DNA of 64,000 bases. Source: Atopococcus tabaci (GTDB lineage Bacteria; Bacillota; Bacilli; Lactobacillales; Carnobacteriaceae_A). Where the stretch lies: contig JAUNQW010000003.1 in NCBI GenBank assembly GCA_030535975.1, positions 1 to 64,000 of the forward strand, given 5' to 3'. The notes under the pieces are model-generated. The model made no database searches, was not told the origin of the DNA, and was given only the letters and a program-made list of their open reading frames with translations. Shown piece after piece: positions 1 to 64,000 of the stretch (its first letter is position 1; each line of letters opens with the position of its first letter). The position numbers were made by a program, and so were the translations under genes.

Positions 1-35
1 TGGTACGGGAAGTTATAGACTAGTTCAGAACAAAT

Positions 36-69
36 AAAAAAGCTGTTCCTTAAAGGGACAGCTTTTTTT
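36..69. terminator. Rho-independent terminator, probably bidirectional
   Basis: An inverted repeat (arms AAAAAGCTGTTCCT and AGGGACAGCTTTTT, one G-T pair, short loop) is flanked by A- and T-runs. It lies just after the stop codon of the minus-strand ECF operon and could also end a plus-strand gene entering from outside the window. Confidence 0.85.
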
Positions 70-78
70 GTCATTGTC

Positions 79-882
79 TTAGAGTTCATTAATAACTCTC
101 GCTAATTCTTGACTGCTTAAAGTTTGAACTTTTAAGCCCAAACGCTGGATCACTTGTACAATGACAGGAGGCTTCAGGGAAGCTATATCCATTATCTGCT
201 CATCAAAAAAGATTTCTTCAGGATAGCCTGTTTTTTGGATGTTTTTATTGGCCATGACAATAATTTTGTTAAAGTGGCTGGATACAAACTCCATATCGTG
301 AGTAATAGTAATAACAGCGCGCTTTTCTCTAATTAAAGTATCTATAATATTAGAAATAATAGTTAAGCCCAGCTCATCCTGCCCGGCTGTCGGTTCATCC
401 AAAATAACAACTTCCGCTTGTGTAGATATAACGGATGCAATCGTCACTAATTTACGGATCGATAAAGGTAGATCATATGGGTTTTCATTGAGTAAATGGT
501 CAACCCCGCATAACTTAGAATACTTAGTTACTCTTTCCTTAATTTCAGATTCAGAAGCTCCTGCCTGTACGAGAGCATAAGCAATCTCATCATACACCCG
601 GTTGTTAAAAATCTGGTCATCTGGATTTTGAAAAACATAGCCAACTTCTCTGGAAATTTGAGCCGTTGTATATTTCTTTGTGTTTTTTCCATTAACTATA
701 ACAGATCCCCGGCTGGGCTTGAGCAGGCCGTTCAATAACTTGACCATAGTTGTTTTCCCGGCTCCATTTTGCCCGATAATAGCTATATTATCAGTTTTAT
801 CTACTTTAAGATTGATATCTTCAAGGGCAGAAAAACCATTAGGATAGGTATAAGAAGCAGCATTAACCTCTATCAAGCTCAT
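79..882 (-). CDS. ECF transporter ATPase with degenerate signature motif
   Basis: This is one of the two ATPases of an energy-coupling-factor importer; it would pair with the product of the gene upstream and with the EcfT membrane protein. Walker A (GQNGAGKTT, about residue 37) and Walker B with catalytic Glu (VVILDEP, about 158) are intact, as are the Q-loop (FQNPDDQ) and H-loop (THD). The usual LSGGQ signature is replaced by LPLSIRK, so one of the two ATP sites of the heterodimer is probably weak or inactive. The length of 267 residues is normal for EcfA. It is the last gene of the operon and overlaps the preceding ATPase gene by 20 bp, indicating translational coupling. The ECF family call is strong; the substrate is not determined by this subunit. 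Confidence 0.85.
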   Translation of the reverse strand: MSLIEVNAASYTYPNGFSALEDINLKVDKTDNIAIIGQNGAGKTTMVKLLNGLLKPSRGSVIVNGKNTKKYTTAQISREVGYVFQNPDDQIFNNRVYDEIAYALVQAGASESEIKERVTKYSKLCGVDHLLNENPYDLPLSIRKLVTIASVISTQAEVVILDEPTAGQDELGLTIISNIIDTLIREKRAVITITHDMEFVSSHFNKIIVMANKNIQKTGYPEEIFFDEQIMDIASLKPPVIVQVIQRLGLKVQTLSSQELARVINEL

Positions 883-1738
883 TCAATCGTCTCCTTCCAT
901 GATTGACTATCTGCTGACACAAGTCATCAATAGTGATTGGAACATCTGTAAAATCAATACCATGATCATATAATTCCAAACTGAGCTTTGCAGGCGTAGG
1001 AATGGTTACATCAATTTCTTTTAACAAAGGAGACTGAAAGACTTCCGCCGGGCTGCCCTGCAACTTAATTTCTCCTTGATCCATCACAATAACTTCATCA
1101 GAGAATTCTGCAATTTGATCAATTTTATGTTCAATTAACAAAACTGTCGTTCCTCTTTTTTTAACTTTTTCTATCATCTTAAAGATGTCTTCTGTACTTT
1201 GAGGGTCCAATTGTGATGTGGGCTCATCAATGACCATTAAAGGCTGCTCCATCACAAGCACAGCTGCCAAAGCCACTCTCTGTTGCTGGCCTCCTGATAA
1301 CTCTAGAGGATTTTTATCTCTTAACTCTTCTATATCTGCTTCATAAATAATCTGATTTACCTTCTCGATAATTTCATCGACAGGTAGACCTAGATTTTCT
1401 AAGCCAAAGGCTATTTCCTCAAAGACTGTATTTTTACTGCCGCTCATCTGTGTAAAAGGATTTTGAAAAACAAAACCAATTTTATCAGCTAAATCTGACA
1501 ATTCTAAATCCTTCATGTTCTGGCCGAAGACATAGACATCTCCCTGGTCATCTCCCACATGAAACTTAGGGACAAATCCACGAATAGCATTGGCTAAGGT
1601 TGTTTTACCCGAGCCGTTCGGACCAATGAGTGAATAAAACCTGCCTTCTTCCAGCTGCAAATCAATATTCTTCAATGCCGGCTGATCAGATATTAAATAT
1701 TGAAATGAATAATTTTGGATATCTACTATAGGAACCAT
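863..1738 (-). CDS. ECF transporter ATPase (EcfA type)
   Basis: This is the second ATPase of the ECF importer and carries a complete set of motifs: Walker A (GPNGSGKTT), Q-loop (FQNPFTQ), signature LSGGQQQR, Walker B (LMVIDEP) and H-loop (IEH). I chose the ATG at 1738 because GAGGG lies 6 nt upstream; a longer reading to 1780 has no better ribosome-binding site and would run further into ecfT. The gene still overlaps the 3' end of ecfT by 13 bp and the next ATPase by 20 bp, so T, A and A' are tightly coupled. The partner has a degenerate signature, so this subunit should provide the functional signature for one composite ATP site. Confidence 0.88.
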   Translation of the reverse strand: MVPIVDIQNYSFQYLISDQPALKNIDLQLEEGRFYSLIGPNGSGKTTLANAIRGFVPKFHVGDDQGDVYVFGQNMKDLELSDLADKIGFVFQNPFTQMSGSKNTVFEEIAFGLENLGLPVDEIIEKVNQIIYEADIEELRDKNPLELSGGQQQRVALAAVLVMEQPLMVIDEPTSQLDPQSTEDIFKMIEKVKKRGTTVLLIEHKIDQIAEFSDEVIVMDQGEIKLQGSPAEVFQSPLLKEIDVTIPTPAKLSLELYDHGIDFTDVPITIDDLCQQIVNHGRRRLNELDRG

Positions 1739-2499
1739 GTCACTACCCTCACAATCACTAAGACTATTATTAAGAACCATATTAATTTACGCAGCATTTT
1801 GTCACGATCTGTGTCTTCAACTTCATGCAGGATTGTTTTTTTCCCTTCTTTTGAAAAACCTCTTACTTCTAATGTAATACTCTTTTCTTCAACATCAGCG
1901 ATCGAACTGAGGACAACGGGACCAATGATAGGAAAAAAGGCTTTCATGCGGGTAAGTAAATTACCTTCTGTTTCTACCCCGCGGGATTTTTGAGCATCAG
2001 TGATTTGACCCAGGCGATCTCTCATTTGAGGAATCATATTTAAGGCCGAGGTGACAATGTAAGTTACTGTCGGGTTGACACCACTTTGCTGCATCATCGT
2101 AATGAATTCTTCTATATCCACGACCTGTAAAAAATAAATCAAGGGTGTAAATATTCCCATAATTTGAGAAGCTATATTGATTGCTTGAGCCAAGGCTGCA
2201 TCCATAACTGTTAAAAAGCCTAAACGGAAGACAACCTCATCCCCTGGCAGTAAGAACATCTGCAAGAGAGAAACTACCAGAGTAAGTACAAATGCTGATT
2301 TCAACCAGGCCTTAAAGAAGCTCTCAAAAACATCACTGATGGATGCCAGCAGGAAGATGATGACTAATTCAAGAAGGACAAAGCGCCAATCAAAAAATAA
2401 AGCACCTAAAATAAAGAATAAAGTGATTAGACCATGTGTAAAAGGATTTAAATCTCGAATCTTATTTTCTTTATGCTGGTCTCTTTGCTTTATACGCAT
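1726..2499 (-). CDS. ECF transporter T component (EcfT)
   Basis: This integral membrane scaffold couples the two ATPases to the substrate-binding S protein. It has 257 residues with about five hydrophobic segments. Two short conserved Ala/Val-Arg-Gly elements, QKSRGVE and LEVRGF, match the coupling helices that insert into the grooves of the ATPases in EcfT proteins. The gene begins 3 bp after the S-component stop and overlaps the next ATPase gene. Because S, T, A and A' are all adjacent, this looks like a dedicated (group I) ECF transporter rather than the shared module usual in Lactobacillales. Confidence 0.87.
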   Translation of the reverse strand: MRIKQRDQHKENKIRDLNPFTHGLITLFFILGALFFDWRFVLLELVIIFLLASISDVFESFFKAWLKSAFVLTLVVSLLQMFLLPGDEVVFRLGFLTVMDAALAQAINIASQIMGIFTPLIYFLQVVDIEEFITMMQQSGVNPTVTYIVTSALNMIPQMRDRLGQITDAQKSRGVETEGNLLTRMKAFFPIIGPVVLSSIADVEEKSITLEVRGFSKEGKKTILHEVEDTDRDKMLRKLIWFLIIVLVIVRVVTWFL

Positions 2500-2502
2500 T
2501 CT

Positions 2503-3126
2503 TTATTCACCTTCCTTTTTTTCTAGCTTCTGCTTAAAGTCTTCCACTAAAATTCGACCATTTGGAAACTTAACGATATAACGTAAAGACATATTTTGAA
2601 TAATCCAATAGGGAATAAAAGCGGAGATTCCTTTATCCGGCAATTCTGAAACAACCTGCCCTATAAATTGAGCCGGCCAGAAATCAATCCCTGCCGCCAT
2701 TAACCCGGCGATCAAAACAGTCGTTCCACTCGTTGCAAAACCTCCAAAGAAAATAACACGAATCAGAACAGAAGCAATAACAGCAACGACTGCAATAATT
2801 AAGGCTGAAACGGCTGTTTTAGCAATATTCGAAAACATTCGAGAACGTGCAAGAAAACCAGCTATGACTCCTATGGCTGCTGCAATCAGTGAAAAGGGCA
2901 TTTCGACAGGATCCTGCAGCGATTTTAAAATGATGGACAAGAAACCTGTGACGCCCCCTATCCACGGACCGCCTAAAATTCCAATTAAAATAGTACCAAT
3001 AGTATCTAGATAAATAGGCAGGCGTAAAGATAAAGCTAAAGTTCCTCCAATAAAGTTGATCGCAACCGCAATGGGAATCAACATAATCGACATCGTATTG
3101 AAATCACGCTTAAACATTTCTTTCAT
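2503..3126 (-). CDS. ECF transporter substrate-binding S component
   Basis: This is a hydrophobic protein of about 207 residues with six predicted membrane segments, the size and topology of ECF S components (for example the stretch LRLPIYLDTIGTILIGILGG after the first helix). The start at 3126 follows AGGAAAGG; the longer ORF to 3234 would run into the nucleoside hydrolase gene and has an untypical polar N-terminus. It sits between a nucleoside hydrolase gene and ecfT in one operon, so a nucleoside, nucleobase or ribose-derived substrate is the best guess. That substrate is an inference from context; a vitamin precursor is the alternative. Confidence 0.8.
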   Translation of the reverse strand: MKEMFKRDFNTMSIMLIPIAVAINFIGGTLALSLRLPIYLDTIGTILIGILGGPWIGGVTGFLSIILKSLQDPVEMPFSLIAAAIGVIAGFLARSRMFSNIAKTAVSALIIAVVAVIASVLIRVIFFGGFATSGTTVLIAGLMAAGIDFWPAQFIGQVVSELPDKGISAFIPYWIIQNMSLRYIVKFPNGRILVEDFKQKLEKKEGE

Positions 3127-3148
3127 ATTTTTTCCTTTCCTTGACCAC

Positions 3149-4075
3149 TTAGTCGTACAACCTATCTGCAGCCTGTTGTAGACTATCAACCATCCACTCT
3201 TGGAATCTTTCAACATTGATTCCAACTGCAACATTCATATTACTTTCTGATGAGGATTCATCCAGATTGATTACAGTAGCTCCTCTGCCATAATCATCTG
3301 TTAAGACTTTGACCTTCATTTTCTCTGTTCTAAATATACTGGGATCTTCCAGGTAAGCCAGAGTACACGAATCGTGCATGCGCAGGCCGCTTTCAAATGT
3401 ACCCGACCGGTAATAAGATAAGATAGAAGTAAGCATTTCACCCATCTCACCCATCTTTTGAATCTTTTCAATTTGAGACGTATATATAATTGCATCGTAA
3501 GTTACATTTAAGCCGATCATCGTCATATTTAAGCCGGATTCAAAAACCATCTCAGCTGCGTGGGGATCTGAGTAGATATTAAATTCTGCTATGGAGGTCG
3601 TATTACCATGCGTTAAACTTCCTCCCATAATAATAATTTGTTCGATATGATCTTTTACTTCTGGGAAAGTATGCAGAAGTAAAGCGATATTAGTTAAGGG
3701 GCCCAGGGCTAAAATTGTAGTATCATGCTCATTGCTTAATATAGTTTCAGCCATTGCCTGAATTCCATTTTTATCGATTTCTTTTCTCGTTAAAGGAGGG
3801 AATTCATAACCTCCCAGGCCTGTTTCGCCATGATAATAACTGGCATCTTCCAATTCGACAATTAAAGGATTCTCTGCTCCTTTAGCGACCGGAATGTCCA
3901 CATCTAAAAACTGCAGCAGACTCAGGGCATTTTCTGTCGTTAAATCAACATTGACATTGCCCGGTACAGTCGATATTAACTGAACATCTAATTTTTCATT
4001 AAACAAGGCCGGAACGATAGCAAATGCATCATCAATTCCGGGATCCGTATCAATAATAACAGGTTGTTTCTGCAT
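3149..4075 (-). CDS. Nucleoside hydrolase (IunH/Rih family)
   Basis: Members hydrolyse ribonucleosides to a base and ribose in the cytoplasm. The family's calcium- and ribose-binding signature DTDPGIDDAFA is at the N-terminus (residues 9-19), followed by the conserved GPLTNIALLL and the MGG strand. The length of 308 residues is typical. The start at 4075 has AAAGGAG at good spacing. It is the first gene of the ECF operon, which suggests that the imported substrate is, or is derived from, a nucleoside. A perfect 12-bp palindrome (ACTCAGCTGAGT, 4091-4102) lies just ahead of the ribosome-binding site. Base specificity (inosine-uridine versus purine or pyrimidine) cannot be told from the sequence by eye. 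Confidence 0.9.
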   Translation of the reverse strand: MQKQPVIIDTDPGIDDAFAIVPALFNEKLDVQLISTVPGNVNVDLTTENALSLLQFLDVDIPVAKGAENPLIVELEDASYYHGETGLGGYEFPPLTRKEIDKNGIQAMAETILSNEHDTTILALGPLTNIALLLHTFPEVKDHIEQIIIMGGSLTHGNTTSIAEFNIYSDPHAAEMVFESGLNMTMIGLNVTYDAIIYTSQIEKIQKMGEMGEMLTSILSYYRSGTFESGLRMHDSCTLAYLEDPSIFRTEKMKVKVLTDDYGRGATVINLDESSSESNMNVAVGINVERFQEWMVDSLQQAADRLYD

Positions 4076-4135
4076 TTTTTTCTCCTTTTTACTCAGCTGA
4101 GTTTCTCTTGAGACAGGCTTTCAAACACAAAGAAA

Positions 4136-4157
4136 GGACTGGTTGGGAAACCAGTCC
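4136..4157 (-). terminator. Terminator after dsdA
   Basis: A perfect 9-bp inverted repeat (GGACTGGTT / AACCAGTCC) lies 23 bp downstream of the dsdA stop and is followed on the minus strand by a T-rich stretch. It separates dsdA from the nucleoside hydrolase-ECF operon. Confidence 0.8.
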
Positions 4158-4180
4158 ATTTATTTATAATGTGAATATGA

Positions 4181-5536
4181 TTATTGTAAAGATTTTCCAG
4201 CATCATAGAATTCTTGCATATCAGACTCAGGAACCATAGATCCACCTGTCGCCCATGAGATATGGGTAATATTGTCAACCTTATCTTCTAAGCCTTTTTC
4301 TTTGATGTAGTTTTGACCCGCTTCTGTTGTGAATAATTTAGCCGGACCTGGTGTACCAGCTAAAGCCGCCGGTTCTAATGGAATATTCTCACAATCAATC
4401 ATAGCCGCTAAATGCCGCATGGACTCATTTTCTGATAAGGTGTATCCCCCATCAAAATATTTTTCCATCGTACGGGAAACAAAACCTGACGTTCGTGGCA
4501 CGGCCAAGCCGTCCATAACCGTTTTGGCTTCGATCCCGGCATCGTCTACACAAATATTATCGTATTCTTTAGATAATAAACCGAGTAACATCGAAGGCAT
4601 TTGTGTTGGTTCAGCAAAGAAACAGTGGACATTGTCTCCATATTGTTGTTTTAGACCAAAGGTAATACCACCTGGCGAACCACCAATCCCACATGGTAAA
4701 TAAACAAACAAGGGGTGGTCTTCGTCCACACGAATATCCATTTCATCTAAGATTTTCACCATACGCGCACCTGCTACTGTGTAGCCGAAGAATAATTCCT
4801 CAGAGTGCTCATCATCTACAAAGTATGATTTTGGATCTGCATCAGACTCAGCACGCCCATTGCGGACAGCTTCTGTAAAATTCGTATCATGTTCAACAAC
4901 ATTGATACCAAATGAACGTAAGTAATCCTTCTTCCATTGTTTGGCTTCTGCAGACATATGAATAGTTACCTTAAATCCTAAGGTACGTCCCATTACTCCA
5001 GAAGAAATACCCAGATTACCGGTAGTCCCTACCACAATTCCATATTGAGAGAAAAACTCTTTAAATTCGGGACTTGCAAACTTAGTATAGTCATCATCAA
5101 AACCTGATATCAAACCATGTTCAATCGCTAAGTCTTCGCCATGCTTTAACACCTCATAGATGGCTCCGCGTGCTTTGATCGTTCCCGCGATTGGTAGTAA
5201 ATCATCACGTTTTAAGTACATCTTCCCTGGAATCTCAGCATCGTAGTATTTTTCTAAATACCCTTGGAATTCATCAATTTCTGAAATAGGCGACTCGATG
5301 ATACCATCCAATTCAACTGTATCTTCAAATGATAATTTGATGAATGGCGCAAAACGATCTAAACGTGCTTCTGCATCGTTAGCATCGTCAATAGAGTAGT
5401 CACTGATTTTATTAGCTTCTTCAACTGGTGGCTTTTCTTTGTTTACCCAAAAGTAAGACCCAGTTCCACATATTTCGTCAAAGCCAGGGATTGTTTTACG
5501 ATAATCTTTTATTTTTTCATTCGACATCTGTGTCAT
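4181..5536 (-). CDS. dsdA: D-serine ammonia-lyase
   Basis: This PLP enzyme converts D-serine to pyruvate and ammonia. The conserved lysine that binds PLP is in the GTIKARGA segment, followed by the substrate- and phosphate-binding TTGNLG motif and the glycine-rich PCGIGGSPGG loop that holds the cofactor phosphate. I use the ATG at 5536 because GAGGT lies 7 nt upstream; this gives 451 residues, close to the family length of about 440. The gene is a single transcription unit between two terminators. Its 5' leader is unusually long and contains a terminator-like hairpin (separate entry), so expression may be attenuated. In this genome it could detoxify or catabolise D-serine, feeding the same amino-acid fermentation as the glycine reductase farther along; that link is an inference. 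Confidence 0.93.
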   Translation of the reverse strand: MTQMSNEKIKDYRKTIPGFDEICGTGSYFWVNKEKPPVEEANKISDYSIDDANDAEARLDRFAPFIKLSFEDTVELDGIIESPISEIDEFQGYLEKYYDAEIPGKMYLKRDDLLPIAGTIKARGAIYEVLKHGEDLAIEHGLISGFDDDYTKFASPEFKEFFSQYGIVVGTTGNLGISSGVMGRTLGFKVTIHMSAEAKQWKKDYLRSFGINVVEHDTNFTEAVRNGRAESDADPKSYFVDDEHSEELFFGYTVAGARMVKILDEMDIRVDEDHPLFVYLPCGIGGSPGGITFGLKQQYGDNVHCFFAEPTQMPSMLLGLLSKEYDNICVDDAGIEAKTVMDGLAVPRTSGFVSRTMEKYFDGGYTLSENESMRHLAAMIDCENIPLEPAALAGTPGPAKLFTTEAGQNYIKEKGLEDKVDNITHISWATGGSMVPESDMQEFYDAGKSLQ

Positions 5537-5612
5537 TATATCAACCTCTTCATTCATTATTTTCAAAAATAGTCAGAATAATATAGAAAATAGAGTTAAG
5601 TTTTTATGAAAT

Positions 5613-5665
5613 AAAAAAAGCCTCGAAAAAAAAGCATTGTGATAATAGCAACAATGAAAAGGCTT
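5613..5665 (-). promoter_or_regulatory. Terminator-like hairpin inside the dsdA leader
   Basis: On the minus strand an outer stem (AAGCCT / AGGCTT) encloses an inner stem (CATTGT / ACAATG) and is followed by TTTTTTTATTT. There is no minus-strand gene between this hairpin and the msrB terminator at 5923-5968, so it cannot simply end an upstream gene. It lies about 80 nt ahead of the dsdA start, so premature termination in a regulated leader is a reasonable reading. The 5567-5980 gap holds no ORF I can support; AT-rich promoter candidates (such as TTTACT with TATTAT) lie around 5820-5850. Confidence 0.5.
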
Positions 5666-5922
5666 ACTTACGTATAAGACTACATTAAAAAGATTAATAA
5701 AACAAGTTTATTCTTCTTTAATTTAACAATACATAAGAAGATGTTCACAATTAGAGTTTTATCACACTTCAGTTACTTTTTTTCTGTTTCTTTTCTAAAA
5801 ATTAACTTGTCTTAAAAAAATAATATCATATGGGATTATAAAAGTAAACTTTATTTACTAATAAGTGTTTATTTATGCGTTACTTCTAAACTTTGTGACT
5901 TTTTATGCATCCTCTTTCAAAT

Positions 5923-5968
5923 AAAAAAACCTCCACTCAATCACTTTTTAACACTTGAGGAAGGTTTT
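5923..5968 (-). terminator. Terminator after msrB
   Basis: An imperfect long stem (AAAACCTTCC...GGAGGTTTT on the minus strand) begins 12 bp downstream of the msrB stop and is followed by seven T. Confidence 0.75.
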
Positions 5969-5980
5969 GATGCTTAATTA

Positions 5981-6433
5981 TTAAAATAAATCTTTATATT
6001 CTCCATAGCCTTCTTTTTCTAAATCATCTTTGGCTATAAATTTCATGGCTGCTGAATTAATGCAATATCTTAATCCGCCTTGATCGTTGGGCCCATCTGT
6101 AAAAACATGGCCCAAATGAGAGTCGGCCTCTTCACTTCTCACTTCTATTCTTCTCATCCCATGCGAGGAATCATCGACCTCTTTAATCGTACTCTCTTCA
6201 ATAGGACGGGTAAACGCCGGCCATCCGCAATGGGCATCGTATTTATCATGAGATGAAAATAGAGCTTCTCCACTGACAACATCAACATAAATTCCTTCTT
6301 CATAATGATCATCGTAAACACCAGTATAAGGAGTCTCTGTTGCATTTTTTTGAGTCACACGATATTCAATGTCACTCAAGCGCTCTTTTAATTCAGCATC
6401 TGTGTTGTTCAATTTTTTATTATTTTGTGTCAT
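5981..6433 (-). CDS. msrB: Peptide-methionine (R)-S-oxide reductase
   Basis: It reduces methionine-R-sulfoxide in proteins. The hallmark motifs [24 protein letters not shown] and RYCINS are present, the last carrying the catalytic cysteine; this is a cysteine form, not a selenoprotein. The start at 6433 is preceded by GGAGG at 6 nt, giving 150 residues; the ORF extends upstream to 6457 without a better site. The zinc-binding CxxC pairs found in some MsrB proteins are absent, as in several Bacilli homologues. It is a single gene with its own terminator. Confidence 0.94.
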
Positions 6434-6499
6434 GCTAATCCCTCCATGTGTCTTCATTATATAGTACTTATCTTTGAGGTGGTATTAATTTGATCCTGT

Positions 6500-8347
6500 T
6501 TAATCTTGAATTCGTTTAAACATTTTTTCCATATCACTGGTGGTTAAATGCACAAGAACCGGCCGGCCGTGAGGGCAGTTATATGGATTTTCACACTCTG
6601 ATAAATCAAGTAAAAGTTGACGTGCTTCTTCATTTTCTAGATGATGATTGGCTTTTATCGACCGCTTGCAGCTCATCATGATTGCTGTAGCTTCTCGGAA
6701 CTCCGCCAAACTTATGCTCTCATTTTCTATAAGAAAATCAATCATTTCTCGAAGCGTTTCTTCTACTTGATCTCCTTCAAACCATATGGGATGGCTGTGA
6801 ACAATATAGGTCTGATCACCAAAGGTTTCTAAATATAAACCGACCTTATTTAATTCATTCATGTGTTCCTTTATCAAGATAAAATCATCTTGAGGATAAT
6901 GGAGAAGAATTGGCACCAACAGCTGCTGCTGGTGATTCTCTTCTTTTCCCAGCTCCTCTCGATACTGCTCGTATTTTATCCGCTCTTGAGCAGCATGCTG
7001 GTCTATGATATAGAGTCCGTCTTGATTTTGAGCAAATAAGTAAGTTCCATGCATCTGACCAAAATACTCTAAGTCTGGAAAAGGAATCACGTGCTTCTCC
7101 TCTTTTTGTTTCATCCTTTTTTTTGCCGTGACTACAGGGTTTTCTTCATCATGTCCCACAGATGGCCGACTTTCATATCCGCCGAAAAAAGAACTGGAAT
7201 TAAAGCTAAGCGGGGAAACTTCTTCTTTTAAATAAGCAGAATCCATTGCTTGACTTGGATTTCGGTTTTTAAGATTAAATTCCATAGTTGTCTGTTGGTT
7301 CTTTTCTTCTCTTTTAATTTGTTGATTCGCCTTCATATTATCCAGAGCTTTTGGAATACGCTCTGACGTTTGGATACTCTCACGAACCGCTTGAGTAATT
7401 AATTCGGCTAACTCATCCTCATCACTAATTCGAACTTCTTGTTTAGTCGGATGAACATTAACATCCAAAAGCAAGGGATCCGTAGTAATATGAACAATCG
7501 CTATGGGGCGGCGGTTAACCATTAATTTAGAGCCGTAGCCTCTTTCAACCGCCCGGCTCAATCGGAAATTACGAATGACTCGATGATTAATGACTAAAGT
7601 AATATATTTATTGGAAGCTCGAGTAATATCTGGAGTAGATATAAAGCCTTCTATTTGATAATTAAAATTTTCTGCGCTGATCTTTACCATTTTTTTAGCT
7701 GTCGATACGCCGTAAACTCCTGCAATTGCTTGACGCAGGTCTCCATTCCCTGCCGTTCTTAAAACAGGATTACCGTCAGACAGGAGGCGAAAAGCCACTG
7801 ACGGGTGGGCAAATGAAAAGCGATTGATTAGATCTGATATATGGGCCATCTCCGTCTGTGTTGTCTTAATGTACTTTAACCGAGCAGGCGTATTATAAAA
7901 AAGATGCTCAACAACTATAGTTGTTCCTTGTCGACTGGCAGCAGCAGACTGGGCGATGATTTCTCCGCCCTTAACTTTAAGGTGCACACCCGCTGCTTTG
8001 CCTGTAGAAGTTTCGATGGTCAATTCTGATACAGAAGCAATACTAGGTAAAGCTTCTCCCCTGAAACCTAAACTTCTAATTCGAAACAAATCGTCTTTTT
8101 CATGTAATTTACTCGTCGCATGTCTTTCAAATGCCAATTCTACCTGATCACTTGAAATACCTGTCCCATTATCTGTTACTTCAATTTTCAATAAACCTGC
8201 TTCTTCTACTCGTATATCTATTTGGCTGGCTCCGGCGTCTAAAGCATTTTCTACTAACTCTTTTACAACAGAAGCCGGTCGTTCTACTACTTCACCAGCG
8301 GCTATTTGATTGGATAAGGATAAGGGCATGACTTGAATTCCAGACAT
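6500..8347 (-). CDS. mutL: DNA mismatch repair protein MutL
   Basis: MutL links mismatch recognition by MutS to strand processing. The GHKL ATPase domain is N-terminal, with NQIAAGEVVERP, the ENALDAGA helix, DNGTGI and FRGEALPSI all intact. The C-terminal dimerisation/endonuclease domain contains DQHAAQERIKYE (the metal-binding DQHAxxER motif of endonuclease-type MutL) and ends with the conserved CPHGRP. The variable linker lies at about residues 330-430. The length of 615 is normal. The gene follows mutS by 13 bp, forming an operon. Confidence 0.96.
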   Translation of the reverse strand: MSGIQVMPLSLSNQIAAGEVVERPASVVKELVENALDAGASQIDIRVEEAGLLKIEVTDNGTGISSDQVELAFERHATSKLHEKDDLFRIRSLGFRGEALPSIASVSELTIETSTGKAAGVHLKVKGGEIIAQSAAASRQGTTIVVEHLFYNTPARLKYIKTTQTEMAHISDLINRFSFAHPSVAFRLLSDGNPVLRTAGNGDLRQAIAGVYGVSTAKKMVKISAENFNYQIEGFISTPDITRASNKYITLVINHRVIRNFRLSRAVERGYGSKLMVNRRPIAIVHITTDPLLLDVNVHPTKQEVRISDEDELAELITQAVRESIQTSERIPKALDNMKANQQIKREEKNQQTTMEFNLKNRNPSQAMDSAYLKEEVSPLSFNSSSFFGGYESRPSVGHDEENPVVTAKKRMKQKEEKHVIPFPDLEYFGQMHGTYLFAQNQDGLYIIDQHAAQERIKYEQYREELGKEENHQQQLLVPILLHYPQDDFILIKEHMNELNKVGLYLETFGDQTYIVHSHPIWFEGDQVEETLREMIDFLIENESISLAEFREATAIMMSCKRSIKANHHLENEEARQLLLDLSECENPYNCPHGRPVLVHLTTSDMEKMFKRIQD

Positions 8348-8360
8348 AATGCACTCCTAT

Positions 8361-10946
8361 CTATTTTTCATCATTCTGACGTAATCGCTGCTGCAGCTCA
8401 TTCACAAGATTCATAACATCCATGAGGGTCATATTAGCTAGATCAAGTTCTTTAATCTGTTCCACCACTGCCGCCTCTGTCTCATCCCTGCCGATTTCAA
8501 ACAAACTGATTTGACCTTCCTCAGGCCTTTCTTCCTGCTCAGCAGGTGCTTGGTGAGGAGAGTTGGATTTTTCAATCAAACTGCTTAAGATGACATCAGC
8601 TTCTTGAATCACTTGATCGGGCAGGCCCGCTAATTTCGCTACTTGAACACCATAGGACTTATCTGCCGGGCCATCTTCAATTTTATGAAGAAAGACAAGT
8701 TCTTGGTTGTCTTCAACTGCTCCAACATGCACATTTTTTAACTGCTCCATACGGTCTTCGAGTTCAGTTAATTCATGATAGTGTGTTGAAAATAAAGTCT
8801 TGGCCTTGATATGATCATGAATATAGCCGATGATTGCCTCAGCCAGGGCCATACCATCAAAGGTAGCTGTTCCTCTTCCAATTTCATCAAATAAAAGCAG
8901 ACTCTGGGAACTGGCATTTTGAAGGGCTTCATTTGCTTCCATCATCTCAACCATGAAGGTACTTTGTCCCCCGATTAGATCATCCATTGCGCCAATTCGT
9001 GTATAAATTTGATCAAAAATAGGAAGTTCAGCTGATTCTGCAGGTACAAAACAACCTATCTGAGCCATGATAATAATTAAGGCCAACTGACGCATGTAGG
9101 TACTTTTTCCTGACATGTTGGGCCCTGTAATTAACATGATATCAGTAGAATCATCTAGAATGACATCATTTGGAATATAAGTTTGATCCCCCATCACCTT
9201 TTCTACAACGGGATGCCGGCCATTCTTTATCGCTACACTTTGTGTGTGCGTATGAAAGACGGGGCGAGAAAAATTATGTCTTTCGCTGACTTCTGCTAAA
9301 CTTTGTAAAACATCCAACATAGAGATGTACTTGGCAAGTTTTTGAATTCGTTCGATTTCAACTTTAATTTCATCTCTTAAATCAACAAACAATTCATATT
9401 CGAGACTTTGAGACTTTTCCTCAGCTTCTAAAATTAAACTCTCTTTTTCTTTTAGCCCCGGGGTAATATAGCGTTCGGCATTTGCCAATGTCTGCTTGCG
9501 CTCATATCTTGTTTCATCGACTAAATCAAGATTTGATTTAGTCACTTCAATATAGTAGCCAAAGACTTTATTAAAACCAATCTTTAAGTTTTTGATACCT
9601 GTGGCTTCTCTTTCTTCAGCTTGCAAGTTAGCCATCCACAGTTTCCCATTATGCATAGCGTCTAAATATTCATCCAAAACCGGATGATAACCCTGCTTGA
9701 TCAACCCGCCTTCAGTTATTGACAGAGGCGGTTCTTCTACAATCGCTTGATCTATTTTTTCGTAAATATCCTGAGGAAATTCTACCTCTTTCAACCAATC
9801 ATCCCAAACCCCTTCTTGATTTATCGACTCCACAAGAGAAATAATGTGAGGGATTTGTTCCAATGACTGTTTGAGTTGCGTTAAGTCTCTGGCATTTACC
9901 GTTTGGAAGGATATTCTTCCTGATAAGCGCTCTAAATCATAAACCTTTTTTAATAATTCGCCTAAATCCATTCTCTCAAAATAGTGATTCATTAAATTTC
10001 CTACCGCGTCTAAGCGAATATTAATTTGTTCAGCACTAAGTAACGGTTGATCCAACCATCTTTTAAGTAGTCGACTTCCCATAGCTGTCTTACTTTCATC
10101 CAAGAGCCAGTAAAGGGTACCGTACTTACTTTGGTCTTTAAGCGATACCTGCAGCTCCAGGTTCTTTCTTGCTCCCGGCCCCATGCGTAAATACTGCTGA
10201 GGTTCATAGCTTTCCAAAGGCTGGATGTGTTCCATTTGTCTCATCTGGGTGTCAGCAAGATAGTTTAAGAGTAAGTCGGCAACCCTCTTCAAACCTTGAT
10301 CCAGATCAGCAGGATAGTATTGCTTCAAATCTCTGTTCTCATTTGAACGGGGGTATGAAATGAGGATATTCAAATATTTTTTAATATCTTTTTCAAGGTC
10401 CTTCATGGTTTCAGAAAGTAATATTTCTTTGGTTTGGATCGTCGTGCATTCGTTTATAAGTTCAGCAAAAGAATTTAACTGTGTGGCTTTGAATTCTCCT
10501 GTAGACAGATCGATATAAGATAGATAATAAGTTTCTTCTATTACTTCTAATGCAGATAAATAATTATTTTCTTTTTCGTCTAAGGTGCTCTCTTCCATCA
10601 CAGTACCGGGTGTCACTAACTGGACAACTTCTCTTTTCACCATTCCTTTTGCTTGCTTGGCATCCTCTACCTGCTCGCAAACAGCCACCTTATGCCCCAT
10701 TTGTATTAGTTTTTTGATATATTGATCAGCAGAATGGTAAGGAACTCCACACATAGGGATGGGATCGTCTGCTTTTTTATTCCTGGCTGTCAAGGTTAAT
10801 TCTAATAATTGAGACACTTCTTCAGCATCTGTATAAAACAATTCATAAAAATCACCCAATCGATAAAACAAATAAGCATCTTCGTAATTTGCTTTTATTT
10901 CTTTATACTGTTTCATCATCGGTGTATCTTCTGTTTTATGGGTCAT
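8361..10946 (-). CDS. mutS: DNA mismatch repair protein MutS
   Basis: MutS recognises mismatches and small loops. The N-terminal mismatch-binding domain shows FYELF (phenylalanine-wedge motif), and the C-terminal ABC-type ATPase shows Walker A (GPNMSGKST), FDEIGRGT and the STHYHEL segment. I use the ATG at 10946, which leaves 861 residues; the alternative upstream TTG at 10958 abuts the AAAGGAG ribosome-binding site and is too close to be used. It lies 20 bp downstream of ymdB and 13 bp upstream of mutL. Confidence 0.96.
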   Translation of the reverse strand: MTHKTEDTPMMKQYKEIKANYEDAYLFYRLGDFYELFYTDAEEVSQLLELTLTARNKKADDPIPMCGVPYHSADQYIKKLIQMGHKVAVCEQVEDAKQAKGMVKREVVQLVTPGTVMEESTLDEKENNYLSALEVIEETYYLSYIDLSTGEFKATQLNSFAELINECTTIQTKEILLSETMKDLEKDIKKYLNILISYPRSNENRDLKQYYPADLDQGLKRVADLLLNYLADTQMRQMEHIQPLESYEPQQYLRMGPGARKNLELQVSLKDQSKYGTLYWLLDESKTAMGSRLLKRWLDQPLLSAEQINIRLDAVGNLMNHYFERMDLGELLKKVYDLERLSGRISFQTVNARDLTQLKQSLEQIPHIISLVESINQEGVWDDWLKEVEFPQDIYEKIDQAIVEEPPLSITEGGLIKQGYHPVLDEYLDAMHNGKLWMANLQAEEREATGIKNLKIGFNKVFGYYIEVTKSNLDLVDETRYERKQTLANAERYITPGLKEKESLILEAEEKSQSLEYELFVDLRDEIKVEIERIQKLAKYISMLDVLQSLAEVSERHNFSRPVFHTHTQSVAIKNGRHPVVEKVMGDQTYIPNDVILDDSTDIMLITGPNMSGKSTYMRQLALIIIMAQIGCFVPAESAELPIFDQIYTRIGAMDDLIGGQSTFMVEMMEANEALQNASSQSLLLFDEIGRGTATFDGMALAEAIIGYIHDHIKAKTLFSTHYHELTELEDRMEQLKNVHVGAVEDNQELVFLHKIEDGPADKSYGVQVAKLAGLPDQVIQEADVILSSLIEKSNSPHQAPAEQEERPEEGQISLFEIGRDETEAAVVEQIKELDLANMTLMDVMNLVNELQQRLRQNDEK

Positions 10947-10966
10947 TTGTTTTATCAACTCCTTTA

Positions 10967-11770
10967 CTAGTCAAAAAAGGGCTGGTCATCTCTAATGACG
11001 ACATTTTTAATAGATTTTGCTTTTCCAGTATCTTCATCAATATCTATAATACAAGCACTCAGAATACTTGGTCCAGTTTCTTGAACATTAAATCGTGTCG
11101 GCAGTTTTGTCAGGTAACGTCTGAGGACATCTTCTTTTCTCACTCCTATTATTGAATCTAAAGGACCGGTCATACCCACATCTGTTAAGAAAGCTGTGCC
11201 TCCCGGTAAGATTCTTGCATCGTTGGTCTGAACATGGGTATGGGTTCCAATGACAGCGGAAACTTTACCATCTAGAAAGTGAGCCATTGCCTGTTTTTCG
11301 CTTGTAGTTTCCGCATGAAAATCCATAAATATATTTGGAGTATGGTGTCTAGCTTGATTAACGAGTTCTTCTGCAAGAACAAAAGGATCATCTAAATTCT
11401 GCATTAAAGCAGTCCCTTGTAAATTAATAACGGCTAATTTAATTTGATTAATATTCAAATAAATAAGACCTTCACCTGGAGTAGTTGCTGCTGGAAAATT
11501 AGCTGGTCTGACAAGTTTTTTAGAGTGATCTATGAAATCAAATATTTCATCATTATCAAAAGCATGGTTACCTAAAGTCACAACATCAGCACCTAACTGC
11601 ATAAAGGATTTATATATTTTTTCTGAAATCCCGCGGCCTCTATCCGTTGAATTTTCCCCATTCACGATAGTGACTTGCGGTTTAAATTTACTTACCAATC
11701 TGTGTAAATGATTGTCTAACATATCCCGACCTAACCGACCAACTACATCTCCAACAAATAAGATTTTCAT
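10967..11770 (-). CDS. ymdB: YmdB-type metallophosphodiesterase
   Basis: This is a calcineurin-like phosphoesterase of the YmdB family; characterised members hydrolyse 2',3'-cyclic nucleotides. Metal-binding motifs are visible: GDVVGRLGRD at the N-terminus, NGEN, TLGNHAFDN, DFHAETTSEK and the histidines of GTHTHVQTND. The length of 267 residues is as expected. It sits between rny and mutS, the same order as in Bacillus, and has AGAGGA ahead of its ATG. Confidence 0.93.
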   Translation of the reverse strand: MKILFVGDVVGRLGRDMLDNHLHRLVSKFKPQVTIVNGENSTDRGRGISEKIYKSFMQLGADVVTLGNHAFDNDEIFDFIDHSKKLVRPANFPAATTPGEGLIYLNINQIKLAVINLQGTALMQNLDDPFVLAEELVNQARHHTPNIFMDFHAETTSEKQAMAHFLDGKVSAVIGTHTHVQTNDARILPGGTAFLTDVGMTGPLDSIIGVRKEDVLRRYLTKLPTRFNVQETGPSILSACIIDIDEDTGKAKSIKNVVIRDDQPFFD

Positions 11771-11842
11771 CCTTTTCCTCTTCCTAAATCAATGTTCGCT
11801 TATTTTAACATAATCTTTATTCCTTTTCTTAAGCCGGAAAAC

Positions 11843-11875
11843 AAAAAGACCGTTAACTTTTGTTAGCAGTCTTTT
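11843..11875 (-). terminator. Terminator after rny
   Basis: AAAAAGACTGCTAAC and GTTAACGGTCTTTTT arms with a short loop lie about 20 bp downstream of the rny stop; the minus strand ends in a T-run. Confidence 0.8.
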
Positions 11876-11896
11876 TATTATTCTTTAATTTAGATA

Positions 11897-13456
11897 TTAT
11901 TTTGCCGTTTCAGTAACTCTTGTTTCGCGTATTACCGTTACTTTAATATGGCCAGGGTATTCCATGTCACTTTCAATTCGCTTACGAATATCATGTGCTA
12001 ATTTAATTGCATCAGCATCTTGTACTTTATCTGGCTTAACAATGACTCGTACTTCACGACCTGCTTGAATAGCGTATGATTCTTCCACACCTTCAAAGTC
12101 ATTTGAAATCTTTTCTAAATCGCTGAGTCTTTGAAGATAACTTTCCAATGATTCACTTCTTGCTCCTGGTCGAGCAGCCGATATCTGGTCGGCAGCCTCA
12201 ACTAGTACGGCAAGAGTACTGTTGGCCGGTGCGTCACCATGGTGTGAAGCAATAGCGTCTATGACTTCTTCGGGTTCGTTATATTTCATTGCAAGTTCCA
12301 CACCGATTTCGACGTGTGAACCTTCTACTTCACCATCTATAGCTTTTCCTATATCATGTAAAAGTCCAGCTCGTTTTGCCAACTGCACATCTTCTCCTAT
12401 TTCAGAAGCTAAAATTCCTGAAATTTTTGCAACTTCTTTAGAGTGAATCAATGCATTCTGACCGTAGCTGGTGCGGTAGTTTAATCGACCAACAATTTTA
12501 ATTAAGTCAGGATGTAAATTATGAATTCCAAGCTCAAATACAGTTTCTTCACCAATCTCGCGAACATGTTTTTCCATTTCTTTTCGAGATTTTTCAACTG
12601 CTTCCTCAATACGACCTGGATGAATACGACCATCTTTAATCAACTTTTCTAAGGTTAATTTTGCAGTTTCTCGTCTAATCGGATCAAAACCACTTAAAAC
12701 AACAGTTTCTGGAGTATCATCTATGATAACATCCATACCAGTCAAGGACTCTATTGTACGAATGTTTCTTCCTTCCTTACCAATAATGCGACCTTTCATG
12801 TCATCATTAGGTAAGTGGATAACAGAGACTGTAGATTCCGCGACTTCATCTGCCGCATTTCTTGTGATAGACTGAGCGATGATATCTTTGGCAATCCTTT
12901 CAGACTGACGTTTAACTTCCTCTTCAGATTTTTTAATCAAGACAGCAATTTCATGTTCCATTTCTCTTTCAACCTTTTGAAGAATTTGCTGATGTGCCTC
13001 ATCATGAGTCATTTCTGCAATCTCTTGTAACTTATCTTCTTGTTGTTTAAATAATTCATCAATACTTTGTTCACGTTCATCAAGGTCTATTCCTTTTTGA
13101 ACTAATTTTTCTTCTTTTTCTGATAAATTAATCTCACGGTTGGAGAGTTGTTCGTCTTTAAAATCTAAGTTGTCTTCACGCTGCTCCACTCGATTTTCTT
13201 GGCGAGACACTTCCGAACGCCTTTGTTGTAATTCACTTTCAATTTGAGTTCGGTAGTCTTGAATCTGTTCTCTTGCCTCCAATAGAGTTTCTTTTTTCAT
13301 GGTTTCAGCTTCTTTATTTGCATTTTCAATGATTTTAGAAGCTGTATTATTTGAATCCTTTAAACGGTTTTCAATGTTATTTTTACTCATAACATATCCA
13401 ATCGCAAATCCAATGATTAAAGCAACGATAGCGAAGGCAATAGCTAGTACACTCAT
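11897..13456 (-). CDS. rny: Ribonuclease Y
   Basis: This membrane-anchored endoribonuclease starts bulk mRNA decay in many Firmicutes. Features in order are an N-terminal membrane helix (residues 4-22), a long charged coiled coil (about 30-200), a KH RNA-binding domain with the [12 protein letters not shown] loop, and an HD domain with [10 protein letters not shown]. The length of 519 is standard. GGGAGG precedes the ATG at good distance. It is transcribed separately from ymdB, with a terminator between them. Confidence 0.96.
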
Positions 13457-13619
13457 ACTGTCACCTCCCTATCATTATTATATTTTAAAATTTTATTAAA
13501 ATTTTATTCTGTATTACGTCATGTAAAACACATTTGTAACACAAGATAATCATATCTTTATGCCACCCTCTTGTCAAATCTTTGAGGAAAAATGACAATG
13601 GTCGTTTATCGTTCTTAAT

Positions 13620-14693
13620 TTACTTTTTAGAATCCTTAACTGGAACAGCTTCTACATCATCTACGTCATCTTCTTCATCTTTCTTAACAGCTATTTCATC
13701 ATCGTTGCTTGTTCCATAAGCCACTCTGATTTTTTGCTCGACTTCTGCTCTTAATTCAGGATGATCTAAGAAATATTGTTTTGCATTCTCCCGGCCTTGT
13801 CCAATTCTTTCTTCACCATAAGAATACCATGATCCTGCTTTTTCAATAATATCTTTTTCTGCTGCCATATCGACTACTTCTCCAACTTGAGAGATACCTT
13901 CTCCATAGATAATATCTACTTCTGTCGTTTTGAATGGCGGAGCTACTTTATTTTTAACAACTTTTAATCGAGTCCTATTACCAATCGCTTCTCCATTCTC
14001 TTTAATTTGCTCAGCACGTCTTACCTCTAAGCGAATCGTTGAGTAAAATTTTAATGCTCTTCCACCCGGGGTAGTTTCTGGGTTTCCAAACATAATACCT
14101 ATTTTTTCTCGAATCTGGTTAATAAAAATCGCAATAGTTTGTGTTTTATTAATCGATCCTGAAAGCTTACGTAAAGCTTGAGACATCAAACGGGCTTGGA
14201 GACCCATATGACTATCTCCCATCTCGCCTTCAATTTCTGCTCGCGGAGTTAAGGCAGCAACTGAGTCAATCACAACCATATCAATCGCTCCACTGGAAAC
14301 TAGTGCATCCGCAATCTCAAGACCTTGTTCGCCTGTATCCGGTTGAGATAATAATAAATTATCTGTATCAACACCTAATCTTTTCGCATAAACTGGATCT
14401 AGTGCATGTTCTGCATCGATGAAAGCAGCAGTTCCACCTTCTTTTTGACATGCTGCAATAGCATGTAAGGCCATAGTTGTTTTACCTGAACTCTCTGGTC
14501 CATATATTTCAACGACTCGACCTCGTGGATACCCTCCAACACCTAAGGCAACATCCAGGGCCAGAGAGCCGGAAGAGATCGTGTCTATCTCTTGATTGGC
14601 TCGCTCACCGAGCTTCATAATAGATCCTTTTCCATAACTTTTCACAATTTTTTTCAAAGCTGCATCTAATGCTTTTTGACGTTCTTCACTCAT
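13620..14693 (-). CDS. recA: Recombinase RecA
   Basis: RecA catalyses strand exchange and stimulates LexA self-cleavage. The Walker A motif GPESSGKTT, the DNA-binding loop segments ([20 protein letters not shown]) and the acidic C-terminal tail are all present in 357 residues. The start is preceded by GGAGG. A LexA-type operator lies 92 bp upstream (separate entry), consistent with SOS control. The cinA gene that often precedes recA is missing here; pgsA is next upstream instead. Confidence 0.97.
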
Positions 14694-14784
14694 ACTTATC
14701 CTCCATATATATTTATTTATCTTCTATTTACAATCGGGTATACTCTTATAATAACTTTTTTACTTATAACTTGCAAGAAAAAAG

Positions 14785-14798
14785 CGAATGTTTGTTCG
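14785..14798. promoter_or_regulatory. LexA/DinR box upstream of recA
   Basis: CGAATGTTTGTTCG matches the Gram-positive SOS box CGAAC-N4-GTTCG with a single mismatch (T for C at position 5). It lies in the recA promoter region, which is where such operators act. Confidence 0.75.
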
Positions 14799-14857
14799 GT
14801 TTGTTTTATTGCTTATATTTAATATACGCAAAATGAGATTCATTATTTTATTCCAAT

Positions 14858-14900
14858 GAAAAAGCCACAAAACATTTGCATCAGCCGATGTTTGTGACTT
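14858..14900 (-). terminator. Terminator after pgsA
   Basis: On the minus strand CACAAACAT and ATGTTTTGTG arms are followed by GGCTTTTTC, just downstream of the pgsA stop. It separates the rodZ-pgsA group from recA. Confidence 0.7.
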
Positions 14901-14915
14901 AGTCTTTCTAAGTAG

Positions 14916-15497
14916 TTACATAGAATGTTTAAATATGTGTCTTGCATTCCAGAAATAATCGATACCGGAATATAAAGTGAAAAACAGGGCAATATACAAG
15001 GTAATTGTACCTATGGGCAGACCTGTCCAGGCTAAGGGGAAATCATCCAGCAGCAAAAATAAAATAGAGAGCATTTGTGCGCTTGTCTTTATTTTTCCTG
15101 GCAGAGCTGCTGACATAACCTTGCCCCCTGTTTCGACCACGATTAAGCGTAAACCTGTCACCGCTAATTCTCGCATAACGATTAAAGATACTACCCAGGC
15201 AGGTGCTAAATTAAGTCCGACTAAGACAATAAATGCTGTCATAGTCAACATTTTATCAGCTACAGGATCTGCAAAAGCACCGAAATTAGTGACTAAACCC
15301 TGCTTACGAGCGATATAGCCATCGAGCCAATCCGTGAAACTGGCTACAGCAAAAATAAGAGCTCCCAGTAAATAATGAGAGGGAATGACTGATCCGAGTA
15401 AGGTTACTTGTCCCCAATTGAATGGATAAAGTAATACCACCATGAAAAAAGGTATTAATAAAATTCTGAGTAATGTTAATTTATTTGGTAAATTCAT
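14916..15497 (-). CDS. pgsA: CDP-diacylglycerol-glycerol-3-phosphate 3-phosphatidyltransferase
   Basis: It makes phosphatidylglycerophosphate, the committed step to phosphatidylglycerol. The CDP-alcohol phosphotransferase motif D-G-x2-A-R-x8-G-x3-D-x3-D is present (DWLDGYIARKQG to FADPVADK). Several membrane segments are visible and the 193-residue length is typical. It lies 15 bp after the RodZ-like gene. Confidence 0.95.
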   Translation of the reverse strand: MNLPNKLTLLRILLIPFFMVVLLYPFNWGQVTLLGSVIPSHYLLGALIFAVASFTDWLDGYIARKQGLVTNFGAFADPVADKMLTMTAFIVLVGLNLAPAWVVSLIVMRELAVTGLRLIVVETGGKVMSAALPGKIKTSAQMLSILFLLLDDFPLAWTGLPIGTITLYIALFFTLYSGIDYFWNARHIFKHSM

Positions 15498-15512
15498 AAT
15501 TTATCCTCAACC

Positions 15513-16625
15513 CTATTCTACGTTAATCGTGAGAGTTTGAGCCGGATTACCTGCATTTTCTGCCGGAAACTCCAAGGAGCTCCCATTAATCTCAATTGAT
15601 GTCGCTGCTGCATTACCTGCTTGGATAGTGATTACCGAAGGATTCCCTTCAACTAAAACTTCCATAGTGTCTCCGTCTTCAATATTTCCTTGACGCAGCT
15701 GCTGGTCATCCGACAAGATGCTCACCCAAGCAGTATCCCCAAGGGCGCTAATGCTCACCATGAATTCTTCTGCCTCATCAGCATTCAGTCTGTAGACACC
15801 ATTGCTTCCATCTGCTTCAATCTGCTCGATGCTCACTTCCCCACTCGCTTCTTCGTCCGGGCTATTTTCAGATACTTGCTCGTTTGGATCTGCTTCTTCA
15901 CTTAAGCTGGATTCTTGAACTTGTTCAGACTCTAACTCTAAGGATTCATTAGAAGGACTCGAATTCGAATTAAAGTAGAAGAAAAGTAAGAGTGCTGAAA
16001 TTACAAGGAAGAGGATGATGAGAATTGAGCACCCATATCTTTCAAAGAAAGAACGATTTGAGCTCTCATTCTCTTGATAGCTATCATACTCTTCTGCTTG
16101 ATCATCTTGCTCAGCCTGATCTGATTCTGACTCAGGTGTCAGTACAGGATCGAAAGCTTCCGTTTCTTCCTGAGGAGATTCATGACTTTCATCCTCTGGC
16201 TTGTAAGGGTCAACTTCCTCATCTTCTTCCTGGGTCGCGGCTTCTTCTCTTAACGATTCCATTAACTTTTCAGATGCCGCTTGGCGTTGTGCTTCATAAT
16301 CTACTTGTTCATCCAGTTGAGAGCTCTCGTCTTCAAAGTCTCCATCAGGCGCATAGATGCCATCATCACTCAAAAAGACTGAAGGAACATCATCTGAAGT
16401 TTGAGATTCTTTATTTGCTAGTAATTGATCTCCATTCAAGCCTAAAGCTTGGGCATACTGCCTCACGAAAGAATCATAATACATGTCACCGGGCAGACTG
16501 TCTAATTGGTTATTTTCTAAAGCACTTAGGTATTTTTGTTGTAATTTCGTTTCACGCTGCATATCTACAAGAGAGTAACCTTTTTCTTCTCTTGATTTCT
16601 TTAAAATATCCCCAATATTTTCCAT
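15513..16625 (-). CDS. rodZ: RodZ-like cell-shape protein (HTH plus membrane anchor)
   Basis: The protein has an N-terminal cro/C1-type helix-turn-helix (residues 1-70, with the typical GDILKKSREEKGYSL start), a very acidic linker (about 95-190), one membrane helix (about 196-215), a second acidic linker and a C-terminal beta-rich DUF4115 domain ending in a Thr-Ile-Asn strand. This is the RodZ/YmfM architecture of elongasome proteins. It lies between ymfH and pgsA, as ymfM does in Bacillus. The linkers are unusually rich in Glu, Asp and Ser. Confidence 0.85.
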   Translation of the reverse strand: MENIGDILKKSREEKGYSLVDMQRETKLQQKYLSALENNQLDSLPGDMYYDSFVRQYAQALGLNGDQLLANKESQTSDDVPSVFLSDDGIYAPDGDFEDESSQLDEQVDYEAQRQAASEKLMESLREEAATQEEDEEVDPYKPEDESHESPQEETEAFDPVLTPESESDQAEQDDQAEEYDSYQENESSNRSFFERYGCSILIILFLVISALLLFFYFNSNSSPSNESLELESEQVQESSLSEEADPNEQVSENSPDEEASGEVSIEQIEADGSNGVYRLNADEAEEFMVSISALGDTAWVSILSDDQQLRQGNIEDGDTMEVLVEGNPSVITIQAGNAAATSIEINGSSLEFPAENAGNPAQTLTINVE

Positions 16626-16687
16626 TCAAAAACCGCCTTAATATAAATATTTACCTTGTAATTGTAACATATTTCATCAATAGGTGA

Positions 16688-17977
16688 TTATTCCTTTGGC
16701 AGAATAACAAATTCAGACAGGTAATCATCAATTATATATTCTTCCGCTATTTTTTTGACGTCCTCCAAAGTAATTTCTTCGATTAAAGGCAGTAAATCAA
16801 AAATATTTTTATCTTTATACTGAGGATAATATAACTGGCGAGCTAAATATTCTACCGAATTTAAGCTGATTAAATTTTGACCGATCATACGCTTTTTAAC
16901 CAAAGCAAAGTTCTCTTGGTTTAATTCTGGGCTTTCAGCTGCATTCAAGAGGACTTCTCTTAGAGCTGCCAGTGTCTTTTCTACTTCTTTATTATCCACC
17001 GACAGACTGATATAGTCATAGCCCCGGTCATAATTAACGCTGTAACCAAAGCTGTCATCAATGACTCCCTCATCATAAAGATCTAAATAAGTTTGTGATG
17101 TCGACCCAAAAATAAGACGCAGTAAAAGATTGAGAGTGTTCGCCCGCTTGAAGTCGCGCACATCATTAAAGTGCGGCTGGTGACCTCTGATTCCTAATGT
17201 AATTTTTGGTCTTTGGACAGCCATCTCGATCGACCGGCGGGGGATAATTTTATTTAAATCTTCTTCGGCCTCTACTCTTTTAATCTCGCATGAACTCTCA
17301 AATGTCTTCGCTGCTTGATTTTCTTCAATTAACTTCATTATTTCTTCTGGTTCAATATTTCCAACTATGGATAAAGCCATATTGGAAGGGTGATAGAAAG
17401 TATCGTAGCAGGTATACAAGTGGTCTGCCGTAATATCCTGGATAGTCTGAACAGTCCCTGCAATATCAATCGATACCGGGTGTTCGGGAAATAGATTTTC
17501 CTGCAAGCCGAAGAATAAACGCCAATCTGGATCATCATCATACATTTGAATTTCTTGAGCAATAATCCCTTTTTCTTTTTCTACTGTTTCTTCAGTAAAG
17601 TAAGGTTCTTGAACAAAATCTATTAAAGTTTTTAAGTTTTTTTCAACTTCTTGAGTCGCTGAAAACAAATAAGCTGTCGTAGTGAAGCTGGTATAAGCAT
17701 TAGCCGAAGCTCCCTGCTGACCGAAGACTTGGAAAACATCTCCGTCTTCTTTTTCAAATAATTTATGCTCTAAAAAATGGGCAATACCATCCGGGACAGT
17801 GATCGCTTCATCAGCATTGAGAGGATAAAAATCATTGTCAATAGAGCCATAATTTGTAGAAAATAAAGCATAAGTTTTATGGAATCCTTTTTTTGGTAAG
17901 ATTCTCACATTCAATCCATTTTCTAGTACTTTTGAATAAACAACTTCATCATATGTTTCATAAACTAATTTTTCCAT
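16688..17977 (-). CDS. ymfH: M16-family zinc peptidase (YmfH type)
   Basis: This is an insulinase-like peptidase with the inverted zinc motif HFLEH (HxxEH) near residue 67 and a downstream Glu in the usual region. The length of 429 is typical of YmfH. It begins 2 bp after the YmfF-like gene stop, so the two are probably cotranslated and may form a heterodimer, as M16 pairs commonly do. The natural substrate is unknown; related pairs occur in peptide-processing systems, but no peptide gene is adjacent. Confidence 0.87.
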   Translation of the reverse strand: MEKLVYETYDEVVYSKVLENGLNVRILPKKGFHKTYALFSTNYGSIDNDFYPLNADEAITVPDGIAHFLEHKLFEKEDGDVFQVFGQQGASANAYTSFTTTAYLFSATQEVEKNLKTLIDFVQEPYFTEETVEKEKGIIAQEIQMYDDDPDWRLFFGLQENLFPEHPVSIDIAGTVQTIQDITADHLYTCYDTFYHPSNMALSIVGNIEPEEIMKLIEENQAAKTFESSCEIKRVEAEEDLNKIIPRRSIEMAVQRPKITLGIRGHQPHFNDVRDFKRANTLNLLLRLIFGSTSQTYLDLYDEGVIDDSFGYSVNYDRGYDYISLSVDNKEVEKTLAALREVLLNAAESPELNQENFALVKKRMIGQNLISLNSVEYLARQLYYPQYKDKNIFDLLPLIEEITLEDVKKIAEEYIIDDYLSEFVILPKE

Positions 17978-17978
17978 A

Positions 17979-19241
17979 TTATTTCTCAGCTCCTTGCAGT
18001 AAATAACTCGCCTTCAGCTGTGTCTCTTGAGCTACTCGAACAACTTCTTCTTTGCTGACTTCTTCGAGTCGATTTAACCATTGGTCAAGGGAGACAAGCT
18101 CATTCTGGACAACGATATCATTGTAAGCTCTCTTTAAATAAGCACCGGGTGAATCTTCACTTTGATAGCGACCGTTTGTCAACCCCATAATTGTCTGATG
18201 AAAATCATCATCCGTGAAATCCCCGTCTTGGATAGCCTTTAACTGGTCCTGAATAATTCGATTGGTTTTATTTCTTGTTGCTCCATCAATCCCTGTTTGG
18301 ACGGTTAATTTTCCAGTCATAGTGGCCAATGAACTGCTGGCATAATAAGCCAGACTTTCTTTTTCACGGACATTCATAAATAATTTAGAATGAGGAAACC
18401 CTCCGAATAAGCCATTGAAAACAAGTCCTGGAAAATAGTCTTCTTGTAAATAATAAACATTGGTCTTATAAGCTAAATTAAATTTAGCCTGCTGAACATC
18501 TTGAATATCACTTGAAACAACCAAGTCTTCCTTATGCTCAGGTACATATAAAATTTGTTCCACCTGATTTGAGCGGTCTGTAAATGGTAATTTCTGAATA
18601 TCCTCAAGGATTTCTTCTTCACAAACATCACCCATCACCAAAATATCCACCTGGTTGTTTTCAATCATTTTTTGATAGCTTTCAAATAAGCTGCGAGGCG
18701 TCACTTTCTCTAGTTCCTTCCGTCGGCCCATAGATGGAATTTGATAAGCAGGATCAGAATAATACAATTGATTCAGTCTTAAGGCTGCAAATAATTGCTT
18801 ATTATCTGAAATCGAATCATATTCCTCTATTAAGTTCTTTTTCTCACGGTTAAATATTTTTTCTACAAAATGATCATTCTCCGTTATAGGATTAAATAGA
18901 ACTTCTTCCATCAATTCAAGGTTTTTGGCCCTCATATCCTCCCCAGCCGGTAAGTATTTATTATTGGGAAAGACAAAGTTAAATTCAAAAATATTAGCCT
19001 GACCCAGCCGCGAAGCAGTCGAATTAAAGTAAGCACCATACAGATCTGACAGTGCTTCTCCGAGTTTCTTTTGTGTAGGATATTTTTTAGTACTGATATC
19101 CATGATATTAGCTAAGAGCGAGCGAGAACTCAGAGCTTCTAACTCTAAAGCCTCTTTGAAAAAAAATCGAATGTGTACTGTTTTAAATTTTTGACTTGGA
19201 AAAATGTGCAGACGCACACCTTCTTTTATTTGAGTAGACAT
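17979..19241 (-). CDS. ymfF: M16-family peptidase-like protein (YmfF type), no HxxEH motif
   Basis: This 420-residue protein has the fold and length of M16 peptidases but lacks the HxxEH zinc site: the corresponding region reads NIMDISTKKYPTQ. It is likely the non-catalytic partner of the adjacent YmfH-type peptidase. The C-terminal half keeps the family segment NVREKESLAYYASS. It sits 11 bp after ftsK and 2 bp before ymfH. Confidence 0.85.
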   Translation of the reverse strand: MSTQIKEGVRLHIFPSQKFKTVHIRFFFKEALELEALSSRSLLANIMDISTKKYPTQKKLGEALSDLYGAYFNSTASRLGQANIFEFNFVFPNNKYLPAGEDMRAKNLELMEEVLFNPITENDHFVEKIFNREKKNLIEEYDSISDNKQLFAALRLNQLYYSDPAYQIPSMGRRKELEKVTPRSLFESYQKMIENNQVDILVMGDVCEEEILEDIQKLPFTDRSNQVEQILYVPEHKEDLVVSSDIQDVQQAKFNLAYKTNVYYLQEDYFPGLVFNGLFGGFPHSKLFMNVREKESLAYYASSSLATMTGKLTVQTGIDGATRNKTNRIIQDQLKAIQDGDFTDDDFHQTIMGLTNGRYQSEDSPGAYLKRAYNDIVVQNELVSLDQWLNRLEEVSKEEVVRVAQETQLKASYLLQGAEK

Positions 19242-19251
19242 AAATTCCTCC

Positions 19252-21567
19252 TTAGTTTTCTTGTTCTTGGTCTACCGGCTGACCGGTGTCTGGAATATCT
19301 TTATCGATCAATACATCCCTGGGTTTGCTTCCATTCGGCGGACCGACTATGCCCCTGGCTTCCATATCATCAATCAATCGGGCTGCACGATTATAACCTA
19401 TTCTAAAACGTCGTTGCAGCATAGAAACACTGGCAGTCTCTTCTTCTATAACCAGGTTGACCGCTTCATCAAAATATTCATCCTCAGGCTCTTCATGAAG
19501 TTGAGTGTCTGCTTCTTCACTGGGAATCATTTCTTCAACATAATTAACTTCCTGCTGGTTTTTAACAAATTCAACGACTTCTTTCACTTCATCATCCGTT
19601 ATAAAAGTTCCCTGAACACGTTTGGCTTGGCTGGTGCCCATCGGCAGATACAGCATATCACCCTTTCCAAGCAGCTTCTCAGCTCCCACCATGTCTAAAA
19701 TGGTGCGTGAGTCTGTTCCGCTGGAAACAGCAAAAGCGATACGAGAAGGTATATTGGCTTTGATCGTTCCGGTCAAAACATCGACACTCGGTCGTTGAGT
19801 AGCTAAAATCATATGAATACCGGCTGCACGTGCCATTTGTGCCAACCTCATAATAGCATCTTCGACTTCTTTCGATGCGACCATCATTAAATCTGCCAAC
19901 TCATCCACTATAACAACTATATAAGGCAAAAAGGGCAGGCTCTCTTTTTCTTCTCGATTGTATTTCGACACATAATCATTATAAGTAGCTCTGTTTTTAG
20001 TACCTGTGCTTGCAAATAATTCATAACGTCTTTCCATTTCTTTAACTACATTATTTAAAGCCCGGGCTGCCTTTTTAGGGTTGGTCACGACGGGAGTTAA
20101 GAGATGAGGCACACCGTTATAATCATTCAGCTCCACCATCTTCGGGTCAATCATCATCAGCTTGACTTCACTCGGCTTAGTTCTCATTAACAAGGCTGTA
20201 ATAATACTATTGATAGCTACGGATTTTCCAGAGCCTGTCGATCCCGCAATTAAAAGATGAGGCATTTTTGATAGATCTGCTATTTGAATATTACCTGAGA
20301 TGTCTTTCCCTATAGGTACTTCCAGTAGGGCATCTGGTTTTCTTTGAGTCATTTCTAAGGTTTCTCTAAAAGAAACAAAGCTAATATCTTGGTTAGGTAC
20401 TTCGATTCCAATCAGGGCCCGGCCTGGAATCGGTGCTTCAATACGGATATCCTTGGCAGCTAAAGCAAGAGCGATATCATCTTGCAGGCTGACAATCTTG
20501 CTGACTTTAACTCCGGTCGCCGGCTGTATCTCATACTTAGTTACTGCCGGTCCTAAATTTGCTTTAACCACTTTTGCATCAACATCAAAACTCTCAAATG
20601 TGTCTTCCAATTTCTGAATGTTTCTTTCGATCACTTCGTATTCATTCGACTGGTCAGAAGATTTGACTTCATTGAGTAACTTGAGGGGTGGCAGCACGTA
20701 ATCTTCATTTTCAGACTCTGAAATAATATGAAAGTCATCTTTATTTTCGACTTCTTCCGTTTCTGGAGAAGCTCCAGGAATATTATTTTCTTTCACTGCT
20801 TCCCTTTGAGATTCTCCAACATCGCTTCTGTCATTTTTTTTACTTCTTGTTAAGCTACTTTGATGAGAATCAATCGGTATTTTTCCTGCTTCTTTTTGAC
20901 TTTCTTGAAGTGATGAAGTATCTTTTAAGTCTTGAGCTTTTTTCGATGTTTTATTTTTTTTATTAACAGCTTTTTTTTGACTTCTCTTTTTGACACCTTC
21001 CAGCAGATCTTCCAGCCAGGAAGAAATTCTTTGGAAAAACTGCCCATAGCTGATATTAAAAATCAATAATACTGCAGTCAACAGGAGCAAAGCTATAATA
21101 AAATAAGTTCCAACTTGATCAAATAAAAAATAAAAAACTCCATAAATTAAAGCTCCAATCATTCCTCCCCCTAAATTATTCCCAGTGACATTCTGGGTTA
21201 GATCCGAAAAGAAGAAACGCCAAGTAGCAGGGACAGGCTGTAAATAGGGGTTAGTAACTTTTTGGAACATGAGCGCATGCAGGAGCACTAAGACGGACAG
21301 GTATAAAAGCAGAGCACCAAACGCACGCCTCTTGTTTTGTATTTTCTTTATTTCTCCTTTAACTAAAGTAATTAAACTCATTACCAAAATAAAAAAAGAA
21401 AAGAATAAATAGCTGTCTCCCACAAAAAAACGAGTCATATTCGCACAGACTCTGCCGACAAATCCGAGTTGAGTTAAACTAAAAAAACTTAAGATTAGAA
21501 ATCCTAAGGATACTCCTCTGTGTATAGAGATACTATTATTTTTTTTACTTCTTTTTCTTCTTGCCAT
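19252..21567 (-). CDS. ftsK: DNA translocase FtsK/SpoIIIE
   Basis: This septal DNA pump clears and segregates chromosomes. It has four or five N-terminal membrane segments (about residues 15-180), a charged linker rich in Lys, Ser and Glu (about 190-290), the motor domain with Walker A (GSTGSGKSVAIN) and Walker B (VVIVDELADL), and a C-terminal gamma winged helix (LQRRFRIGYNRAARLIDDME), which reads orienting sequences. The length of 771 is normal. It shares an intergenic region with the divergent yidC. Confidence 0.95.
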   Translation of the reverse strand: MARRKRSKKNNSISIHRGVSLGFLILSFFSLTQLGFVGRVCANMTRFFVGDSYLFFSFFILVMSLITLVKGEIKKIQNKRRAFGALLLYLSVLVLLHALMFQKVTNPYLQPVPATWRFFFSDLTQNVTGNNLGGGMIGALIYGVFYFLFDQVGTYFIIALLLLTAVLLIFNISYGQFFQRISSWLEDLLEGVKKRSQKKAVNKKNKTSKKAQDLKDTSSLQESQKEAGKIPIDSHQSSLTRSKKNDRSDVGESQREAVKENNIPGASPETEEVENKDDFHIISESENEDYVLPPLKLLNEVKSSDQSNEYEVIERNIQKLEDTFESFDVDAKVVKANLGPAVTKYEIQPATGVKVSKIVSLQDDIALALAAKDIRIEAPIPGRALIGIEVPNQDISFVSFRETLEMTQRKPDALLEVPIGKDISGNIQIADLSKMPHLLIAGSTGSGKSVAINSIITALLMRTKPSEVKLMMIDPKMVELNDYNGVPHLLTPVVTNPKKAARALNNVVKEMERRYELFASTGTKNRATYNDYVSKYNREEKESLPFLPYIVVIVDELADLMMVASKEVEDAIMRLAQMARAAGIHMILATQRPSVDVLTGTIKANIPSRIAFAVSSGTDSRTILDMVGAEKLLGKGDMLYLPMGTSQAKRVQGTFITDDEVKEVVEFVKNQQEVNYVEEMIPSEEADTQLHEEPEDEYFDEAVNLVIEEETASVSMLQRRFRIGYNRAARLIDDMEARGIVGPPNGSKPRDVLIDKDIPDTGQPVDQEQEN

Positions 21568-21588
21568 ACATGTTTACTCCTATCTTTA

Positions 21589-21614
21589 TCTATCTATAGT
21601 ATACAATAGATAGA
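21589..21614. repeat. Inverted repeat upstream of ftsK
   Basis: Arms TCTATCT and AGATAGA are separated by 12 bp and lie 22 bp upstream of the ftsK ATG, in the promoter region between ftsK and yidC. It may be an operator or part of a 5' leader hairpin; no known motif is matched. Confidence 0.4.
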
Positions 21615-21668
21615 TTTTCTTTTTTAATTTTTATTCCCTCACTCGAATGTTCTTAAATAGAGATAGAA

Positions 21669-21697
21669 TTGAATTTTACCAGAAACTAAGCTATAAT
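21669..21697 (+). promoter_or_regulatory. Sigma-A type promoter for yidC
   Basis: TTGAAT and TATAAT are separated by 17 bp and lie about 55 bp upstream of the yidC start codon. Only the last base of the -35 box departs clearly from consensus. Confidence 0.75.
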
Positions 21698-21751
21698 AAA
21701 CAAGTTATTGGGCTCATGCCCTTTGAATACTTACTTAAAGGAATGTGACAG

Positions 21752-22699
21752 ATGAACAGAAAAATTAAAAACATGCTATTAACTAGTTTTATGGCTTTTA
21801 CTGCCCTTTTCCTATCCGGTTGTGTGAGATTAGACGATGCAGGAAATCCTGGGGGATGGTTTTATAATTTACTTGTTGTACCGACTCAAGAACTCATCAG
21901 CTGGCTGGCAGGTTTAATGAATGGGAACTACGGCTGGGCGATTGTAGTTTTCACTATTTTGGTCCGGCTCATTATATTACCCCTTTCACTTAAACAACAA
22001 AAAGCAGCTACCCTTCAGCAGTCGAAAATGAAAGCTATTGAGCCTGTAACTAAGGAAATCCAAGATGATCTAAAGAATGCCGAAAGCCAAGAGCAGCAGA
22101 TGGAATACCAAAGAGAACTGCAGGAAGTATATAAAGATGTAGGTATTTCACTCGTGGGAGGGATGGGCTGTCTTCCTCTTCTGATCCAGCTTCCAATCAT
22201 CTCGATGGTTTTCTCAGCTCTGAGATATTCCCCAGATATGGCAAATACGACCTTTCTGGGTCAGCCTTTAGATGAAAGAAGTGTAGTGTTTGCAATCATA
22301 GTAGGTATTGTTTATCTCGCCCAGGCCTATTTTATGATCAAAGGGATGCCTGAAGAACAGAAAAAACAAATGGTCCTGACTTCATTGATGAGTCCTATCA
22401 TGATTTTCATCTTTTCTCTCTCTACACCTGGAGGGATAGCTCTCTATTGGCTGGTCAGCGGTATCTTCGCTACCTTCCAATCTCTTTATACTTCAACCAT
22501 CTTAAAACCTCGACTGGAGGCACAGGCTGCTGAAGAAATGGGTGACATTGATATTACTAGAAAAAGAAGTCCAAGAAAAGAAGCTGAAAAAGCAGCTCCT
22601 GAGTCTACACCTAAAATTGCCAACAAATCAAAAGCCCGCAGCAGCTTTGAAAAGAAATCTTCTGGACGAAATGCAGGTAAACAGCGCCGTAAAAAATAG
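21752..22699 (+). CDS. yidC: Membrane protein insertase YidC (lipoprotein form)
   Basis: It inserts and folds membrane proteins. The N-terminus is a lipoprotein signal (ALFLSGC, lipid-modified Cys at about residue 24), followed by about five membrane segments of the OxaA/YidC fold, and a basic C-terminal tail rich in Lys, Arg and Ser that could contact ribosomes. The length of 315 is right for the Gram-positive form. It is a single gene with its own promoter and terminator. It is not beside rnpA/rpmH, so it is probably the second YidC paralogue that Bacilli often carry; this is an inference. Confidence 0.93.
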   Translation: MNRKIKNMLLTSFMAFTALFLSGCVRLDDAGNPGGWFYNLLVVPTQELISWLAGLMNGNYGWAIVVFTILVRLIILPLSLKQQKAATLQQSKMKAIEPVTKEIQDDLKNAESQEQQMEYQRELQEVYKDVGISLVGGMGCLPLLIQLPIISMVFSALRYSPDMANTTFLGQPLDERSVVFAIIVGIVYLAQAYFMIKGMPEEQKKQMVLTSLMSPIMIFIFSLSTPGGIALYWLVSGIFATFQSLYTSTILKPRLEAQAAEEMGDIDITRKRSPRKEAEKAAPESTPKIANKSKARSSFEKKSSGRNAGKQRRKK

Positions 22700-22722
22700 A
22701 ATCTAAAAAATAACAATGGATA

Positions 22723-22768
22723 AAACCGCATCAGTCAAGTCATCAAAAACTTGATTTAATGCGGTTTA
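22723..22768. terminator. Bidirectional terminator between yidC and the response regulator
   Basis: AAACCGCAT and ATGCGGTTT arms with an inner CAAGT/ACTTG stem are flanked by A- and T-runs and lie between convergent genes. Confidence 0.8.
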
Positions 22769-22829
22769 TTTTTTAAAACTTTTGATGTTAAAATACAAAG
22801 ATTAAATCCTTCTAAATAGAATTTTATAT

Positions 22830-23522
22830 TTAGTCCCGTATCACATAGCCTTTACCCCGGACAGTTTGAATATAACTCTCTTCATCTTTTTTATCGATTT
22901 TATTTCTTAAATATCGAATATAAACATCAACCACATTGGTTTCAGTGTCCTTAGGATAGTCCCAAACCTTTTCTAATAAATCTTCTCTTGAATAAACAGT
23001 GTTAACATTCGTCAATAACTCTACTAAAAGATCGTACTCTCTTTTGGTCAAGTCAATAATCTCTTTGCCGCGGCGAACAGTCCTGCTGTCTTTTTCAATA
23101 AGTAAATCCTTAAAAACGATATTGGATTGTGAATTATTCTGATTATTATTTTCGTATTTAACCCTTCTGAATATCGCACGCATCCGCGCTAAAAGTTCTT
23201 CTACAGCAAAAGGCTCTACTAAACAATCATCAGCCCCATAATCTAAGCATACAACACGTTCCATGACAGAATCATTTTCAGTCATGATAAAAATGGGTAC
23301 AGTAGAATGTTGGCGAACGCGTCGGCAGATCTCGAGACCGCTAAGTTCAGGTATCGCTAGTTCTGTAATAATTAAGCACCAATCTTTAATTTTATTTAGG
23401 GCTGCTTCTAGACCCTGCCTCCCATTTAAATAAGTTTCAGTATAATAACCTTCTTGATTGAGTTCTTTTTCTAAGAAATTTGTTAAGTCTTTATCATTTT
23501 TTATAATTAATATATTTTTCAA
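22830..23522 (-). CDS. Orphan OmpR/PhoB-type regulator with degenerate receiver domain
   Basis: This 230-residue regulator has an N-terminal receiver-like domain (about 1-118) and a C-terminal winged-helix DNA-binding domain (KREYDLLVELL; VDVYIRYLRNKI; VRGKGYVIRD). The receiver lacks the chemistry of phosphorylation: the acidic pair at the end of beta-1 is Lys-Asn (ILIIKND), the phospho-acceptor position in ITELAIPELSG is Glu, and the switch lysine before Pro-Phe is Glu (LVEPF). No histidine kinase is adjacent. A constitutive or phosphate-independent regulator is the likely reading. The start is a TTG at 23522 with a GGGGG-type ribosome-binding site 9 nt upstream. Target genes cannot be told from the sequence. 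Confidence 0.85.
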   Translation of the reverse strand: MKNILIIKNDKDLTNFLEKELNQEGYYTETYLNGRQGLEAALNKIKDWCLIITELAIPELSGLEICRRVRQHSTVPIFIMTENDSVMERVVCLDYGADDCLVEPFAVEELLARMRAIFRRVKYENNNQNNSQSNIVFKDLLIEKDSRTVRRGKEIIDLTKREYDLLVELLTNVNTVYSREDLLEKVWDYPKDTETNVVDVYIRYLRNKIDKKDEESYIQTVRGKGYVIRD

Positions 23523-23804
23523 TCATCACAACCCCCTTCACAAAAGCGTAGTTACTCTCTTTTAAACTTAACTTAAAATATAAAAAAATATTGATGGATT
23601 AGTCCTAGTGAACCTTATCACAAAACTGCCATTTATTGTTTATTTTATTTTAATAAACTGTGATATTTAAGGTATGCATTTAGTCTGCTAATAATTGATA
23701 ACCCATGTAAATTATAATGTTTTTTAATCAATCTTGTATTTCACTTCTTCTTTAGTGTAGAATAAATAAGCTTGGTATAATCTAGAAGGTAGGTGAATTT
23801 ACCG

Positions 23805-23924
23805 GTGTCACGTAATAAAAAAACAAGAAAAAGAATGTGGAAACGTGTAGCAGTATGGATATTATTAGCAGTTATGGTTTTCTCACTCTTGGCTTCTTTA
23901 GTCGGTGCACTTGGAGCTTTTTAA
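23805..23924 (+). CDS. 39-residue single-pass membrane protein, Prli42/DUF4044-like
   Basis: This short gene starts with GTG behind AGGTAGG and ends in TAA. The product has a basic N-terminus (SRNKKTRKRMWKR) and one hydrophobic helix (about residues 14-38). Size, charge pattern and the final Leu/Gly-rich helix resemble the tiny membrane proteins of the Prli42 and DUF4044 kind, of which Prli42 anchors the stressosome in Listeria. A promoter candidate (TATAAT at about 23775) and a strong terminator just downstream indicate a dedicated transcript. The family assignment is by overall resemblance only. Confidence 0.7.
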   Translation: MSRNKKTRKRMWKRVAVWILLAVMVFSLLASLVGALGAF

Positions 23925-23934
23925 TTTAATCCAG

Positions 23935-23968
23935 AAAAGGCAGGAAATAAAATCCTGCCTTTTTATTT
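23935..23968 (+). terminator. Terminator of the 39-residue membrane protein gene
   Basis: AAAAGGCAGGA and TCCTGCCTTTT arms with a 7-nt loop lie 10 bp after the stop and are followed by T-rich sequence. It may also serve recN on the other strand. Confidence 0.88.
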
Positions 23969-24001
23969 TTAAAAAAGCTCTCCATTTCAACTTAATTTGT
24001 A

Positions 24002-25699
24002 TCAGTTCGACTTTGACTTGCGCAGCTCTCGGGCAGTAATCAAGGTATGCTCGCTTAATTCACTCCCCGCTAACATCTCAGCAATTTCTTTAATCTTTTC
24101 ATCTTCTTCTAAATATTTGACTGAAGTTGATGTTCTTCCTTTTTTAACTTCTTTCGATATGTAGAGGTGATGGTCAGCTGTCGCAGCTACTTGAGGAAGG
24201 TGAGTGATACATAAGACTTGATTGTTTTTAGAGATTCTTGCTATTTTTTCAGCTATTGCTGCCGCCACTCGTCCGCTTACACCTGTATCTACTTCATCTA
24301 AAATATTTGTTGACAGCGTTTGTTTTTTTGCAAAAATAGTCTTCATAGCCAACATCATTCGAGATAATTCTCCTCCAGAAGCTACATTTTCTAAAGCCTT
24401 CAGCGGCTCTCCAGGATTAGTAGCTATTAAAAAGGAAACGCGATCTAATCCTTGAGAATCAGCGTCCTCAATACTCAGATTTTTTATTTCTTTAGGAAAA
24501 TCAACTTTAAATACTGCTTTCTCCATGTATAAGTCACTTAATTCCTGATGAATATGGCTTTCCAGTTCTCCAGCCAGCTGCCGGCGCTCGATAGATATAG
24601 CCCGCCCTGCTTCTAGAACTTCTTTTTCTAACTGAAGAATCTCTTTTTCTAAGTCAGTCACATCTTCTTCACTTTGAGTCAACTGTATATATTCTTGTTT
24701 GGCTTGATCATAAAAACTCAAAATTTCTGAAATAGTTGATCCATACTTTCTTTTTAACAGCTGAATGATATTCAGACGTTCTTCAATCTCATTTAATCGC
24801 TCTTCATCATAGTCCAAATCATTGATCTGATTAGATATACTTGATATTAAATCCTGAAGTTCGTAGTAGATGCCTGATAACTTTTGACTCATGGCTTCAT
24901 AATCTTCTGATAACTCACTGATATTCTCTATCTGATCAAGTGACCGGCCAATAAAGTCTACGCTTGAATGCTCATCATTACCCACGAGAAATTGGTAGCT
25001 GTCACTTAGACTTTTCATCACATTTTGATAATTCATCAGCTGGCGGCGCTCTTGCTCCAGTTCTTCTTCCTCTCCATCCACTAAACTCGCTTCCTCTAGT
25101 TCTTTCAGCTGAAAAGCAAGCATATCAATTCTTTGATTCATCTCCTGCTCATTATTCTGCCAATTGTTAAAAGATCTTTTTTTATCTAAATAATCCTGAT
25201 AAAGAGGTTGATAGGTTTTTTTCTTTTGTAGAAAACTATCGCCGCCGAAGCGGTCCAGCAGCAGGATATGATTTTCTGGATTCATCAATTCTTGGTGTTC
25301 ATTTTGTCCTTGAATATCTACGAGAAAAGAGCCGACCTCTCTTAAAAGAGAAATAGTCACGATACTTCCGTTAATTCGACTGACCTGCCGGCCGTTTTTA
25401 TAAATATCACGCTGGACAAGAAGCTCTTGACTCCTAAAATCAATATCATTTTTTTCTAGAATATTTTGAATTTTTTTATGATTGGACTTGACTAGAAATA
25501 AAGCTTGGAGCTGGCATTTTTCTTCTCCGTGTCGGACATATTGGGCCGATCCCCGGCTGCCAGATAAAAGTCCCACTGCATCAATGATAATCGATTTTCC
25601 TGCACCAGTCTCCCCTGTAAAAACAGTCATCCCTTCGTTAAAATGAATATCAGCAGCTTTAATGACAGCAAAATTTTTAATAGAAAGTTCCTGTAACAT
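24002..25699 (-). CDS. recN: DNA repair protein RecN
   Basis: This SMC-like ATPase acts early in double-strand break repair. The N-terminal half has Walker A (FTGETGAGKSIIIDA), the middle is a long coiled coil (about 160-380), and the C-terminal half has the signature ASGGELSRMMLA and Walker B (NILDEVDTGVSG). The length of 565 is typical. It follows argR by 13 bp, as in Bacillus. Confidence 0.96.
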   Translation of the reverse strand: MLQELSIKNFAVIKAADIHFNEGMTVFTGETGAGKSIIIDAVGLLSGSRGSAQYVRHGEEKCQLQALFLVKSNHKKIQNILEKNDIDFRSQELLVQRDIYKNGRQVSRINGSIVTISLLREVGSFLVDIQGQNEHQELMNPENHILLLDRFGGDSFLQKKKTYQPLYQDYLDKKRSFNNWQNNEQEMNQRIDMLAFQLKELEEASLVDGEEEELEQERRQLMNYQNVMKSLSDSYQFLVGNDEHSSVDFIGRSLDQIENISELSEDYEAMSQKLSGIYYELQDLISSISNQINDLDYDEERLNEIEERLNIIQLLKRKYGSTISEILSFYDQAKQEYIQLTQSEEDVTDLEKEILQLEKEVLEAGRAISIERRQLAGELESHIHQELSDLYMEKAVFKVDFPKEIKNLSIEDADSQGLDRVSFLIATNPGEPLKALENVASGGELSRMMLAMKTIFAKKQTLSTNILDEVDTGVSGRVAAAIAEKIARISKNNQVLCITHLPQVAATADHHLYISKEVKKGRTSTSVKYLEEDEKIKEIAEMLAGSELSEHTLITARELRKSKSN

Positions 25700-25712
25700 T
25701 GCAGCCCTCTTT

Positions 25713-26174
25713 CTAAATATATCTCAGTAATTGATTTCTTAAATCTGATGCGGCTTGAACACTTCGGCAGATGATAAGTACACTGGTGTCATTTTCAATA
25801 ACAGCAAATATCTCTTCAAAGCTTTCAAACTGAAGGAGGTTGGCCAAGACCTCAGCACTTCCAGGTGTCGTATTAATCAATATTAAGTCATTTTGAGAAT
25901 CAATCGAAACAAAGGACTGCTCAAAAATATTTTCTAATTGATAATAGACATTCGAAGGAGTGCCTTTGGGCATCGAATAGCGATATCCACCAGACTCTAA
26001 AGGTATCTTGATTAAAGACATCTCTTTAATATCTCGAGAGATAGTGGCTTGTGTAACATCATAACCAAGCTTTTCTAAAGCAGTTACCAAGTCTTCCTGG
26101 CGTTGGATATATTCTTCATTGACAATCTTTTGAATCAAAGTCTGTCTTTTATTTTTATTCAATTCACTCACCAC
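25713..26174 (-). CDS. argR: Arginine repressor ArgR
   Basis: This arginine-sensing regulator has an N-terminal winged helix with the conserved DVTQATISRDIKEM recognition region and a C-terminal oligomerisation domain with TPGSAEVLANLL and the Asp-rich loop FAVIENDTSVLI. The length of 153 fits. It lies between tlyA and recN in the common Bacilli order. The exact start is uncertain: GTG at 26174 and a nearby downstream TTG are both possible. Confidence 0.94.
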   Translation of the reverse strand: MVSELNKNKRQTLIQKIVNEEYIQRQEDLVTALEKLGYDVTQATISRDIKEMSLIKIPLESGGYRYSMPKGTPSNVYYQLENIFEQSFVSIDSQNDLILINTTPGSAEVLANLLQFESFEEIFAVIENDTSVLIICRSVQAASDLRNQLLRYI

Positions 26175-26183
26175 TTTTCACCG

Positions 26184-27005
26184 TTAAAGGTTTTTTTCTA
26201 TAACTTTATTAATATAATCATCAATGGATTTCTTAGTCTGTTCATCGACCTGTTCTTGATATTCTATGGACTCTAAATGAACTAAAAATTCTCGGTTGCC
26301 TTCACGTCCTCTTATAGGCGAAGAAACAAGTCCCAGTATCTTATAATTATGAGCAGCAAAACTGAGCACATCTTCCAAAACCTGACGATGAACTCTAGGA
26401 TCACTCACTACCCCATTCTTACCGACATCTTCTTTTCTAGCTTCAAACTGCGGTTTAATGAGGGCTACTGCTTGACCGGAAGGAGTTAAGATATTTGCTA
26501 AAACCGGAAGAATAACTTTTAAAGAAATAAAAGAAACATCTGTGCAAGCAAATTCAGGGCGGCCTCGACTAAAGTCTTCTAATTTAGAGTAACGAAAATT
26601 AGTTTGTTCCATGACTTCCACTTGTGGATGTTCTCTTAAATTCCATGCCAGCTGATTAATTCCCACATCTAAAGCATAGACTAATTCAGCCCCCTGCTCT
26701 AATAAAACCTGGGTAAACCCTCCAGTCGAAGAACCAATATCTAAAGTGATCAGCTGATCGACAGTGAGATGAAAGACTTCAAAAGCTTTTTTTAATTTAT
26801 AAGCTCCGCGGGAAACATACTGCTTTTCTTGTCCTTTAATATATAATGCCGCAGTAGTCTTCATCTGCTGTCCGGCAGTCAGTATTTTTTCTTCTTTTAA
26901 AGTGAACACTCTGCCGGCCATAATTAAGGCTTGGGCTTTAGATTTAGATTCAACTAACTTTTGGCTGACCATTAATTCATCAGCCCGGACCTTCTTTCGA
27001 GCCAC
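26184..27005 (-). CDS. tlyA: TlyA-family rRNA 2'-O-methyltransferase (YqxC type)
   Basis: It has an N-terminal S4 RNA-binding domain (about residues 5-65) and a C-terminal FtsJ-like SAM-dependent methyltransferase with LDIGSSTGGFTQVLL as the SAM-binding motif and the catalytic lysine in LIKPQFEA. Members methylate rRNA or act as hemolysin-like proteins; rRNA modification is the better-supported role. The start is a GTG whose first base overlaps the ispA stop codon. Confidence 0.92.
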   Translation of the reverse strand: MARKKVRADELMVSQKLVESKSKAQALIMAGRVFTLKEEKILTAGQQMKTTAALYIKGQEKQYVSRGAYKLKKAFEVFHLTVDQLITLDIGSSTGGFTQVLLEQGAELVYALDVGINQLAWNLREHPQVEVMEQTNFRYSKLEDFSRGRPEFACTDVSFISLKVILPVLANILTPSGQAVALIKPQFEARKEDVGKNGVVSDPRVHRQVLEDVLSFAAHNYKILGLVSSPIRGREGNREFLVHLESIEYQEQVDEQTKKSIDDYINKVIEKNL

Positions 27006-27904
27006 TATCTTTTTTCCAGTCTTAATGTGTCAATAAAAGAGTCCAGAATCTCTTTATCATACTCATTATTTTCTTTCTTCAATACGTCAGCTAATTTGTT
27101 ATTACTCTCCTCAGCCAGACTTAACATCTCTTCTAGTTTGTCATAAGAGCCTTCGAGGCCTAGTAATGAAGGATAGGTTGATTTATCTAATTTTTCATCT
27201 TGTCCCACATTTTTACCTAAGCTTTCTGCATCACCAACCACATCTAAAATATCATCACGAATCTGAAAAGCCAGACCTATCAGTTTAGCTATCTGATTTA
27301 AATAGTCCAGGACTTCTTGCTTTTGGCCTGCTATGGTTCCCCCGGCAAATAAAGAAAATTGGATGAGTGCTCCTGTTTTTCTTTCATGGATACTCTGCAG
27401 AGTATCCATGCTGATGCTCTTATTTTCAGATTGAATATCTTCTAATTGACCGCCAATCATACCGCGGCTGCCCGCATATTCTGCTAAGCGTTGGATTAAC
27501 AGTACTTTTTTTTCCGATTCAAGCGTCGAGGAAGCAGATAAAACATCAAAAGAATGCGTCAATAAAGCATCTCCCGCCAAAATTGCGGTGGATTCACCAA
27601 AAACTTTGTGGTTGGTCGGCTTGCCGCGACGCAGGTCATCATTATCTATAGCAGGTAAATCGTCATGGATGAGAGAATAGGTATGAACCCATTCAATCGC
27701 TGTCGCTGCATCATAAGCTGTGACTTCATCTTTACCGAATGCTTTGACCGTGGCTAAAATTAAAAGGGGACGTATTCTTTTTCCGCCTGCTTTTAAGGAG
27801 TATAACATCGCTTCTTCGACCTCATTCTGGCATGGTTCTATGAGATTGTACATGTGTTGATTAAAGTTTTCTAAGACATTCTGCGAAAAATCTTTGAAAT
27901 TCAT
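27005..27904 (-). CDS. ispA: Polyprenyl (farnesyl) diphosphate synthase
   Basis: It condenses isopentenyl diphosphate with allylic diphosphates. Both aspartate-rich motifs are present: DDLPAIDNDDLRRGKPT (FARM) and DDILDV (SARM), together with GGKRIRPLL near the N-terminus. The length of 299 and position next to xseAB are typical of Bacilli FPP synthases. It is packed tightly: it begins at the base following the xseB stop and overlaps tlyA by one base. Confidence 0.95.
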   Translation of the reverse strand: MNFKDFSQNVLENFNQHMYNLIEPCQNEVEEAMLYSLKAGGKRIRPLLILATVKAFGKDEVTAYDAATAIEWVHTYSLIHDDLPAIDNDDLRRGKPTNHKVFGESTAILAGDALLTHSFDVLSASSTLESEKKVLLIQRLAEYAGSRGMIGGQLEDIQSENKSISMDTLQSIHERKTGALIQFSLFAGGTIAGQKQEVLDYLNQIAKLIGLAFQIRDDILDVVGDAESLGKNVGQDEKLDKSTYPSLLGLEGSYDKLEEMLSLAEESNNKLADVLKKENNEYDKEILDSFIDTLRLEKR

Positions 27905-28159
27905 TTAGATTTCCTCTCCTTCTACTGCCCCGTCAGAAATGAAAGGTACTTCATCACCGGACTCTGTCACTACCTTAGCTACCATTTTTTCAGCATTTTC
28001 CAGCTGCTCTCTACAGTACTTTGAAAGTTCGATTCCTCTTTGATACTGATCTAAAGCTTTTTCAAGTTCGATATTATTTTTCTCCAGTTCTTGAACAATT
28101 TCTTCTAACTCTGCCAAAGCTTCTTCAAATGTCATGTCCTCAACTTTTTTCTTACTCAT
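27905..28159 (-). CDS. xseB: Exodeoxyribonuclease VII small subunit
   Basis: This 84-residue helical protein contains the family sequence TFEEALAELEEIVQELE and GIELSKYCREQLENAE. It partners XseA in single-strand DNA degradation. It lies 2 bp downstream of xseA and directly ahead of ispA. Confidence 0.94.
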   Translation of the reverse strand: MSKKKVEDMTFEEALAELEEIVQELEKNNIELEKALDQYQRGIELSKYCREQLENAEKMVAKVVTESGDEVPFISDGAVEGEEI

Positions 28160-28161
28160 TC

Positions 28162-29511
28162 TTATTCCCCTTTATTTTGCTCATTAATCGTCTCTACCTT
28201 TGCCTTCACTTTTCCATCGTGAAACTGGATCGTTATCTGGTCATCCTTTTCCAGTTCATGAGCGGATTTAATAATCTGGTCTTCTCTGATCGTAAAGTTA
28301 TAACCTCTTGCTAACGTTCCTAAAGGAGAAAGCAAATCTAAAGATGAAATCAACTGAGAAGTTTGGTGCTCCTTCATGTTTAAATAAAACTTAAATTGGC
28401 GGTGCAAGCCTTGAACTGTCCGAGCTGTCTGCTCCTGTGCCTCTGAGATCAGATCCTCCGGTCGAAAGCTTTTCATTTGATAATCAAATTTTTCCAGCCG
28501 AAGAGTCAGATCCTGCAAATAGGTCTGTGTATTCCGATGAAGTTCTTTTTCAGCAAGGTCTAAAGTTTGTGAACTCTGCTCGTATAGGCGTTCAGGCTGT
28601 TTAAATATGTAAGATTTCTCGCTTCTTTCTAATCTTTCAAATTGTTGTAATAAAAACTGGCGGTAGGTCTTATTCATCCTTGAAGTTAAGTTTTGTATAT
28701 TCAATATCTCCTCTTGTAAGACAGGTGTAGCTATCACCGCTGCTTCCGTTGGAGTGGACGCCCGGTAATCTGCTGCTAAATCTGCCAAAGTGGTATCCGT
28801 TTCATGTCCAACAGATGAAATAATCGGCGTAGAGGCTTCTGCTATAGCGCGGATGACTTCTTCTTCATTAAAAGCAAACAAGTCTTCAAAAGAACCGCCT
28901 CCTCGTCCGACTATTAAGACATCAAAACTCTTAGTTTGATCTGCTTTCTTAATATTCTCTGCTATAGAACGGCCGGCCTCACTGCCTTGAACGATAGTCG
29001 GATAAAGAACAAGCTCTACTAAAGGGTAGCGTTTTTGAACATTCAGCATAATGTCATGAATAACGGCTCCACTTGAACTTGTAATAATCCCAATACGCTT
29101 AGGAAAACGTGGGATTTTCTTTTTAGGGAGATCAAATAAGCCTTCTTTACTCAGTTTTTCTCTTCTTTCTTCAAAGAGCCGGTAAAGCTGTCCGATGCCA
29201 TCAGGCTCCATATGTTCAATTATAAGCTGATAATTCCCGCGCGGTTGGTAGACAGTTACCCGTCCGACAACTAAAACTTTGTCGCCATCCTTCGGTTGGA
29301 ATTTTATCTTTTGAAAGGCATAACGAAACATTACCACTGAAATCTGTGCATCTTCATCTTTTAATGTAAAGTATTGATGCCCTTTAGGATTGTTACGGCT
29401 AATATTTGAGATTTCACCCGTTAAATAAACCGTTTCTAAATAAGGATCTTGATCAAATTTTCGAGCCACATACTTGGTCAGCTGGCTCACTGTCAAATAT
29501 TTATCTGCCAT
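28162..29511 (-). CDS. xseA: Exodeoxyribonuclease VII large subunit
   Basis: This subunit carries the N-terminal OB-fold (TVSQLTKYVARKFD; LTGEIS) and the catalytic core with GRGGGSFEDL and the SSVGHETDTTLADLAAD motif, followed by a long coiled coil that binds XseB. I place the start at 29511 (MADKY) with AGGAGTGAAGG upstream; the ORF extends to 29544 without a better site. This gives 449 residues, near the family norm. A folD gene, often upstream in Bacillus, is absent. Confidence 0.95.
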   Translation of the reverse strand: MADKYLTVSQLTKYVARKFDQDPYLETVYLTGEISNISRNNPKGHQYFTLKDEDAQISVVMFRYAFQKIKFQPKDGDKVLVVGRVTVYQPRGNYQLIIEHMEPDGIGQLYRLFEERREKLSKEGLFDLPKKKIPRFPKRIGIITSSSGAVIHDIMLNVQKRYPLVELVLYPTIVQGSEAGRSIAENIKKADQTKSFDVLIVGRGGGSFEDLFAFNEEEVIRAIAEASTPIISSVGHETDTTLADLAADYRASTPTEAAVIATPVLQEEILNIQNLTSRMNKTYRQFLLQQFERLERSEKSYIFKQPERLYEQSSQTLDLAEKELHRNTQTYLQDLTLRLEKFDYQMKSFRPEDLISEAQEQTARTVQGLHRQFKFYLNMKEHQTSQLISSLDLLSPLGTLARGYNFTIREDQIIKSAHELEKDDQITIQFHDGKVKAKVETINEQNKGE

Positions 29512-29556
29512 AAGTCCTTCACTCCTTGAATAATAGACATACAAAAGAAGAGATTA

Positions 29557-30000
29557 CTAATGCATCTCTTCTGATTTGTTTTTGCTTTTAGCGATGTGGT
29601 CCAGTACTGCATTAATGAGCTGTTCAGATTTTTTATTACTAAACATTTTAGAAAGATTAATCATTTCATTAATTACTACTGCTGCCGGAGTGTCACCAAT
29701 AAAATTGATTTCTAAAACACCCATTCGCAATATTAAGACGTCCACACTATTTAATTGCTCAATTTTCCAATTTTTTAAATGTTGACTAATGAGAGAGTCT
29801 ATTTCAACTCGATGCTCCAATGCACCTTTTACCAATTCAATTAAAAATTCAGACTCCTGAAGTTCTGCAATATCATCCTCTTCGCCTGTAAAAGCATTCT
29901 TGACTGCCTGTTCAATGGTCAGATCAGTGTTTTTTTCAAAAAACAATTGATAGAGAGCTTGAAAAGCTTTTATTCGGGTCTCATGTCTGGATAATGCCAT
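29557..30000 (-). CDS. nusB: Transcription antitermination factor NusB
   Basis: This all-helical 147-residue protein binds boxA RNA with S10 in rRNA antitermination. The N-terminal SRHETRIKAFQALYQL and C-terminal NEMINLSKMFSNKKSEQLINAVL match the family. It overlaps the stop codon of the Asp23-family gene, indicating cotranslation. Confidence 0.94.
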   Translation of the reverse strand: MALSRHETRIKAFQALYQLFFEKNTDLTIEQAVKNAFTGEEDDIAELQESEFLIELVKGALEHRVEIDSLISQHLKNWKIEQLNSVDVLILRMGVLEINFIGDTPAAVVINEMINLSKMFSNKKSEQLINAVLDHIAKSKNKSEEMH

Positions 30001-30419
30001 TATTCTGTCACACTATGTTTTGCAAAATCAAAAGTTTCTGTGGTTTCACTTTTAGGAGGAACAATATCAACAATGTGGATATTGACTTCAGCTAAATCAA
30101 TTTCAGTCATGTATAAAACCTGGCTTTTAATATTATTTTGTATTTCCTTCACTACTTGTGGAATATTCACTCCATAGTGTAAGTAACAATAAACATCTAT
30201 AGCCAATTGGCCGTAGTCTGTTGTACTTAGACTAATTCCTTTTTGGTGATTTTTATGACCGAATAATTCGGTCACTCCAGTAGTGAAATTACCAGACATA
30301 CCTTCAACCCCGTCGATTTCATTCGTAGCAATACCTGAAATAATCTCTAATGTCTCTTGAGAAATTTCGATATCTCCTAAGCTTATATTTTTATCATTTG
30401 TAACCGTATTGTTATCCAT
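30000..30419 (-). CDS. Asp23/Gls24-family (DUF322) protein
   Basis: This 139-residue protein has the family pattern EISQETLEIISGIATNEI and GVNIPQVVKEIQNNIK. Homologues at this place (YqhY next to nusB) are thought to act in envelope or acetyl-CoA-related homeostasis; the exact role is unsettled. It shares one base with nusB and lies 25 bp after pepP. Confidence 0.9.
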   Translation of the reverse strand: MDNNTVTNDKNISLGDIEISQETLEIISGIATNEIDGVEGMSGNFTTGVTELFGHKNHQKGISLSTTDYGQLAIDVYCYLHYGVNIPQVVKEIQNNIKSQVLYMTEIDLAEVNIHIVDIVPPKSETTETFDFAKHSVTE

Positions 30420-30444
30420 TTTTTTCCTCCATTATTTTACACTT

Positions 30445-31506
30445 CTAAAGCTCTATAAATTCAATTGGTTCAGACATCAAATCTTTGCATCCTGATTCAG
30501 TAATCAACAGGTCATTTTCAATCCTAACACCGCCGAGGCCGGTAAGATAAATCCCCGGTTCATTTGTAATGACATTTTTAGACACAAAAAACTCATCGTT
30601 TCTCTGGGAAACACTTGGATTTTCATGAATCTCTAAGCCGATGCCATGCCCGGTTGTATGCCCAAATTGAGGTCCATAGCCTTTTTCACTGATATAATCC
30701 CTTGCAACGGCATCTAATTCAGCGCCGGTTATGTCTGGACCTGCGGCTTCTTTAACTAAAAGGTGAGCTTCTTTAACAATCTCATAGATTTTTTTTAATT
30801 CATCATCTACCTGGCCTATGGCAAAGGTTCGGGTCATATCCGATACATAACCTTTGTAGTAGCAGCCAAAATCAATAGTAATCAATTCATTGTTTTCTAT
30901 GATTTTCTCGCTGGCCACTCCGTGAGGCATAGCAGATCTATAGCCGCTGGCAACGATAGTATCAAAAGACAGACCACTTGCACCTTTACCTCTCATATAG
31001 AAATCCAGTTCATTAGCGACCTGCCTTTCAGTCATACCCGGTCGAATATAATTTAATATATATCGGAAGGCCTGTTCTGTAATTTTGATCGCGGCTTGGA
31101 TTAATTCTACTTCGCCGTCTTCTTTTACTTCACGCAGCGTTTCAACCAGGCCGCTTGAATTGATTAAATCACAATCTGTTACATCAGACAGCTCATCCCA
31201 TTGTGAAATAGTAATATGATCCTCTTCAATACCAATATAATCTACTTTTTCATGGATTGCTAGCTCTGCTACTGTTTCATATATCTTGCCTTTATGATCA
31301 ATAATTGTATAATCCGAAGCTTCTTCTTGAGCTTGTTGGGTATATCTCGAATCCGTAATAAAATAACCTTGATCTTGAGTGATAAAAGCTAATCCACTCG
31401 TTCCTGTAAATTTTGATACATATTTAAGATTGTATGAACTAGTAACTAGAATGCTTTCATAATCATTTTCTGCAAGTGCAGTTTGAATTTTACTTAGCCT
31501 TGTCAA
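30445..31506 (-). CDS. pepP: Xaa-Pro aminopeptidase-like M24 metallopeptidase
   Basis: The N-terminal creatinase-like domain (1-120) is followed by the pita-bread catalytic domain with metal ligands in TIDFGCYYKGYVSDMTRT, the histidine of GHTTGHGIGLEIHE, and the Glu residues of ITNEPGIYL and GGVRIENDLLIT. The length of 353 is typical of YqhT-type peptidases. The efp gene that usually follows in Bacillus is missing; the Asp23-type gene comes next. Confidence 0.93.
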   Translation of the reverse strand: MTRLSKIQTALAENDYESILVTSSYNLKYVSKFTGTSGLAFITQDQGYFITDSRYTQQAQEEASDYTIIDHKGKIYETVAELAIHEKVDYIGIEEDHITISQWDELSDVTDCDLINSSGLVETLREVKEDGEVELIQAAIKITEQAFRYILNYIRPGMTERQVANELDFYMRGKGASGLSFDTIVASGYRSAMPHGVASEKIIENNELITIDFGCYYKGYVSDMTRTFAIGQVDDELKKIYEIVKEAHLLVKEAAGPDITGAELDAVARDYISEKGYGPQFGHTTGHGIGLEIHENPSVSQRNDEFFVSKNVITNEPGIYLTGLGGVRIENDLLITESGCKDLMSEPIEFIEL

Positions 31507-31597
31507 AATATCACTCCTAAAAACTAAATGAGCTATTTTACACTCCCATTCAGTATAACAAAATCACCTTGAAAAATAAATATTTCTCAAGCATCAT

Positions 31598-31629
31598 AAA
31601 AAGGCTGGTCAAAATTGAACAGCCTTTTT
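31598..31629. terminator. Terminator downstream of comGG
   Basis: AAAAAGGCTG and CAGCCTTTTT arms with a 12-nt loop lie between comGG and pepP. On the minus strand it closes the comGC-GG unit. Confidence 0.82.
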
Positions 31630-31682
31630 GGTAGTCAGATATTTTTTTATTAGATGAATCTAGTTTTTATTGATTATTCAAA

Positions 31683-32069
31683 TTACTCCTGGTCTTCTTC
31701 TTTTGGTTCAGAATTACCTTCAGAAGGCTTAAGCTCTGGATTGGTGTCTAAATGCGGGCTGTCAATCATTTTGTCTGCCTGATAACCACTGGATAAATTG
31801 CCAATTAATTTATATTGTGTAGGGGGATAATATTCAACGGATACTTTTCCATGATTAAATACAAACTCATAATTTCCAGCCTCAACATTCGACTGTTGAA
31901 GAGTATTTTCTGTTAAATTAAACATTGTTTTTAATTTGTAACTGTCCATCAATACATGATTATTAGAGACAGCTGTCTTGATATAATAGCTGGCTCCTGT
32001 TAAAAGTGCACTCATTAAGAACATCAAGGTGAGGACTGTAGGTAAAATTGAACCTTTTTCTGAAGACAA
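31683..32069 (-). CDS. comGG: ComGG-like competence pseudopilus protein
   Basis: This 128-residue protein has a short hydrophilic start, a single hydrophobic helix beginning KGSILPTVLTLMFLMSALL, and a Pro/Glu-rich acidic tail. It lacks the canonical prepilin Glu, as ComGG proteins often do. The assignment rests on its place as last gene of the comGC-GG run, 6 bp after comGF, because ComGG sequences diverge strongly. Confidence 0.72.
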   Translation of the reverse strand: MSSEKGSILPTVLTLMFLMSALLTGASYYIKTAVSNNHVLMDSYKLKTMFNLTENTLQQSNVEAGNYEFVFNHGKVSVEYYPPTQYKLIGNLSSGYQADKMIDSPHLDTNPELKPSEGNSEPKEEDQE

Positions 32070-32075
32070 TATATT

Positions 32076-32567
32076 CTACTCCTTTTCACTCGATTCTTCT
32101 CTTTTTTCAATCGGTAGGACAGCTGCATACTGTTCTCCCGTTAAAAACTCAACATTGACATTAATGAGATTCTCTTCATAATTCTGATATTGAATACTTT
32201 TAACGTCCATCAATAAAGGCTGATGCCCTTCATAATTAACCTGCTTAACCACTCTTCCATTCCGTAAATAAATGTAGATCTTAGAGCCTTCATCCGAAGT
32301 AAAAAGTAACTCTCTGTTATCAGCTAATTCTAATTGATAGCCTTCTATTTCATAAGGTAATTGGTGTAAAAACACATGCCATTCCGCTTGTTTTTGATGG
32401 TCTATTTTAGGAATAACTGTTTGAATATTAAGAAGAAGACTATTCATTAAAAATAAGCTCAAACTGACTACAAACAAAGAAATCAGTGCTTCGATTAATG
32501 TAAACCCTTCATCATTATCTGGAGGATTTAATACTTTTAATCTCAACTTTTTCTTTAATTTTTCCAT
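32076..32567 (-). CDS. comGF: ComGF-like competence prepilin
   Basis: A type IV prepilin N-terminus (DEGFTLIEALISLFVVSLSL, Glu at +5 after the cleaved Gly) precedes a globular domain; the total is 163 residues. It overlaps the comGE reading frame by about 50 bp and has no strong ribosome-binding site, so it is probably translated by coupling. Confidence 0.82.
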   Translation of the reverse strand: MEKLKKKLRLKVLNPPDNDEGFTLIEALISLFVVSLSLFLMNSLLLNIQTVIPKIDHQKQAEWHVFLHQLPYEIEGYQLELADNRELLFTSDEGSKIYIYLRNGRVVKQVNYEGHQPLLMDVKSIQYQNYEENLINVNVEFLTGEQYAAVLPIEKREESSEKE

Positions 32568-32865
32568 TTTTATTTTTTATTGAAATGCTGTTTGGTTTAT
32601 ATTCAATATAAAACCGATAATCCCCAGACGATTTTTCCGATTTTTCTTTTGGATTGTCAGTCAGCGAGATATCGTGCATGCTTCTCATCATTTCAATTTT
32701 TTCCTTTCCTTCCTCATGCCTTTGCAAATGCATTGAGAAAAAGGGAACATATATAAGCAGCATCAATGAAACCAGGCTTAAGGATATAAGGCTTTCTAAC
32801 AATATATATCCATCAGACTGGTGTTCTTTGAATACGGTAACGACCATTTGAGATTTGGAAAACAA
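32515..32865 (-). CDS. comGE: ComGE-like competence prepilin
   Basis: The class III signal is relaxed (SDGYILLESLISLSLVSLM), followed by a short polar domain. I propose the TTG at 32865, which has AAAGGAG 9 nt upstream; the ORF is open upstream to 32907 and an ATG at 32847 lacks a ribosome-binding site. It overlaps comGD by about 50 bp, which is common in comG operons. Confidence 0.75.
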   Translation of the reverse strand: MFSKSQMVVTVFKEHQSDGYILLESLISLSLVSLMLLIYVPFFSMHLQRHEEGKEKIEMMRSMHDISLTDNPKEKSEKSSGDYRFYIEYKPNSISIKNKNGKIKEKVEIKSIKSSR

Positions 32866-33262
32866 TAGATAATTCTCCTTTGGATAAGTTAAAAGTAATA
32901 TTGCCAAATTTATTTGTTCGTCCAGTATAGGGTAAAAAATTAAAAAGAAAGGTATCGTTTCGAATTTTACTCACTGTTTCTGGATAATCTAATCTACTAG
33001 TGTAAGGATGCTCAGAATCACTGGGAACATTAAAAAATACTGCTTGGGAAGTGAATATGACTTGAGTTCTTAGACCAGAGGTTATAGCATACAGCTGCAT
33101 CTTATTCATTTCTGCTTCAACAGATGAAAAAAACATATCTTCTTCTATAGAAATGGCACTTTGTTTAGAATGGTAATAAGGCAGACTTGTCAGCAGTGAT
33201 ATTAAAAATAAAGTAATTAAAGCTTCTATTAAAGTAAAGCCTTGCTCATCTGAACTTTTCAT
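32813..33262 (-). CDS. comGD: ComGD-like competence prepilin
   Basis: This 149-residue minor pseudopilin has the processing site EQGFTLIEALITLFLISLL. The rest is beta-rich, with the polar pattern typical of GspH-like minor pilins. It lies 4 bp after comGC. Confidence 0.86.
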   Translation of the reverse strand: MKSSDEQGFTLIEALITLFLISLLTSLPYYHSKQSAISIEEDMFFSSVEAEMNKMQLYAITSGLRTQVIFTSQAVFFNVPSDSEHPYTSRLDYPETVSKIRNDTFLFNFLPYTGRTNKFGNITFNLSKGELSIVFQISNGRYRIQRTPV

Positions 33263-33266
33263 CTAA

Positions 33267-33599
33267 TCAAGGTCGAACAGTCAAGGTCACTTTTCCATTG
33301 GATAAAGCTAAGTTTTCTGTCGCTTCACTTAACTGATCCTGATTTAAGTAAGGATCTTCGCCACTGGCCAACTCTCCAAAAGTTGTCGGGGTACTTCCTG
33401 TATCCATTTTATAGAGGTCAACTTGTGTCTGTACTGTCGCTGCAAAGGCAGCATCACCTTTGGTTTCAGCAGAATCTTGATGTTTCGTGACATTGGGAAT
33501 AATCACTAAGAGCAGCAAACCTAAAACAAATAATACAATCAGCATTTCCAACAGGGTAAATCCTGTCTCATCTTCTTCGAATCGATGTAAAATCTTCAA
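33267..33599 (-). CDS. comGC: ComGC, major competence pseudopilin
   Basis: This is the main subunit of the DNA-uptake pseudopilus. The processing site ETGFTLLEMLIVLFVLGLLL is ideal, and the C-terminal half shows the family segment GDAAFAATVQTQVDLYKMD. The start is TTG at 33599 behind a very strong AAAGGAGG at 9 nt. Unusually, comGC is the first gene of its cluster: comGA and comGB are 7.5 kb away, so this group must have its own promoter. Confidence 0.92.
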   Translation of the reverse strand: MKILHRFEEDETGFTLLEMLIVLFVLGLLLLVIIPNVTKHQDSAETKGDAAFAATVQTQVDLYKMDTGSTPTTFGELASGEDPYLNQDQLSEATENLALSNGKVTLTVRP

Positions 33600-33687
33600 T
33601 ATTTATCTCCTCCTTTTATTTATTGGGCCCATCCTTAATATACGCAAGTAAGGCTTCTATTTTTTCTTTCATCCATTTTCATTCATT

Positions 33688-33740
33688 AAAAAAATCTATA
33701 ATAAGACAGAAGATTAAATCATTCTGGCTCATTATAGATT
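33688..33740 (-). terminator. Terminator after the sugar-binding lipoprotein gene
   Basis: On the minus strand AATCTATAAT and ATTATAGATT arms enclose a roughly 25-nt loop and are followed by TTTTTTTAA. It lies between the ABC operon and comGC. Confidence 0.6.
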
Positions 33741-33762
33741 AAAGATTTAAATATTTATAAGA

Positions 33763-35100
33763 TTACTCAGCTTCTGCTTCAACAATGGCATTAACTTCTG
33801 TAACCATTTGGTCTGTAGCTTCTTCAGCTGTTAAGTTACCAGTAACCAATTCATTCACTGTGTTGAATATTACTGTACTCATCTGAGTATAATATGAAGG
33901 TACGCCGTTAGGGAATGGTGATTCGACACGTTGAGACATGTCTAAGAAAACTTCTCCATGTTCACCCATCTTGCCTTCTTCATTTAACTTTTCTAAAAGA
34001 GAAATACGTGGAGGGTTCTGGCTTAATTCTTCATGTAACTTTTCTTGAGTTTCAGAAGATGTATACCATTTAACTAACTCACTTGCGGCCTCTTTGTTTT
34101 CACTTTGTGCAGATACACCTACTGCTTCTGTAAATGGAACTGTATTTTCAGCTAAAGCATCAATTCCAGGTAATTGGCCAGGTTGTACCTCTCCTACTAC
34201 TTGGGAATCTTCTTCACTTTCAATACGATTAACAAAACTAGAAGGCCCTATCATTGCGCTTGCTTCACCTAAGGTAATCTTAAAATACGCATCCATACCT
34301 GATGCATTTGTTAAAGCAGGATCTACTAAGTCTTTAGCATACAACTCTTCATATAAAGCCAAAGCATCTGCTGTTGCATCTTCATCTAATGTGCCATCCT
34401 CATTAAATGTCTGTCCACTTCTTGTCATCGTTAACCATAGGAATGTTGTGGTAGAGTTTTCTTCTGCTCCAGATGGAATAGAAACAGGATAATCTACAAC
34501 ACCAGCTTCTTTGATAGCTTCAGAATCTGCTATTAATTGATCCCATGTTTGAGGGAATCCCTCAATGCCTGCTTCGTCAAACATAGCTTCATTATAAAAA
34601 GCGATACGGAAATCATTGGCATAAGGAACCGCATAATAGTCACCATCTTTTTCAAATGTTTCTAAAGTCGGCATATCATCAATTGTTTCTTGGCTGATAT
34701 CTAATGGTTCTAACCAGCCGGCATCAGTAAACTCTCCCATCCATGCCCAGTCGACTTCGAAAACATCAGCTGCTGCATTTCCACCAGCTGCTGCAGTCGT
34801 GACTTTATTATGGATATCATCCCAGCTTGTCGGTTGAAGATCGACTGTAATTCCTGAGCTTTCTTCAAATTCAGCTAATAGTTCATCACTTGGTGCTCCC
34901 CAGTCTGGAATCATAAAGCTGACGGTCTCACCTTCACTTGAAGCCTCATCTGTTTCTTCTTCAGTATCACTTGTCTCTTCAGTCGTTTCATCCTCTGAGC
35001 TGCTATCAGATTCCGTAGTCGACGGCTGTCCACAGGCAGCAAGACCTATAAGTAAAAATAACCCTAAAAATAAAGCTAACATTCTTTTCATTAATTTCAT
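33763..35100 (-). CDS. Extracellular solute-binding lipoprotein of a carbohydrate-type ABC importer
   Basis: This family 1 solute-binding protein has a lipoprotein signal (LIGLAACG, lipid-modified Cys at about residue 23), a highly acidic Ser/Glu/Asp/Thr linker (about 26-55), then the two-lobe binding domain with PYANDFRIAFYNEAMFDEAG and GIEGFPQTWDQLI typical of sugar binders. The total of 445 residues is normal. It is the last gene of an operon with two MalFG-type permeases. The sugar cannot be named from the sequence. Confidence 0.9.
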   Translation of the reverse strand: MKLMKRMLALFLGLFLLIGLAACGQPSTTESDSSSEDETTEETSDTEEETDEASSEGETVSFMIPDWGAPSDELLAEFEESSGITVDLQPTSWDDIHNKVTTAAAGGNAAADVFEVDWAWMGEFTDAGWLEPLDISQETIDDMPTLETFEKDGDYYAVPYANDFRIAFYNEAMFDEAGIEGFPQTWDQLIADSEAIKEAGVVDYPVSIPSGAEENSTTTFLWLTMTRSGQTFNEDGTLDEDATADALALYEELYAKDLVDPALTNASGMDAYFKITLGEASAMIGPSSFVNRIESEEDSQVVGEVQPGQLPGIDALAENTVPFTEAVGVSAQSENKEAASELVKWYTSSETQEKLHEELSQNPPRISLLEKLNEEGKMGEHGEVFLDMSQRVESPFPNGVPSYYTQMSTVIFNTVNELVTGNLTAEEATDQMVTEVNAIVEAEAE

Positions 35101-35184
35101 TTTCTTCCTCCTTTATATTAAAAAGTTCACAATAATGCAGTATATTTCGCTGTAATCACCACCTCCATATTTTATTTTCCAACT

Positions 35185-36030
35185 TTATCCTTTGGTCGAA
35201 CCTTGAGATAAACCTGAAATCAAATATTTTCTAAAAATTATTGCAATAATACTAGGCGGCAAGATAGTGATTATACCCGACGCCGCAATCATCCCGTAAT
35301 TAATAGAATCCCGCCCCATAAAGTCTGCTAATACAAGAGTAACTACTTTGGTATTCTGTGAACTTGTCAGAATCAAGGGTATTTGATATTGACTCCAGCT
35401 TGATAAAAACATCAATAAAGTTGAGGTTAAGATAATGGGCCAAGCTAATGGTAAAACAATATCGATAAAAATACGCCCTTCATTGGCTCCTTCTACTTGA
35501 GCAGCTTCAAATAATTCTTTAGGTAAAGATTGAAAATAATTAATCATAATCCAGGTATTTAAAGGCAGAAAAGCTGTCACATAGATAACTGCTACCCATT
35601 TCAAATCATCTAAAAGTCCGTTGTTAGCAAATATAGCGTAAATAGGAACAATTGTCGCAAAAACAGGTATGATCATCGTCACCATTAAGGAGCTTATTAA
35701 AAATCTTCTTCCAGTAAATCGGAAGCGATAAAAAGCATAAGCTGTTATAAATGATAAAGGTACTCCGATTAAAATGGTTAAGCCGGCAGCCTTCAATGAA
35801 TTTAAAATGCCTTGAAAAACAGTTTTATGAGCACTGCTTGTCTGATCGAAAAGCTCTTGATAATTTCCAAAATAAAGATAGCTGGGCAATAGGTTAGTTG
35901 TACTGGCGAGCTGTTCACTTTCAGGTGTTACACTAATAATAAATGCCCACACAATAGGCCCCAATGTGAAGAAAACAAATACAATAACCGCAAGGACATA
36001 AATCACTCTCTTTGTTTTGAATTTACCCAT
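35185..36030 (-). CDS. ABC importer permease, MalG type
   Basis: Six membrane segments and the EAA coupling loop (EAAQVEGANEGRIFIDIVLP) identify a carbohydrate-type inner-membrane permease of 281 residues. The gene overlaps the MalF-type partner by 8 bp and precedes the binding-protein gene. Confidence 0.92.
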   Translation of the reverse strand: MGKFKTKRVIYVLAVIVFVFFTLGPIVWAFIISVTPESEQLASTTNLLPSYLYFGNYQELFDQTSSAHKTVFQGILNSLKAAGLTILIGVPLSFITAYAFYRFRFTGRRFLISSLMVTMIIPVFATIVPIYAIFANNGLLDDLKWVAVIYVTAFLPLNTWIMINYFQSLPKELFEAAQVEGANEGRIFIDIVLPLAWPIILTSTLLMFLSSWSQYQIPLILTSSQNTKVVTLVLADFMGRDSINYGMIAASGIITILPPSIIAIIFRKYLISGLSQGSTKG

Positions 36031-36904
36031 GATTGACCTCCTCTTGATTAGTCATCGAGGCAATATAAAAAACTCCAATTAAAGCTGACAAAATCATAAT
36101 GACATATGTAATAGCTGAACCAAAACCAAAGTTCATATAGGTAAAAAGGTTCATATAATTATAAATCAACAAGGTCTGATCACCTAATGTAAAGCCTACA
36201 AGTGAGACAATCTCGTCAAATACATTTAAGGCTGCAATAGTAATTTGCATGAGTATAATGATTAAGGATGATTTGATGATGGGCAGAGTAATGTCAAAGA
36301 AAGTTCGTATCATACCACTTCCTTCTACTTGAGAAACTTCATAGTAAGTTTGTGGAATATTTTGTAAATGAGAAAGTAGAATAATTGCGCACATAGGAAT
36401 CACTCGCCAAGAAACTACGATTGCGACAATAAGCATCACGGTCCAGGTCTGGTTAGCCCAAAGAATAGGAGTATCAATTATTCCTATCCCGATGAGTATT
36501 TTATTAATGAGTCCATAACCTGAATAAAAAATAAAATCCCAAATAATTCCATTCACTAATGGAGGAAGAGTCCAAGGTAAAATAGCAAATGCTGTCAATA
36601 TCGGTGTTACTTTTGTATGTTGGTTTAATATAAGTGCGATAAATATACTTCCAAAAAACGAAATAATAATAATAAAGACTGACATGAGTAAGGTGTTCTT
36701 TAAGGCAATATAGAAATTACTGTCATTAAAGACTTGAAAGTAATTGTCAAACCCTGTAAAAAATATACTATCAGGCTTAGTTAAGTTATATTCATACAAA
36801 CTAAACTCAAAAGTTCTTACGATAGGATAAAATACCAGACCTAACATGATAATTAACCCTGGAAGTAAGAGAAGCCAGGCTAACTTATTGTTCTTTTTCA
36901 GCAT
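36023..36904 (-). CDS. ABC importer permease, MalF type
   Basis: This 293-residue permease has six membrane segments and an EAA-like loop (EVSQVEGSGMIRTFFDITLP). It overlaps the downstream MalG-type gene by 8 bp and the upstream GNAT-like gene by 20 bp, so all are translationally coupled. Confidence 0.92.
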   Translation of the reverse strand: MLKKNNKLAWLLLLPGLIIMLGLVFYPIVRTFEFSLYEYNLTKPDSIFFTGFDNYFQVFNDSNFYIALKNTLLMSVFIIIISFFGSIFIALILNQHTKVTPILTAFAILPWTLPPLVNGIIWDFIFYSGYGLINKILIGIGIIDTPILWANQTWTVMLIVAIVVSWRVIPMCAIILLSHLQNIPQTYYEVSQVEGSGMIRTFFDITLPIIKSSLIIILMQITIAALNVFDEIVSLVGFTLGDQTLLIYNYMNLFTYMNFGFGSAITYVIMILSALIGVFYIASMTNQEEVNHG

Positions 36905-37811
36905 ACTGTTCCACCCTCTTCTTATCTATCAAGCCCGTACCTACTCCCATTTCTTCTGGATGATCTACAGCAAATCTTTGTAGGGATGTAAGAATATCTG
37001 TTTCATCAACCTCATCTGGCTCTTTATAAAAAATATACTTATATGGAATTCGCACATCTTGTTCTTGATCTACAATAGTAAAAAGCTCCATAAATTCTCG
37101 AATTTTACTGTTTTTATTCAGAAATTTTTTATTGTTAGGATAGAGCAGCCAAGATTTACAATAAAAATAATGATAGTCAAATTCAGGAAAATGTTTTTCG
37201 AAAAAATCCAGAGCTTGGGCAAACGATTCTATAGAAGCTTTTCGAGAGATATCTTGCCCATACATAATATGGACACTTATCAATTCTTCTAAATCTTTTG
37301 TTTCAACATACATCCTCTCGTAAGGTCCGGATTTTATTTTATTAACGTCTTCCTCCCGACTTATCATTTCAAACTGTAAGCTGCCCAACTTAAATATTTT
37401 CATATGATAGATTCGTGCAAGCCACATTTTATCTTCAGACGTCAAACCCAACTCATTATTGTTTTTTTGATAGGTTTCTAGCCGCCATTGTAAATCCATT
37501 AGGCTTGCCTCGTAAATATCAAGAGAAAGATTCTGCTCCTTATACTTGGCATGCAGAGGAACAAGCATCAGCAGATAAAGCTCAAAATCAATGGATACAA
37601 AATCTTTTTCCTGCTGATAATCAGCCTGAAAAAAAGAGCTTATTTTATCAGTAAGTTTGCCTTTGTTTTTTTGAAAGTAAGTCATAATATTCTTAATTTG
37701 AGTATCATTTATTATAAATTGAGATAAACTTTTTACCTCTTTTGTATACTCTTCTATTGAAAGATTATCTATATATTCTATATAATATGATGCAAGATTT
37801 TTACCAGTCAT
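36885..37811 (-). CDS. GNAT-like acyltransferase-domain protein (DUF5596 type)
   Basis: This soluble 308-residue protein resembles the acyltransferase-domain/GNAT_C proteins: the KLGSLQFEM segment, VHIMYGQDISRKASIESF, and the FPEFDYHYFYCKSWLLYP motif occupy the expected order at about residues 145-240. The biochemical function of that group is not established. It is the first gene of a carbohydrate ABC operon and overlaps the permease gene by 20 bp, so its product is probably made in fixed ratio with the transporter. It could modify the transported substrate or sense it; both are conjecture. Confidence 0.65.
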   Translation of the reverse strand: MTGKNLASYYIEYIDNLSIEEYTKEVKSLSQFIINDTQIKNIMTYFQKNKGKLTDKISSFFQADYQQEKDFVSIDFELYLLMLVPLHAKYKEQNLSLDIYEASLMDLQWRLETYQKNNNELGLTSEDKMWLARIYHMKIFKLGSLQFEMISREEDVNKIKSGPYERMYVETKDLEELISVHIMYGQDISRKASIESFAQALDFFEKHFPEFDYHYFYCKSWLLYPNNKKFLNKNSKIREFMELFTIVDQEQDVRIPYKYIFYKEPDEVDETDILTSLQRFAVDHPEEMGVGTGLIDKKRVEQYAEKEQ

Positions 37812-37987
37812 AAAATCTCCTCACTTTAACATATAATTAGTACTTTTATCATACACAATACTAAAAGAACTGTCTGTTTTCTCTTATTTAAAATTCCAAT
37901 AATAAAAAAGAGGGCTTTTATTTAAATGCACGAAAAATGAAGCATATGGTATGATTATAGGGATTATTTTGAGAAAAGGGTGATAGG

Positions 37988-39061
37988 ATGGAAAAAATAA
38001 AATTAAACCTGGTATCTAAAAAATACCCTAACCAAGAAGACTATGTCATTGAAAATTTAAATTTAAGCATTCAGGACAAGGAGTTTTTAGTCCTTGTCGG
38101 CCCATCTGGGTCAGGAAAATCCACCACTTTAAGGTTGATTGCAGGCTTAGAATCCATAACTTCCGGCGACTTACTTATTGACGATCAAATTAATAACGAT
38201 GTCCCATCAAAAGACCGAGACATTGCGATGGTTTTTCAAAATTATGCCCTTTTCCCCCATATGACTGTCGAAGAAAACATTGGATATGGCTTAAAAGTTA
38301 GAGGAGAAGAAAAAGAAAGCAGAAAAGAGAAAATCGCTGATGCAGCAGATGTTTTAGGTCTAACTCCTTATTTAAGCCGAAAACCTAAAGACCTTTCGGG
38401 TGGACAGATGCAGAGGGTAGCACTTGGACGGGCAATAGTAAGAGATGCTTCTATCTTTTTGATGGATGAGCCTTTATCTAACTTAGATGCTAAATTACGT
38501 TCTCAAATGAGAGAAGAAATAATACAACTTCATCAAAAACTTGGATCTACAGTCATTTATGTCACCCACGATCAAGAAGAAGCCATGACCATGGCAGATC
38601 GTATTGTTGTCATGGATCAAGGTAGAATTATGCAGATTGGCAGTCCTTCAGAAATTTATAACCATCCTCAAAATACTTTTGTAGCTAATTTCATGGGATC
38701 ACCAGAAATGAATATGTTTGATGCAGTCATTACGAAAGAGATGATTCAGTTCGATCATCACACCCTTAAACAAACTGATTTGCTTTTTCAAAAAGATTCT
38801 GAAGAAAGAGAAATCATATTTGCTATTCGTCCGGAAAATATTTCAGAAGTCCCTAAAGAACAGGCCGACGTTATTTCAACAATTTCTTTTGTTGAAATAA
38901 CCGGGGCTGATAGTTTTGTTCATGTGGAATTTGGAGATTCTACATTGATTTACCGATCGCACCCATCTATCCAATCTAAGCGGGGTGACTTAGTAGGCCT
39001 CAGCTTCGATCTCAAAAAAGCACATCTCTTTAGCAGAGAATCTGGAAAATTGATTCATTAA
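37988..39061 (+). CDS. Carbohydrate ABC importer ATPase (MsmK/UgpC type)
   Basis: This 357-residue ATPase carries Walker A ([10 protein letters not shown]), signature LSGGQMQR, Walker B (IFLMDEP) and H-loop (THD), followed by a TOBE/MOI regulatory domain (about 240-350). It is transcribed divergently from the permease operon and ends at a shared terminator with pdp. It most likely energises the neighbouring MalFG-type permeases. ATPases of this class may also serve several importers. Confidence 0.9.
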   Translation: MEKIKLNLVSKKYPNQEDYVIENLNLSIQDKEFLVLVGPSGSGKSTTLRLIAGLESITSGDLLIDDQINNDVPSKDRDIAMVFQNYALFPHMTVEENIGYGLKVRGEEKESRKEKIADAADVLGLTPYLSRKPKDLSGGQMQRVALGRAIVRDASIFLMDEPLSNLDAKLRSQMREEIIQLHQKLGSTVIYVTHDQEEAMTMADRIVVMDQGRIMQIGSPSEIYNHPQNTFVANFMGSPEMNMFDAVITKEMIQFDHHTLKQTDLLFQKDSEEREIIFAIRPENISEVPKEQADVISTISFVEITGADSFVHVEFGDSTLIYRSHPSIQSKRGDLVGLSFDLKKAHLFSRESGKLIH

Positions 39062-39107
39062 ATTTATTAATAAATATATCCTTCAACCTATTTCTTTTGA
39101 GCAATAT

Positions 39108-39148
39108 AAAAAAGACAAGACATCTTTTGAGATGAATTGTCTTTTTTG
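39108..39148. terminator. Bidirectional terminator between the ABC ATPase gene and pdp
   Basis: AAAAAGACAA and TTGTCTTTTT arms enclose a second ATCT/AGAT stem; T-runs occur on both strands between convergent genes. Confidence 0.87.
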
Positions 39149-39158
39149 TTGTCTTCAT

Positions 39159-40463
39159 TTAATCTATCGTCTTATGAATCAGCTTATTTGGACTGGCTAT
39201 CCAATTAATACGGATTGCTTGCTGTAAAAGATCTTGAATACCTTCCAATTCATCGTCGGATTTATTCGTATGAAGAACAGCTATAATCTCTCCTTCTTTT
39301 ACAGAATCGCCTACTTTTTTATTAAGGACAAGTCCTGCAGTAAGATCAATCTCATCTTTTAAGGTTTCTCGTCCAGCCCCTAATATTTGAGCAATGTGTC
39401 CAATATCTAAAGCATTAATTTCAGAAATCTTACCATCTTTAGTAGCTTCAAGCTTAATTTGTCTGCCAGCAATATCGAATTTTTCAGGATGATCGATGTA
39501 GGATGCATCTCCACCTTGCTTTGCAACCATTTCTTTAAACTTTTCTAAGGCTTTACCATTATGGATCTGCTCTTCAATTAAAGAACGGGAGTCCTCGATA
39601 CTTTCACCAATCCCAGCTAAGAAAGCCATGTGACTGGCTAAAACTAAGCTTAGTTCTGTTAAATCTTCAGGTCCATGACCCTTCAGAGTATCAATCGCCT
39701 CTTTAACCTCTAAAATATTCCCAACAGCATATCCTAATGGCTGAGACATATCAGAAATAACAGCTGTCATTTTACGACCCACATTCTTTCCTATACTCAT
39801 CATAGTTTGTGCCAGTTTATTGGCCTCTTTCACTGACTTCATAAAGGCACCTTCACCGACTTTAACATCCAGCACAATTCCTTCAGCCCCGGAGGCTAAT
39901 TTTTTGCTCATAATTGAAGAAGCAATTAAAGGGATCGCCTCTACTGTGCTTGTTACATCACGTAAAGCATATATTTTTTTATCTGCTGGTGCTAAATCAC
40001 CTGTCTGTCCGACAAGGGCGCAGTGTATATCATTGACTTGTTGGATAAAAGAATTTTCACTTAATTCAACTTGATAGCCTGGTATGGATTCTAATTTATC
40101 GATAGTCCCTCCCGTGTGCCCTAAGCTGCGCCCGCTCATCTTAGGTACATAAGCACCTACACTGGCTACAAGAGGGACTAAGATAAATGTAGTGGTATCT
40201 CCCACCCCGCCTGTTGAATGCTTGTCCACTGTAAAACCATCTATATTTGAAAAATCAATCTGATCCCCTGACTCAGCCATTGCCTCTGTCAGATGAGTCA
40301 GCTCAATTTCTTCCATCCCATTAAAATAAATAGCCATCAGCATAGCGCTCATTTGATAGTCAGGAATATTTCCACGAGTATATTCTGAAACCATCCAATG
40401 AAGCTCATTTTCAGCAAGCATTTCTTTCTGCTGCTTTTTGTGAATTAATTCAATCATGCGCAT
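39159..40463 (-). CDS. pdp: Pyrimidine-nucleoside phosphorylase
   Basis: It cleaves uridine, deoxyuridine or thymidine with phosphate. The nucleoside phosphorylase signature SGRSLGHTGGTIDKLESIPG is complete, and KHSTGGVGDTTT forms the phosphate site. The length of 434 is typical. GGAGAGG lies 9 nt upstream of the start. With the nucleoside hydrolase at the left end of the window, it points to active nucleoside salvage. Confidence 0.94.
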   Translation of the reverse strand: MRMIELIHKKQQKEMLAENELHWMVSEYTRGNIPDYQMSAMLMAIYFNGMEEIELTHLTEAMAESGDQIDFSNIDGFTVDKHSTGGVGDTTTFILVPLVASVGAYVPKMSGRSLGHTGGTIDKLESIPGYQVELSENSFIQQVNDIHCALVGQTGDLAPADKKIYALRDVTSTVEAIPLIASSIMSKKLASGAEGIVLDVKVGEGAFMKSVKEANKLAQTMMSIGKNVGRKMTAVISDMSQPLGYAVGNILEVKEAIDTLKGHGPEDLTELSLVLASHMAFLAGIGESIEDSRSLIEEQIHNGKALEKFKEMVAKQGGDASYIDHPEKFDIAGRQIKLEATKDGKISEINALDIGHIAQILGAGRETLKDEIDLTAGLVLNKKVGDSVKEGEIIAVLHTNKSDDELEGIQDLLQQAIRINWIASPNKLIHKTID

Positions 40464-40510
40464 GATTAGTGTCCTCTCCCTAAGTGTTATATAGTCAAGT
40501 ATTACTCTAT

Positions 40511-41059
40511 TTAATTGTAAGCAGCTCTTTCTCCGCCAATCTTTTTAGGACGGCGTCTTACAGCAGTTAAGTGAGCTGATCCTACTTCTTTAATTTTTAA
40601 TCTAACAGGTACAGCTACGTGCTTAATGTGCATTCCGATAAAAGTATCGCCAATATCTAAACCAGCATCTGCTTGGATAAATTCTACTTCGACCGGATCA
40701 TCAAACAGCTTACAGGCAGCTATGGAACTTGACCCTCCAGCATCCAACTGCGGAATAACATCTACAATTTCAAAGCCTTTATCGAGAGCGACCTGTCTTT
40801 CAACTACACACGCCCGGTTTATATGTTCGCAGCCTTGAACCGCGAGATGGATACCCTGTGGATTAAGCTGCTGCATGATTTCTTCCACCACCACTTCACC
40901 AATTTCTTGATTGGATCCTTTACCTATATGTTCTCCTTGAACTTCACTTGAACTCATTCCCAGCACAAAAAGATCATCTTCATTAAGTTGAGCGACTGAT
41001 AAGAGCTCTTTTACGGCCTCTTGAACTTGATTTTTAATATTTTCAATCATTTTTTTCAA
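40511..41059 (-). CDS. DUF436 family protein (YwlG type)
   Basis: This 182-residue protein matches the YwlG/TIGR01440 group: EVQGEHIGKGSNQEIG, the GCEHINRACVVER segment and IGDTFIGMHIKHVAVPVR. The fold resembles aminoglycoside acetyltransferases but no activity is established. It lies between comGB and pdp, with 72 bp free on the comGB side. Confidence 0.85.
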   Translation of the reverse strand: MKKMIENIKNQVQEAVKELLSVAQLNEDDLFVLGMSSSEVQGEHIGKGSNQEIGEVVVEEIMQQLNPQGIHLAVQGCEHINRACVVERQVALDKGFEIVDVIPQLDAGGSSSIAACKLFDDPVEVEFIQADAGLDIGDTFIGMHIKHVAVPVRLKIKEVGSAHLTAVRRRPKKIGGERAAYN

Positions 41060-41132
41060 CCCTTTCTTTTGTACCTAGTCTCCCTTTATTATAACTCAAA
41101 TTCATCATAATACCTATAATAGTTAGCGACAT

Positions 41133-42185
41133 CTAAAGTTGATCCATAAATGAAAACATAGGCAAAAGCATGGAGCCATAGATAATAACGATGAGGAGAG
41201 CAATGATGATAAATAAAACAGGCTGGATATATCGAAAGAGCTTTTGGACTCTTTCATTCAGCTGAGCCAGACATTGCTGAGCATAGAGATCCAAGCTGTC
41301 AGCTAAGCTTCCAATTTTTTGACCGTGCATCACGATAGCAGAAAACTCATCATTAAAAAAGGAAAACTGCTTAATAATTTCAGACAAGGTCTTTCCTTCT
41401 AGGAGCCCTACTTCTAATATCTGTCCGATTTCTTGCATCATGAGGGTCGTTTGGTCTTCCTGCATAATAGAAACTATGGTCTGCATGCTTAAACCTGAAT
41501 TTAACAGACTGCTCCATTCCTTAGCAAAACGGTAGCTGTAAAACTGTATAAATAAACTCCCAATAATCGGAAAAGAAGTCAATAGATCAGCTGTTTTAAG
41601 AACCGACTGTCGTTTTTGATAGATTTTCAAAAAGCAGATTGACGATAATAAAAGGAGAGCACTCAAAATAATTAGATGAGGGGAATATTGAATAAATAAA
41701 ATAGCCAGCTGTGCTAAACCCGCTTCTGCATCAACCATACTTTTCATTTGCGGCAGCAAAAACAAACGCATGGCAAACAGCATGCCTACCATAAAAAAAA
41801 TCAAAAAAATGGGATAGGAGAGCAAAGACTGCAAATCTTTTTCTCGGTCGCGTTCACTTTGTAATTGCTGTCCACAACTTTGTAAAGCTTCAGCAATCTT
41901 TCCCTGTTGATGAGCAAAGTAGATTTGGGAAGTTATCCAATCCGGGAAGTCAAGAGCTTTTAAGGCAGCGTCTAAACCTCGTCCTTCAGCTAAACACAAG
42001 GAAACTTCTTTTATCCATGCTCCTTCATCTTTTAAAAGTATTTCTAAAAATCCTAAAGCATCTTTCATTGAAAAACCCTCAGCTAATAATTGACCCAGCA
42101 TACTTAAGAACTTAATTTGCAGGGTAATAGGTATTTGTTTTGGGAATAGCGAAGTGGTCAAAAGTTTTTTGATCGATATAGTCAT
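41133..42185 (-). CDS. comGB: ComGB, competence pseudopilus assembly membrane protein
   Basis: This 350-residue GspF-like polytopic protein has two related cytoplasmic halves (GQLLAEGFSMKDAL and WSSLLNSGLSMQTIV) each followed by membrane segments, ending in a last helix. It overlaps comGA by 74 bp. It is followed by an unrelated gene (DUF436) instead of comGC. Confidence 0.88.
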   Translation of the reverse strand: MTISIKKLLTTSLFPKQIPITLQIKFLSMLGQLLAEGFSMKDALGFLEILLKDEGAWIKEVSLCLAEGRGLDAALKALDFPDWITSQIYFAHQQGKIAEALQSCGQQLQSERDREKDLQSLLSYPIFLIFFMVGMLFAMRLFLLPQMKSMVDAEAGLAQLAILFIQYSPHLIILSALLLLSSICFLKIYQKRQSVLKTADLLTSFPIIGSLFIQFYSYRFAKEWSSLLNSGLSMQTIVSIMQEDQTTLMMQEIGQILEVGLLEGKTLSEIIKQFSFFNDEFSAIVMHGQKIGSLADSLDLYAQQCLAQLNERVQKLFRYIQPVLFIIIALLIVIIYGSMLLPMFSFMDQL

Positions 42186-43200
42186 TTTCTAGCGCCTTTC
42201 CTAGCCAGCTGTTAAAAGTCAGTAAATCCTCCTGAAGTGGATCATTTATTTTTTCTAAAGCCCTTCCCTGTCTCACGTCAAAAAGGACCGCTTGCTTTTG
42301 ATCTACTGCTATGTGTTGACAGCTTAGAAGTGAGTTATCTTTGCATTGTTTACAGTAACGGGGCAGCATCTTTTGGAAGACGATGCCGATCAAGACTTGA
42401 GCTATTAACTGCTTAGAAACCCCTAATTCTGCTAAACGCGGCAGGACTCCTTCAGCATTTTTGGCATGGATGGTCGCTAAGATTAAGTGCCCAGTTAACG
42501 CGGCTCGAATCACTGCATTCGCTGTCTCTTCGTCTCTAATTTCCCCGACAATGATAATATCAGGATGATGTCTCAAACTTTGTTTAAGCAGAGATTCATA
42601 GGTGATGCCGGCTTGATTATTCACTTGTATCTGTAAAAAATTGACTTCTTCTATCTCCACAGGATCTTCAATACAAATCACATTTTTGGCTAGACTTTGA
42701 TTTTCATTACGTATCAATTGATACATAGTTGTCGTCTTTCCCGAACCTACAGGGCCTGAAAATAGAATTAGACCGCTTTGATACTTTACTAACCGCTCTA
42801 AATCATCAATGACTGGTGGAAAAAAGGAAAAACTTCTTAAGTCTATGGTTTCTATCGGATTAAGAATACGTATCACTAAAGATTCATTGGCGTGAAAGTT
42901 TGTCATCGTTGAAAAACGAAGATCACGCTCTTGATCTTTGAGCGTTATTTTGTATGAACCACTTTGCGGACGCCGGTGCTCACCTACATCCATGTTGCCT
43001 AAATATTTAAAGTAGGCAACCAGTCTTTGACCTTCCTCACCTGTTAAATGACGAATAGCTTTTAAGTATTGACTTGTTCTTAAATAAACAATATATTCTC
43101 CAGACTCCGGGAGTATATGTATATCATTCGAATGAATCTTGACAGCTTCACCAATAATGTCCTGAGCAATTTCTTCGATGGTTGGAGTATCTTTTTTCAT
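42112..43200 (-). CDS. comGA: ComGA, competence pseudopilus assembly ATPase
   Basis: This secretion-type ATPase has Walker A (GPVGSGKTTT), the Asp box (ICIEDPVE), the Walker B/His-box region (IIVGEIRDEETA; GHLILATIHAK) and a cysteine pair CKQC near residue 290. The length of 362 is typical. It has AGAGGTGAC ahead of its ATG. It forms a two-gene unit with comGB. Confidence 0.92.
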   Translation of the reverse strand: MKKDTPTIEEIAQDIIGEAVKIHSNDIHILPESGEYIVYLRTSQYLKAIRHLTGEEGQRLVAYFKYLGNMDVGEHRRPQSGSYKITLKDQERDLRFSTMTNFHANESLVIRILNPIETIDLRSFSFFPPVIDDLERLVKYQSGLILFSGPVGSGKTTTMYQLIRNENQSLAKNVICIEDPVEIEEVNFLQIQVNNQAGITYESLLKQSLRHHPDIIIVGEIRDEETANAVIRAALTGHLILATIHAKNAEGVLPRLAELGVSKQLIAQVLIGIVFQKMLPRYCKQCKDNSLLSCQHIAVDQKQAVLFDVRQGRALEKINDPLQEDLLTFNSWLGKALENDYIDQKTFDHFAIPKTNTYYPAN

Positions 43201-43291
43201 AAAGTCACCTCTTATAAACCATACGTATTCAAGTTCATTAATTTTTATTTAAAATAAAAAAGCTCTCAACTTTCTGAAAGCTCTTAACTAT

Positions 43292-43999
43292 CTAGATTTC
43301 AAAATTACTATCTTCGTATTTTATATCCATCCGATCTCGGTAAGTTTCCATCTTAGATTGGAAAATCTCGCTGCTGCTCGGTGGAGTGAAGGAGATGGCA
43401 TTTGCACCAGCCTGAATAGTTGCCAAGATATGCTCTTCTTTTTTTCCGCCTGTAGCAATAATAGGAATTTCAGGATACGATTTACGAATCTTTTTAACGA
43501 GTTCATTGGTTTCTCTGCCACCAGAGACATTCAATATTTGCACTCCTGCTTTAAGTCTCTTCTCAATATCAGTGTACTCAGAGATGACCGTATATACGAT
43601 TGGTATATCACACACTTCATTAATCATTTCAAGCGTCTCCACTGTCGTTTGTGCATTGACCACAACACCCATCGCTCCAATAGACTCTGCAAACATAGCC
43701 ATATTAGCCGACCGGCTGCCTGAGGTCACCCCTCCCCCTACACCTGCCAGTATAGGTACTTGTGAAGCCGTCCGGATGGCTTGAATAATATTTGAACTCG
43801 GTGTAAAAGGATAAACAGCCAAGACGCCGTCTGCATTAGTATAAGCAATAGTTGCTACATCTGTAGAGTAAATAAAAGACTTAAATCGCTGCCCGTTAAT
43901 AATGATACCAGAAGCTTCTCTAATCACTTCTGGCTTTTGAATCATGGACAAGTCTTGACGCAGTCTGGAATTTACTTCAGGTCTAAATTTTCCTGACAT
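43292..43999 (-). CDS. TIM-barrel protein of unknown function
   Basis: This 235-residue protein looks like a phosphate-binding TIM barrel: GVGGGVTSGSRSANMA, VVNAQTTVETLE, ILNVSGGRETNE and the C-terminal IIATGGKKEEHI / GANAISFTPPS elements correspond to strands and phosphate loops of such barrels. Lactobacillales relatives are usually labelled only as hydrolase. Its reaction is not known. It has a GGAGG site and stands between yebC and comGA. Confidence 0.7.
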   Translation of the reverse strand: MSGKFRPEVNSRLRQDLSMIQKPEVIREASGIIINGQRFKSFIYSTDVATIAYTNADGVLAVYPFTPSSNIIQAIRTASQVPILAGVGGGVTSGSRSANMAMFAESIGAMGVVVNAQTTVETLEMINEVCDIPIVYTVISEYTDIEKRLKAGVQILNVSGGRETNELVKKIRKSYPEIPIIATGGKKEEHILATIQAGANAISFTPPSSSEIFQSKMETYRDRMDIKYEDSNFEI

Positions 44000-44035
44000 A
44001 TTTCGCCTCCTAAAATAGTTATTTAATTATATTCA

Positions 44036-44764
44036 TTAACTTAATTCAGCATTATGATAAACTTCGTTTACATCATCGTCATCTTCCAGAACGTCGATCA
44101 GTTTTTCGATAACATTTTGGGTTTCCTTATCAATTTCAACGGTATTTTGAGGAACATAAGTTAATTGTGCTTCTTCAAATTTATAGCCTTCTTCTTGCAA
44201 AGCATTGCGAACTTTTGCGAAGTCTTTCGGATCACTGTAAATTTCAAAAACATCTTCTGACGTTTCTATATCTTCGGCTCCAGCATCTAAAGCACTCATT
44301 AACATCGTGTCTTCATCCACATCTAAATCCTCACGCAAAACAGCAAAATAACCTTTTTGATCGAACATATAACTGACAGACCCTTTACTGCCCAAATTAC
44401 TTTCATTTTTAGTAAAGGCAGCACGCACATTAGCACTCGTGCGGTTTGCATTATCTGTTAGGCCATCCACTAAAACCGCAACCCCGCCAGGCCCATAACC
44501 TTCATATAAGACCGCATGATAATCTTCACCTGCGCCGGCATTTGTAGCCTTGGCAATCGCACGATCAATATTATCTTTAGGCATATTTTGGGCACGGGCG
44601 TCTTCTACTGCAGAACGCAGGGCGGCATTATCTTCTGTATCAGGGCCGCCATCTTTAGCCGCCTGATAAATTTCTTTTGATAATTTTTGAAAGATTTTCC
44701 CGCGTTTGGCATCTTGTGCACCTTTGCGTTGTTTGATATTATTCCACTTCGAATGTCCAGCCAT
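44036..44764 (-). CDS. yebC: YebC/PmpR/TACO1-family protein
   Basis: The N-terminus MAGHSKWNNIKQRKGAQDAK is diagnostic; the body contains YEGYGPGGVA and ends in an acidic DVLEDDDDVNEVYHN tail. Members act as transcription regulators or as translation factors easing ribosome stalling. I place the start at 44764 behind GAGGAAG; the ORF runs to 44794 without support. This gives 242 residues, as expected. Confidence 0.95.
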   Translation of the reverse strand: MAGHSKWNNIKQRKGAQDAKRGKIFQKLSKEIYQAAKDGGPDTEDNAALRSAVEDARAQNMPKDNIDRAIAKATNAGAGEDYHAVLYEGYGPGGVAVLVDGLTDNANRTSANVRAAFTKNESNLGSKGSVSYMFDQKGYFAVLREDLDVDEDTMLMSALDAGAEDIETSEDVFEIYSDPKDFAKVRNALQEEGYKFEEAQLTYVPQNTVEIDKETQNVIEKLIDVLEDDDDVNEVYHNAELS

Positions 44765-44885
44765 TCTTATCACTTCCTCGTTAAAAATTCTCATTAACCT
44801 TTTATATTATACATAAAGCACAATAATTTTACAATTTGACTCTAATGGCGAACTTCTTTTATTTTAGATTTATCAGATCCGAAAA

Positions 44886-45620
44886 CTAGAGTACCTTTTC
44901 TAAAAACTCTCTTGTTCTTTCATTTTCTGGATGGTTAAAAATTTGTTCAGGTGAGCCTTGCTCGATAATATAGCCTTCATCTATAAATAAAACTCGATCA
45001 GCTACTTCCCGGGCAAAGCCCATCTCATGAGTTACGACTACCATGGTCATCCCTGTTTGAGCCAATCCCTGCATAACCGCTAATACTTCTCCTACCATCT
45101 CCGGGTCTAAAGCTGAAGTCGGCTCATCAAACAACATGACATCAGGCTCCATCATTAAAGCACGGGCGATCGCCACGCGCTGCTGCTGCCCTCCTGATAA
45201 GCTGCTTGGGTAAGCATCAGCCTTATCTGAAAGCCCAACTTGCTTCAGCAATCGATGTCCTCTTTCTACTGCCTTTTCTTTAGACTCATTTTTAGCTTCC
45301 ATGGGAGCTAAAATCAAGTTTTCCATCACTGTCTTATGTGGGAAAAGATTAAAACTTTGAAAAACCATACCCATCTCTTCCCGCACTTTATTTAATTCTT
45401 TCTCTGAGTACTGGGTAATATCATCATTCTTAAAGATGATTGAACCGCTCGTGGGTTTTTCTAATAAGTTCATACATCTTAAATAAGTACTCTTTCCAGA
45501 GCCGGAGGGACCTATGACACAGACGACTTCACCAGAATGTACTTCTTCTGAGATACCTTTCAAAACTTCATTTTCATCAAAAGATTTTGTTAAATTTTTA
45601 ATCTCTAAAATTTCAGACAT
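44886..45620 (-). CDS. Polar amino-acid ABC importer ATPase (GlnQ type)
   Basis: This 244-residue ATPase carries Walker A ([12 protein letters not shown]), signature LSGGQQQR, Walker B (VMLFDEP) and H-loop ([14 protein letters not shown]), with the C-terminal [18 protein letters not shown] typical of GlnQ/HisP relatives. No permease or binding protein is adjacent; the amino-acid substrate is unknown. Supply of glycine or another amino acid to the neighbouring glycine reductase island would be speculative. Confidence 0.92.
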
Positions 45621-45816
45621 ATATATTCTCCTTTTTCCATCTATCTTATCTTGGCATTATACTATATATTGGTTATTTATACAATTATTTATCAGCTTCT
45701 GTATATATAAATCAACGTAATATATATATATTATATGTCTTGTTTCTTCAAGAATCAAAGTCTTATTCTTTTCCTCTATGATATAATTAAAGAGATACAG
45801 TGAAAGGACTGAGCAT

Positions 45817-46962
45817 ATGATTTATTTAGATAATGGTGCGACCACCTTAAAGAAGCCCGATGTAGTTATAGAAGCTGTCACTGACGCTCTTACCCACTTA
45901 GGAAATGCAGGCCGGGGGGCAACGGACGAATCACTCGAAACCTCACGAGTTGTTTTTCAATGTCGATACAACTTAGCGCAACTGATCAATGCAGAATCCG
46001 CCAATCAAATTGCTTTTACACTTAATGCTACAGAGTCTTTAAATGCAGCAATTTTCGGCTTATTTGAACCGGGTGATCACGTGATCACATCCGTCATGGA
46101 ACATAATTCTGTGCTGAGACCCTTACAAGAACTGATAGATTTGGGCTTGGAAGTGACCTATTTGGATGTGAATGATCAGGCCTGCGTGAGTTCAAAAGAT
46201 ATAGAAGAAGCTATTCAACCTCATACTAAAGGGGTCATACTTACTCACGCTTCAAACTTAACAGGGAATATGAATCCTATCGATGATATTGCCAAGGTTA
46301 CACAGGCCCATCAACTCACATTGATCGTCGACGCTTCTCAATCGATAGGAGAGCATCCTATTGATGTCCAACAATCAGGAATTGACGTCCTCTGTTTTAC
46401 AGGGCACAAAGGATTAATGGGACCTCAAGGAACAGGAGGAATTTACGTCCGTCAAGGAATAGATATCAAACCTCTAAAAGTAGGTGGAACCGGGACTCAG
46501 ACTTTCGATGCCCACCATCCACGACAAATGCCGACCGTTTTAGAAGCTGGAACATTAAACGGTCATGGGATTGCAGGATTAAATGCAGCGGTAGAGTATA
46601 TTTTAGAAGAAAGTGTTGAAGATATTTCTGCTTTATTAACTGATCTTACTTATTACTTTTACGACAGAGTAAAAGTAATCGCTGGTGTCAAAGTTTATGG
46701 CCATTTTGATAAAGATATACCAAGAACACCTATCATTTCAATTAATATTGGAAATTTAGACTCATCAGAAGTTGCTAATATCTTATCCGAAGACTACAAT
46801 ATAGCAGTAAGAGCGGGCGGGCACTGCGCCCCAAAAATGCACCAATCTTTGGGAACAGAAAAACATGGAGTTGTTCGATTCAGCCTCTCTATTTTTAATA
46901 ATAAAGAAGAACTGGATGCGGCTATACATGCTGTAGAAGAAATTTCAGAAAAATATCTATAA
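45817..46962 (+). CDS. Cysteine desulfurase-like PLP enzyme (EF2568/TIGR01977 type)
   Basis: This class V aminotransferase-fold enzyme of 381 residues binds PLP through the lysine in CFTGHKGLMGPQG and has the persulfide-forming cysteine in RAGGHCAPKMHQ. This subgroup tends to occur with selenium-use genes, and here it stands next to yedE, DUF3343, grd and sel genes. A role in delivering selenide or reduced selenium (selenocysteine-lyase-like), or in sulfur insertion, is plausible but inferred. It is the only plus-strand gene in the island and has its own terminator. Confidence 0.85.
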   Translation: MIYLDNGATTLKKPDVVIEAVTDALTHLGNAGRGATDESLETSRVVFQCRYNLAQLINAESANQIAFTLNATESLNAAIFGLFEPGDHVITSVMEHNSVLRPLQELIDLGLEVTYLDVNDQACVSSKDIEEAIQPHTKGVILTHASNLTGNMNPIDDIAKVTQAHQLTLIVDASQSIGEHPIDVQQSGIDVLCFTGHKGLMGPQGTGGIYVRQGIDIKPLKVGGTGTQTFDAHHPRQMPTVLEAGTLNGHGIAGLNAAVEYILEESVEDISALLTDLTYYFYDRVKVIAGVKVYGHFDKDIPRTPIISINIGNLDSSEVANILSEDYNIAVRAGGHCAPKMHQSLGTEKHGVVRFSLSIFNNKEELDAAIHAVEEISEKYL

Positions 46963-46978
46963 CTTAATAAAAGAAATA

Positions 46979-47034
46979 AATCCCCATGTTCTGAATGGAC
47001 ATCAAGAGTCTGTTCAGAACATGTGGATTTTTTA
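46979..47034. terminator. Terminator between the desulfurase gene and DUF3343 gene
   Basis: A long stem (CATGTTCTGAA and TTCAGAACATG) with an extended base and T-run lies between convergent genes. Confidence 0.88.
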
Positions 47035-47047
47035 TAGTTAATGTTTT

Positions 47048-47299
47048 TTAGTGAATCATTATTTTTTCGTGAGAAATATCATTTTCTAAAATCAGACCTT
47101 TAGCTTCTTCTTCAGTCTCCACCGGCCCGCGCCAGGCTAAACCGCAGCCAGCGGTTAAAAAAGATGGGGCAGACACTAATTTACCCTTAAGGCCAGCCCC
47201 TTTAAAAAACTTTTCGGCCATGAAAGCATGGTTGGTTTCTTCAAAAAATATATAAAGATAGTTACTATTACTCTTTTTTCTAAACACTTTGTTCCGCAC
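47048..47299 (-). CDS. DUF3343 protein, putative selenium/sulfur carrier (copy 1)
   Basis: This small protein of about 83 residues shows the DUF3343 pattern: an aromatic beta strand (YLYIFFEETNHAFMAEKFF), then SAPSFLTAGCGLAWRG with a conserved Cys-Gly. The family is linked by comparative genomics to selenium metabolism and to YedE. I use the GTG at 47299, which has AAGGAAG 6 nt upstream and overlaps the end of yedE; the TTG at 47305 is too close to that site. It is cotranscribed with yedE. A carrier role is proposed in the field, not proven. Confidence 0.8.
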   Translation of the reverse strand: MRNKVFRKKSNSNYLYIFFEETNHAFMAEKFFKGAGLKGKLVSAPSFLTAGCGLAWRGPVETEEEAKGLILENDISHEKIMIH

Positions 47300-48389
47300 T
47301 GACAACTTCCTTATTCTTTTTAGCAGCTACTCCCCAGAAAGCTATAACAAAAAGTACTACTAGACTTACTAGAACAGCAATTTTTCCTGCTGCGCTTGGG
47401 CCTCCAATTGCTTCTTCACTTGCCCCAGCTGATGTGAGTCCAAAGTTATGAGCCATAGCTACACCAACAAAAATACCTAGAGTAGTCAAAAGCCCGTCGC
47501 CATTCCCCGAGCCTGCTTTGATCAGTTGACGAACTGGACATCCTCCACCGAGAGCACTGGCCAAACCAATACCAAACATAGGTAAGATATTCCATAAATG
47601 TTGAGCATGCGCAATAGGACCATAAGCTGTAAATGCAAAATTACCACTGATAATATTATAAATAAGCAAAGTGAAAAACATACCTAAGACTGGCACGGCA
47701 GCCGTAAAATCGCCTATAGATAAAATGTTTCTTAAGCTACCCGACATACATAAGTTAACCCTTTGACCAATTGCTCCAAATGCAAGCCCCACTATCAATG
47801 AAAGGATTATCGGGGCATGCATGCTGCCGGGACCTTCTTCTGAAAAGATAAACATTTGGGGAACGATTAGAAACAGAATAAATAATGTCAAAAAGATAGT
47901 AGGTAAGACCAGAGTATCACCTTTACGAATAATGGTACCCTCTCCTAGATCAAAACCATTTCTTAAGAAAGATATTCCTACCCAGGACCCCAAAATAAAT
48001 CCTACAAAACCTACATAGCCTGAAATATCTCCTGCAGCCATCCTAATGATCATACGCAAGGTACACCCAAGAAAGACCAAACCCAGAACTCCCATAATTA
48101 AACCTAAAGCAAAGCGTATCGCCGGAGAACTTCCAGATCTCAGGTTTAATCTTCTACCCAAGACCGCCATACCAAATGCTCCTAAGACGATGCCCACAAT
48201 TTCAGGCCTGAAATACTGCACAACAGCCGCCTGATGCAGACCTAATGACCCTGCTATATCCCTCAGGAAACATATCGTACATAAGCCCATGTTCCCTGGA
48301 TTTCCGTAATGAGCCAACAGTATGATACCCAGCCCCAGAACACTACCCAACACAGCTAAAAACCATTTTTTATCCTCATATTTTGCCAT
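47280..48389 (-). CDS. yedE: YedE-type selenium-associated membrane protein
   Basis: This 369-residue protein has about nine to ten membrane segments with the duplicated YeeE/YedE pattern: cysteine-bearing GLCTICFLRDIAG, GCTLRM, RVNLCMSGSLRN and GGGCPVRQLIKAG. These Cys motifs match YedE/YeeE transporters, which move sulfur or selenium species. The partner SirA-like gene yedF is not present; a DUF3343 gene follows instead. It is separated from grdB by a terminator, so it has its own promoter. Confidence 0.88.
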   Translation of the reverse strand: MAKYEDKKWFLAVLGSVLGLGIILLAHYGNPGNMGLCTICFLRDIAGSLGLHQAAVVQYFRPEIVGIVLGAFGMAVLGRRLNLRSGSSPAIRFALGLIMGVLGLVFLGCTLRMIIRMAAGDISGYVGFVGFILGSWVGISFLRNGFDLGEGTIIRKGDTLVLPTIFLTLFILFLIVPQMFIFSEEGPGSMHAPIILSLIVGLAFGAIGQRVNLCMSGSLRNILSIGDFTAAVPVLGMFFTLLIYNIISGNFAFTAYGPIAHAQHLWNILPMFGIGLASALGGGCPVRQLIKAGSGNGDGLLTTLGIFVGVAMAHNFGLTSAGASEEAIGGPSAAGKIAVLVSLVVLFVIAFWGVAAKKNKEVVSAEQSV

Positions 48390-48485
48390 ATTACTCCTCC
48401 TTTTCCTAAGTTTACTTCTTTTATAAGCTTTTTTCCATGTTCACATATTCACATTCATAATAAGTATTATCGATTATTTAAAATA

Positions 48486-48520
48486 AAAAAACAGACACTT
48501 TTTTAAAAGTGTCTGTTTTA
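48486..48520 (-). terminator. Terminator after grdB
   Basis: AAAACAGACACTTTT and AAAAGTGTCTGTTTT arms with a 3-nt loop lie 13 bp after the grdB stop; it closes the grdX-grdE-grdB unit. Confidence 0.9.
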
Positions 48521-48532
48521 AGTAAGTGGTAA

Positions 48533-49828
48533 TTATTCGAATACAGTCTGTCCATCAATATCGGTTACTAAAGTTTGTAATCCTTTTTCAACGATATCGT
48601 AACGTAATTTGTATTCATCATCCATACTTAATGATGGGTTACCGAATGGGTGAGGGATAGCAACAGTAGGTACGATACGGTTAGCTCCTACAGTTTGTGA
48701 GATAGGAGTAACTGTACACATGTGTACTACTGGAACCTCTGCAGCTGCTTCGATAGCTTTTGCAAGCGTTGCACCGCAACGCGTACACGTACCTCAAGTA
48801 GAAGTTAGTAAAACAGCGTCTACTCCGGCATCCTTAAGTTCTTTACCGATTGCTTCTCCATAAGCTTTAGAGTTCGCAACAGAAGTACCGTTACCTACAG
48901 TAGAGTAGAATGTATCGTATAATTTTCCGATAATTCCATCTTTTTCCATCGAACGCATAACGTCCACAGGGATAACACGGTCAGCGTCTTCGTTAGCATA
49001 AGTGTTATCGAATCCACCGTGAGCTGTTTCCCATTCACCTTCAACTAAGTCATCAAGACCTTCGATGCTGTAAGCTCCGAATTTAGATGCTGAAGATGAC
49101 TCAATGCGGTCTGGGTTTCCAGCAGGTACCATACCACCTGAAGTTACAATAGCAATTGTAGCTTTTGATAAGTCTTCAATAGCTGTTTCTGGATCTACCC
49201 GGTCAAAGTCAGGCATAACGAATTCTGTTTTGAATTCTTCGTCATTTAATTTAGCAACTAACATGTCAACTGCACGTTCAGATCCACGCTTTTCAGTAAA
49301 GTAGTTTTTACGGAAACGTTCGTGATATGCATCAACTGCAGGATCAACATCTTCACCAGCTAATAATTTGTTAGCTAAGTTAGAAATTGTTGGAATAGCG
49401 TCACGCATTGCAACAGCTGAGTCTCCAACTCGTGTTACGTATAATAATGTTCTGTAGATATCAGTTCCTGGGTTTTCTTCGTATAAACCAGTAACAGCAG
49501 GAATGTCTAATTCTTCCATAACTGTAGCACCGATCTTACCACAAGCCATTCCGTAACGACCAGCGTTAAATGCAGGTCCTAAGATAACTAAGTCTGGATC
49601 ATAAGATTTGATCATGTCCATAACTTCGTTTAATGCAGAGTCTTTTTCGTTAAAATAGTCGTCTCCACAAACTACTGTACCAACGATCTCAGCATCTTGT
49701 AGCTGAGGGTTAATTCCCATACCAGGTCCTTTGGGTCCATCTTCTTTAAAAGGTGCTGTACCAGCTTCTTCTTCTCCACCGATACCAGCGTAGAATTGGT
49801 TAATATAGTGTACTACTTTTTTACTCAT
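48533..49828 (-). CDS. grdB: Glycine reductase selenoprotein subunit GrdB, with UGA-encoded selenocysteine
   Basis: GrdB is the selenoprotein of substrate-specific component B; with GrdE it forms a Schiff base with glycine and passes a carboxymethyl group to GrdA. The gene is 431 codons including an in-frame TGA at 48796-48794 (residue 345). On both sides the protein matches GrdB: AVLLTST, then Sec-GTCTRC (the U-x2-C-x2-C motif), then MCTVTPISQTVGANRIVPT. Read as a stop, the TGA would give a 344-residue fragment. A strong hairpin follows the TGA (separate entry). AGGAGG precedes the start, and codon use is strongly biased (CGT, GGT), as for abundant proteins. It lies 26 bp after grdE. Confidence 0.96.
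48766..48796 (-). promoter_or_regulatory. Bacterial SECIS-like hairpin in grdB
   Basis: Reading the minus strand, TGA is followed by 11 nt and then a perfect 7-bp hairpin GCGTTGC-GGT-GCAACGC. The apical loop begins with G and lies 18 nt after the TGA, inside the 16-37 nt distance described for bacterial SECIS elements that bind SelB. Confidence 0.8.
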
Positions 49829-49854
49829 TTATATGTGACCTCCTTTTATATTCC

Positions 49855-51141
49855 TTATTGTCCTTTAGCAGACATTTTGTTGAAACCTAATTCGTTAGTA
49901 GCTCCTGTGATTGCTTGAATTTCCACAGTGATTTCTCCGTTTTCTTTCAAGCTTCCATCAAATCCACCAGCGATTTTGTCAACAAAATCATACATACCGA
50001 TTAATTTATCCATTGCAGGTAAGTGGATCACTTCGTTAGCATTTCCACCAGTAACTACCGCATCGGCAGCTACGTCAGCATCCGCTAATGGTTGTGATGC
50101 TCCGTCTTGTCCAGCATACTCATCTGTTGTAATAACAGTAGTGATACCTTTAGCTTCAAGCTTACGACAGTTCATGATTAAGTCTGTATCCGGGTTACCG
50201 AATCCTTCTTGAGTAACAAGAGCTCCGTCTAATCCCATGAATTCTGCTAATTTAGAAGTCATATCAGATGAACGTTCTTTATCCGCTAAGTAAACAGCTT
50301 CGTTAGTGATGATGACTCCCATAAAGTTGATATCTTTTCCATGACGAGCGTATAAATCATGAATAACTGGGTTATTTAAGTGGTGGAAAGTTGTGTTTTT
50401 ATCACATGAAGATACACAGTTACCAGAAATTATTGCTCCATCCATTACTTCAGTTGGGTATAAAATTGTTGGAACGATGTGCTTAGCATCTGTACCATAT
50501 ACATATGTATCATGCAATAATCCTTGAGTCTGCAACATATATACATAACCAACTTTTGGTAAATCAGGGTATTGAGCAGCTTGCTCAAAAATAGGTAATG
50601 TTTCATATGTTTTCACTTCATCAGCTTCAAGTTCAGTTGATAATTCACCTAAGAATTTAGCAACATTTAATCCAGCAAGACGAGCAGCTTCTTCATATGC
50701 ATGGCCTTCTAAGTTATCCACTGGCTCAATTACCAGACATAAGTTATTTGTTTTAGAGAATGGTGTGTAGTCAGCACCAGGACCGCTCATATCAACGATA
50801 CCTTCTTGGAAACCAACGATTTCACCAACTGTTAAAACTGCCATACCTTTTAATGCATTTGTACGTCCAGATCCAACTTCGTTAACTTTGTTAACTACTC
50901 CTGGGAACACACCTGAAGTAGAGTCTACTTTTGCACGAGGCTCAATAGCATCTTTAACCGGTGTAATTCTTGTTTTGTCTCCAGGGCGAGCAATGTCAAT
51001 AGAAACACTTGCAAATCGCTCATCTTCTAATACAATATCTTTAATATCTTGTTCGCTAACGTATAAAACTCCGTCAGAAATTTTAGATTCATCAGCAATT
51101 TGGATATCATTAATTTGAATTTCTCCAACTTCTAATTTCAT
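49855..51141 (-). CDS. grdE: Glycine reductase component B proprotein GrdE
   Basis: GrdE is a precursor that is self-cleaved into two subunits, the larger-chain N-terminus carrying a pyruvoyl group that binds the amino group of glycine. The cleavage site is visible in ISGNCVSSCDKNTTF; with the start chosen here (ATG at 51141, AGAGGTG 9 nt upstream) that cysteine is residue 242, the position reported for the Eubacterium acidaminophilum protein. The ORF extends 12 nt further to a GTG that overlaps the ribosome-binding site. The length is 428 residues. It lies between grdX and grdB. Confidence 0.95.
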   Translation of the reverse strand: MKLEVGEIQINDIQIADESKISDGVLYVSEQDIKDIVLEDERFASVSIDIARPGDKTRITPVKDAIEPRAKVDSTSGVFPGVVNKVNEVGSGRTNALKGMAVLTVGEIVGFQEGIVDMSGPGADYTPFSKTNNLCLVIEPVDNLEGHAYEEAARLAGLNVAKFLGELSTELEADEVKTYETLPIFEQAAQYPDLPKVGYVYMLQTQGLLHDTYVYGTDAKHIVPTILYPTEVMDGAIISGNCVSSCDKNTTFHHLNNPVIHDLYARHGKDINFMGVIITNEAVYLADKERSSDMTSKLAEFMGLDGALVTQEGFGNPDTDLIMNCRKLEAKGITTVITTDEYAGQDGASQPLADADVAADAVVTGGNANEVIHLPAMDKLIGMYDFVDKIAGGFDGSLKENGEITVEIQAITGATNELGFNKMSAKGQ

Positions 51142-51177
51142 TCGATAGTTCACCTCTTAGTATATTTTTGTAATCTC

Positions 51178-51570
51178 TTACAAATAGTTCGGCGGGATTT
51201 GAATGCGAGTTAATGTAGCTTCAACGAGATGGTAGTCGACCATTTGAAAATCTTCTAAGATTTCCTCTGTCCACTTCGGCGTGGCTTTATCTGCAACAAA
51301 TTTATTGTAAGTTGCCTGAGCACTTTCAATTAATTCTAAGCTGTACAAATCAACATATTCACTTTTTTGACTATTTAAAAATATAGATTTATAAAAAGTT
51401 TCATTTGGTTTTATACTTCCACTTAAAGGGTGACTTAATAGAACTTGACGTTCATCAATAATCATTTCTTTGGTTGTTTCTAATACATCGCCGTAGTCTC
51501 CATCAATAAAGTAAATTTTTTGACCCTCAATTTCTTTATTTACTTTAGGATTGTTTGTGACTATTCTCAT
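51178..51570 (-). CDS. grdX: GrdX protein
   Basis: This 130-residue protein of unknown biochemical role is found almost only in glycine, sarcosine or betaine reductase clusters. The N-terminus MRIVTNNPKV and the segment LSHPLSGSIKPNETFYKSIF match the family by recollection. It lies 24 bp upstream of the grdE frame and is the first gene of the X-E-B unit, as its usual first place in clostridial grd operons would suggest. It has a weak ribosome-binding site (AAGAGTGTGG) behind a structured leader. Confidence 0.85.
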   Translation of the reverse strand: MRIVTNNPKVNKEIEGQKIYFIDGDYGDVLETTKEMIIDERQVLLSHPLSGSIKPNETFYKSIFLNSQKSEYVDLYSLELIESAQATYNKFVADKATPKWTEEILEDFQMVDYHLVEATLTRIQIPPNYL

Positions 51571-51679
51571 TCATACCACACTCTTTCACAATTAAATGCC
51601 ACCTAGATACTTCCGCATCCAGATAAATTTTACGGCCAGAAGGAAGTGCTGTTTTTTGAAGCACAGAACTTCCTGACCC
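51571..51679 (-). ncRNA. Structured leader ahead of grdX
   Basis: About 109 nt separate the predicted transcription start (near 51679) from grdX. The first part (51634-51678) folds into GGTCA/TGGCC (one G-U pair), GGAAGT/ACTTCC and CTGT/ACAG stems, starting right at the predicted 5' end. A weaker ATGC/GCAT hairpin follows nearer the start codon. It resembles no riboswitch I know; the glycine aptamer core is not present. Confidence 0.45.
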
Positions 51680-51685
51680 ATATAC

Positions 51686-51713
51686 ATTATACCACACTTA
51701 TTAGTTACCACAA
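51686..51713 (-). promoter_or_regulatory. Promoter for grdX-grdE-grdB
   Basis: TTGTGG and TATAAT with a 16-bp spacer on the minus strand lie between grdD and grdX. Its presence means X-E-B can be transcribed apart from C-D. Confidence 0.65.
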
Positions 51714-51720
51714 TCAGCGA

Positions 51721-51755
51721 TTAATGGCTTAGATATAAGGGTCGCAGCCGATTAA
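51721..51755 (-). other. Hairpin after grdD without T-run
   Basis: On the minus strand TTAAT-C-GGCT and AGCC-ATTAA form a 9-bp stem with one bulge and a loop of about 15 nt, 30 bp after the grdD stop. There is no U-tract, so it may be a processing or 3'-stabilising structure rather than a terminator. Confidence 0.45.
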
Positions 51756-51784
51756 AACAATTTTCTTATATACATATTAATTTA

Positions 51785-52951
51785 TTAAATAAAGCCGCTC
51801 TCTGTAATAACTTCACGAGCTTCATCTTCTTTAGCAGTATTCACTAAGACGATTGGTCCCGCACAACCCATACCAGATTCAGCATAAATGCCTTCTTTCC
51901 ATAGAGATTGAACAGCAGCGTCTAAGTCTAACACGTCAACACCTGTAATCTCTTTGTCAACAACTTCATGATCTGGAGCTGCAACTTCCTCTTCAGCTGC
52001 TGCTTGTTTTGGTTGTAAATCTTCACGGATTTCGTCCAACTGAGCTTTTTTAGCTTTAGAGTACTCATCAGCAGAAACTTGAGCTAAGTCTCCTGAAGCT
52101 AATTGAGCAGCATATTCTAAAGCGTTGGCAATAACAGGTGCTCCTGAAGCACGTGAAATGATACAGATATTATCCTTGAAACCGTCTCCAATTCCTGGTC
52201 CATATCCATCACCAATTGCTTCATACTGTCCGCCTGTAGTACCTGCACCATATAATTTCATTAAGATATTACCAGTTAATGAATCACATACTACTACATC
52301 TGCCTGGCCAGTGATGATGTCGTTACCACGTAGGATATTACCTCCATCAGAACGACCACTTTCAGCAAACTCAATATCGTAACCATTTTCTTGTAATTCT
52401 TTTAATTTACGCGTTACTGTGTTAGCGTCATCAACGTTTAACACACCAACTTTAGGGTTAGGAACACCTGAAGCTTTTGCAGCGATAACTCCATTAATTG
52501 CATTCAATACCATAGCCTCTGCACGTACTGTAGCAGTAGTACCAGTAGTAGTTGCAATATACATGTTCTTACCAGTTGCCTGTGCAGGTACACGTCCTAC
52601 AGTAGACACTCCAATAGGGAAAGTATGGTGCAGTGTAACAGCACCTTGGATAGTATTATCGTCTAATAACTTTTGCAACACTTCTGCCGTTTCATCTTCA
52701 CTGTTTGCTTCATAGAATTCATAATCAGCAGTCCAGTCTTGTTCTTCACCGATGATAACGATGTCGAATGCTTCTTTTTGACTAGCTAAACGTACCGCTT
52801 CTTCCATGACAGCAAAACCATTCTCTGAACCATTGATTGTTAAACCAACTTTTGGACGGTCACCCATTTTACCAGTTTCTAAAGCATCCGCTAAGTCATT
52901 TAAGACATCACGTACGTGACCTTTTACTAATTTAATTTGATCTTCAGCCAT
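51785..52951 (-). CDS. grdD: Glycine reductase component C subunit GrdD
   Basis: GrdD and GrdC form component C, which takes the acetyl group from GrdA-bound Se-carboxymethyl-selenocysteine as a thioester and releases acetyl phosphate. The 388-residue protein has a phosphotransacetylase/FabH-linked fold with GTTATVRAEAMVLNAINGVIA-like and GYGPGIGDGF segments and a conserved cysteine close to the C-terminus (GMGCAGPIVLVNT, about residue 363), the expected catalytic place. It lies 29 bp after grdC. Confidence 0.93.
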   Translation of the reverse strand: MAEDQIKLVKGHVRDVLNDLADALETGKMGDRPKVGLTINGSENGFAVMEEAVRLASQKEAFDIVIIGEEQDWTADYEFYEANSEDETAEVLQKLLDDNTIQGAVTLHHTFPIGVSTVGRVPAQATGKNMYIATTTGTTATVRAEAMVLNAINGVIAAKASGVPNPKVGVLNVDDANTVTRKLKELQENGYDIEFAESGRSDGGNILRGNDIITGQADVVVCDSLTGNILMKLYGAGTTGGQYEAIGDGYGPGIGDGFKDNICIISRASGAPVIANALEYAAQLASGDLAQVSADEYSKAKKAQLDEIREDLQPKQAAAEEEVAAPDHEVVDKEITGVDVLDLDAAVQSLWKEGIYAESGMGCAGPIVLVNTAKEDEAREVITESGFI

Positions 52952-52980
52952 TAGTCATACCTCCTAATGTATGGATGTTA

Positions 52981-54522
52981 TTATAAGTTTCCAGCTAATC
53001 CACGTAATGCAGAAGCAACTTCGTCTTTGATGATAGATTTTAATTCATCGTCAACAGAAACTGAGCTTCCGGATGAAACTTCTCCTGAGTTACGCTCGAT
53101 CAAGACTGAAACTCCATCGAATAAGTTAGTTAAACGACCTAAGAATAGAGATCCTTTACCGATCATTAGTACACGGTCCATGTCTCCATCAACTAAGTCT
53201 TGTTTAGCGAATGCTAAGTAAGGTACCCCTGAAGGAATGTGTCCTTGAGTAGGAGCCCACCCAGGGATTCCAGCTGCAACGAAATCATTTAATTCATCAC
53301 GTTGTAAGTCTCCAGCCATAACACCTAAAGCACCAAGCATTTTCAAGTTAGCTTCTGGAACGTTACCTGCTCCACCTGGTTCTGTGATGTCCGGGTTTTG
53401 TAACTCAGTTGCAAATCCATCAATTTCAGTCATGTTGAGGCCCGCACCCTCTAAAATCGGGTCTGTTAATGCTTTCATAGTCGCTTGAGGCGAAGAACCG
53501 TCTCCTACTTTAATAGCGCCCGTTAAGTCTGTACGGATTACTGGAGAAACCCCGTCGTTTTCTGACACTACAAATGCAAAGCCAGCAACACAGTCTTCTA
53601 AAATTGGAACATCTTTAGAAATGTGTGATTTACCGTTCATACCTAATTTAGCAGTTGATCCACCTGCTACAACTGCAACGTTTTTGTGTGTTCCAGCTTT
53701 CACCATTGATGCCGCTACAATTAAAGCATGCACTGGAGCTGCACAGAAACCACGTAAGTCAGAACCGGTAGACTTGGTTAATTTAGACACTTCTGCGATA
53801 GCTTTAGCGAAGTTACCTCCACCACGCTGGTTAATGTCTCCACACGCTTCCTCCGAACACTCGATGACGTAATCAATTTCAGTAGGATCGATGTCTGTTC
53901 CTTTTAACATATTATTCATTGCTAAAATACCAGAAGCTTTCGCTACTAAGTTCTCAGCCATAACATGCGATGTTAAGTTTGGATCAGAATCGTGCGCACG
54001 GTTGATACAACCTACTAATTCATCTTCATGGTATAAAGGAGCAGCTTCGTAATTTTCGATGTGATCCTTGATATAATCAATGCTCACGAACTGCTTCATT
54101 TCTGCTGCATCATCTTTGAATAAGTCATGCTCTGATAAAGCTTCTTGAGCTTTTTTACCAAATGATTCTTCCAAATGTACTAATTCGAAAGAGTCAGAGA
54201 TTTCTAATAAGCCGTAGAATTCCAATTGAGGCATAATTTCCCCGCCTGGTGCAAAACGGTCCCCTTCTACAGGGTTTTTATACCAAGGCATTTCAATTTC
54301 TTTTAATTCACTGTAATGTTTATTCCCAATGTATACTTGGTTTGCTGGATAGTTTACAGCATCTTCATAGGAACGAATGTATTTTTCACCATTCTTTAAG
54401 TAATCACTGTCTCCATCCGGATTAGAGATTCTTTCGTTTACTGCTGTCGAACCATACTCTAAAATCATATCTGGTGTGTGTGCTAAAACATATCCTGTAC
54501 CACGTACTGTTGCGAAATCCAT
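52981..54522 (-). CDS. grdC: Glycine reductase component C subunit GrdC
   Basis: This 513-residue FabH-like subunit of component C helps form the enzyme-bound acetyl thioester. Family segments include IECSEEACGDINQRGGGN, LRGFCAAPVHALIVAASM and GIPGWAPTQGHIPSGVPYL. AAGGAGG precedes the ATG. The gene is separated from grdA by a strong terminator and is preceded by a roughly 160-nt structured leader (separate entry). Codon use is biased, as in grdB and grdA. Confidence 0.94.
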   Translation of the reverse strand: MDFATVRGTGYVLAHTPDMILEYGSTAVNERISNPDGDSDYLKNGEKYIRSYEDAVNYPANQVYIGNKHYSELKEIEMPWYKNPVEGDRFAPGGEIMPQLEFYGLLEISDSFELVHLEESFGKKAQEALSEHDLFKDDAAEMKQFVSIDYIKDHIENYEAAPLYHEDELVGCINRAHDSDPNLTSHVMAENLVAKASGILAMNNMLKGTDIDPTEIDYVIECSEEACGDINQRGGGNFAKAIAEVSKLTKSTGSDLRGFCAAPVHALIVAASMVKAGTHKNVAVVAGGSTAKLGMNGKSHISKDVPILEDCVAGFAFVVSENDGVSPVIRTDLTGAIKVGDGSSPQATMKALTDPILEGAGLNMTEIDGFATELQNPDITEPGGAGNVPEANLKMLGALGVMAGDLQRDELNDFVAAGIPGWAPTQGHIPSGVPYLAFAKQDLVDGDMDRVLMIGKGSLFLGRLTNLFDGVSVLIERNSGEVSSGSSVSVDDELKSIIKDEVASALRGLAGNL

Positions 54523-54534
54523 AATTTTCCTCCT

Positions 54535-54690
54535 TAAATTTATTGAAACAAGCGGTTTATGTGAGTGCTTTCACAAACACAAAGATGCCGAATAGTCATG
54601 ATTTATGGACTCATAACTCTTGTTTGGCTCAGTATGATATTACCTCACACTGATTTTTTTATAAAGCGGTCACTGTGACCACTTTAACTA
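54535..54690 (-). ncRNA. Highly structured leader ahead of grdC
   Basis: On the minus strand four consecutive hairpins precede the grdC start: (a) 54663-54685, AAAGTGGTCA/TGACCGCTTT, loop 3; (b) 54629-54653, TCAGTGTGA/TCATACTGA, loop 7; (c) 54587-54628, outer GCC/GGC with inner AGTTATGA/TCATGACT, loop 9; (d) 54555-54578, GTTTGTGA/TCACATAAAC with a 2-nt bulge. Stems a, b and c each contain exactly one G-U pair, which favours RNA over a protein operator. No riboswitch consensus known to me fits. Confidence 0.55.
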
Positions 54691-54705
54691 TACTATTTTA
54701 TATAT

Positions 54706-54738
54706 AAAAAAGCTAGCATTCGTTTTACAAATGCTAGC
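54706..54738 (-). terminator. Terminator after grdA
   Basis: GCTAGCATT and AATGCTAGC arms, perfect 9-bp stem, followed on the minus strand by TTTTTTATAT. It lies 69 bp after grdA and separates it from grdC, so grdA can be expressed at a higher level than the rest. Confidence 0.92.
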
Positions 54739-54806
54739 CCTACCTATTGACTGTTCTGTCATTCAATGACTAGCAAGAGTCACCAGGTTCTATTTTCAGT
54801 TATTAA

Positions 54807-55274
54807 TTAAGCATTAGCAGATTCACGTACGCGGTTCATTTCTTCAACGATTCCGTCTACGTCTAACACCATTTCCATCATACCGATTTGCTCATCGTAT
54901 ACTCCACCGTCAACGAATTCTTTGAATTCTGGTTCAACAGCATGTAATACGTCTAAGTTTAATGCGGCACCAGTTAGTGGTCCTGCATAAGTAGGGTCAC
55001 CTGTGATAACAGTTTCAGCGTTTAATCCTGCTGCATCAGGTTCTGCTCCACCAATGATTACTACAATGTTTTCTGCTCCGTGCTCGTCCGCTGCTTCTTT
55101 TACTCTACGTTGATTTTCCAAATCCATGGCTCCTGCGGCCGTTCAGACAAAACACTCTGTAGATGAGAACACAACGTCTGCTGATGTTCCTTTTAATGTT
55201 TCTTCAATTGCTTGACCTGGGATACCGTCACGGTCTCCGATAACTAGTACTTTTTTATTATCTAAAACTGACAT
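54807..55274 (-). CDS. grdA: Glycine reductase selenoprotein A, with UGA-encoded selenocysteine
   Basis: GrdA carries the carboxymethyl group as a selenoether between components B and C. The full gene is 155 codons from the ATG at 55274 (GAGGAGG upstream) and contains an in-frame TGA at 55145-55143, residue 44, the known Sec position. The redox motif is Cys41-Phe-Val-Sec44, followed by [20 protein letters not shown]. Treating the TGA as a stop leaves only an internal 106-residue ORF. The protein starts [20 protein letters not shown], typical of GrdA. It has a near-consensus promoter, a 5'-terminal hairpin and its own terminator, fitting its need in excess. A GGC/GCC mini-hairpin follows the TGA, but I see no strong SECIS at the ideal distance. 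Confidence 0.96.
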
Positions 55275-55306
55275 AGTTATTCCTCCTCAAATTTTATTTG
55301 TTTTTG

Positions 55307-55333
55307 GTATGAAGTGATTCACACCTTTCATAC
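55307..55333 (-). promoter_or_regulatory. 5'-terminal hairpin of grdA mRNA
   Basis: GTATGAA/TTCATAC plus GTG/CAC with a 2-nt bulge and a 5-nt loop. It begins about 7 nt after the -10 box, so it sits at the predicted 5' end, where such structures protect mRNA from 5'-end-dependent decay. Confidence 0.55.
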
Positions 55334-55339
55334 AAATCT

Positions 55340-55367
55340 ATTATAGCAAATTGCTCGCAACTGTCAA
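55340..55367 (-). promoter_or_regulatory. Strong sigma-A promoter for grdA
   Basis: TTGACA and TATAAT, both perfect consensus, with a 16-bp spacer on the minus strand. It is the best-matching promoter found in the window. Confidence 0.88.
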
Positions 55368-55492
55368 ATTTTAACTCATTCATTAAAGATAATAATTCAA
55401 ACTCACTTGACAGAGAAAACAAGGTCCTAAAAGCTATGTTTAATAAGGATTCAGCAGTTACATAGTTTTACAAACAACTTTATTATTTTAAT

Positions 55493-55551
55493 AAAAAAAG
55501 CTCTTCATTAAAATACCTAATGCACTTATTAAGGTCTTAAATAAGCTTTTT
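55493..55551 (-). terminator. Terminator after the glycosyltransferase gene
   Basis: AAAAAGCT and AGCTTTTT arms plus an inner ACCT/AGGT stem; the 5' arm overlaps the stop codon of the glycosyltransferase gene. It ends the sel operon and isolates it from grdA. Confidence 0.65.
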
Positions 55552-56805
55552 AATCATCAAAGCTATTTCATCAATGATGCCTGACCACGAATGATCAGCC
55601 ACTTCATTCGTCACTTGCAGGCTCCAAGCCGAACGCTGCTTACCATTAGGGTCGGCTTCTATCTTATGATAGTGCGCGACTACAGCATCTGCGATTCTCT
55701 GGACAAAGCCGGGAATGTCTTCTCCCACCGGAGTATCTACATTTTCTAGACGAGGTAACTTTATATAATCAATAACACCAGAGTCATTCACTATATCTCC
55801 TAATAGCCAGCTCAAATTTTCATTTTCTGAGATGACCACTCTTGTTCGAGTAGCTAAAGCTTCAATAGCGCTCAACGCAATCCCTTCATAATAACTGGGC
55901 AAGATGTATACATGTGCTTTTTGTAAGAATTTTGCATAATCTTCCTGCCGGACTGCAGGAGTAAACTCAAGATGATTGGATCCCCCCGCCTTTTGGATTA
56001 TACGCTTTTTTTGCTCTTCTGTAGCGTTTCCTACAATCAACAGCCGGCTTTGAGGTATCTGTTCTAAAATTTTTGGAAAGGCACGTGCAAGTTCATAAAC
56101 TCCTTTAGCATGAGATACCTTTCCTGCATAGATTAAATTAAACGCCTCATTTGAAGATTCTTCAAGATCCGGATGGAAAATTGTTTCATCAAAACCTCCG
56201 CCTGTGACTGTTATTTTGTCCATTGAAATAGAAAATATCTTATGCAGCCGTTCTGCATCTGTAGGACTTAAAGCAAAATAAGCATCCAGTTCATCGGCAG
56301 AGGTGACATATTTTTCGTGAATCCAAGGGTTCATCCTCACCTGTCTGATATCTGTCCCATGTGATATCCCTATCACAGGAATACCATCGAATACTTCGCG
56401 CACAATTGATGTCATCATAAAAACATGGTGTGAGACAATTACATCCGGTTGAAATTCCTCTTTAGCTTCTTTTAAGCGTTTTTTGAAAGCTTGACGCCAT
56501 GCTGCAAACTCATCAGGAGACATCTGACTATATATAGTAGATTCATAAGGCATTTCATCACTCATGCCTGGAATCGCAAAGGGAAGTTCTTCATTCTTGA
56601 ACTGGATGGGATAATATTTTTCAGCAGGAGGAAGCGCTACTTCACAGCCGCTCTGTTCAGCAAAAAGCAAAGCATTCTTAAACCCTAAGTTGTCCAGGCC
56701 CTTGACAAGATGTCTATAATAAATACCGCTGCCCGTCATTCCAGGGAGTTGAGATATGCAGTGCAGAATTTTTATATTTTCAGTTTCTCTCATCTGTCTA
56801 ATCAT
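55537..56805 (-). CDS. GT4-type glycosyltransferase in the sel operon
   Basis: This 422-residue protein is a GT-B fold glycosyltransferase: an N-terminal glycine-rich acceptor loop (LPGMTGSGIYYRHLVKG), GISHGTDIRQ in the middle, IYAGKVSHAKGVYEL opening the donor half, and the E-x7-E region SYYEGIALSAIEALATR. It starts 2 bp after selA, so it is cotranscribed and probably cotranslated with selA. Its substrate is unknown. A selenosugar-forming role is conceivable, since a glycosyltransferase (SenB) makes selenosugar in selenoneine synthesis, but a capsule or glycolipid enzyme carried along is equally possible. Confidence 0.8.
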   Translation of the reverse strand: MIRQMRETENIKILHCISQLPGMTGSGIYYRHLVKGLDNLGFKNALLFAEQSGCEVALPPAEKYYPIQFKNEELPFAIPGMSDEMPYESTIYSQMSPDEFAAWRQAFKKRLKEAKEEFQPDVIVSHHVFMMTSIVREVFDGIPVIGISHGTDIRQVRMNPWIHEKYVTSADELDAYFALSPTDAERLHKIFSISMDKITVTGGGFDETIFHPDLEESSNEAFNLIYAGKVSHAKGVYELARAFPKILEQIPQSRLLIVGNATEEQKKRIIQKAGGSNHLEFTPAVRQEDYAKFLQKAHVYILPSYYEGIALSAIEALATRTRVVISENENLSWLLGDIVNDSGVIDYIKLPRLENVDTPVGEDIPGFVQRIADAVVAHYHKIEADPNGKQRSAWSLQVTNEVADHSWSGIIDEIALMIKKLI

Positions 56806-56807
56806 TC

Positions 56808-58199
56808 TTAATTACTAACAGCTTGCGCCAGCGCTTCAGCAATAAGATCATAATCTCCCTCAAGCAGGGTTCTTAAGTCGAAATAAACCGCCCCGTCATC
56901 AATTCGGGCGATAATATGGTTCTTCGACAAACGCAGCTCCCGTTCCAGCCTTGACTCGTTGCATTTAGGATGCTCGATCCGAAGCAGACTAGTCGGCAGC
57001 TGCTCCCCCGGGTAAGCCCCTCCGCCTACTTGGGAATAGCCTGGTTCAATTTTTAAGTCAAAATCGGAATCACGTGCTTCAATCTTTTCTTTCAAGACTT
57101 GTGCTTTTTTTGCACAGTCTTCTCGACTTAAACTGATCATTTTTAAGGTCGGGATTTTTTCAATTGCTTGTTCCGGATTAAGATATAAACGAAGAGTAGC
57201 CTCTAAAGCGGCGATCGTCGCTTTATCCGTTCTTAGCGCACGCAATAAGGGTGAAGATTTAAGTTTTTCTATATAGGATTTTTTACCTACTATAATACCT
57301 GCCTGCGGCCCGCCTAATAGTTTATCTCCACTGAAGGATACAAGGTCATAATCTGCCTCAATCATTTCTCCTACAGTAGGCTCATAGGATAAACCTAATT
57401 TTTGTAAGTCAAACAACAGACCGCTGCCCAAATCATTGAAAGCAGGCAGGCCATGGTCGTGAGCCAGCTGGACAAAGTCCCTGTCACTCACTGCTTCGGT
57501 AAAGCCTATTAAGCGGTAGTTACTCGTATGAACACGTATTAAGGCTGCCGTTTCTTCATTAATACCCTTTTCATAATCTTTGATGTGCGTTTTATTCGTG
57601 GAGCCTACCTCATGCAAAATAGCTCCTGTGCTTTCAATTACGTCTGGTATTCTAAAAGAACCGCCAATTTCTACCAGTTCACCTCGAGAAATAAGAACTT
57701 CTTTTCTTTGAGCAAAGCTCGTTAAAATCAAAAGTACAGCCGCTGCATTGTTATTTACAACCAAGGCATCCTCTGCTCCAGTTAGTTCTCTAAGTATATT
57801 TTGAATATGAACATAGCGTGAGCCTCTTTTTCCTTTATCAATATCATATTCTAAGTTAGAAAAAGATTCACCGGCTGCCTGCATTTCGTCAAGAGCCTCT
57901 TCGGCCAGCAACGCTCGGCCTAAATTAGTATGGAGAACTGTTCCTGTCGCATTAATAGCGGGCACTAAAGAGGGTTCAACTCCTTGAGCTAAAAATTCAA
58001 CTACTCGTTGACTCACCGCCTCGACAGACACATCTTGGTCAACATCATTTAATAAGTTTGCACGGATGCCATCCTGTACAACTTTAATTTTTTCTTTGAT
58101 TAGCTCCCGTGTATAGTTCTTTTGCCAAATTTTTATATCTTCCTGCTCTAGTAACAAATCAACGGAAGGTAATTGTGATAGTTTTTTTTTCATCGACAT
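56808..58199 (-). CDS. selA: L-seryl-tRNA(Sec) selenium transferase
   Basis: SelA converts Ser-tRNA(Sec) to Sec-tRNA(Sec) using selenophosphate. The PLP lysine is in LVSFSGDKLLGGPQAG, the region INATGTVLHTNLGRALL is characteristic, and the C-terminus contains GGGAYPGEQLPTSLLRIEH. The length of 463 is typical. The gene begins 4 bp after selB and is followed after 2 bp by the glycosyltransferase gene. Confidence 0.96.
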   Translation of the reverse strand: MSMKKKLSQLPSVDLLLEQEDIKIWQKNYTRELIKEKIKVVQDGIRANLLNDVDQDVSVEAVSQRVVEFLAQGVEPSLVPAINATGTVLHTNLGRALLAEEALDEMQAAGESFSNLEYDIDKGKRGSRYVHIQNILRELTGAEDALVVNNNAAAVLLILTSFAQRKEVLISRGELVEIGGSFRIPDVIESTGAILHEVGSTNKTHIKDYEKGINEETAALIRVHTSNYRLIGFTEAVSDRDFVQLAHDHGLPAFNDLGSGLLFDLQKLGLSYEPTVGEMIEADYDLVSFSGDKLLGGPQAGIIVGKKSYIEKLKSSPLLRALRTDKATIAALEATLRLYLNPEQAIEKIPTLKMISLSREDCAKKAQVLKEKIEARDSDFDLKIEPGYSQVGGGAYPGEQLPTSLLRIEHPKCNESRLERELRLSKNHIIARIDDGAVYFDLRTLLEGDYDLIAEALAQAVSN

Positions 58200-58203
58200 T
58201 ACT

Positions 58204-60090
58204 CTACTTTCTGTTTTTTAAGATTCTGACATCATCTTGTCGTGCGGTTATACCTATATCGTCGAGGTGCTCCAGGAAAGGCATGATATATTTTCGACTA
58301 GTATCCAGGAGATCTCGAGCCTCACCCAGACTGATCGTGTCGTTTTCTTCTATATAATCAATGATTTTTTGTTTAGCTTCCTCAAAGACGTCTCTATGGA
58401 ATACTAAAGATTGATTTAACTGGTAGAGTTCCTTACCAGTCATTTGATAAAATATTTCAGCCTCTAAAGTCCCCTTTTCAATAATCTGATCAATAAATGG
58501 CGGCTGCATACCGGCCGCTTTAATTTCATTTTCAAGTCGACTGTGGATTTTTTTCTGTTCAGGGGTATATTTCACTTCAAAATCAGCTAAGGCAATATAT
58601 TGACCTTCTACCTTTATTTCCTCATCTTCTGTGAGACGTTTCAATACTGCATCCACATCACGGGGCTGGACTTGTTTGAAACGAGAACGAAATTCTTCCA
58701 GAGGCATACCCGCTCTTATCTTGTATTGGTCATGGTATTCTGCCAGAATATTTTTCATGTCCTCTTTCAGCGAGTTGAAGGATTCAGCTGCCATATAATG
58801 TTGTCTAAAAGCAATGAGCTGTCCGTCAACAATCATTTCCTGCAGAACGTCTTCAAGCTCAGCAGCGCTGGTATGGATTCCATCTGAAATTTCCTTGACT
58901 GTAAATTGCCCTTGTTGGCCGTCTGTAATGAAATCTTGGATAATAGCTGATAAATCTCCAGATTCTTTTATAGCCAGACTTTCAATGACATCTTCATTAA
59001 AGCGTTTGTGCTTTTCAGGAGACTCATCTAAAACAGTCCCACCTGCAACCGTGATCACAGGAGAAAAGCGTCTTAGAATAAAACGATCCTCTTTTTTCAC
59101 CGTTACTTTTTCTTCTAAACGAAGCTGGGCAAATCCTTCATCACCGGGATAGATTTCTTCAACACCCAATGGAACTACACGCCCGATTACCTCTTTTGTA
59201 CCTATATTGACATGCATGCGGTCCCACATCTTGACCGGTTCTTCAGCCTCTGCTATTACCTCAAGCTTGACATCCAACATATAAGAAGCTTCTAGATGAC
59301 CTGCTGTCAGGACATCTCCGCGATGAATATCATCCAAACTTAACTTAGTCAAATTGAGAGCCGTTCGGTTCCCTGCATGAGCTGCAGGTTCATCATTGCC
59401 GTGAATCTGGATATTACGGACAGTCGTTTCGATCTCCTCAGGGTAGAGTGTCAGTGTGTCTCCTACTTCCAGCACCCCTTCAGCCAGAGTTCCGGTAACG
59501 ACCGTACCGATTCCTTTGACCGAGAAAGCACGATCGACATTCAAGCGAGCCGGTACAGATTCCTTTTGAGAAAAGTCTGAGTCTTCGGCCATCGTCTGAA
59601 TAACTGATTTCAAGTCATCGATTCCAATACCTTCAACAGCATCTGTTTCGACCATCACTGCATTATCTAAAGGAGTTCCTGAAAACTGGTCCCGTATATC
59701 TTCTTTCACAATTTCTAATAAAGTCTCATCCGCCTGAGCTGTCTTGGTTAATACAATGATAAACTTTTCAATCCCCAATAAAGTGAGGATAGCAGCATGT
59801 TCTTGAGTTTGAGGCATGATTCCTTCATTTGCATCAATAACTAAAAGAGCAGCATCGATACCTGCTGCTCCAGCTAGCATATTTTTAACAAACTTTTCAT
59901 GACCAGGAACATCTACTATGCCAATTTCTTCACCGTTGTCCAGAGTTAAATAAGTAAATCCTAAATTAATCGTCAGACCCCGCTCTTTTTCTTCCCTCGT
60001 TGAATCAAGGTCCTCTCCTGTCAATGCCTTAATCAGGGTCGATTTACCGTGGTCAATATGTCCAGCTGTACCGATGACAAAGTTTTGCAT
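58204..60090 (-). CDS. selB: Selenocysteine-specific elongation factor SelB
   Basis: SelB delivers Sec-tRNA(Sec) to UGA codons marked by a SECIS hairpin. The N-terminal EF-Tu-like GTPase has [20 protein letters not shown] and a recognisable G4-like VLTKTAQ; the C-terminal half is a run of winged helices (about 400-628) that bind mRNA, ending [20 protein letters not shown]. The length of 628 is normal for Firmicutes. It follows the DUF3343 gene by 12 bp. Confidence 0.96.
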
Positions 60091-60102
60091 GATGTGCGGC
60101 TC

Positions 60103-60366
60103 CTATTCATTAAATAATTCGTATTTTTTAGATCCATCTTCCTCTTCAATAATAGCATATATTTTTATTTCAGAAGCAAAGCTTATATCTGAAAGAATTT
60201 TTTTCACTTCTTCAAGTTCTTCTTCAGAAAATCTTAAAGACAGACCGCATGCAGCAGAAATTGTTTCTGGCGTGCCGACCATACGGATTTTAATTTTATT
60301 TTTTTTAATCATAGTTTCTGCATGAATCGCATCATGCGTATCATTAAAAACACCTAAATAACCCAT
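60103..60366 (-). CDS. DUF3343 protein, putative selenium/sulfur carrier (copy 2)
   Basis: This 87-residue protein has the family pattern [20 protein letters not shown], then [17 protein letters not shown] with the Cys-Gly turn, and an acidic C-terminal half. I chose the ATG at 60366 with GAGG 7 nt upstream; the ORF continues to 60390 without support. It lies between selD and selB, strengthening the view that DUF3343 proteins act in selenium handling. It is clearly different from the copy beside yedE. Confidence 0.82.
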
Positions 60367-60391
60367 CATTTCACCTCTATAAATCAGCATA

Positions 60392-60443
60392 GAGCTATAG
60401 TCAGGGAGGGTCGTAAGTTAATACCCGCAAAAAACTACAGCTC
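60392..60443 (-). other. RNA hairpin between selD and DUF3343 gene
   Basis: On the minus strand GAGCTGTAGT and ACTATAGCTC form a 10-bp stem with one G-U pair, enclosing GGGT/ACCC. There is no T-run. It ends about 14 nt before the DUF3343 ribosome-binding site, so it could set the expression ratio of selD to the downstream genes. Confidence 0.5.
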
Positions 60444-60493
60444 AGCTATCTTTCTTTTTAGTTAAATAATCATGATTTTTTTATCACTGAGAT

Positions 60494-61561
60494 TTATTCT
60501 GCATCCTCTTCTTTATCATATAAAGTAATGAGTTTTTCTCCTGCTTCTCTTACTCGTCCAACATACGCTGCCGGAACACCTGCTTCTACCATTTCTTCCA
60601 TTAAAGCATCCTTCTCATCGTGAGGGATACTGATCAGTAACCCGCCTGCAGTTTGTGGGTCAAATAAAAGTGCATCTAAATATGGATCTCGTTCAGAACT
60701 TTCATGATATTCGACTTTGTGAATGATATGCTGGCGATTACGTTTTCCACCACCTGTTTTTACACCTTGTGCAGCGACTTCGTAAGCACCTTCAATCAAT
60801 GGAACATTTTCAATAAATATATCGGCTCCCAGACGATCGGCCAGCATTTCTTCCAGGTGGCCCAAGAAACCAAAACCTGTAATATCTGTACAAGCATGAG
60901 CATTATGTCTCAGCATAATTTCCGCAGGATATTTATTCAGTACTGTCATATGCTTGATCGCATTTTGTAAAGTTTCTTCTGGTGTCTTACCACTATTATA
61001 TCCTGAAGCAACCAATCCTGAACCAATCGGCTTTGTAAGAATTAGAGCATCTCCAAGCTTAAGTCCATCATTAGTAAGAATCTTGTCCGGATGCACAATA
61101 CCGGCAACCGCTAAACCATACACAGGAGTGTCAACATCTATAGTATGCCCACCTGCAATGGTAGACTCAGATTCAATGACTTTGTCAGCCCCGCCTCTTA
61201 AAATATCTCCTAAGATAGTTAAGTCTGATTTCTGCGGGTATCCAACCAGGTTTAAGGAAACAATTGGTTTCCCACCCATAGCGTACACATCACTTAAGGA
61301 GTTCGTTGCAGCAATTTGACCAAATAGATAAGGGTCCTCGATCATTGGAGGGAAAAAATCTGTTGTTAAAATTAAAGCAATATCATCAGACAATTTATAA
61401 ACAGCTGCGTCATCTGTTGTGTCATAACCAACCATTAAATTGTCATCTTTTCGATTGGGCAGCGCTTTTAATATTTCTGATAAACTATCAGGTCCAATTT
61501 TAGCGCTTCAACCCCCGCATAAAGATCCTAGGTTAAAATTTCTTTTTTCTTCATTAATCAT
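60494..61561 (-). CDS. selD: Selenophosphate synthetase SelD, itself a selenoprotein
   Basis: SelD makes selenophosphate from selenide and ATP. The true gene starts at ATG 61561 (AGAAAGAGTG upstream) and reads through an in-frame TGA at 61510-61508 as residue 18: NFNLGSLCGG-Sec-SAKIGPDSL. This is the usual Cys/Sec active-site position of SelD, followed by the lysine of SAKIGP. Without readthrough only a 313-residue fragment from 61435 would be predicted. ATP- and metal-binding residues are seen in GYDTTDDAAVY, ATNSLSDVYAMGG and the C-terminal half (CTDITGFGFLGHL). The length is 355 residues. Because SelD needs Sec for its own synthesis, Sec production is autocatalytic here. Confidence 0.95.
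61461..61510 (-). promoter_or_regulatory. Bacterial SECIS-like hairpin in selD
   Basis: After the TGA, AGCGCT (61502-61507) can pair with AGCGCT (61461-61466), enclosing a perfect 6-bp hairpin CTGATA-GTT-TATCAG. The apical loop starts with G and lies 22 nt after the TGA, fitting the bacterial SECIS distance rule. Confidence 0.78.
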
Positions 61562-61604
61562 CTTAATCACTCTTTCTATAAGTGCTTTTCCATCGTATTT
61601 AATA

Positions 61605-61638
61605 TAAAAAAAGACTGCTTGCCTATGCAAACAGTCCT
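61605..61638 (-). terminator. Terminator after tRNA-Sec
   Basis: GACTG/CAGTC and TTGC/GCAA stems followed by TTTTTTT on the minus strand, between the tRNA 3' end and selD. The sel mRNA must read through or start beyond it. Confidence 0.82.
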
Positions 61639-61682
61639 CATGTTTTAAGAGAGTATTTTAATCTATACTCTTGAAATTTCTC

Positions 61683-61779
61683 TGGCGGGAACGTGTGAGA
61701 ATCGAACTCACCCAAGAAGCTCTTAACTCCTCATACTGGTTTTGAAGACCAGAGGGAACACCAGAACCCATCCGCTCCC
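61683..61779 (-). tRNA. selC: tRNA-Sec (anticodon UCA), CCA encoded
   Basis: The 97-nt gene has the anticodon loop CTTCAAA closed by CTGGT/ACCAG, giving anticodon TCA that reads UGA. The T arm is GTGAG-TTCGATT-CTCAC. The acceptor arm is long (GGGAGCGG against ACGTTCCC; seven pairs including a G-U, with a G-A at the eighth) as in bacterial tRNA-Sec, and the variable arm is long. The 3' end is G-CCA. It is the first gene of the sel cluster, with its own promoter and terminator. Confidence 0.95.
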
Positions 61780-61797
61780 ATAAAAAGTCACTATTAA

Positions 61798-61826
61798 AGA
61801 ATACTATAATAAAATAAAAAAAGCAA
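61798..61826 (-). promoter_or_regulatory. Promoter of tRNA-Sec (proximal)
   Basis: TTGCTT and TATTCT with a 17-bp spacer; the -10 box lies about 20 nt upstream of the mature tRNA 5' end. Confidence 0.65.
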
Positions 61827-61886
61827 ATATTTATTTCTTTTATCTTGCGTCCCAGAGAAAGGACTGTTGCATTACTGCCTACTCTT

Positions 61887-61914
61887 ATTATAAGGGACAT
61901 AGAGTGAATTTCAA
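61887..61914 (-). promoter_or_regulatory. Possible distal promoter upstream of tRNA-Sec
   Basis: TTGAAA and TATAAT with a 16-bp spacer on the minus strand, about 108 nt upstream of the tRNA. The transcript would carry a leader with a small GTCC/GGAC hairpin (around 61850-61865) before the tRNA. Confidence 0.5.
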
Positions 61915-62087
61915 TTTTATAAAGCTTATCTGTTTATTAAATTAATTAATAGCTACTAAGTGATTCGGTTTTTTCTTATCATTTTAAAATATAGACGAGA
62001 ATTCGCAATAATAAGCATTTTTTGCTACTATAAAATTAATAAAGTAAGTTTTCCCATTTAGACTGAACAAGGAGAGGGAGAAAGGAT

Positions 62088-62846
62088 ATGGCTTACACCT
62101 ACTTAGACTTATTCATCCTTTTTTTAGAACATTACGGCTTTCAGGAAACCAACTTACAAAGCAATAAAGAATCTGTTTTTAAAGAGAGTATGAGACTTCT
62201 TAATCCTAAAGTGGATGAAAGAGAAATAAATAAATTAACCGGCTTTGCCTTTAGATCCAGCGGTCCAGACTTATTAGCTAAGCGCGAGGCTTTTAAGCAG
62301 CTGCTCAATGGAACAATTATTTCTTCAAATAATGATACAAGGATTTTTCTGTTTGACACTATTCTAGAAAATAACGATTTAAAATATTATATCGAACATA
62401 ATAGCACATTGGGAAGAGCTTTCATTATGCTTTATTTCAATGGGATAAATCTTGCTTCTATCCATATTAATGAGAATAGTCATTTAGAAATAGTACATAA
62501 ACAGTACCTCTATCAGCTGAATTGTAATACGAGCTTTTTTGAACAGACTTTGTTTAATGTTTTGTATGCTAAAGAAGAATTATATTTTGGACGCGTTGTT
62601 AAGAATTTGGATCTCTTTAACCATGTAGTCACCCAGCCTTTCCACCGTTTGATAACCACACAAATGATTAAAGATATCATCCGCCAAGAGAAAGGGAAAC
62701 CTAAGCTTCAACTGATTCTTAATCTTCAGGAAGATCAAAGCCTGGCTATAGCGTTTAATCATGTCAACTTGATCTTAAATCACGTCTGGTCACTCTTATC
62801 TCAGACCTATGCATTAAAAACCAATTTACAATACACTCGCTTATAA
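62088..62846 (+). CDS. Protein of unknown function
   Basis: I do not recognise this 252-residue protein. It is soluble by appearance, with no signal peptide or membrane segment, and has mixed alpha/beta character with many Asn, Leu and Phe residues. The start has GGAGAGGGAGAAAGG upstream, a strong site, so it is a real gene. It stands alone between tRNA-Sec and corA on the plus strand. Nothing ties it to selenium other than position next to the tRNA gene. Confidence 0.75.
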   Translation: MAYTYLDLFILFLEHYGFQETNLQSNKESVFKESMRLLNPKVDEREINKLTGFAFRSSGPDLLAKREAFKQLLNGTIISSNNDTRIFLFDTILENNDLKYYIEHNSTLGRAFIMLYFNGINLASIHINENSHLEIVHKQYLYQLNCNTSFFEQTLFNVLYAKEELYFGRVVKNLDLFNHVVTQPFHRLITTQMIKDIIRQEKGKPKLQLILNLQEDQSLAIAFNHVNLILNHVWSLLSQTYALKTNLQYTRL

Positions 62847-62943
62847 GATCAGATTGAATAAGTGATAGAGTTCATTAGATTCATTTTCTCATGTCCTCTT
62901 TCAATATAGTGGAAATGTCAAAAGAAATTGAAGGAGTAGATCT

Positions 62944-63873
62944 ATGATTAAATATGATGAGCTTTTGTCTGATAAAAATCATCGCTGGATTCACCTTGAA
63001 AGTCCTGATCGAAAAGAAATCGAACGCATGAAAAATAATTATGGAATACCCAGAGACTTTATAAGTGATATGTATGATCCTTTTGAAGTCGCTCGTTCAG
63101 AATACTTAGAAAAAGATGAGCAGCATGCCAAACTTTTATTGATAGAGCATGTACAATTAAGAAATAATCATACTCAAGATGAAGAGTTCGTCACCCTGCC
63201 TTTATCGATTATTCTAGTGGAAAATCGCATAATTACTGTATCCCGTCAGACACCTGACTTTTTAGAGAAAATTTATAAAAAGTACTTTACCAGCTCAAAA
63301 GCAAAAATAAAAGATATCCAAGAATTTCTTCTTTTAATTTTACATGAAAATGAAAAATATTTTATTGGTGCACTCCGACGTATTTTTGGAAAAATCGAAA
63401 GAATGCGTATTGATGTTCAACATTCTTCAGGAAATAAGGAACTCTACCGCCAAATTGCTATAGAAAAAAGTATTATTATTTTAAGAGATGGGATAAAAAG
63501 TAATCGAAGTGTTATAGAAACCTTCCAAGAATATCCTCTTATTCCACCTACGAATGAACACCTCAATAAGATGCATGATGTTTTGGTTGACAGCCGACAG
63601 GCCGAGCAAATGGCTCAAACCTGTTCCAATTTAGCGGACCATTTAAGTTCCCTGTTCGATAATGTGATTTCTAATAATTTAAATACGATTATGAAAACTT
63701 TAACCTCTATTACCATCATTTTGACCATTCCAACAATCGTTGGAGGACTATGGGGAATGAATGTCCGTCTTCCCATCGAAAACCATCCCCAGGCTTTTTC
63801 TATCTCACTTCTTTTTATCATTTTATTAAGTCTTTTGGCCTATTGGTGGCTGAAGAAAAATGACTATTTTTAA
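62944..63873 (+). CDS. corA: CorA-family magnesium/divalent cation channel
   Basis: The 309-residue protein has a large N-terminal cytoplasmic domain, a long helix (about 150-260) and two C-terminal membrane helices with the hallmark GMN loop (LWGMNVRLP, about residue 275). The tail KKNDYF is basic, as in CorA. AAGGAG lies ahead of the ATG. It is a single gene with a strong terminator. Confidence 0.93.
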   Translation: MIKYDELLSDKNHRWIHLESPDRKEIERMKNNYGIPRDFISDMYDPFEVARSEYLEKDEQHAKLLLIEHVQLRNNHTQDEEFVTLPLSIILVENRIITVSRQTPDFLEKIYKKYFTSSKAKIKDIQEFLLLILHENEKYFIGALRRIFGKIERMRIDVQHSSGNKELYRQIAIEKSIIILRDGIKSNRSVIETFQEYPLIPPTNEHLNKMHDVLVDSRQAEQMAQTCSNLADHLSSLFDNVISNNLNTIMKTLTSITIILTIPTIVGGLWGMNVRLPIENHPQAFSISLLFIILLSLLAYWWLKKNDYF

Positions 63874-63897
63874 GAAGAAAAGCTTTTATATAAAGTT

Positions 63898-63923
63898 AAA
63901 AACACCTCAAGAGGTGTTTTTTT
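63898..63923. terminator. Bidirectional terminator after corA
   Basis: AAAACACCTC and GAGGTGTTTT arms with a 2-nt loop, between corA and the convergent gene entering from the right edge. Confidence 0.9.
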
Positions 63924-63932
63924 CTGTATTAA

Positions 63933-64000
63933 TTAACTTAAAATTAAATCCACGAGTTCCTGGTCAATCTGTGCATTAAAATAAGGCTTCAAGTCCATCT
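63933..64000 (-). CDS. 3' end of a minus-strand gene cut by the window edge
   Basis: An open frame runs from the right edge to a TAA at 63933-63935, just before the bidirectional terminator. Only the last 21 complete residues are visible (ending QELVDLILS), too few to assign a family. Confidence 0.5.
   Translation of the reverse strand, partial: MDLKPYFNAQIDQELVDLILS

Follow-up and report, generated by a model that had tools for sequence, protein, structure and literature searches.

The window, meaning the whole stretch of 64,000 nucleotides that was analyzed, comes from a MAG that is 85% complete. Between positions 45817 and 61914 it carries, lying together, all of the genes that an earlier sequence-only reading had named there: selC, selD, selB, selA, two DUF3343 genes, yedE, a desulfurase-like gene, and grdA, grdB, grdC, grdD, grdE, and grdX. 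The sel, grd, yedE, and DUF3343 genes are all on the minus strand, in the order selC, selD, DUF3343, selB, and selA, then grdA, grdC, grdD, grdX, grdE, and grdB, and then yedE and the second DUF3343 gene; the desulfurase-type gene is on the plus strand. A gene for a GT4-family glycosyltransferase, absent from the earlier reading, was also found. The features of this island are as follows.

61887..61914, minus strand: promoter-like site TTGAAA-16-TATAAT upstream of selC (consensus match only)
61683/61687-61779, minus strand: selC, tRNA-Sec (UCA) (ARAGORN; Rfam RF01852, 67 bits)
60494..61561, minus strand: selD, selenophosphate synthase; Sec at residue 18 (CGGU), in-frame UGA at 61508-61510
60103..60390, minus strand: DUF3343/Se_S_carrier, first copy (PF11823, 68.6 bits)
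58204..60090, minus strand: selB, Sec-specific elongation factor with SelB winged-helix domains (TIGR00475, 351 bits)
56808..58199, minus strand: selA, selenocysteine synthase (PF03841, 520 bits)
55537..56805, minus strand: GT4-family glycosyltransferase, its start codon (ATG) lying 2 nt past the selA stop (PF00534, 80.5 bits)
55340..55367, minus strand: promoter-like site with a perfect TTGACA-16-TATAAT match, upstream of grdA
54807..55274, minus strand: grdA, selenoprotein A; Sec at residue 44 (CFVU), in-frame UGA at 55143-55145
54709..54741, minus strand: terminator-like hairpin between grdA and grdC
52981..54522, minus strand: grdC, component C beta (NF040746, 713 bits; cut-off 450)
51785..52951, minus strand: grdD, component C alpha (NF040747, 538 bits; cut-off 350)
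51178..51570, minus strand: grdX (NF038093, 125 bits; cut-off 40)
49855..51153, minus strand: grdE, component B alpha/proprotein (family match; tree)
48533..49828, minus strand: grdB, selenoprotein B; Sec at residue 345 (STUGTC), UGA at 48794-48796 (TIGR01918, 608 bits; cut-off 65)
48756..48793, minus strand: SECIS_4, directly after the grdB UGA (Rfam RF01990, 44.7 bits, E 4e-7)
48488..48519, minus strand: terminator-like hairpin after grdB
47280..48389, minus strand: yedE, putative selenium transporter (TIGR04112, 380 bits; cut-off 200)
47048..47305, minus strand: DUF3343/Se_S_carrier, second copy (PF11823, 68.5 bits), given as the longest open reading frame, with its true start uncertain
45817..46962, plus strand: cysteine desulfurase/Sec-lyase-like PLP enzyme (TIGR01977, 421 bits; cut-off 377)

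The genes that define the Sec-decoding trait, selC, selD, selA, and selB, are thus all present, and UGA codons at known Sec sites were found in GrdA (U44), GrdB (U345), and SelD (U18), selD itself being Sec coded. A plain list of open reading frames gives a grdB product of 344 amino acids, and reading through the UGA extends it to 431. Apart from the SECIS_4 element of grdB, Rfam recognized no SECIS after the grdA and selD UGA codons; hairpins fold past the selD UGA, and weakly past that of grdA, and match no Rfam family. The glycine reductase complex is likewise represented in full by selenoprotein A, component B (GrdE and GrdB), and component C (GrdC and GrdD). The desulfurase-like protein scored 304 with the SclA model, below the cut-off of 525.

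Because a 16S gene was not found in the MAG, rpoB was used as the taxonomic marker. A tree of this core gene that included named Facklamia, Aerococcus, Enterococcus, Vagococcus, and Loigolactobacillus placed the host genome in the Lactobacillales, in agreement with the Bacilli/Lactobacillales-like chromosome of the sequence-only reading. When 295 Lactobacillales genomes were searched with TIGR00475, SelB was present in 33, approximately one in nine, and the named carriers of the selenium-glycine system are Facklamia, Aerococcus, Falseniella, Atopobacter, Enterococcus, Vagococcus, and Loigolactobacillus. Within the host's own family, GrdB was found in 2 of 27 genomes and SelB in 3 of 27, and the island is therefore not standard in close relatives, which agrees with the earlier reading. 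In a 2006 survey, the single Lactobacillales SelD then known was an orphan in Enterococcus faecalis (PMC1794560). Literature on glycine reductase, Stickland fermentation, selenium, or selenoproteins in Lactobacillales, Aerococcaceae, Enterococcus, Vagococcus, Aerococcus, Facklamia, or lactic acid bacteria, represented mostly by titles and abstracts, apparently contains, as far as it was searched, no description of such an island in this order, and full-text searches turned up no report of the trait for Vagococcus, Facklamia, or Aerococcus. Descriptions of Sec use and glycine reductase in lactic-acid-type bacteria are so far scarce, and since several of the SelB-carrying genera occur in people and animals, selenium-dependent amino acid fermentation becomes a testable trait for such bacteria.

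The protein encoded directly behind selA has the GT-B fold (Z about 30) and the Glycos_transf_1 domain (PF00534) with EX7E that characterize its superfamily. In the alignment of its family, E296/E304 and K218/K223 are invariant, identity is only about 40%, and the boundary is sharp, with scores of at least 361 bits inside it versus 93 outside. The presence of this family was compared to that of selenium genes. All 13 carriers among the 295 Lactobacillales genomes have SelB (hypergeometric p 4e-14, or 1e-8 when counted by genus), and all 9 carriers among 245 Clostridia genomes have SelD (p 8e-7); these p-values ignore shared ancestry, save for the genus-level count and the use of a second class. 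The family is thus confined to selenium users in the genomes sampled. Its genes often lie away from sel and grd genes in their carriers, and an ABC importer operon often adjoins them. A glycosyltransferase of Slackia, Shel_25140, is connected with YedE in STRING. Taken together, these observations strongly suggest a functional link, with the glycosyltransferase most likely serving selenium metabolism, and they make it a concrete candidate, accessible to cloning, for an unassigned step there.

We considered whether the family works instead for glycine reductase or amino acid fermentation, and not for selenium itself. Among selenium users it does occur more often with GrdB, which accompanies it in 12 of 13 Lactobacillales carriers (p 0.03) and 8 of 9 Clostridia carriers (p 0.03), and it adjoins a grdE/grdB pair in Clostridium algidicarnis. 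However, two carriers (G271 and G437) use selenium but gave no full-length GrdB match, many Grd-positive genomes lack the family, including most Enterococcus, and the gene in the window belongs to the sel operon, so that this role appears rather unlikely. Less probable still is that an ordinary cell-surface glycosyltransferase came to lie in the operon by chance. Its fold resembles those of BshA, PimB, MshA, and other enzymes, its family is internally divergent, and it lacks the SenB signature, all of which would fit such a protein; the restriction to selenium users in two classes, often away from sel and grd genes, the wide score gap, and the start immediately behind selA all argue for a role tied to selenium.

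The substrate of component B was judged from both models and trees. With the glycine-specific model TIGR01917, GrdB scored 601.1 bits versus a cut-off of 602.2, and since it fell 1.1 bits short, the assignment to glycine leans on the tree and the shared operon type. Sarcosine or another N-substituted glycine is a quite unlikely substrate: the sarcosine GrdG model did give the best score for GrdE (682), and the GrdF model gave 603 for GrdB, but these are below the respective cut-offs of 780 and 800. Moreover, the glycine-type score nearly reaches its cut-off, the island GrdB and GrdE cluster in the tree with those of full grdX-E-A-B-C-D operons, and a second, separate component B that adjoins a hydantoinase in the same genome is a better candidate for sarcosine.

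The history of the island was examined through trees and composition. In a tree of GrdB plus GrdE, all 32 Lactobacillales sequences formed one clade (100% SH-aLRT), an outcome that could shift with wider sampling, as the set consisted of 80 GrdB loci picked by similarity to the query. The sequence from the window falls inside this Lactobacillales-only clade, on a long branch of its own. Its SelB groups with Aerococcaceae and family members, pairing with a relative from the order, L143, and not with the family members (support 81/95); forcing it to join the latter was not rejected (p-AU 0.146), and a family-level vertical origin is thus neither shown nor rejected. Both GC and GC3 of the island match its flanks, with no compositional shift. 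Because of the single clade and the SelB distribution given above, the trait is probably an old one with a patchy distribution in the order, and no recent gain by this lineage. The idea that the island is an oddity for the order, or a gain by this lineage, was not supported, given its several named carriers, the one GrdB plus GrdE clade, and the flank-like composition. The accompanying idea that it was gained (or kept) as one unit held in part: the island is complete, but the order and orientation of its sel, grdA-C-D, grdX-E-B, and yedE/DUF3343 blocks vary between genomes. That this lineage took up the entire island from Clostridia or Tissierellia by a recent horizontal transfer is very unlikely. 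The patchiness in the family and the pairing of SelB with L143 would favor it, but GrdB plus GrdE sits on a long branch inside a clade made up of Lactobacillales alone, which contradicts a direct clostridial donor, the composition is flank-like, and a SelB placement with family members was not rejected; a recent clostridial origin was rejected by tree and composition. We conclude that an old acquisition, common to the Lactobacillales, is the probable source of the island, which would then have been lost and/or transferred between members of the order while its gene blocks were rearranged; the copy in this genome may have come from another member of the Lactobacillales.

Gene content, UGA positions, the tRNA-Sec, one SECIS, taxonomy, distribution, and phylogeny are shown here, and the biochemistry, substrate, and energy yield proposed here are inferred from knowledge of the families. 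YedE, both DUF3343 proteins, and the desulfurase-like enzyme would probably serve selenium uptake or handling. SelD would provide selenophosphate, SelA would charge the tRNA-Sec, and SelB would deliver Sec at the UGA codons of grdA, grdB, and selD. Glycine, as the most likely substrate, would be converted by GrdE/GrdB and GrdA to a Se-carboxymethyl intermediate, which GrdC/GrdD would release as acetyl phosphate. Acetate kinase would then yield acetate and ATP, and reduced GrdA would be regenerated with the help of thioredoxin reductase. The island lacks trxA and trxB, unlike most relatives, and AckA (534 bits; cut-off 293) and TrxB (378 bits; cut-off 343) are encoded elsewhere in the same genome; because of these two genes, a selenium-dependent ATP gain from glycine is plausible. 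Overall, we estimate a probability of about 90% that this Lactobacillales genome holds a complete Sec-decoding and glycine reductase island that works as proposed, was acquired long ago in the order, and has the GT4 gene as the end of its sel operon.

Compared to the Clostridium/Tissierella operon (grdX-(trxB-trxA)-E-A-B-C-D), the island contains every grd gene, likewise has Sec in both GrdA and GrdB, and shows a GrdB identity of approximately 60 to 63%, but its gene order is split (grdA-C-D, then grdX-E-B), it is without trxA/trxB, and the sel operon and yedE are attached to it. The Facklamia, Falseniella, Aerococcus, and Atopobacter clusters belong to the same clade and consist of the same blocks, and that of Facklamia also has the GT4 gene between selA and grdA. 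Block order and strands differ in these relatives, several have a YedF-like gene that the island lacks, and some pair an ABC importer with the GT4 gene.

BshA and MshA are GT4 enzymes that act in the synthesis of bacillithiol and mycothiol, respectively. In a PDB fold comparison, the closest folds to the GT4 protein included BshA (3mbo_D, Z 32.0, rmsd 3.5 over 348), MshA (3c4q_B, Z 30.4, rmsd 3.7 over 362), PimB, and other GT4 enzymes, with only 15 to 16% identity to BshA and MshA. The fold is tied between these two and others such as PimB' and GlgM, and therefore no function follows from it.

SenB, the Se-glycosyltransferase of selenoneine biosynthesis, was reported in 2024 to be the only one identified functionally, and its donor-binding motif is EGGAHV (PMC10891094). 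Trapping with monobromobimane followed by LC-MS has been used for SenB. Membership of the window protein in SenB failed: it scored 22.5 bits with TIGR04348 versus a cut-off of 300, and the donor-binding region of the family alignment reads YYEGL..IEA, without EGGAHV. None of the 50 listed PDB fold matches was a chain labeled SenB, which excludes nothing. The two are alike in their GT-B fold, in the genetic tie of both genes to selenophosphate synthase, and in a weak profile similarity (E 5e-5 for the window protein and 3e-9 for that of Falseniella). They differ in that the GT4 scores lie far under the SenB cut-off (22 to 36 bits), the GT4 protein is about 90 residues longer, and no selenoneine-type neighbors were seen. 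Tentatively, the family may represent an additional type of Se-glycosyltransferase, independent of SenB, or act in a closely related reaction on a small molecule that bears selenium. It would use selenophosphate from SelD (or a selenol) and a UDP-sugar to form or remodel a selenosugar with which anaerobic Firmicutes would store, traffic, or take up selenium, together with the ABC importer that adjoins the gene in several genomes.

The sequence-only reading had described a selenium-utilisation and glycine reductase island, and this observation proved real and was fully confirmed by its genes, tRNA-Sec, in-frame UGA codons and SECIS_4 element. On the minus strand, the transcription order was selC, selD, a DUF3343 gene, selB, selA, a previously overlooked gene for a GT4-family glycosyltransferase (here called GT4), grdA, grdC, grdD, grdX, grdE, grdB, yedE and a second DUF3343 gene, and a cysteine-desulfurase/Sec-lyase-like gene was located on the plus strand at the island's far end. 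The tRNA-Sec was recovered by both ARAGORN and Rfam, the in-frame UGA codons of GrdA, GrdB and SelD each occupied an established Sec site, and SECIS_4 (Rfam) started immediately past the grdB UGA.

Features of the island and its borders (window positions)
44036-44794: yebC, adjoining the island, as it also does in Facklamia languida (L189:4623-5351)
45817-61914: the island
55537-56805, minus strand: GT4
62088-62846: 252-aa ORF adjoining selC, no match in the Pfam search

Because only 4 bases separate selB from selA and 2 bases separate selA from GT4, GT4 reads as the terminal gene of the sel operon, and grdA-C-D-X-E-B looks like a second transcription unit. Promoter-like sites, both consensus matches only, lie ahead of grdA (a perfect TTGACA-16-TATAAT) and of selC (near-perfect), and terminator-like hairpins were found 3' of selC, grdA and grdB. 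Judged by the known biochemistry of these families, the selenoproteins GrdA and GrdB would be made with the help of SelD, SelA, SelB and selC, and the glycine reductase complex would turn glycine into acetyl phosphate. Around this complex an acetate kinase and a thioredoxin reductase would be needed; both are encoded outside the island in the same genome (534 and 378 bits, respectively). Glycine is the likely substrate: the island's component B fell 1.1 bits short of the glycine-type GrdB model and much further short of the sarcosine models, and it grouped with canonical operons in the GrdB+GrdE tree.

The window covers positions 1-64000 of a contig of 77,301 bases, which belongs to a 1.33 Mb genome (57 contigs, 85% complete). 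This MAG contained no 16S gene; in the RpoB tree, the genome and its family formed a well supported group inside the Lactobacillales, together with Aerococcus, Facklamia, Enterococcus, Vagococcus and Loigolactobacillus. Of 295 Lactobacillales genomes, 33, representing six families, had a SelB above the cut-off, and GrdB relatives in named genomes came from, among others, Facklamia, Aerococcus, Falseniella, Atopobacter, Enterococcus, Vagococcus and Loigolactobacillus and, outside the order, from Clostridia and Tissierellia; the island is thus not unique to its own lineage. Nor is it standard in close relatives, which the sequence-only reading had named as a finding that would refute it, since SelB was present in 3 and full GrdB in 2 of the 27 genomes of the family. 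One Vagococcus-family genome (G224) carried two SelB genes over the cut-off, on contigs C16 and C23.

In the GrdB+GrdE tree (81 rows, the GrdB set chosen by similarity to the window's protein), all 32 Lactobacillales island-type sequences, including the window's, formed one clade (SH-aLRT 100) with an Aerococcaceae-type and an Enterococcus/Vagococcus-type half, and two paralogous component-B pairs (one from this genome's contig C17, one from Aerococcus) fell far outside it. The genome's own SelB sat in the Aerococcaceae-type group, its vertical descent within the family being neither shown nor rejected (p-AU 0.146). GC content was 39.5% in the island versus 37.2% in the flanks, with overlapping GC3, and gene blocks were rearranged between genomes. 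These results are most simply read as the Lactobacillales having acquired the island long ago and then lost and shuffled it, perhaps also exchanging it within the order; because GrdB was sampled by similarity to the window's protein, a broader sample may refine this history.

The part most worth pursuing is the selenium-restricted glycosyltransferase. GT4 encodes 422 aa, and its Facklamia orthologues also have selA on one side and grdA on the other. A family profile applied to 48 named genomes with Grd genes gave a sharply delimited set: members scored 361-622 bits and the next proteins at most 93, and 23 of the 48 had a member or member-like match above this gap. All 13 carriers among the 295 Lactobacillales were within the 33 SelB-positive genomes (hypergeometric p 4e-14; 1e-8 counted by genus), and all nine carriers of at least 380 bits among 245 Clostridia were within the 55 SelD-positive genomes (p 8e-7); a tenth Clostridia match, of 151 bits and so in the score gap, was SelD-negative. 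Since GT4 is located away from sel and grd genes in many carriers (e.g., loci L179, L184 and L187), linkage alone does not explain this co-occurrence, by which a tie between GT4 and selenium metabolism is well supported. Among selenium users, GT4 was enriched with GrdB (p 0.03 in Lactobacillales and p 0.03 in Clostridia), and two carriers had no full GrdB. Clostridia were interspersed among Lactobacillales in the GT4 tree, which argues that part of its spread was horizontal. Homologues with one in-frame TAA, possibly decaying genes, were seen in Gemella sanguinis (G112:C2:98884-100092) and Parvimonas micra (G344:C1:532368-533579).

An SBP-permease-ATPase importer borders GT4 at seven loci, one of which ends before the SBP gene; its best models were 2-aminoethylphosphonate-type, all below cut-off.

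Conserved importer operon adjoining GT4
L183, L185, L186, L190, L213, L215, L217: Lactobacillales and one Clostridia genome

Facklamia has a different importer at GT4 in a similar layout. The GT4 model (mean pLDDT 75) had a GT4 fold, with BshA, PimB', MshA and others tied as nearest. Similarity to SenB, the only functionally identified Se-glycosyltransferase as described (PMC10891094), was weak; GT4 fell below the SenB cut-off and lacked the EGGAHV motif. We hypothesize only that GT4 might form a selenosugar. A STRING table in an earlier survey linked a glycosyltransferase to YedE in Slackia (PMC5322559).

The second component-B cluster of this genome (C17, L094:4936-11452) comprises a dihydropyrimidinase/hydantoinase (466 bits, cut-off 393), an isochorismatase-type amidohydrolase, GrdX, and GrdE-type and GrdB-type (UGA) proteins, and a similar set adjoins grd genes in Aerococcus sp. 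HMSC062A02 (L099). Its content suggests a route from N-methylhydantoin or creatinine by way of sarcosine to the reductase, of the kind known from Tissierella creatinophila (PMC5364220) and Clostridium sp. FS41 (PMC4417704). The island itself is a known kind of system with a variant gene arrangement; it recurs in Lactobacillales, and the literature searched takes little notice of it.
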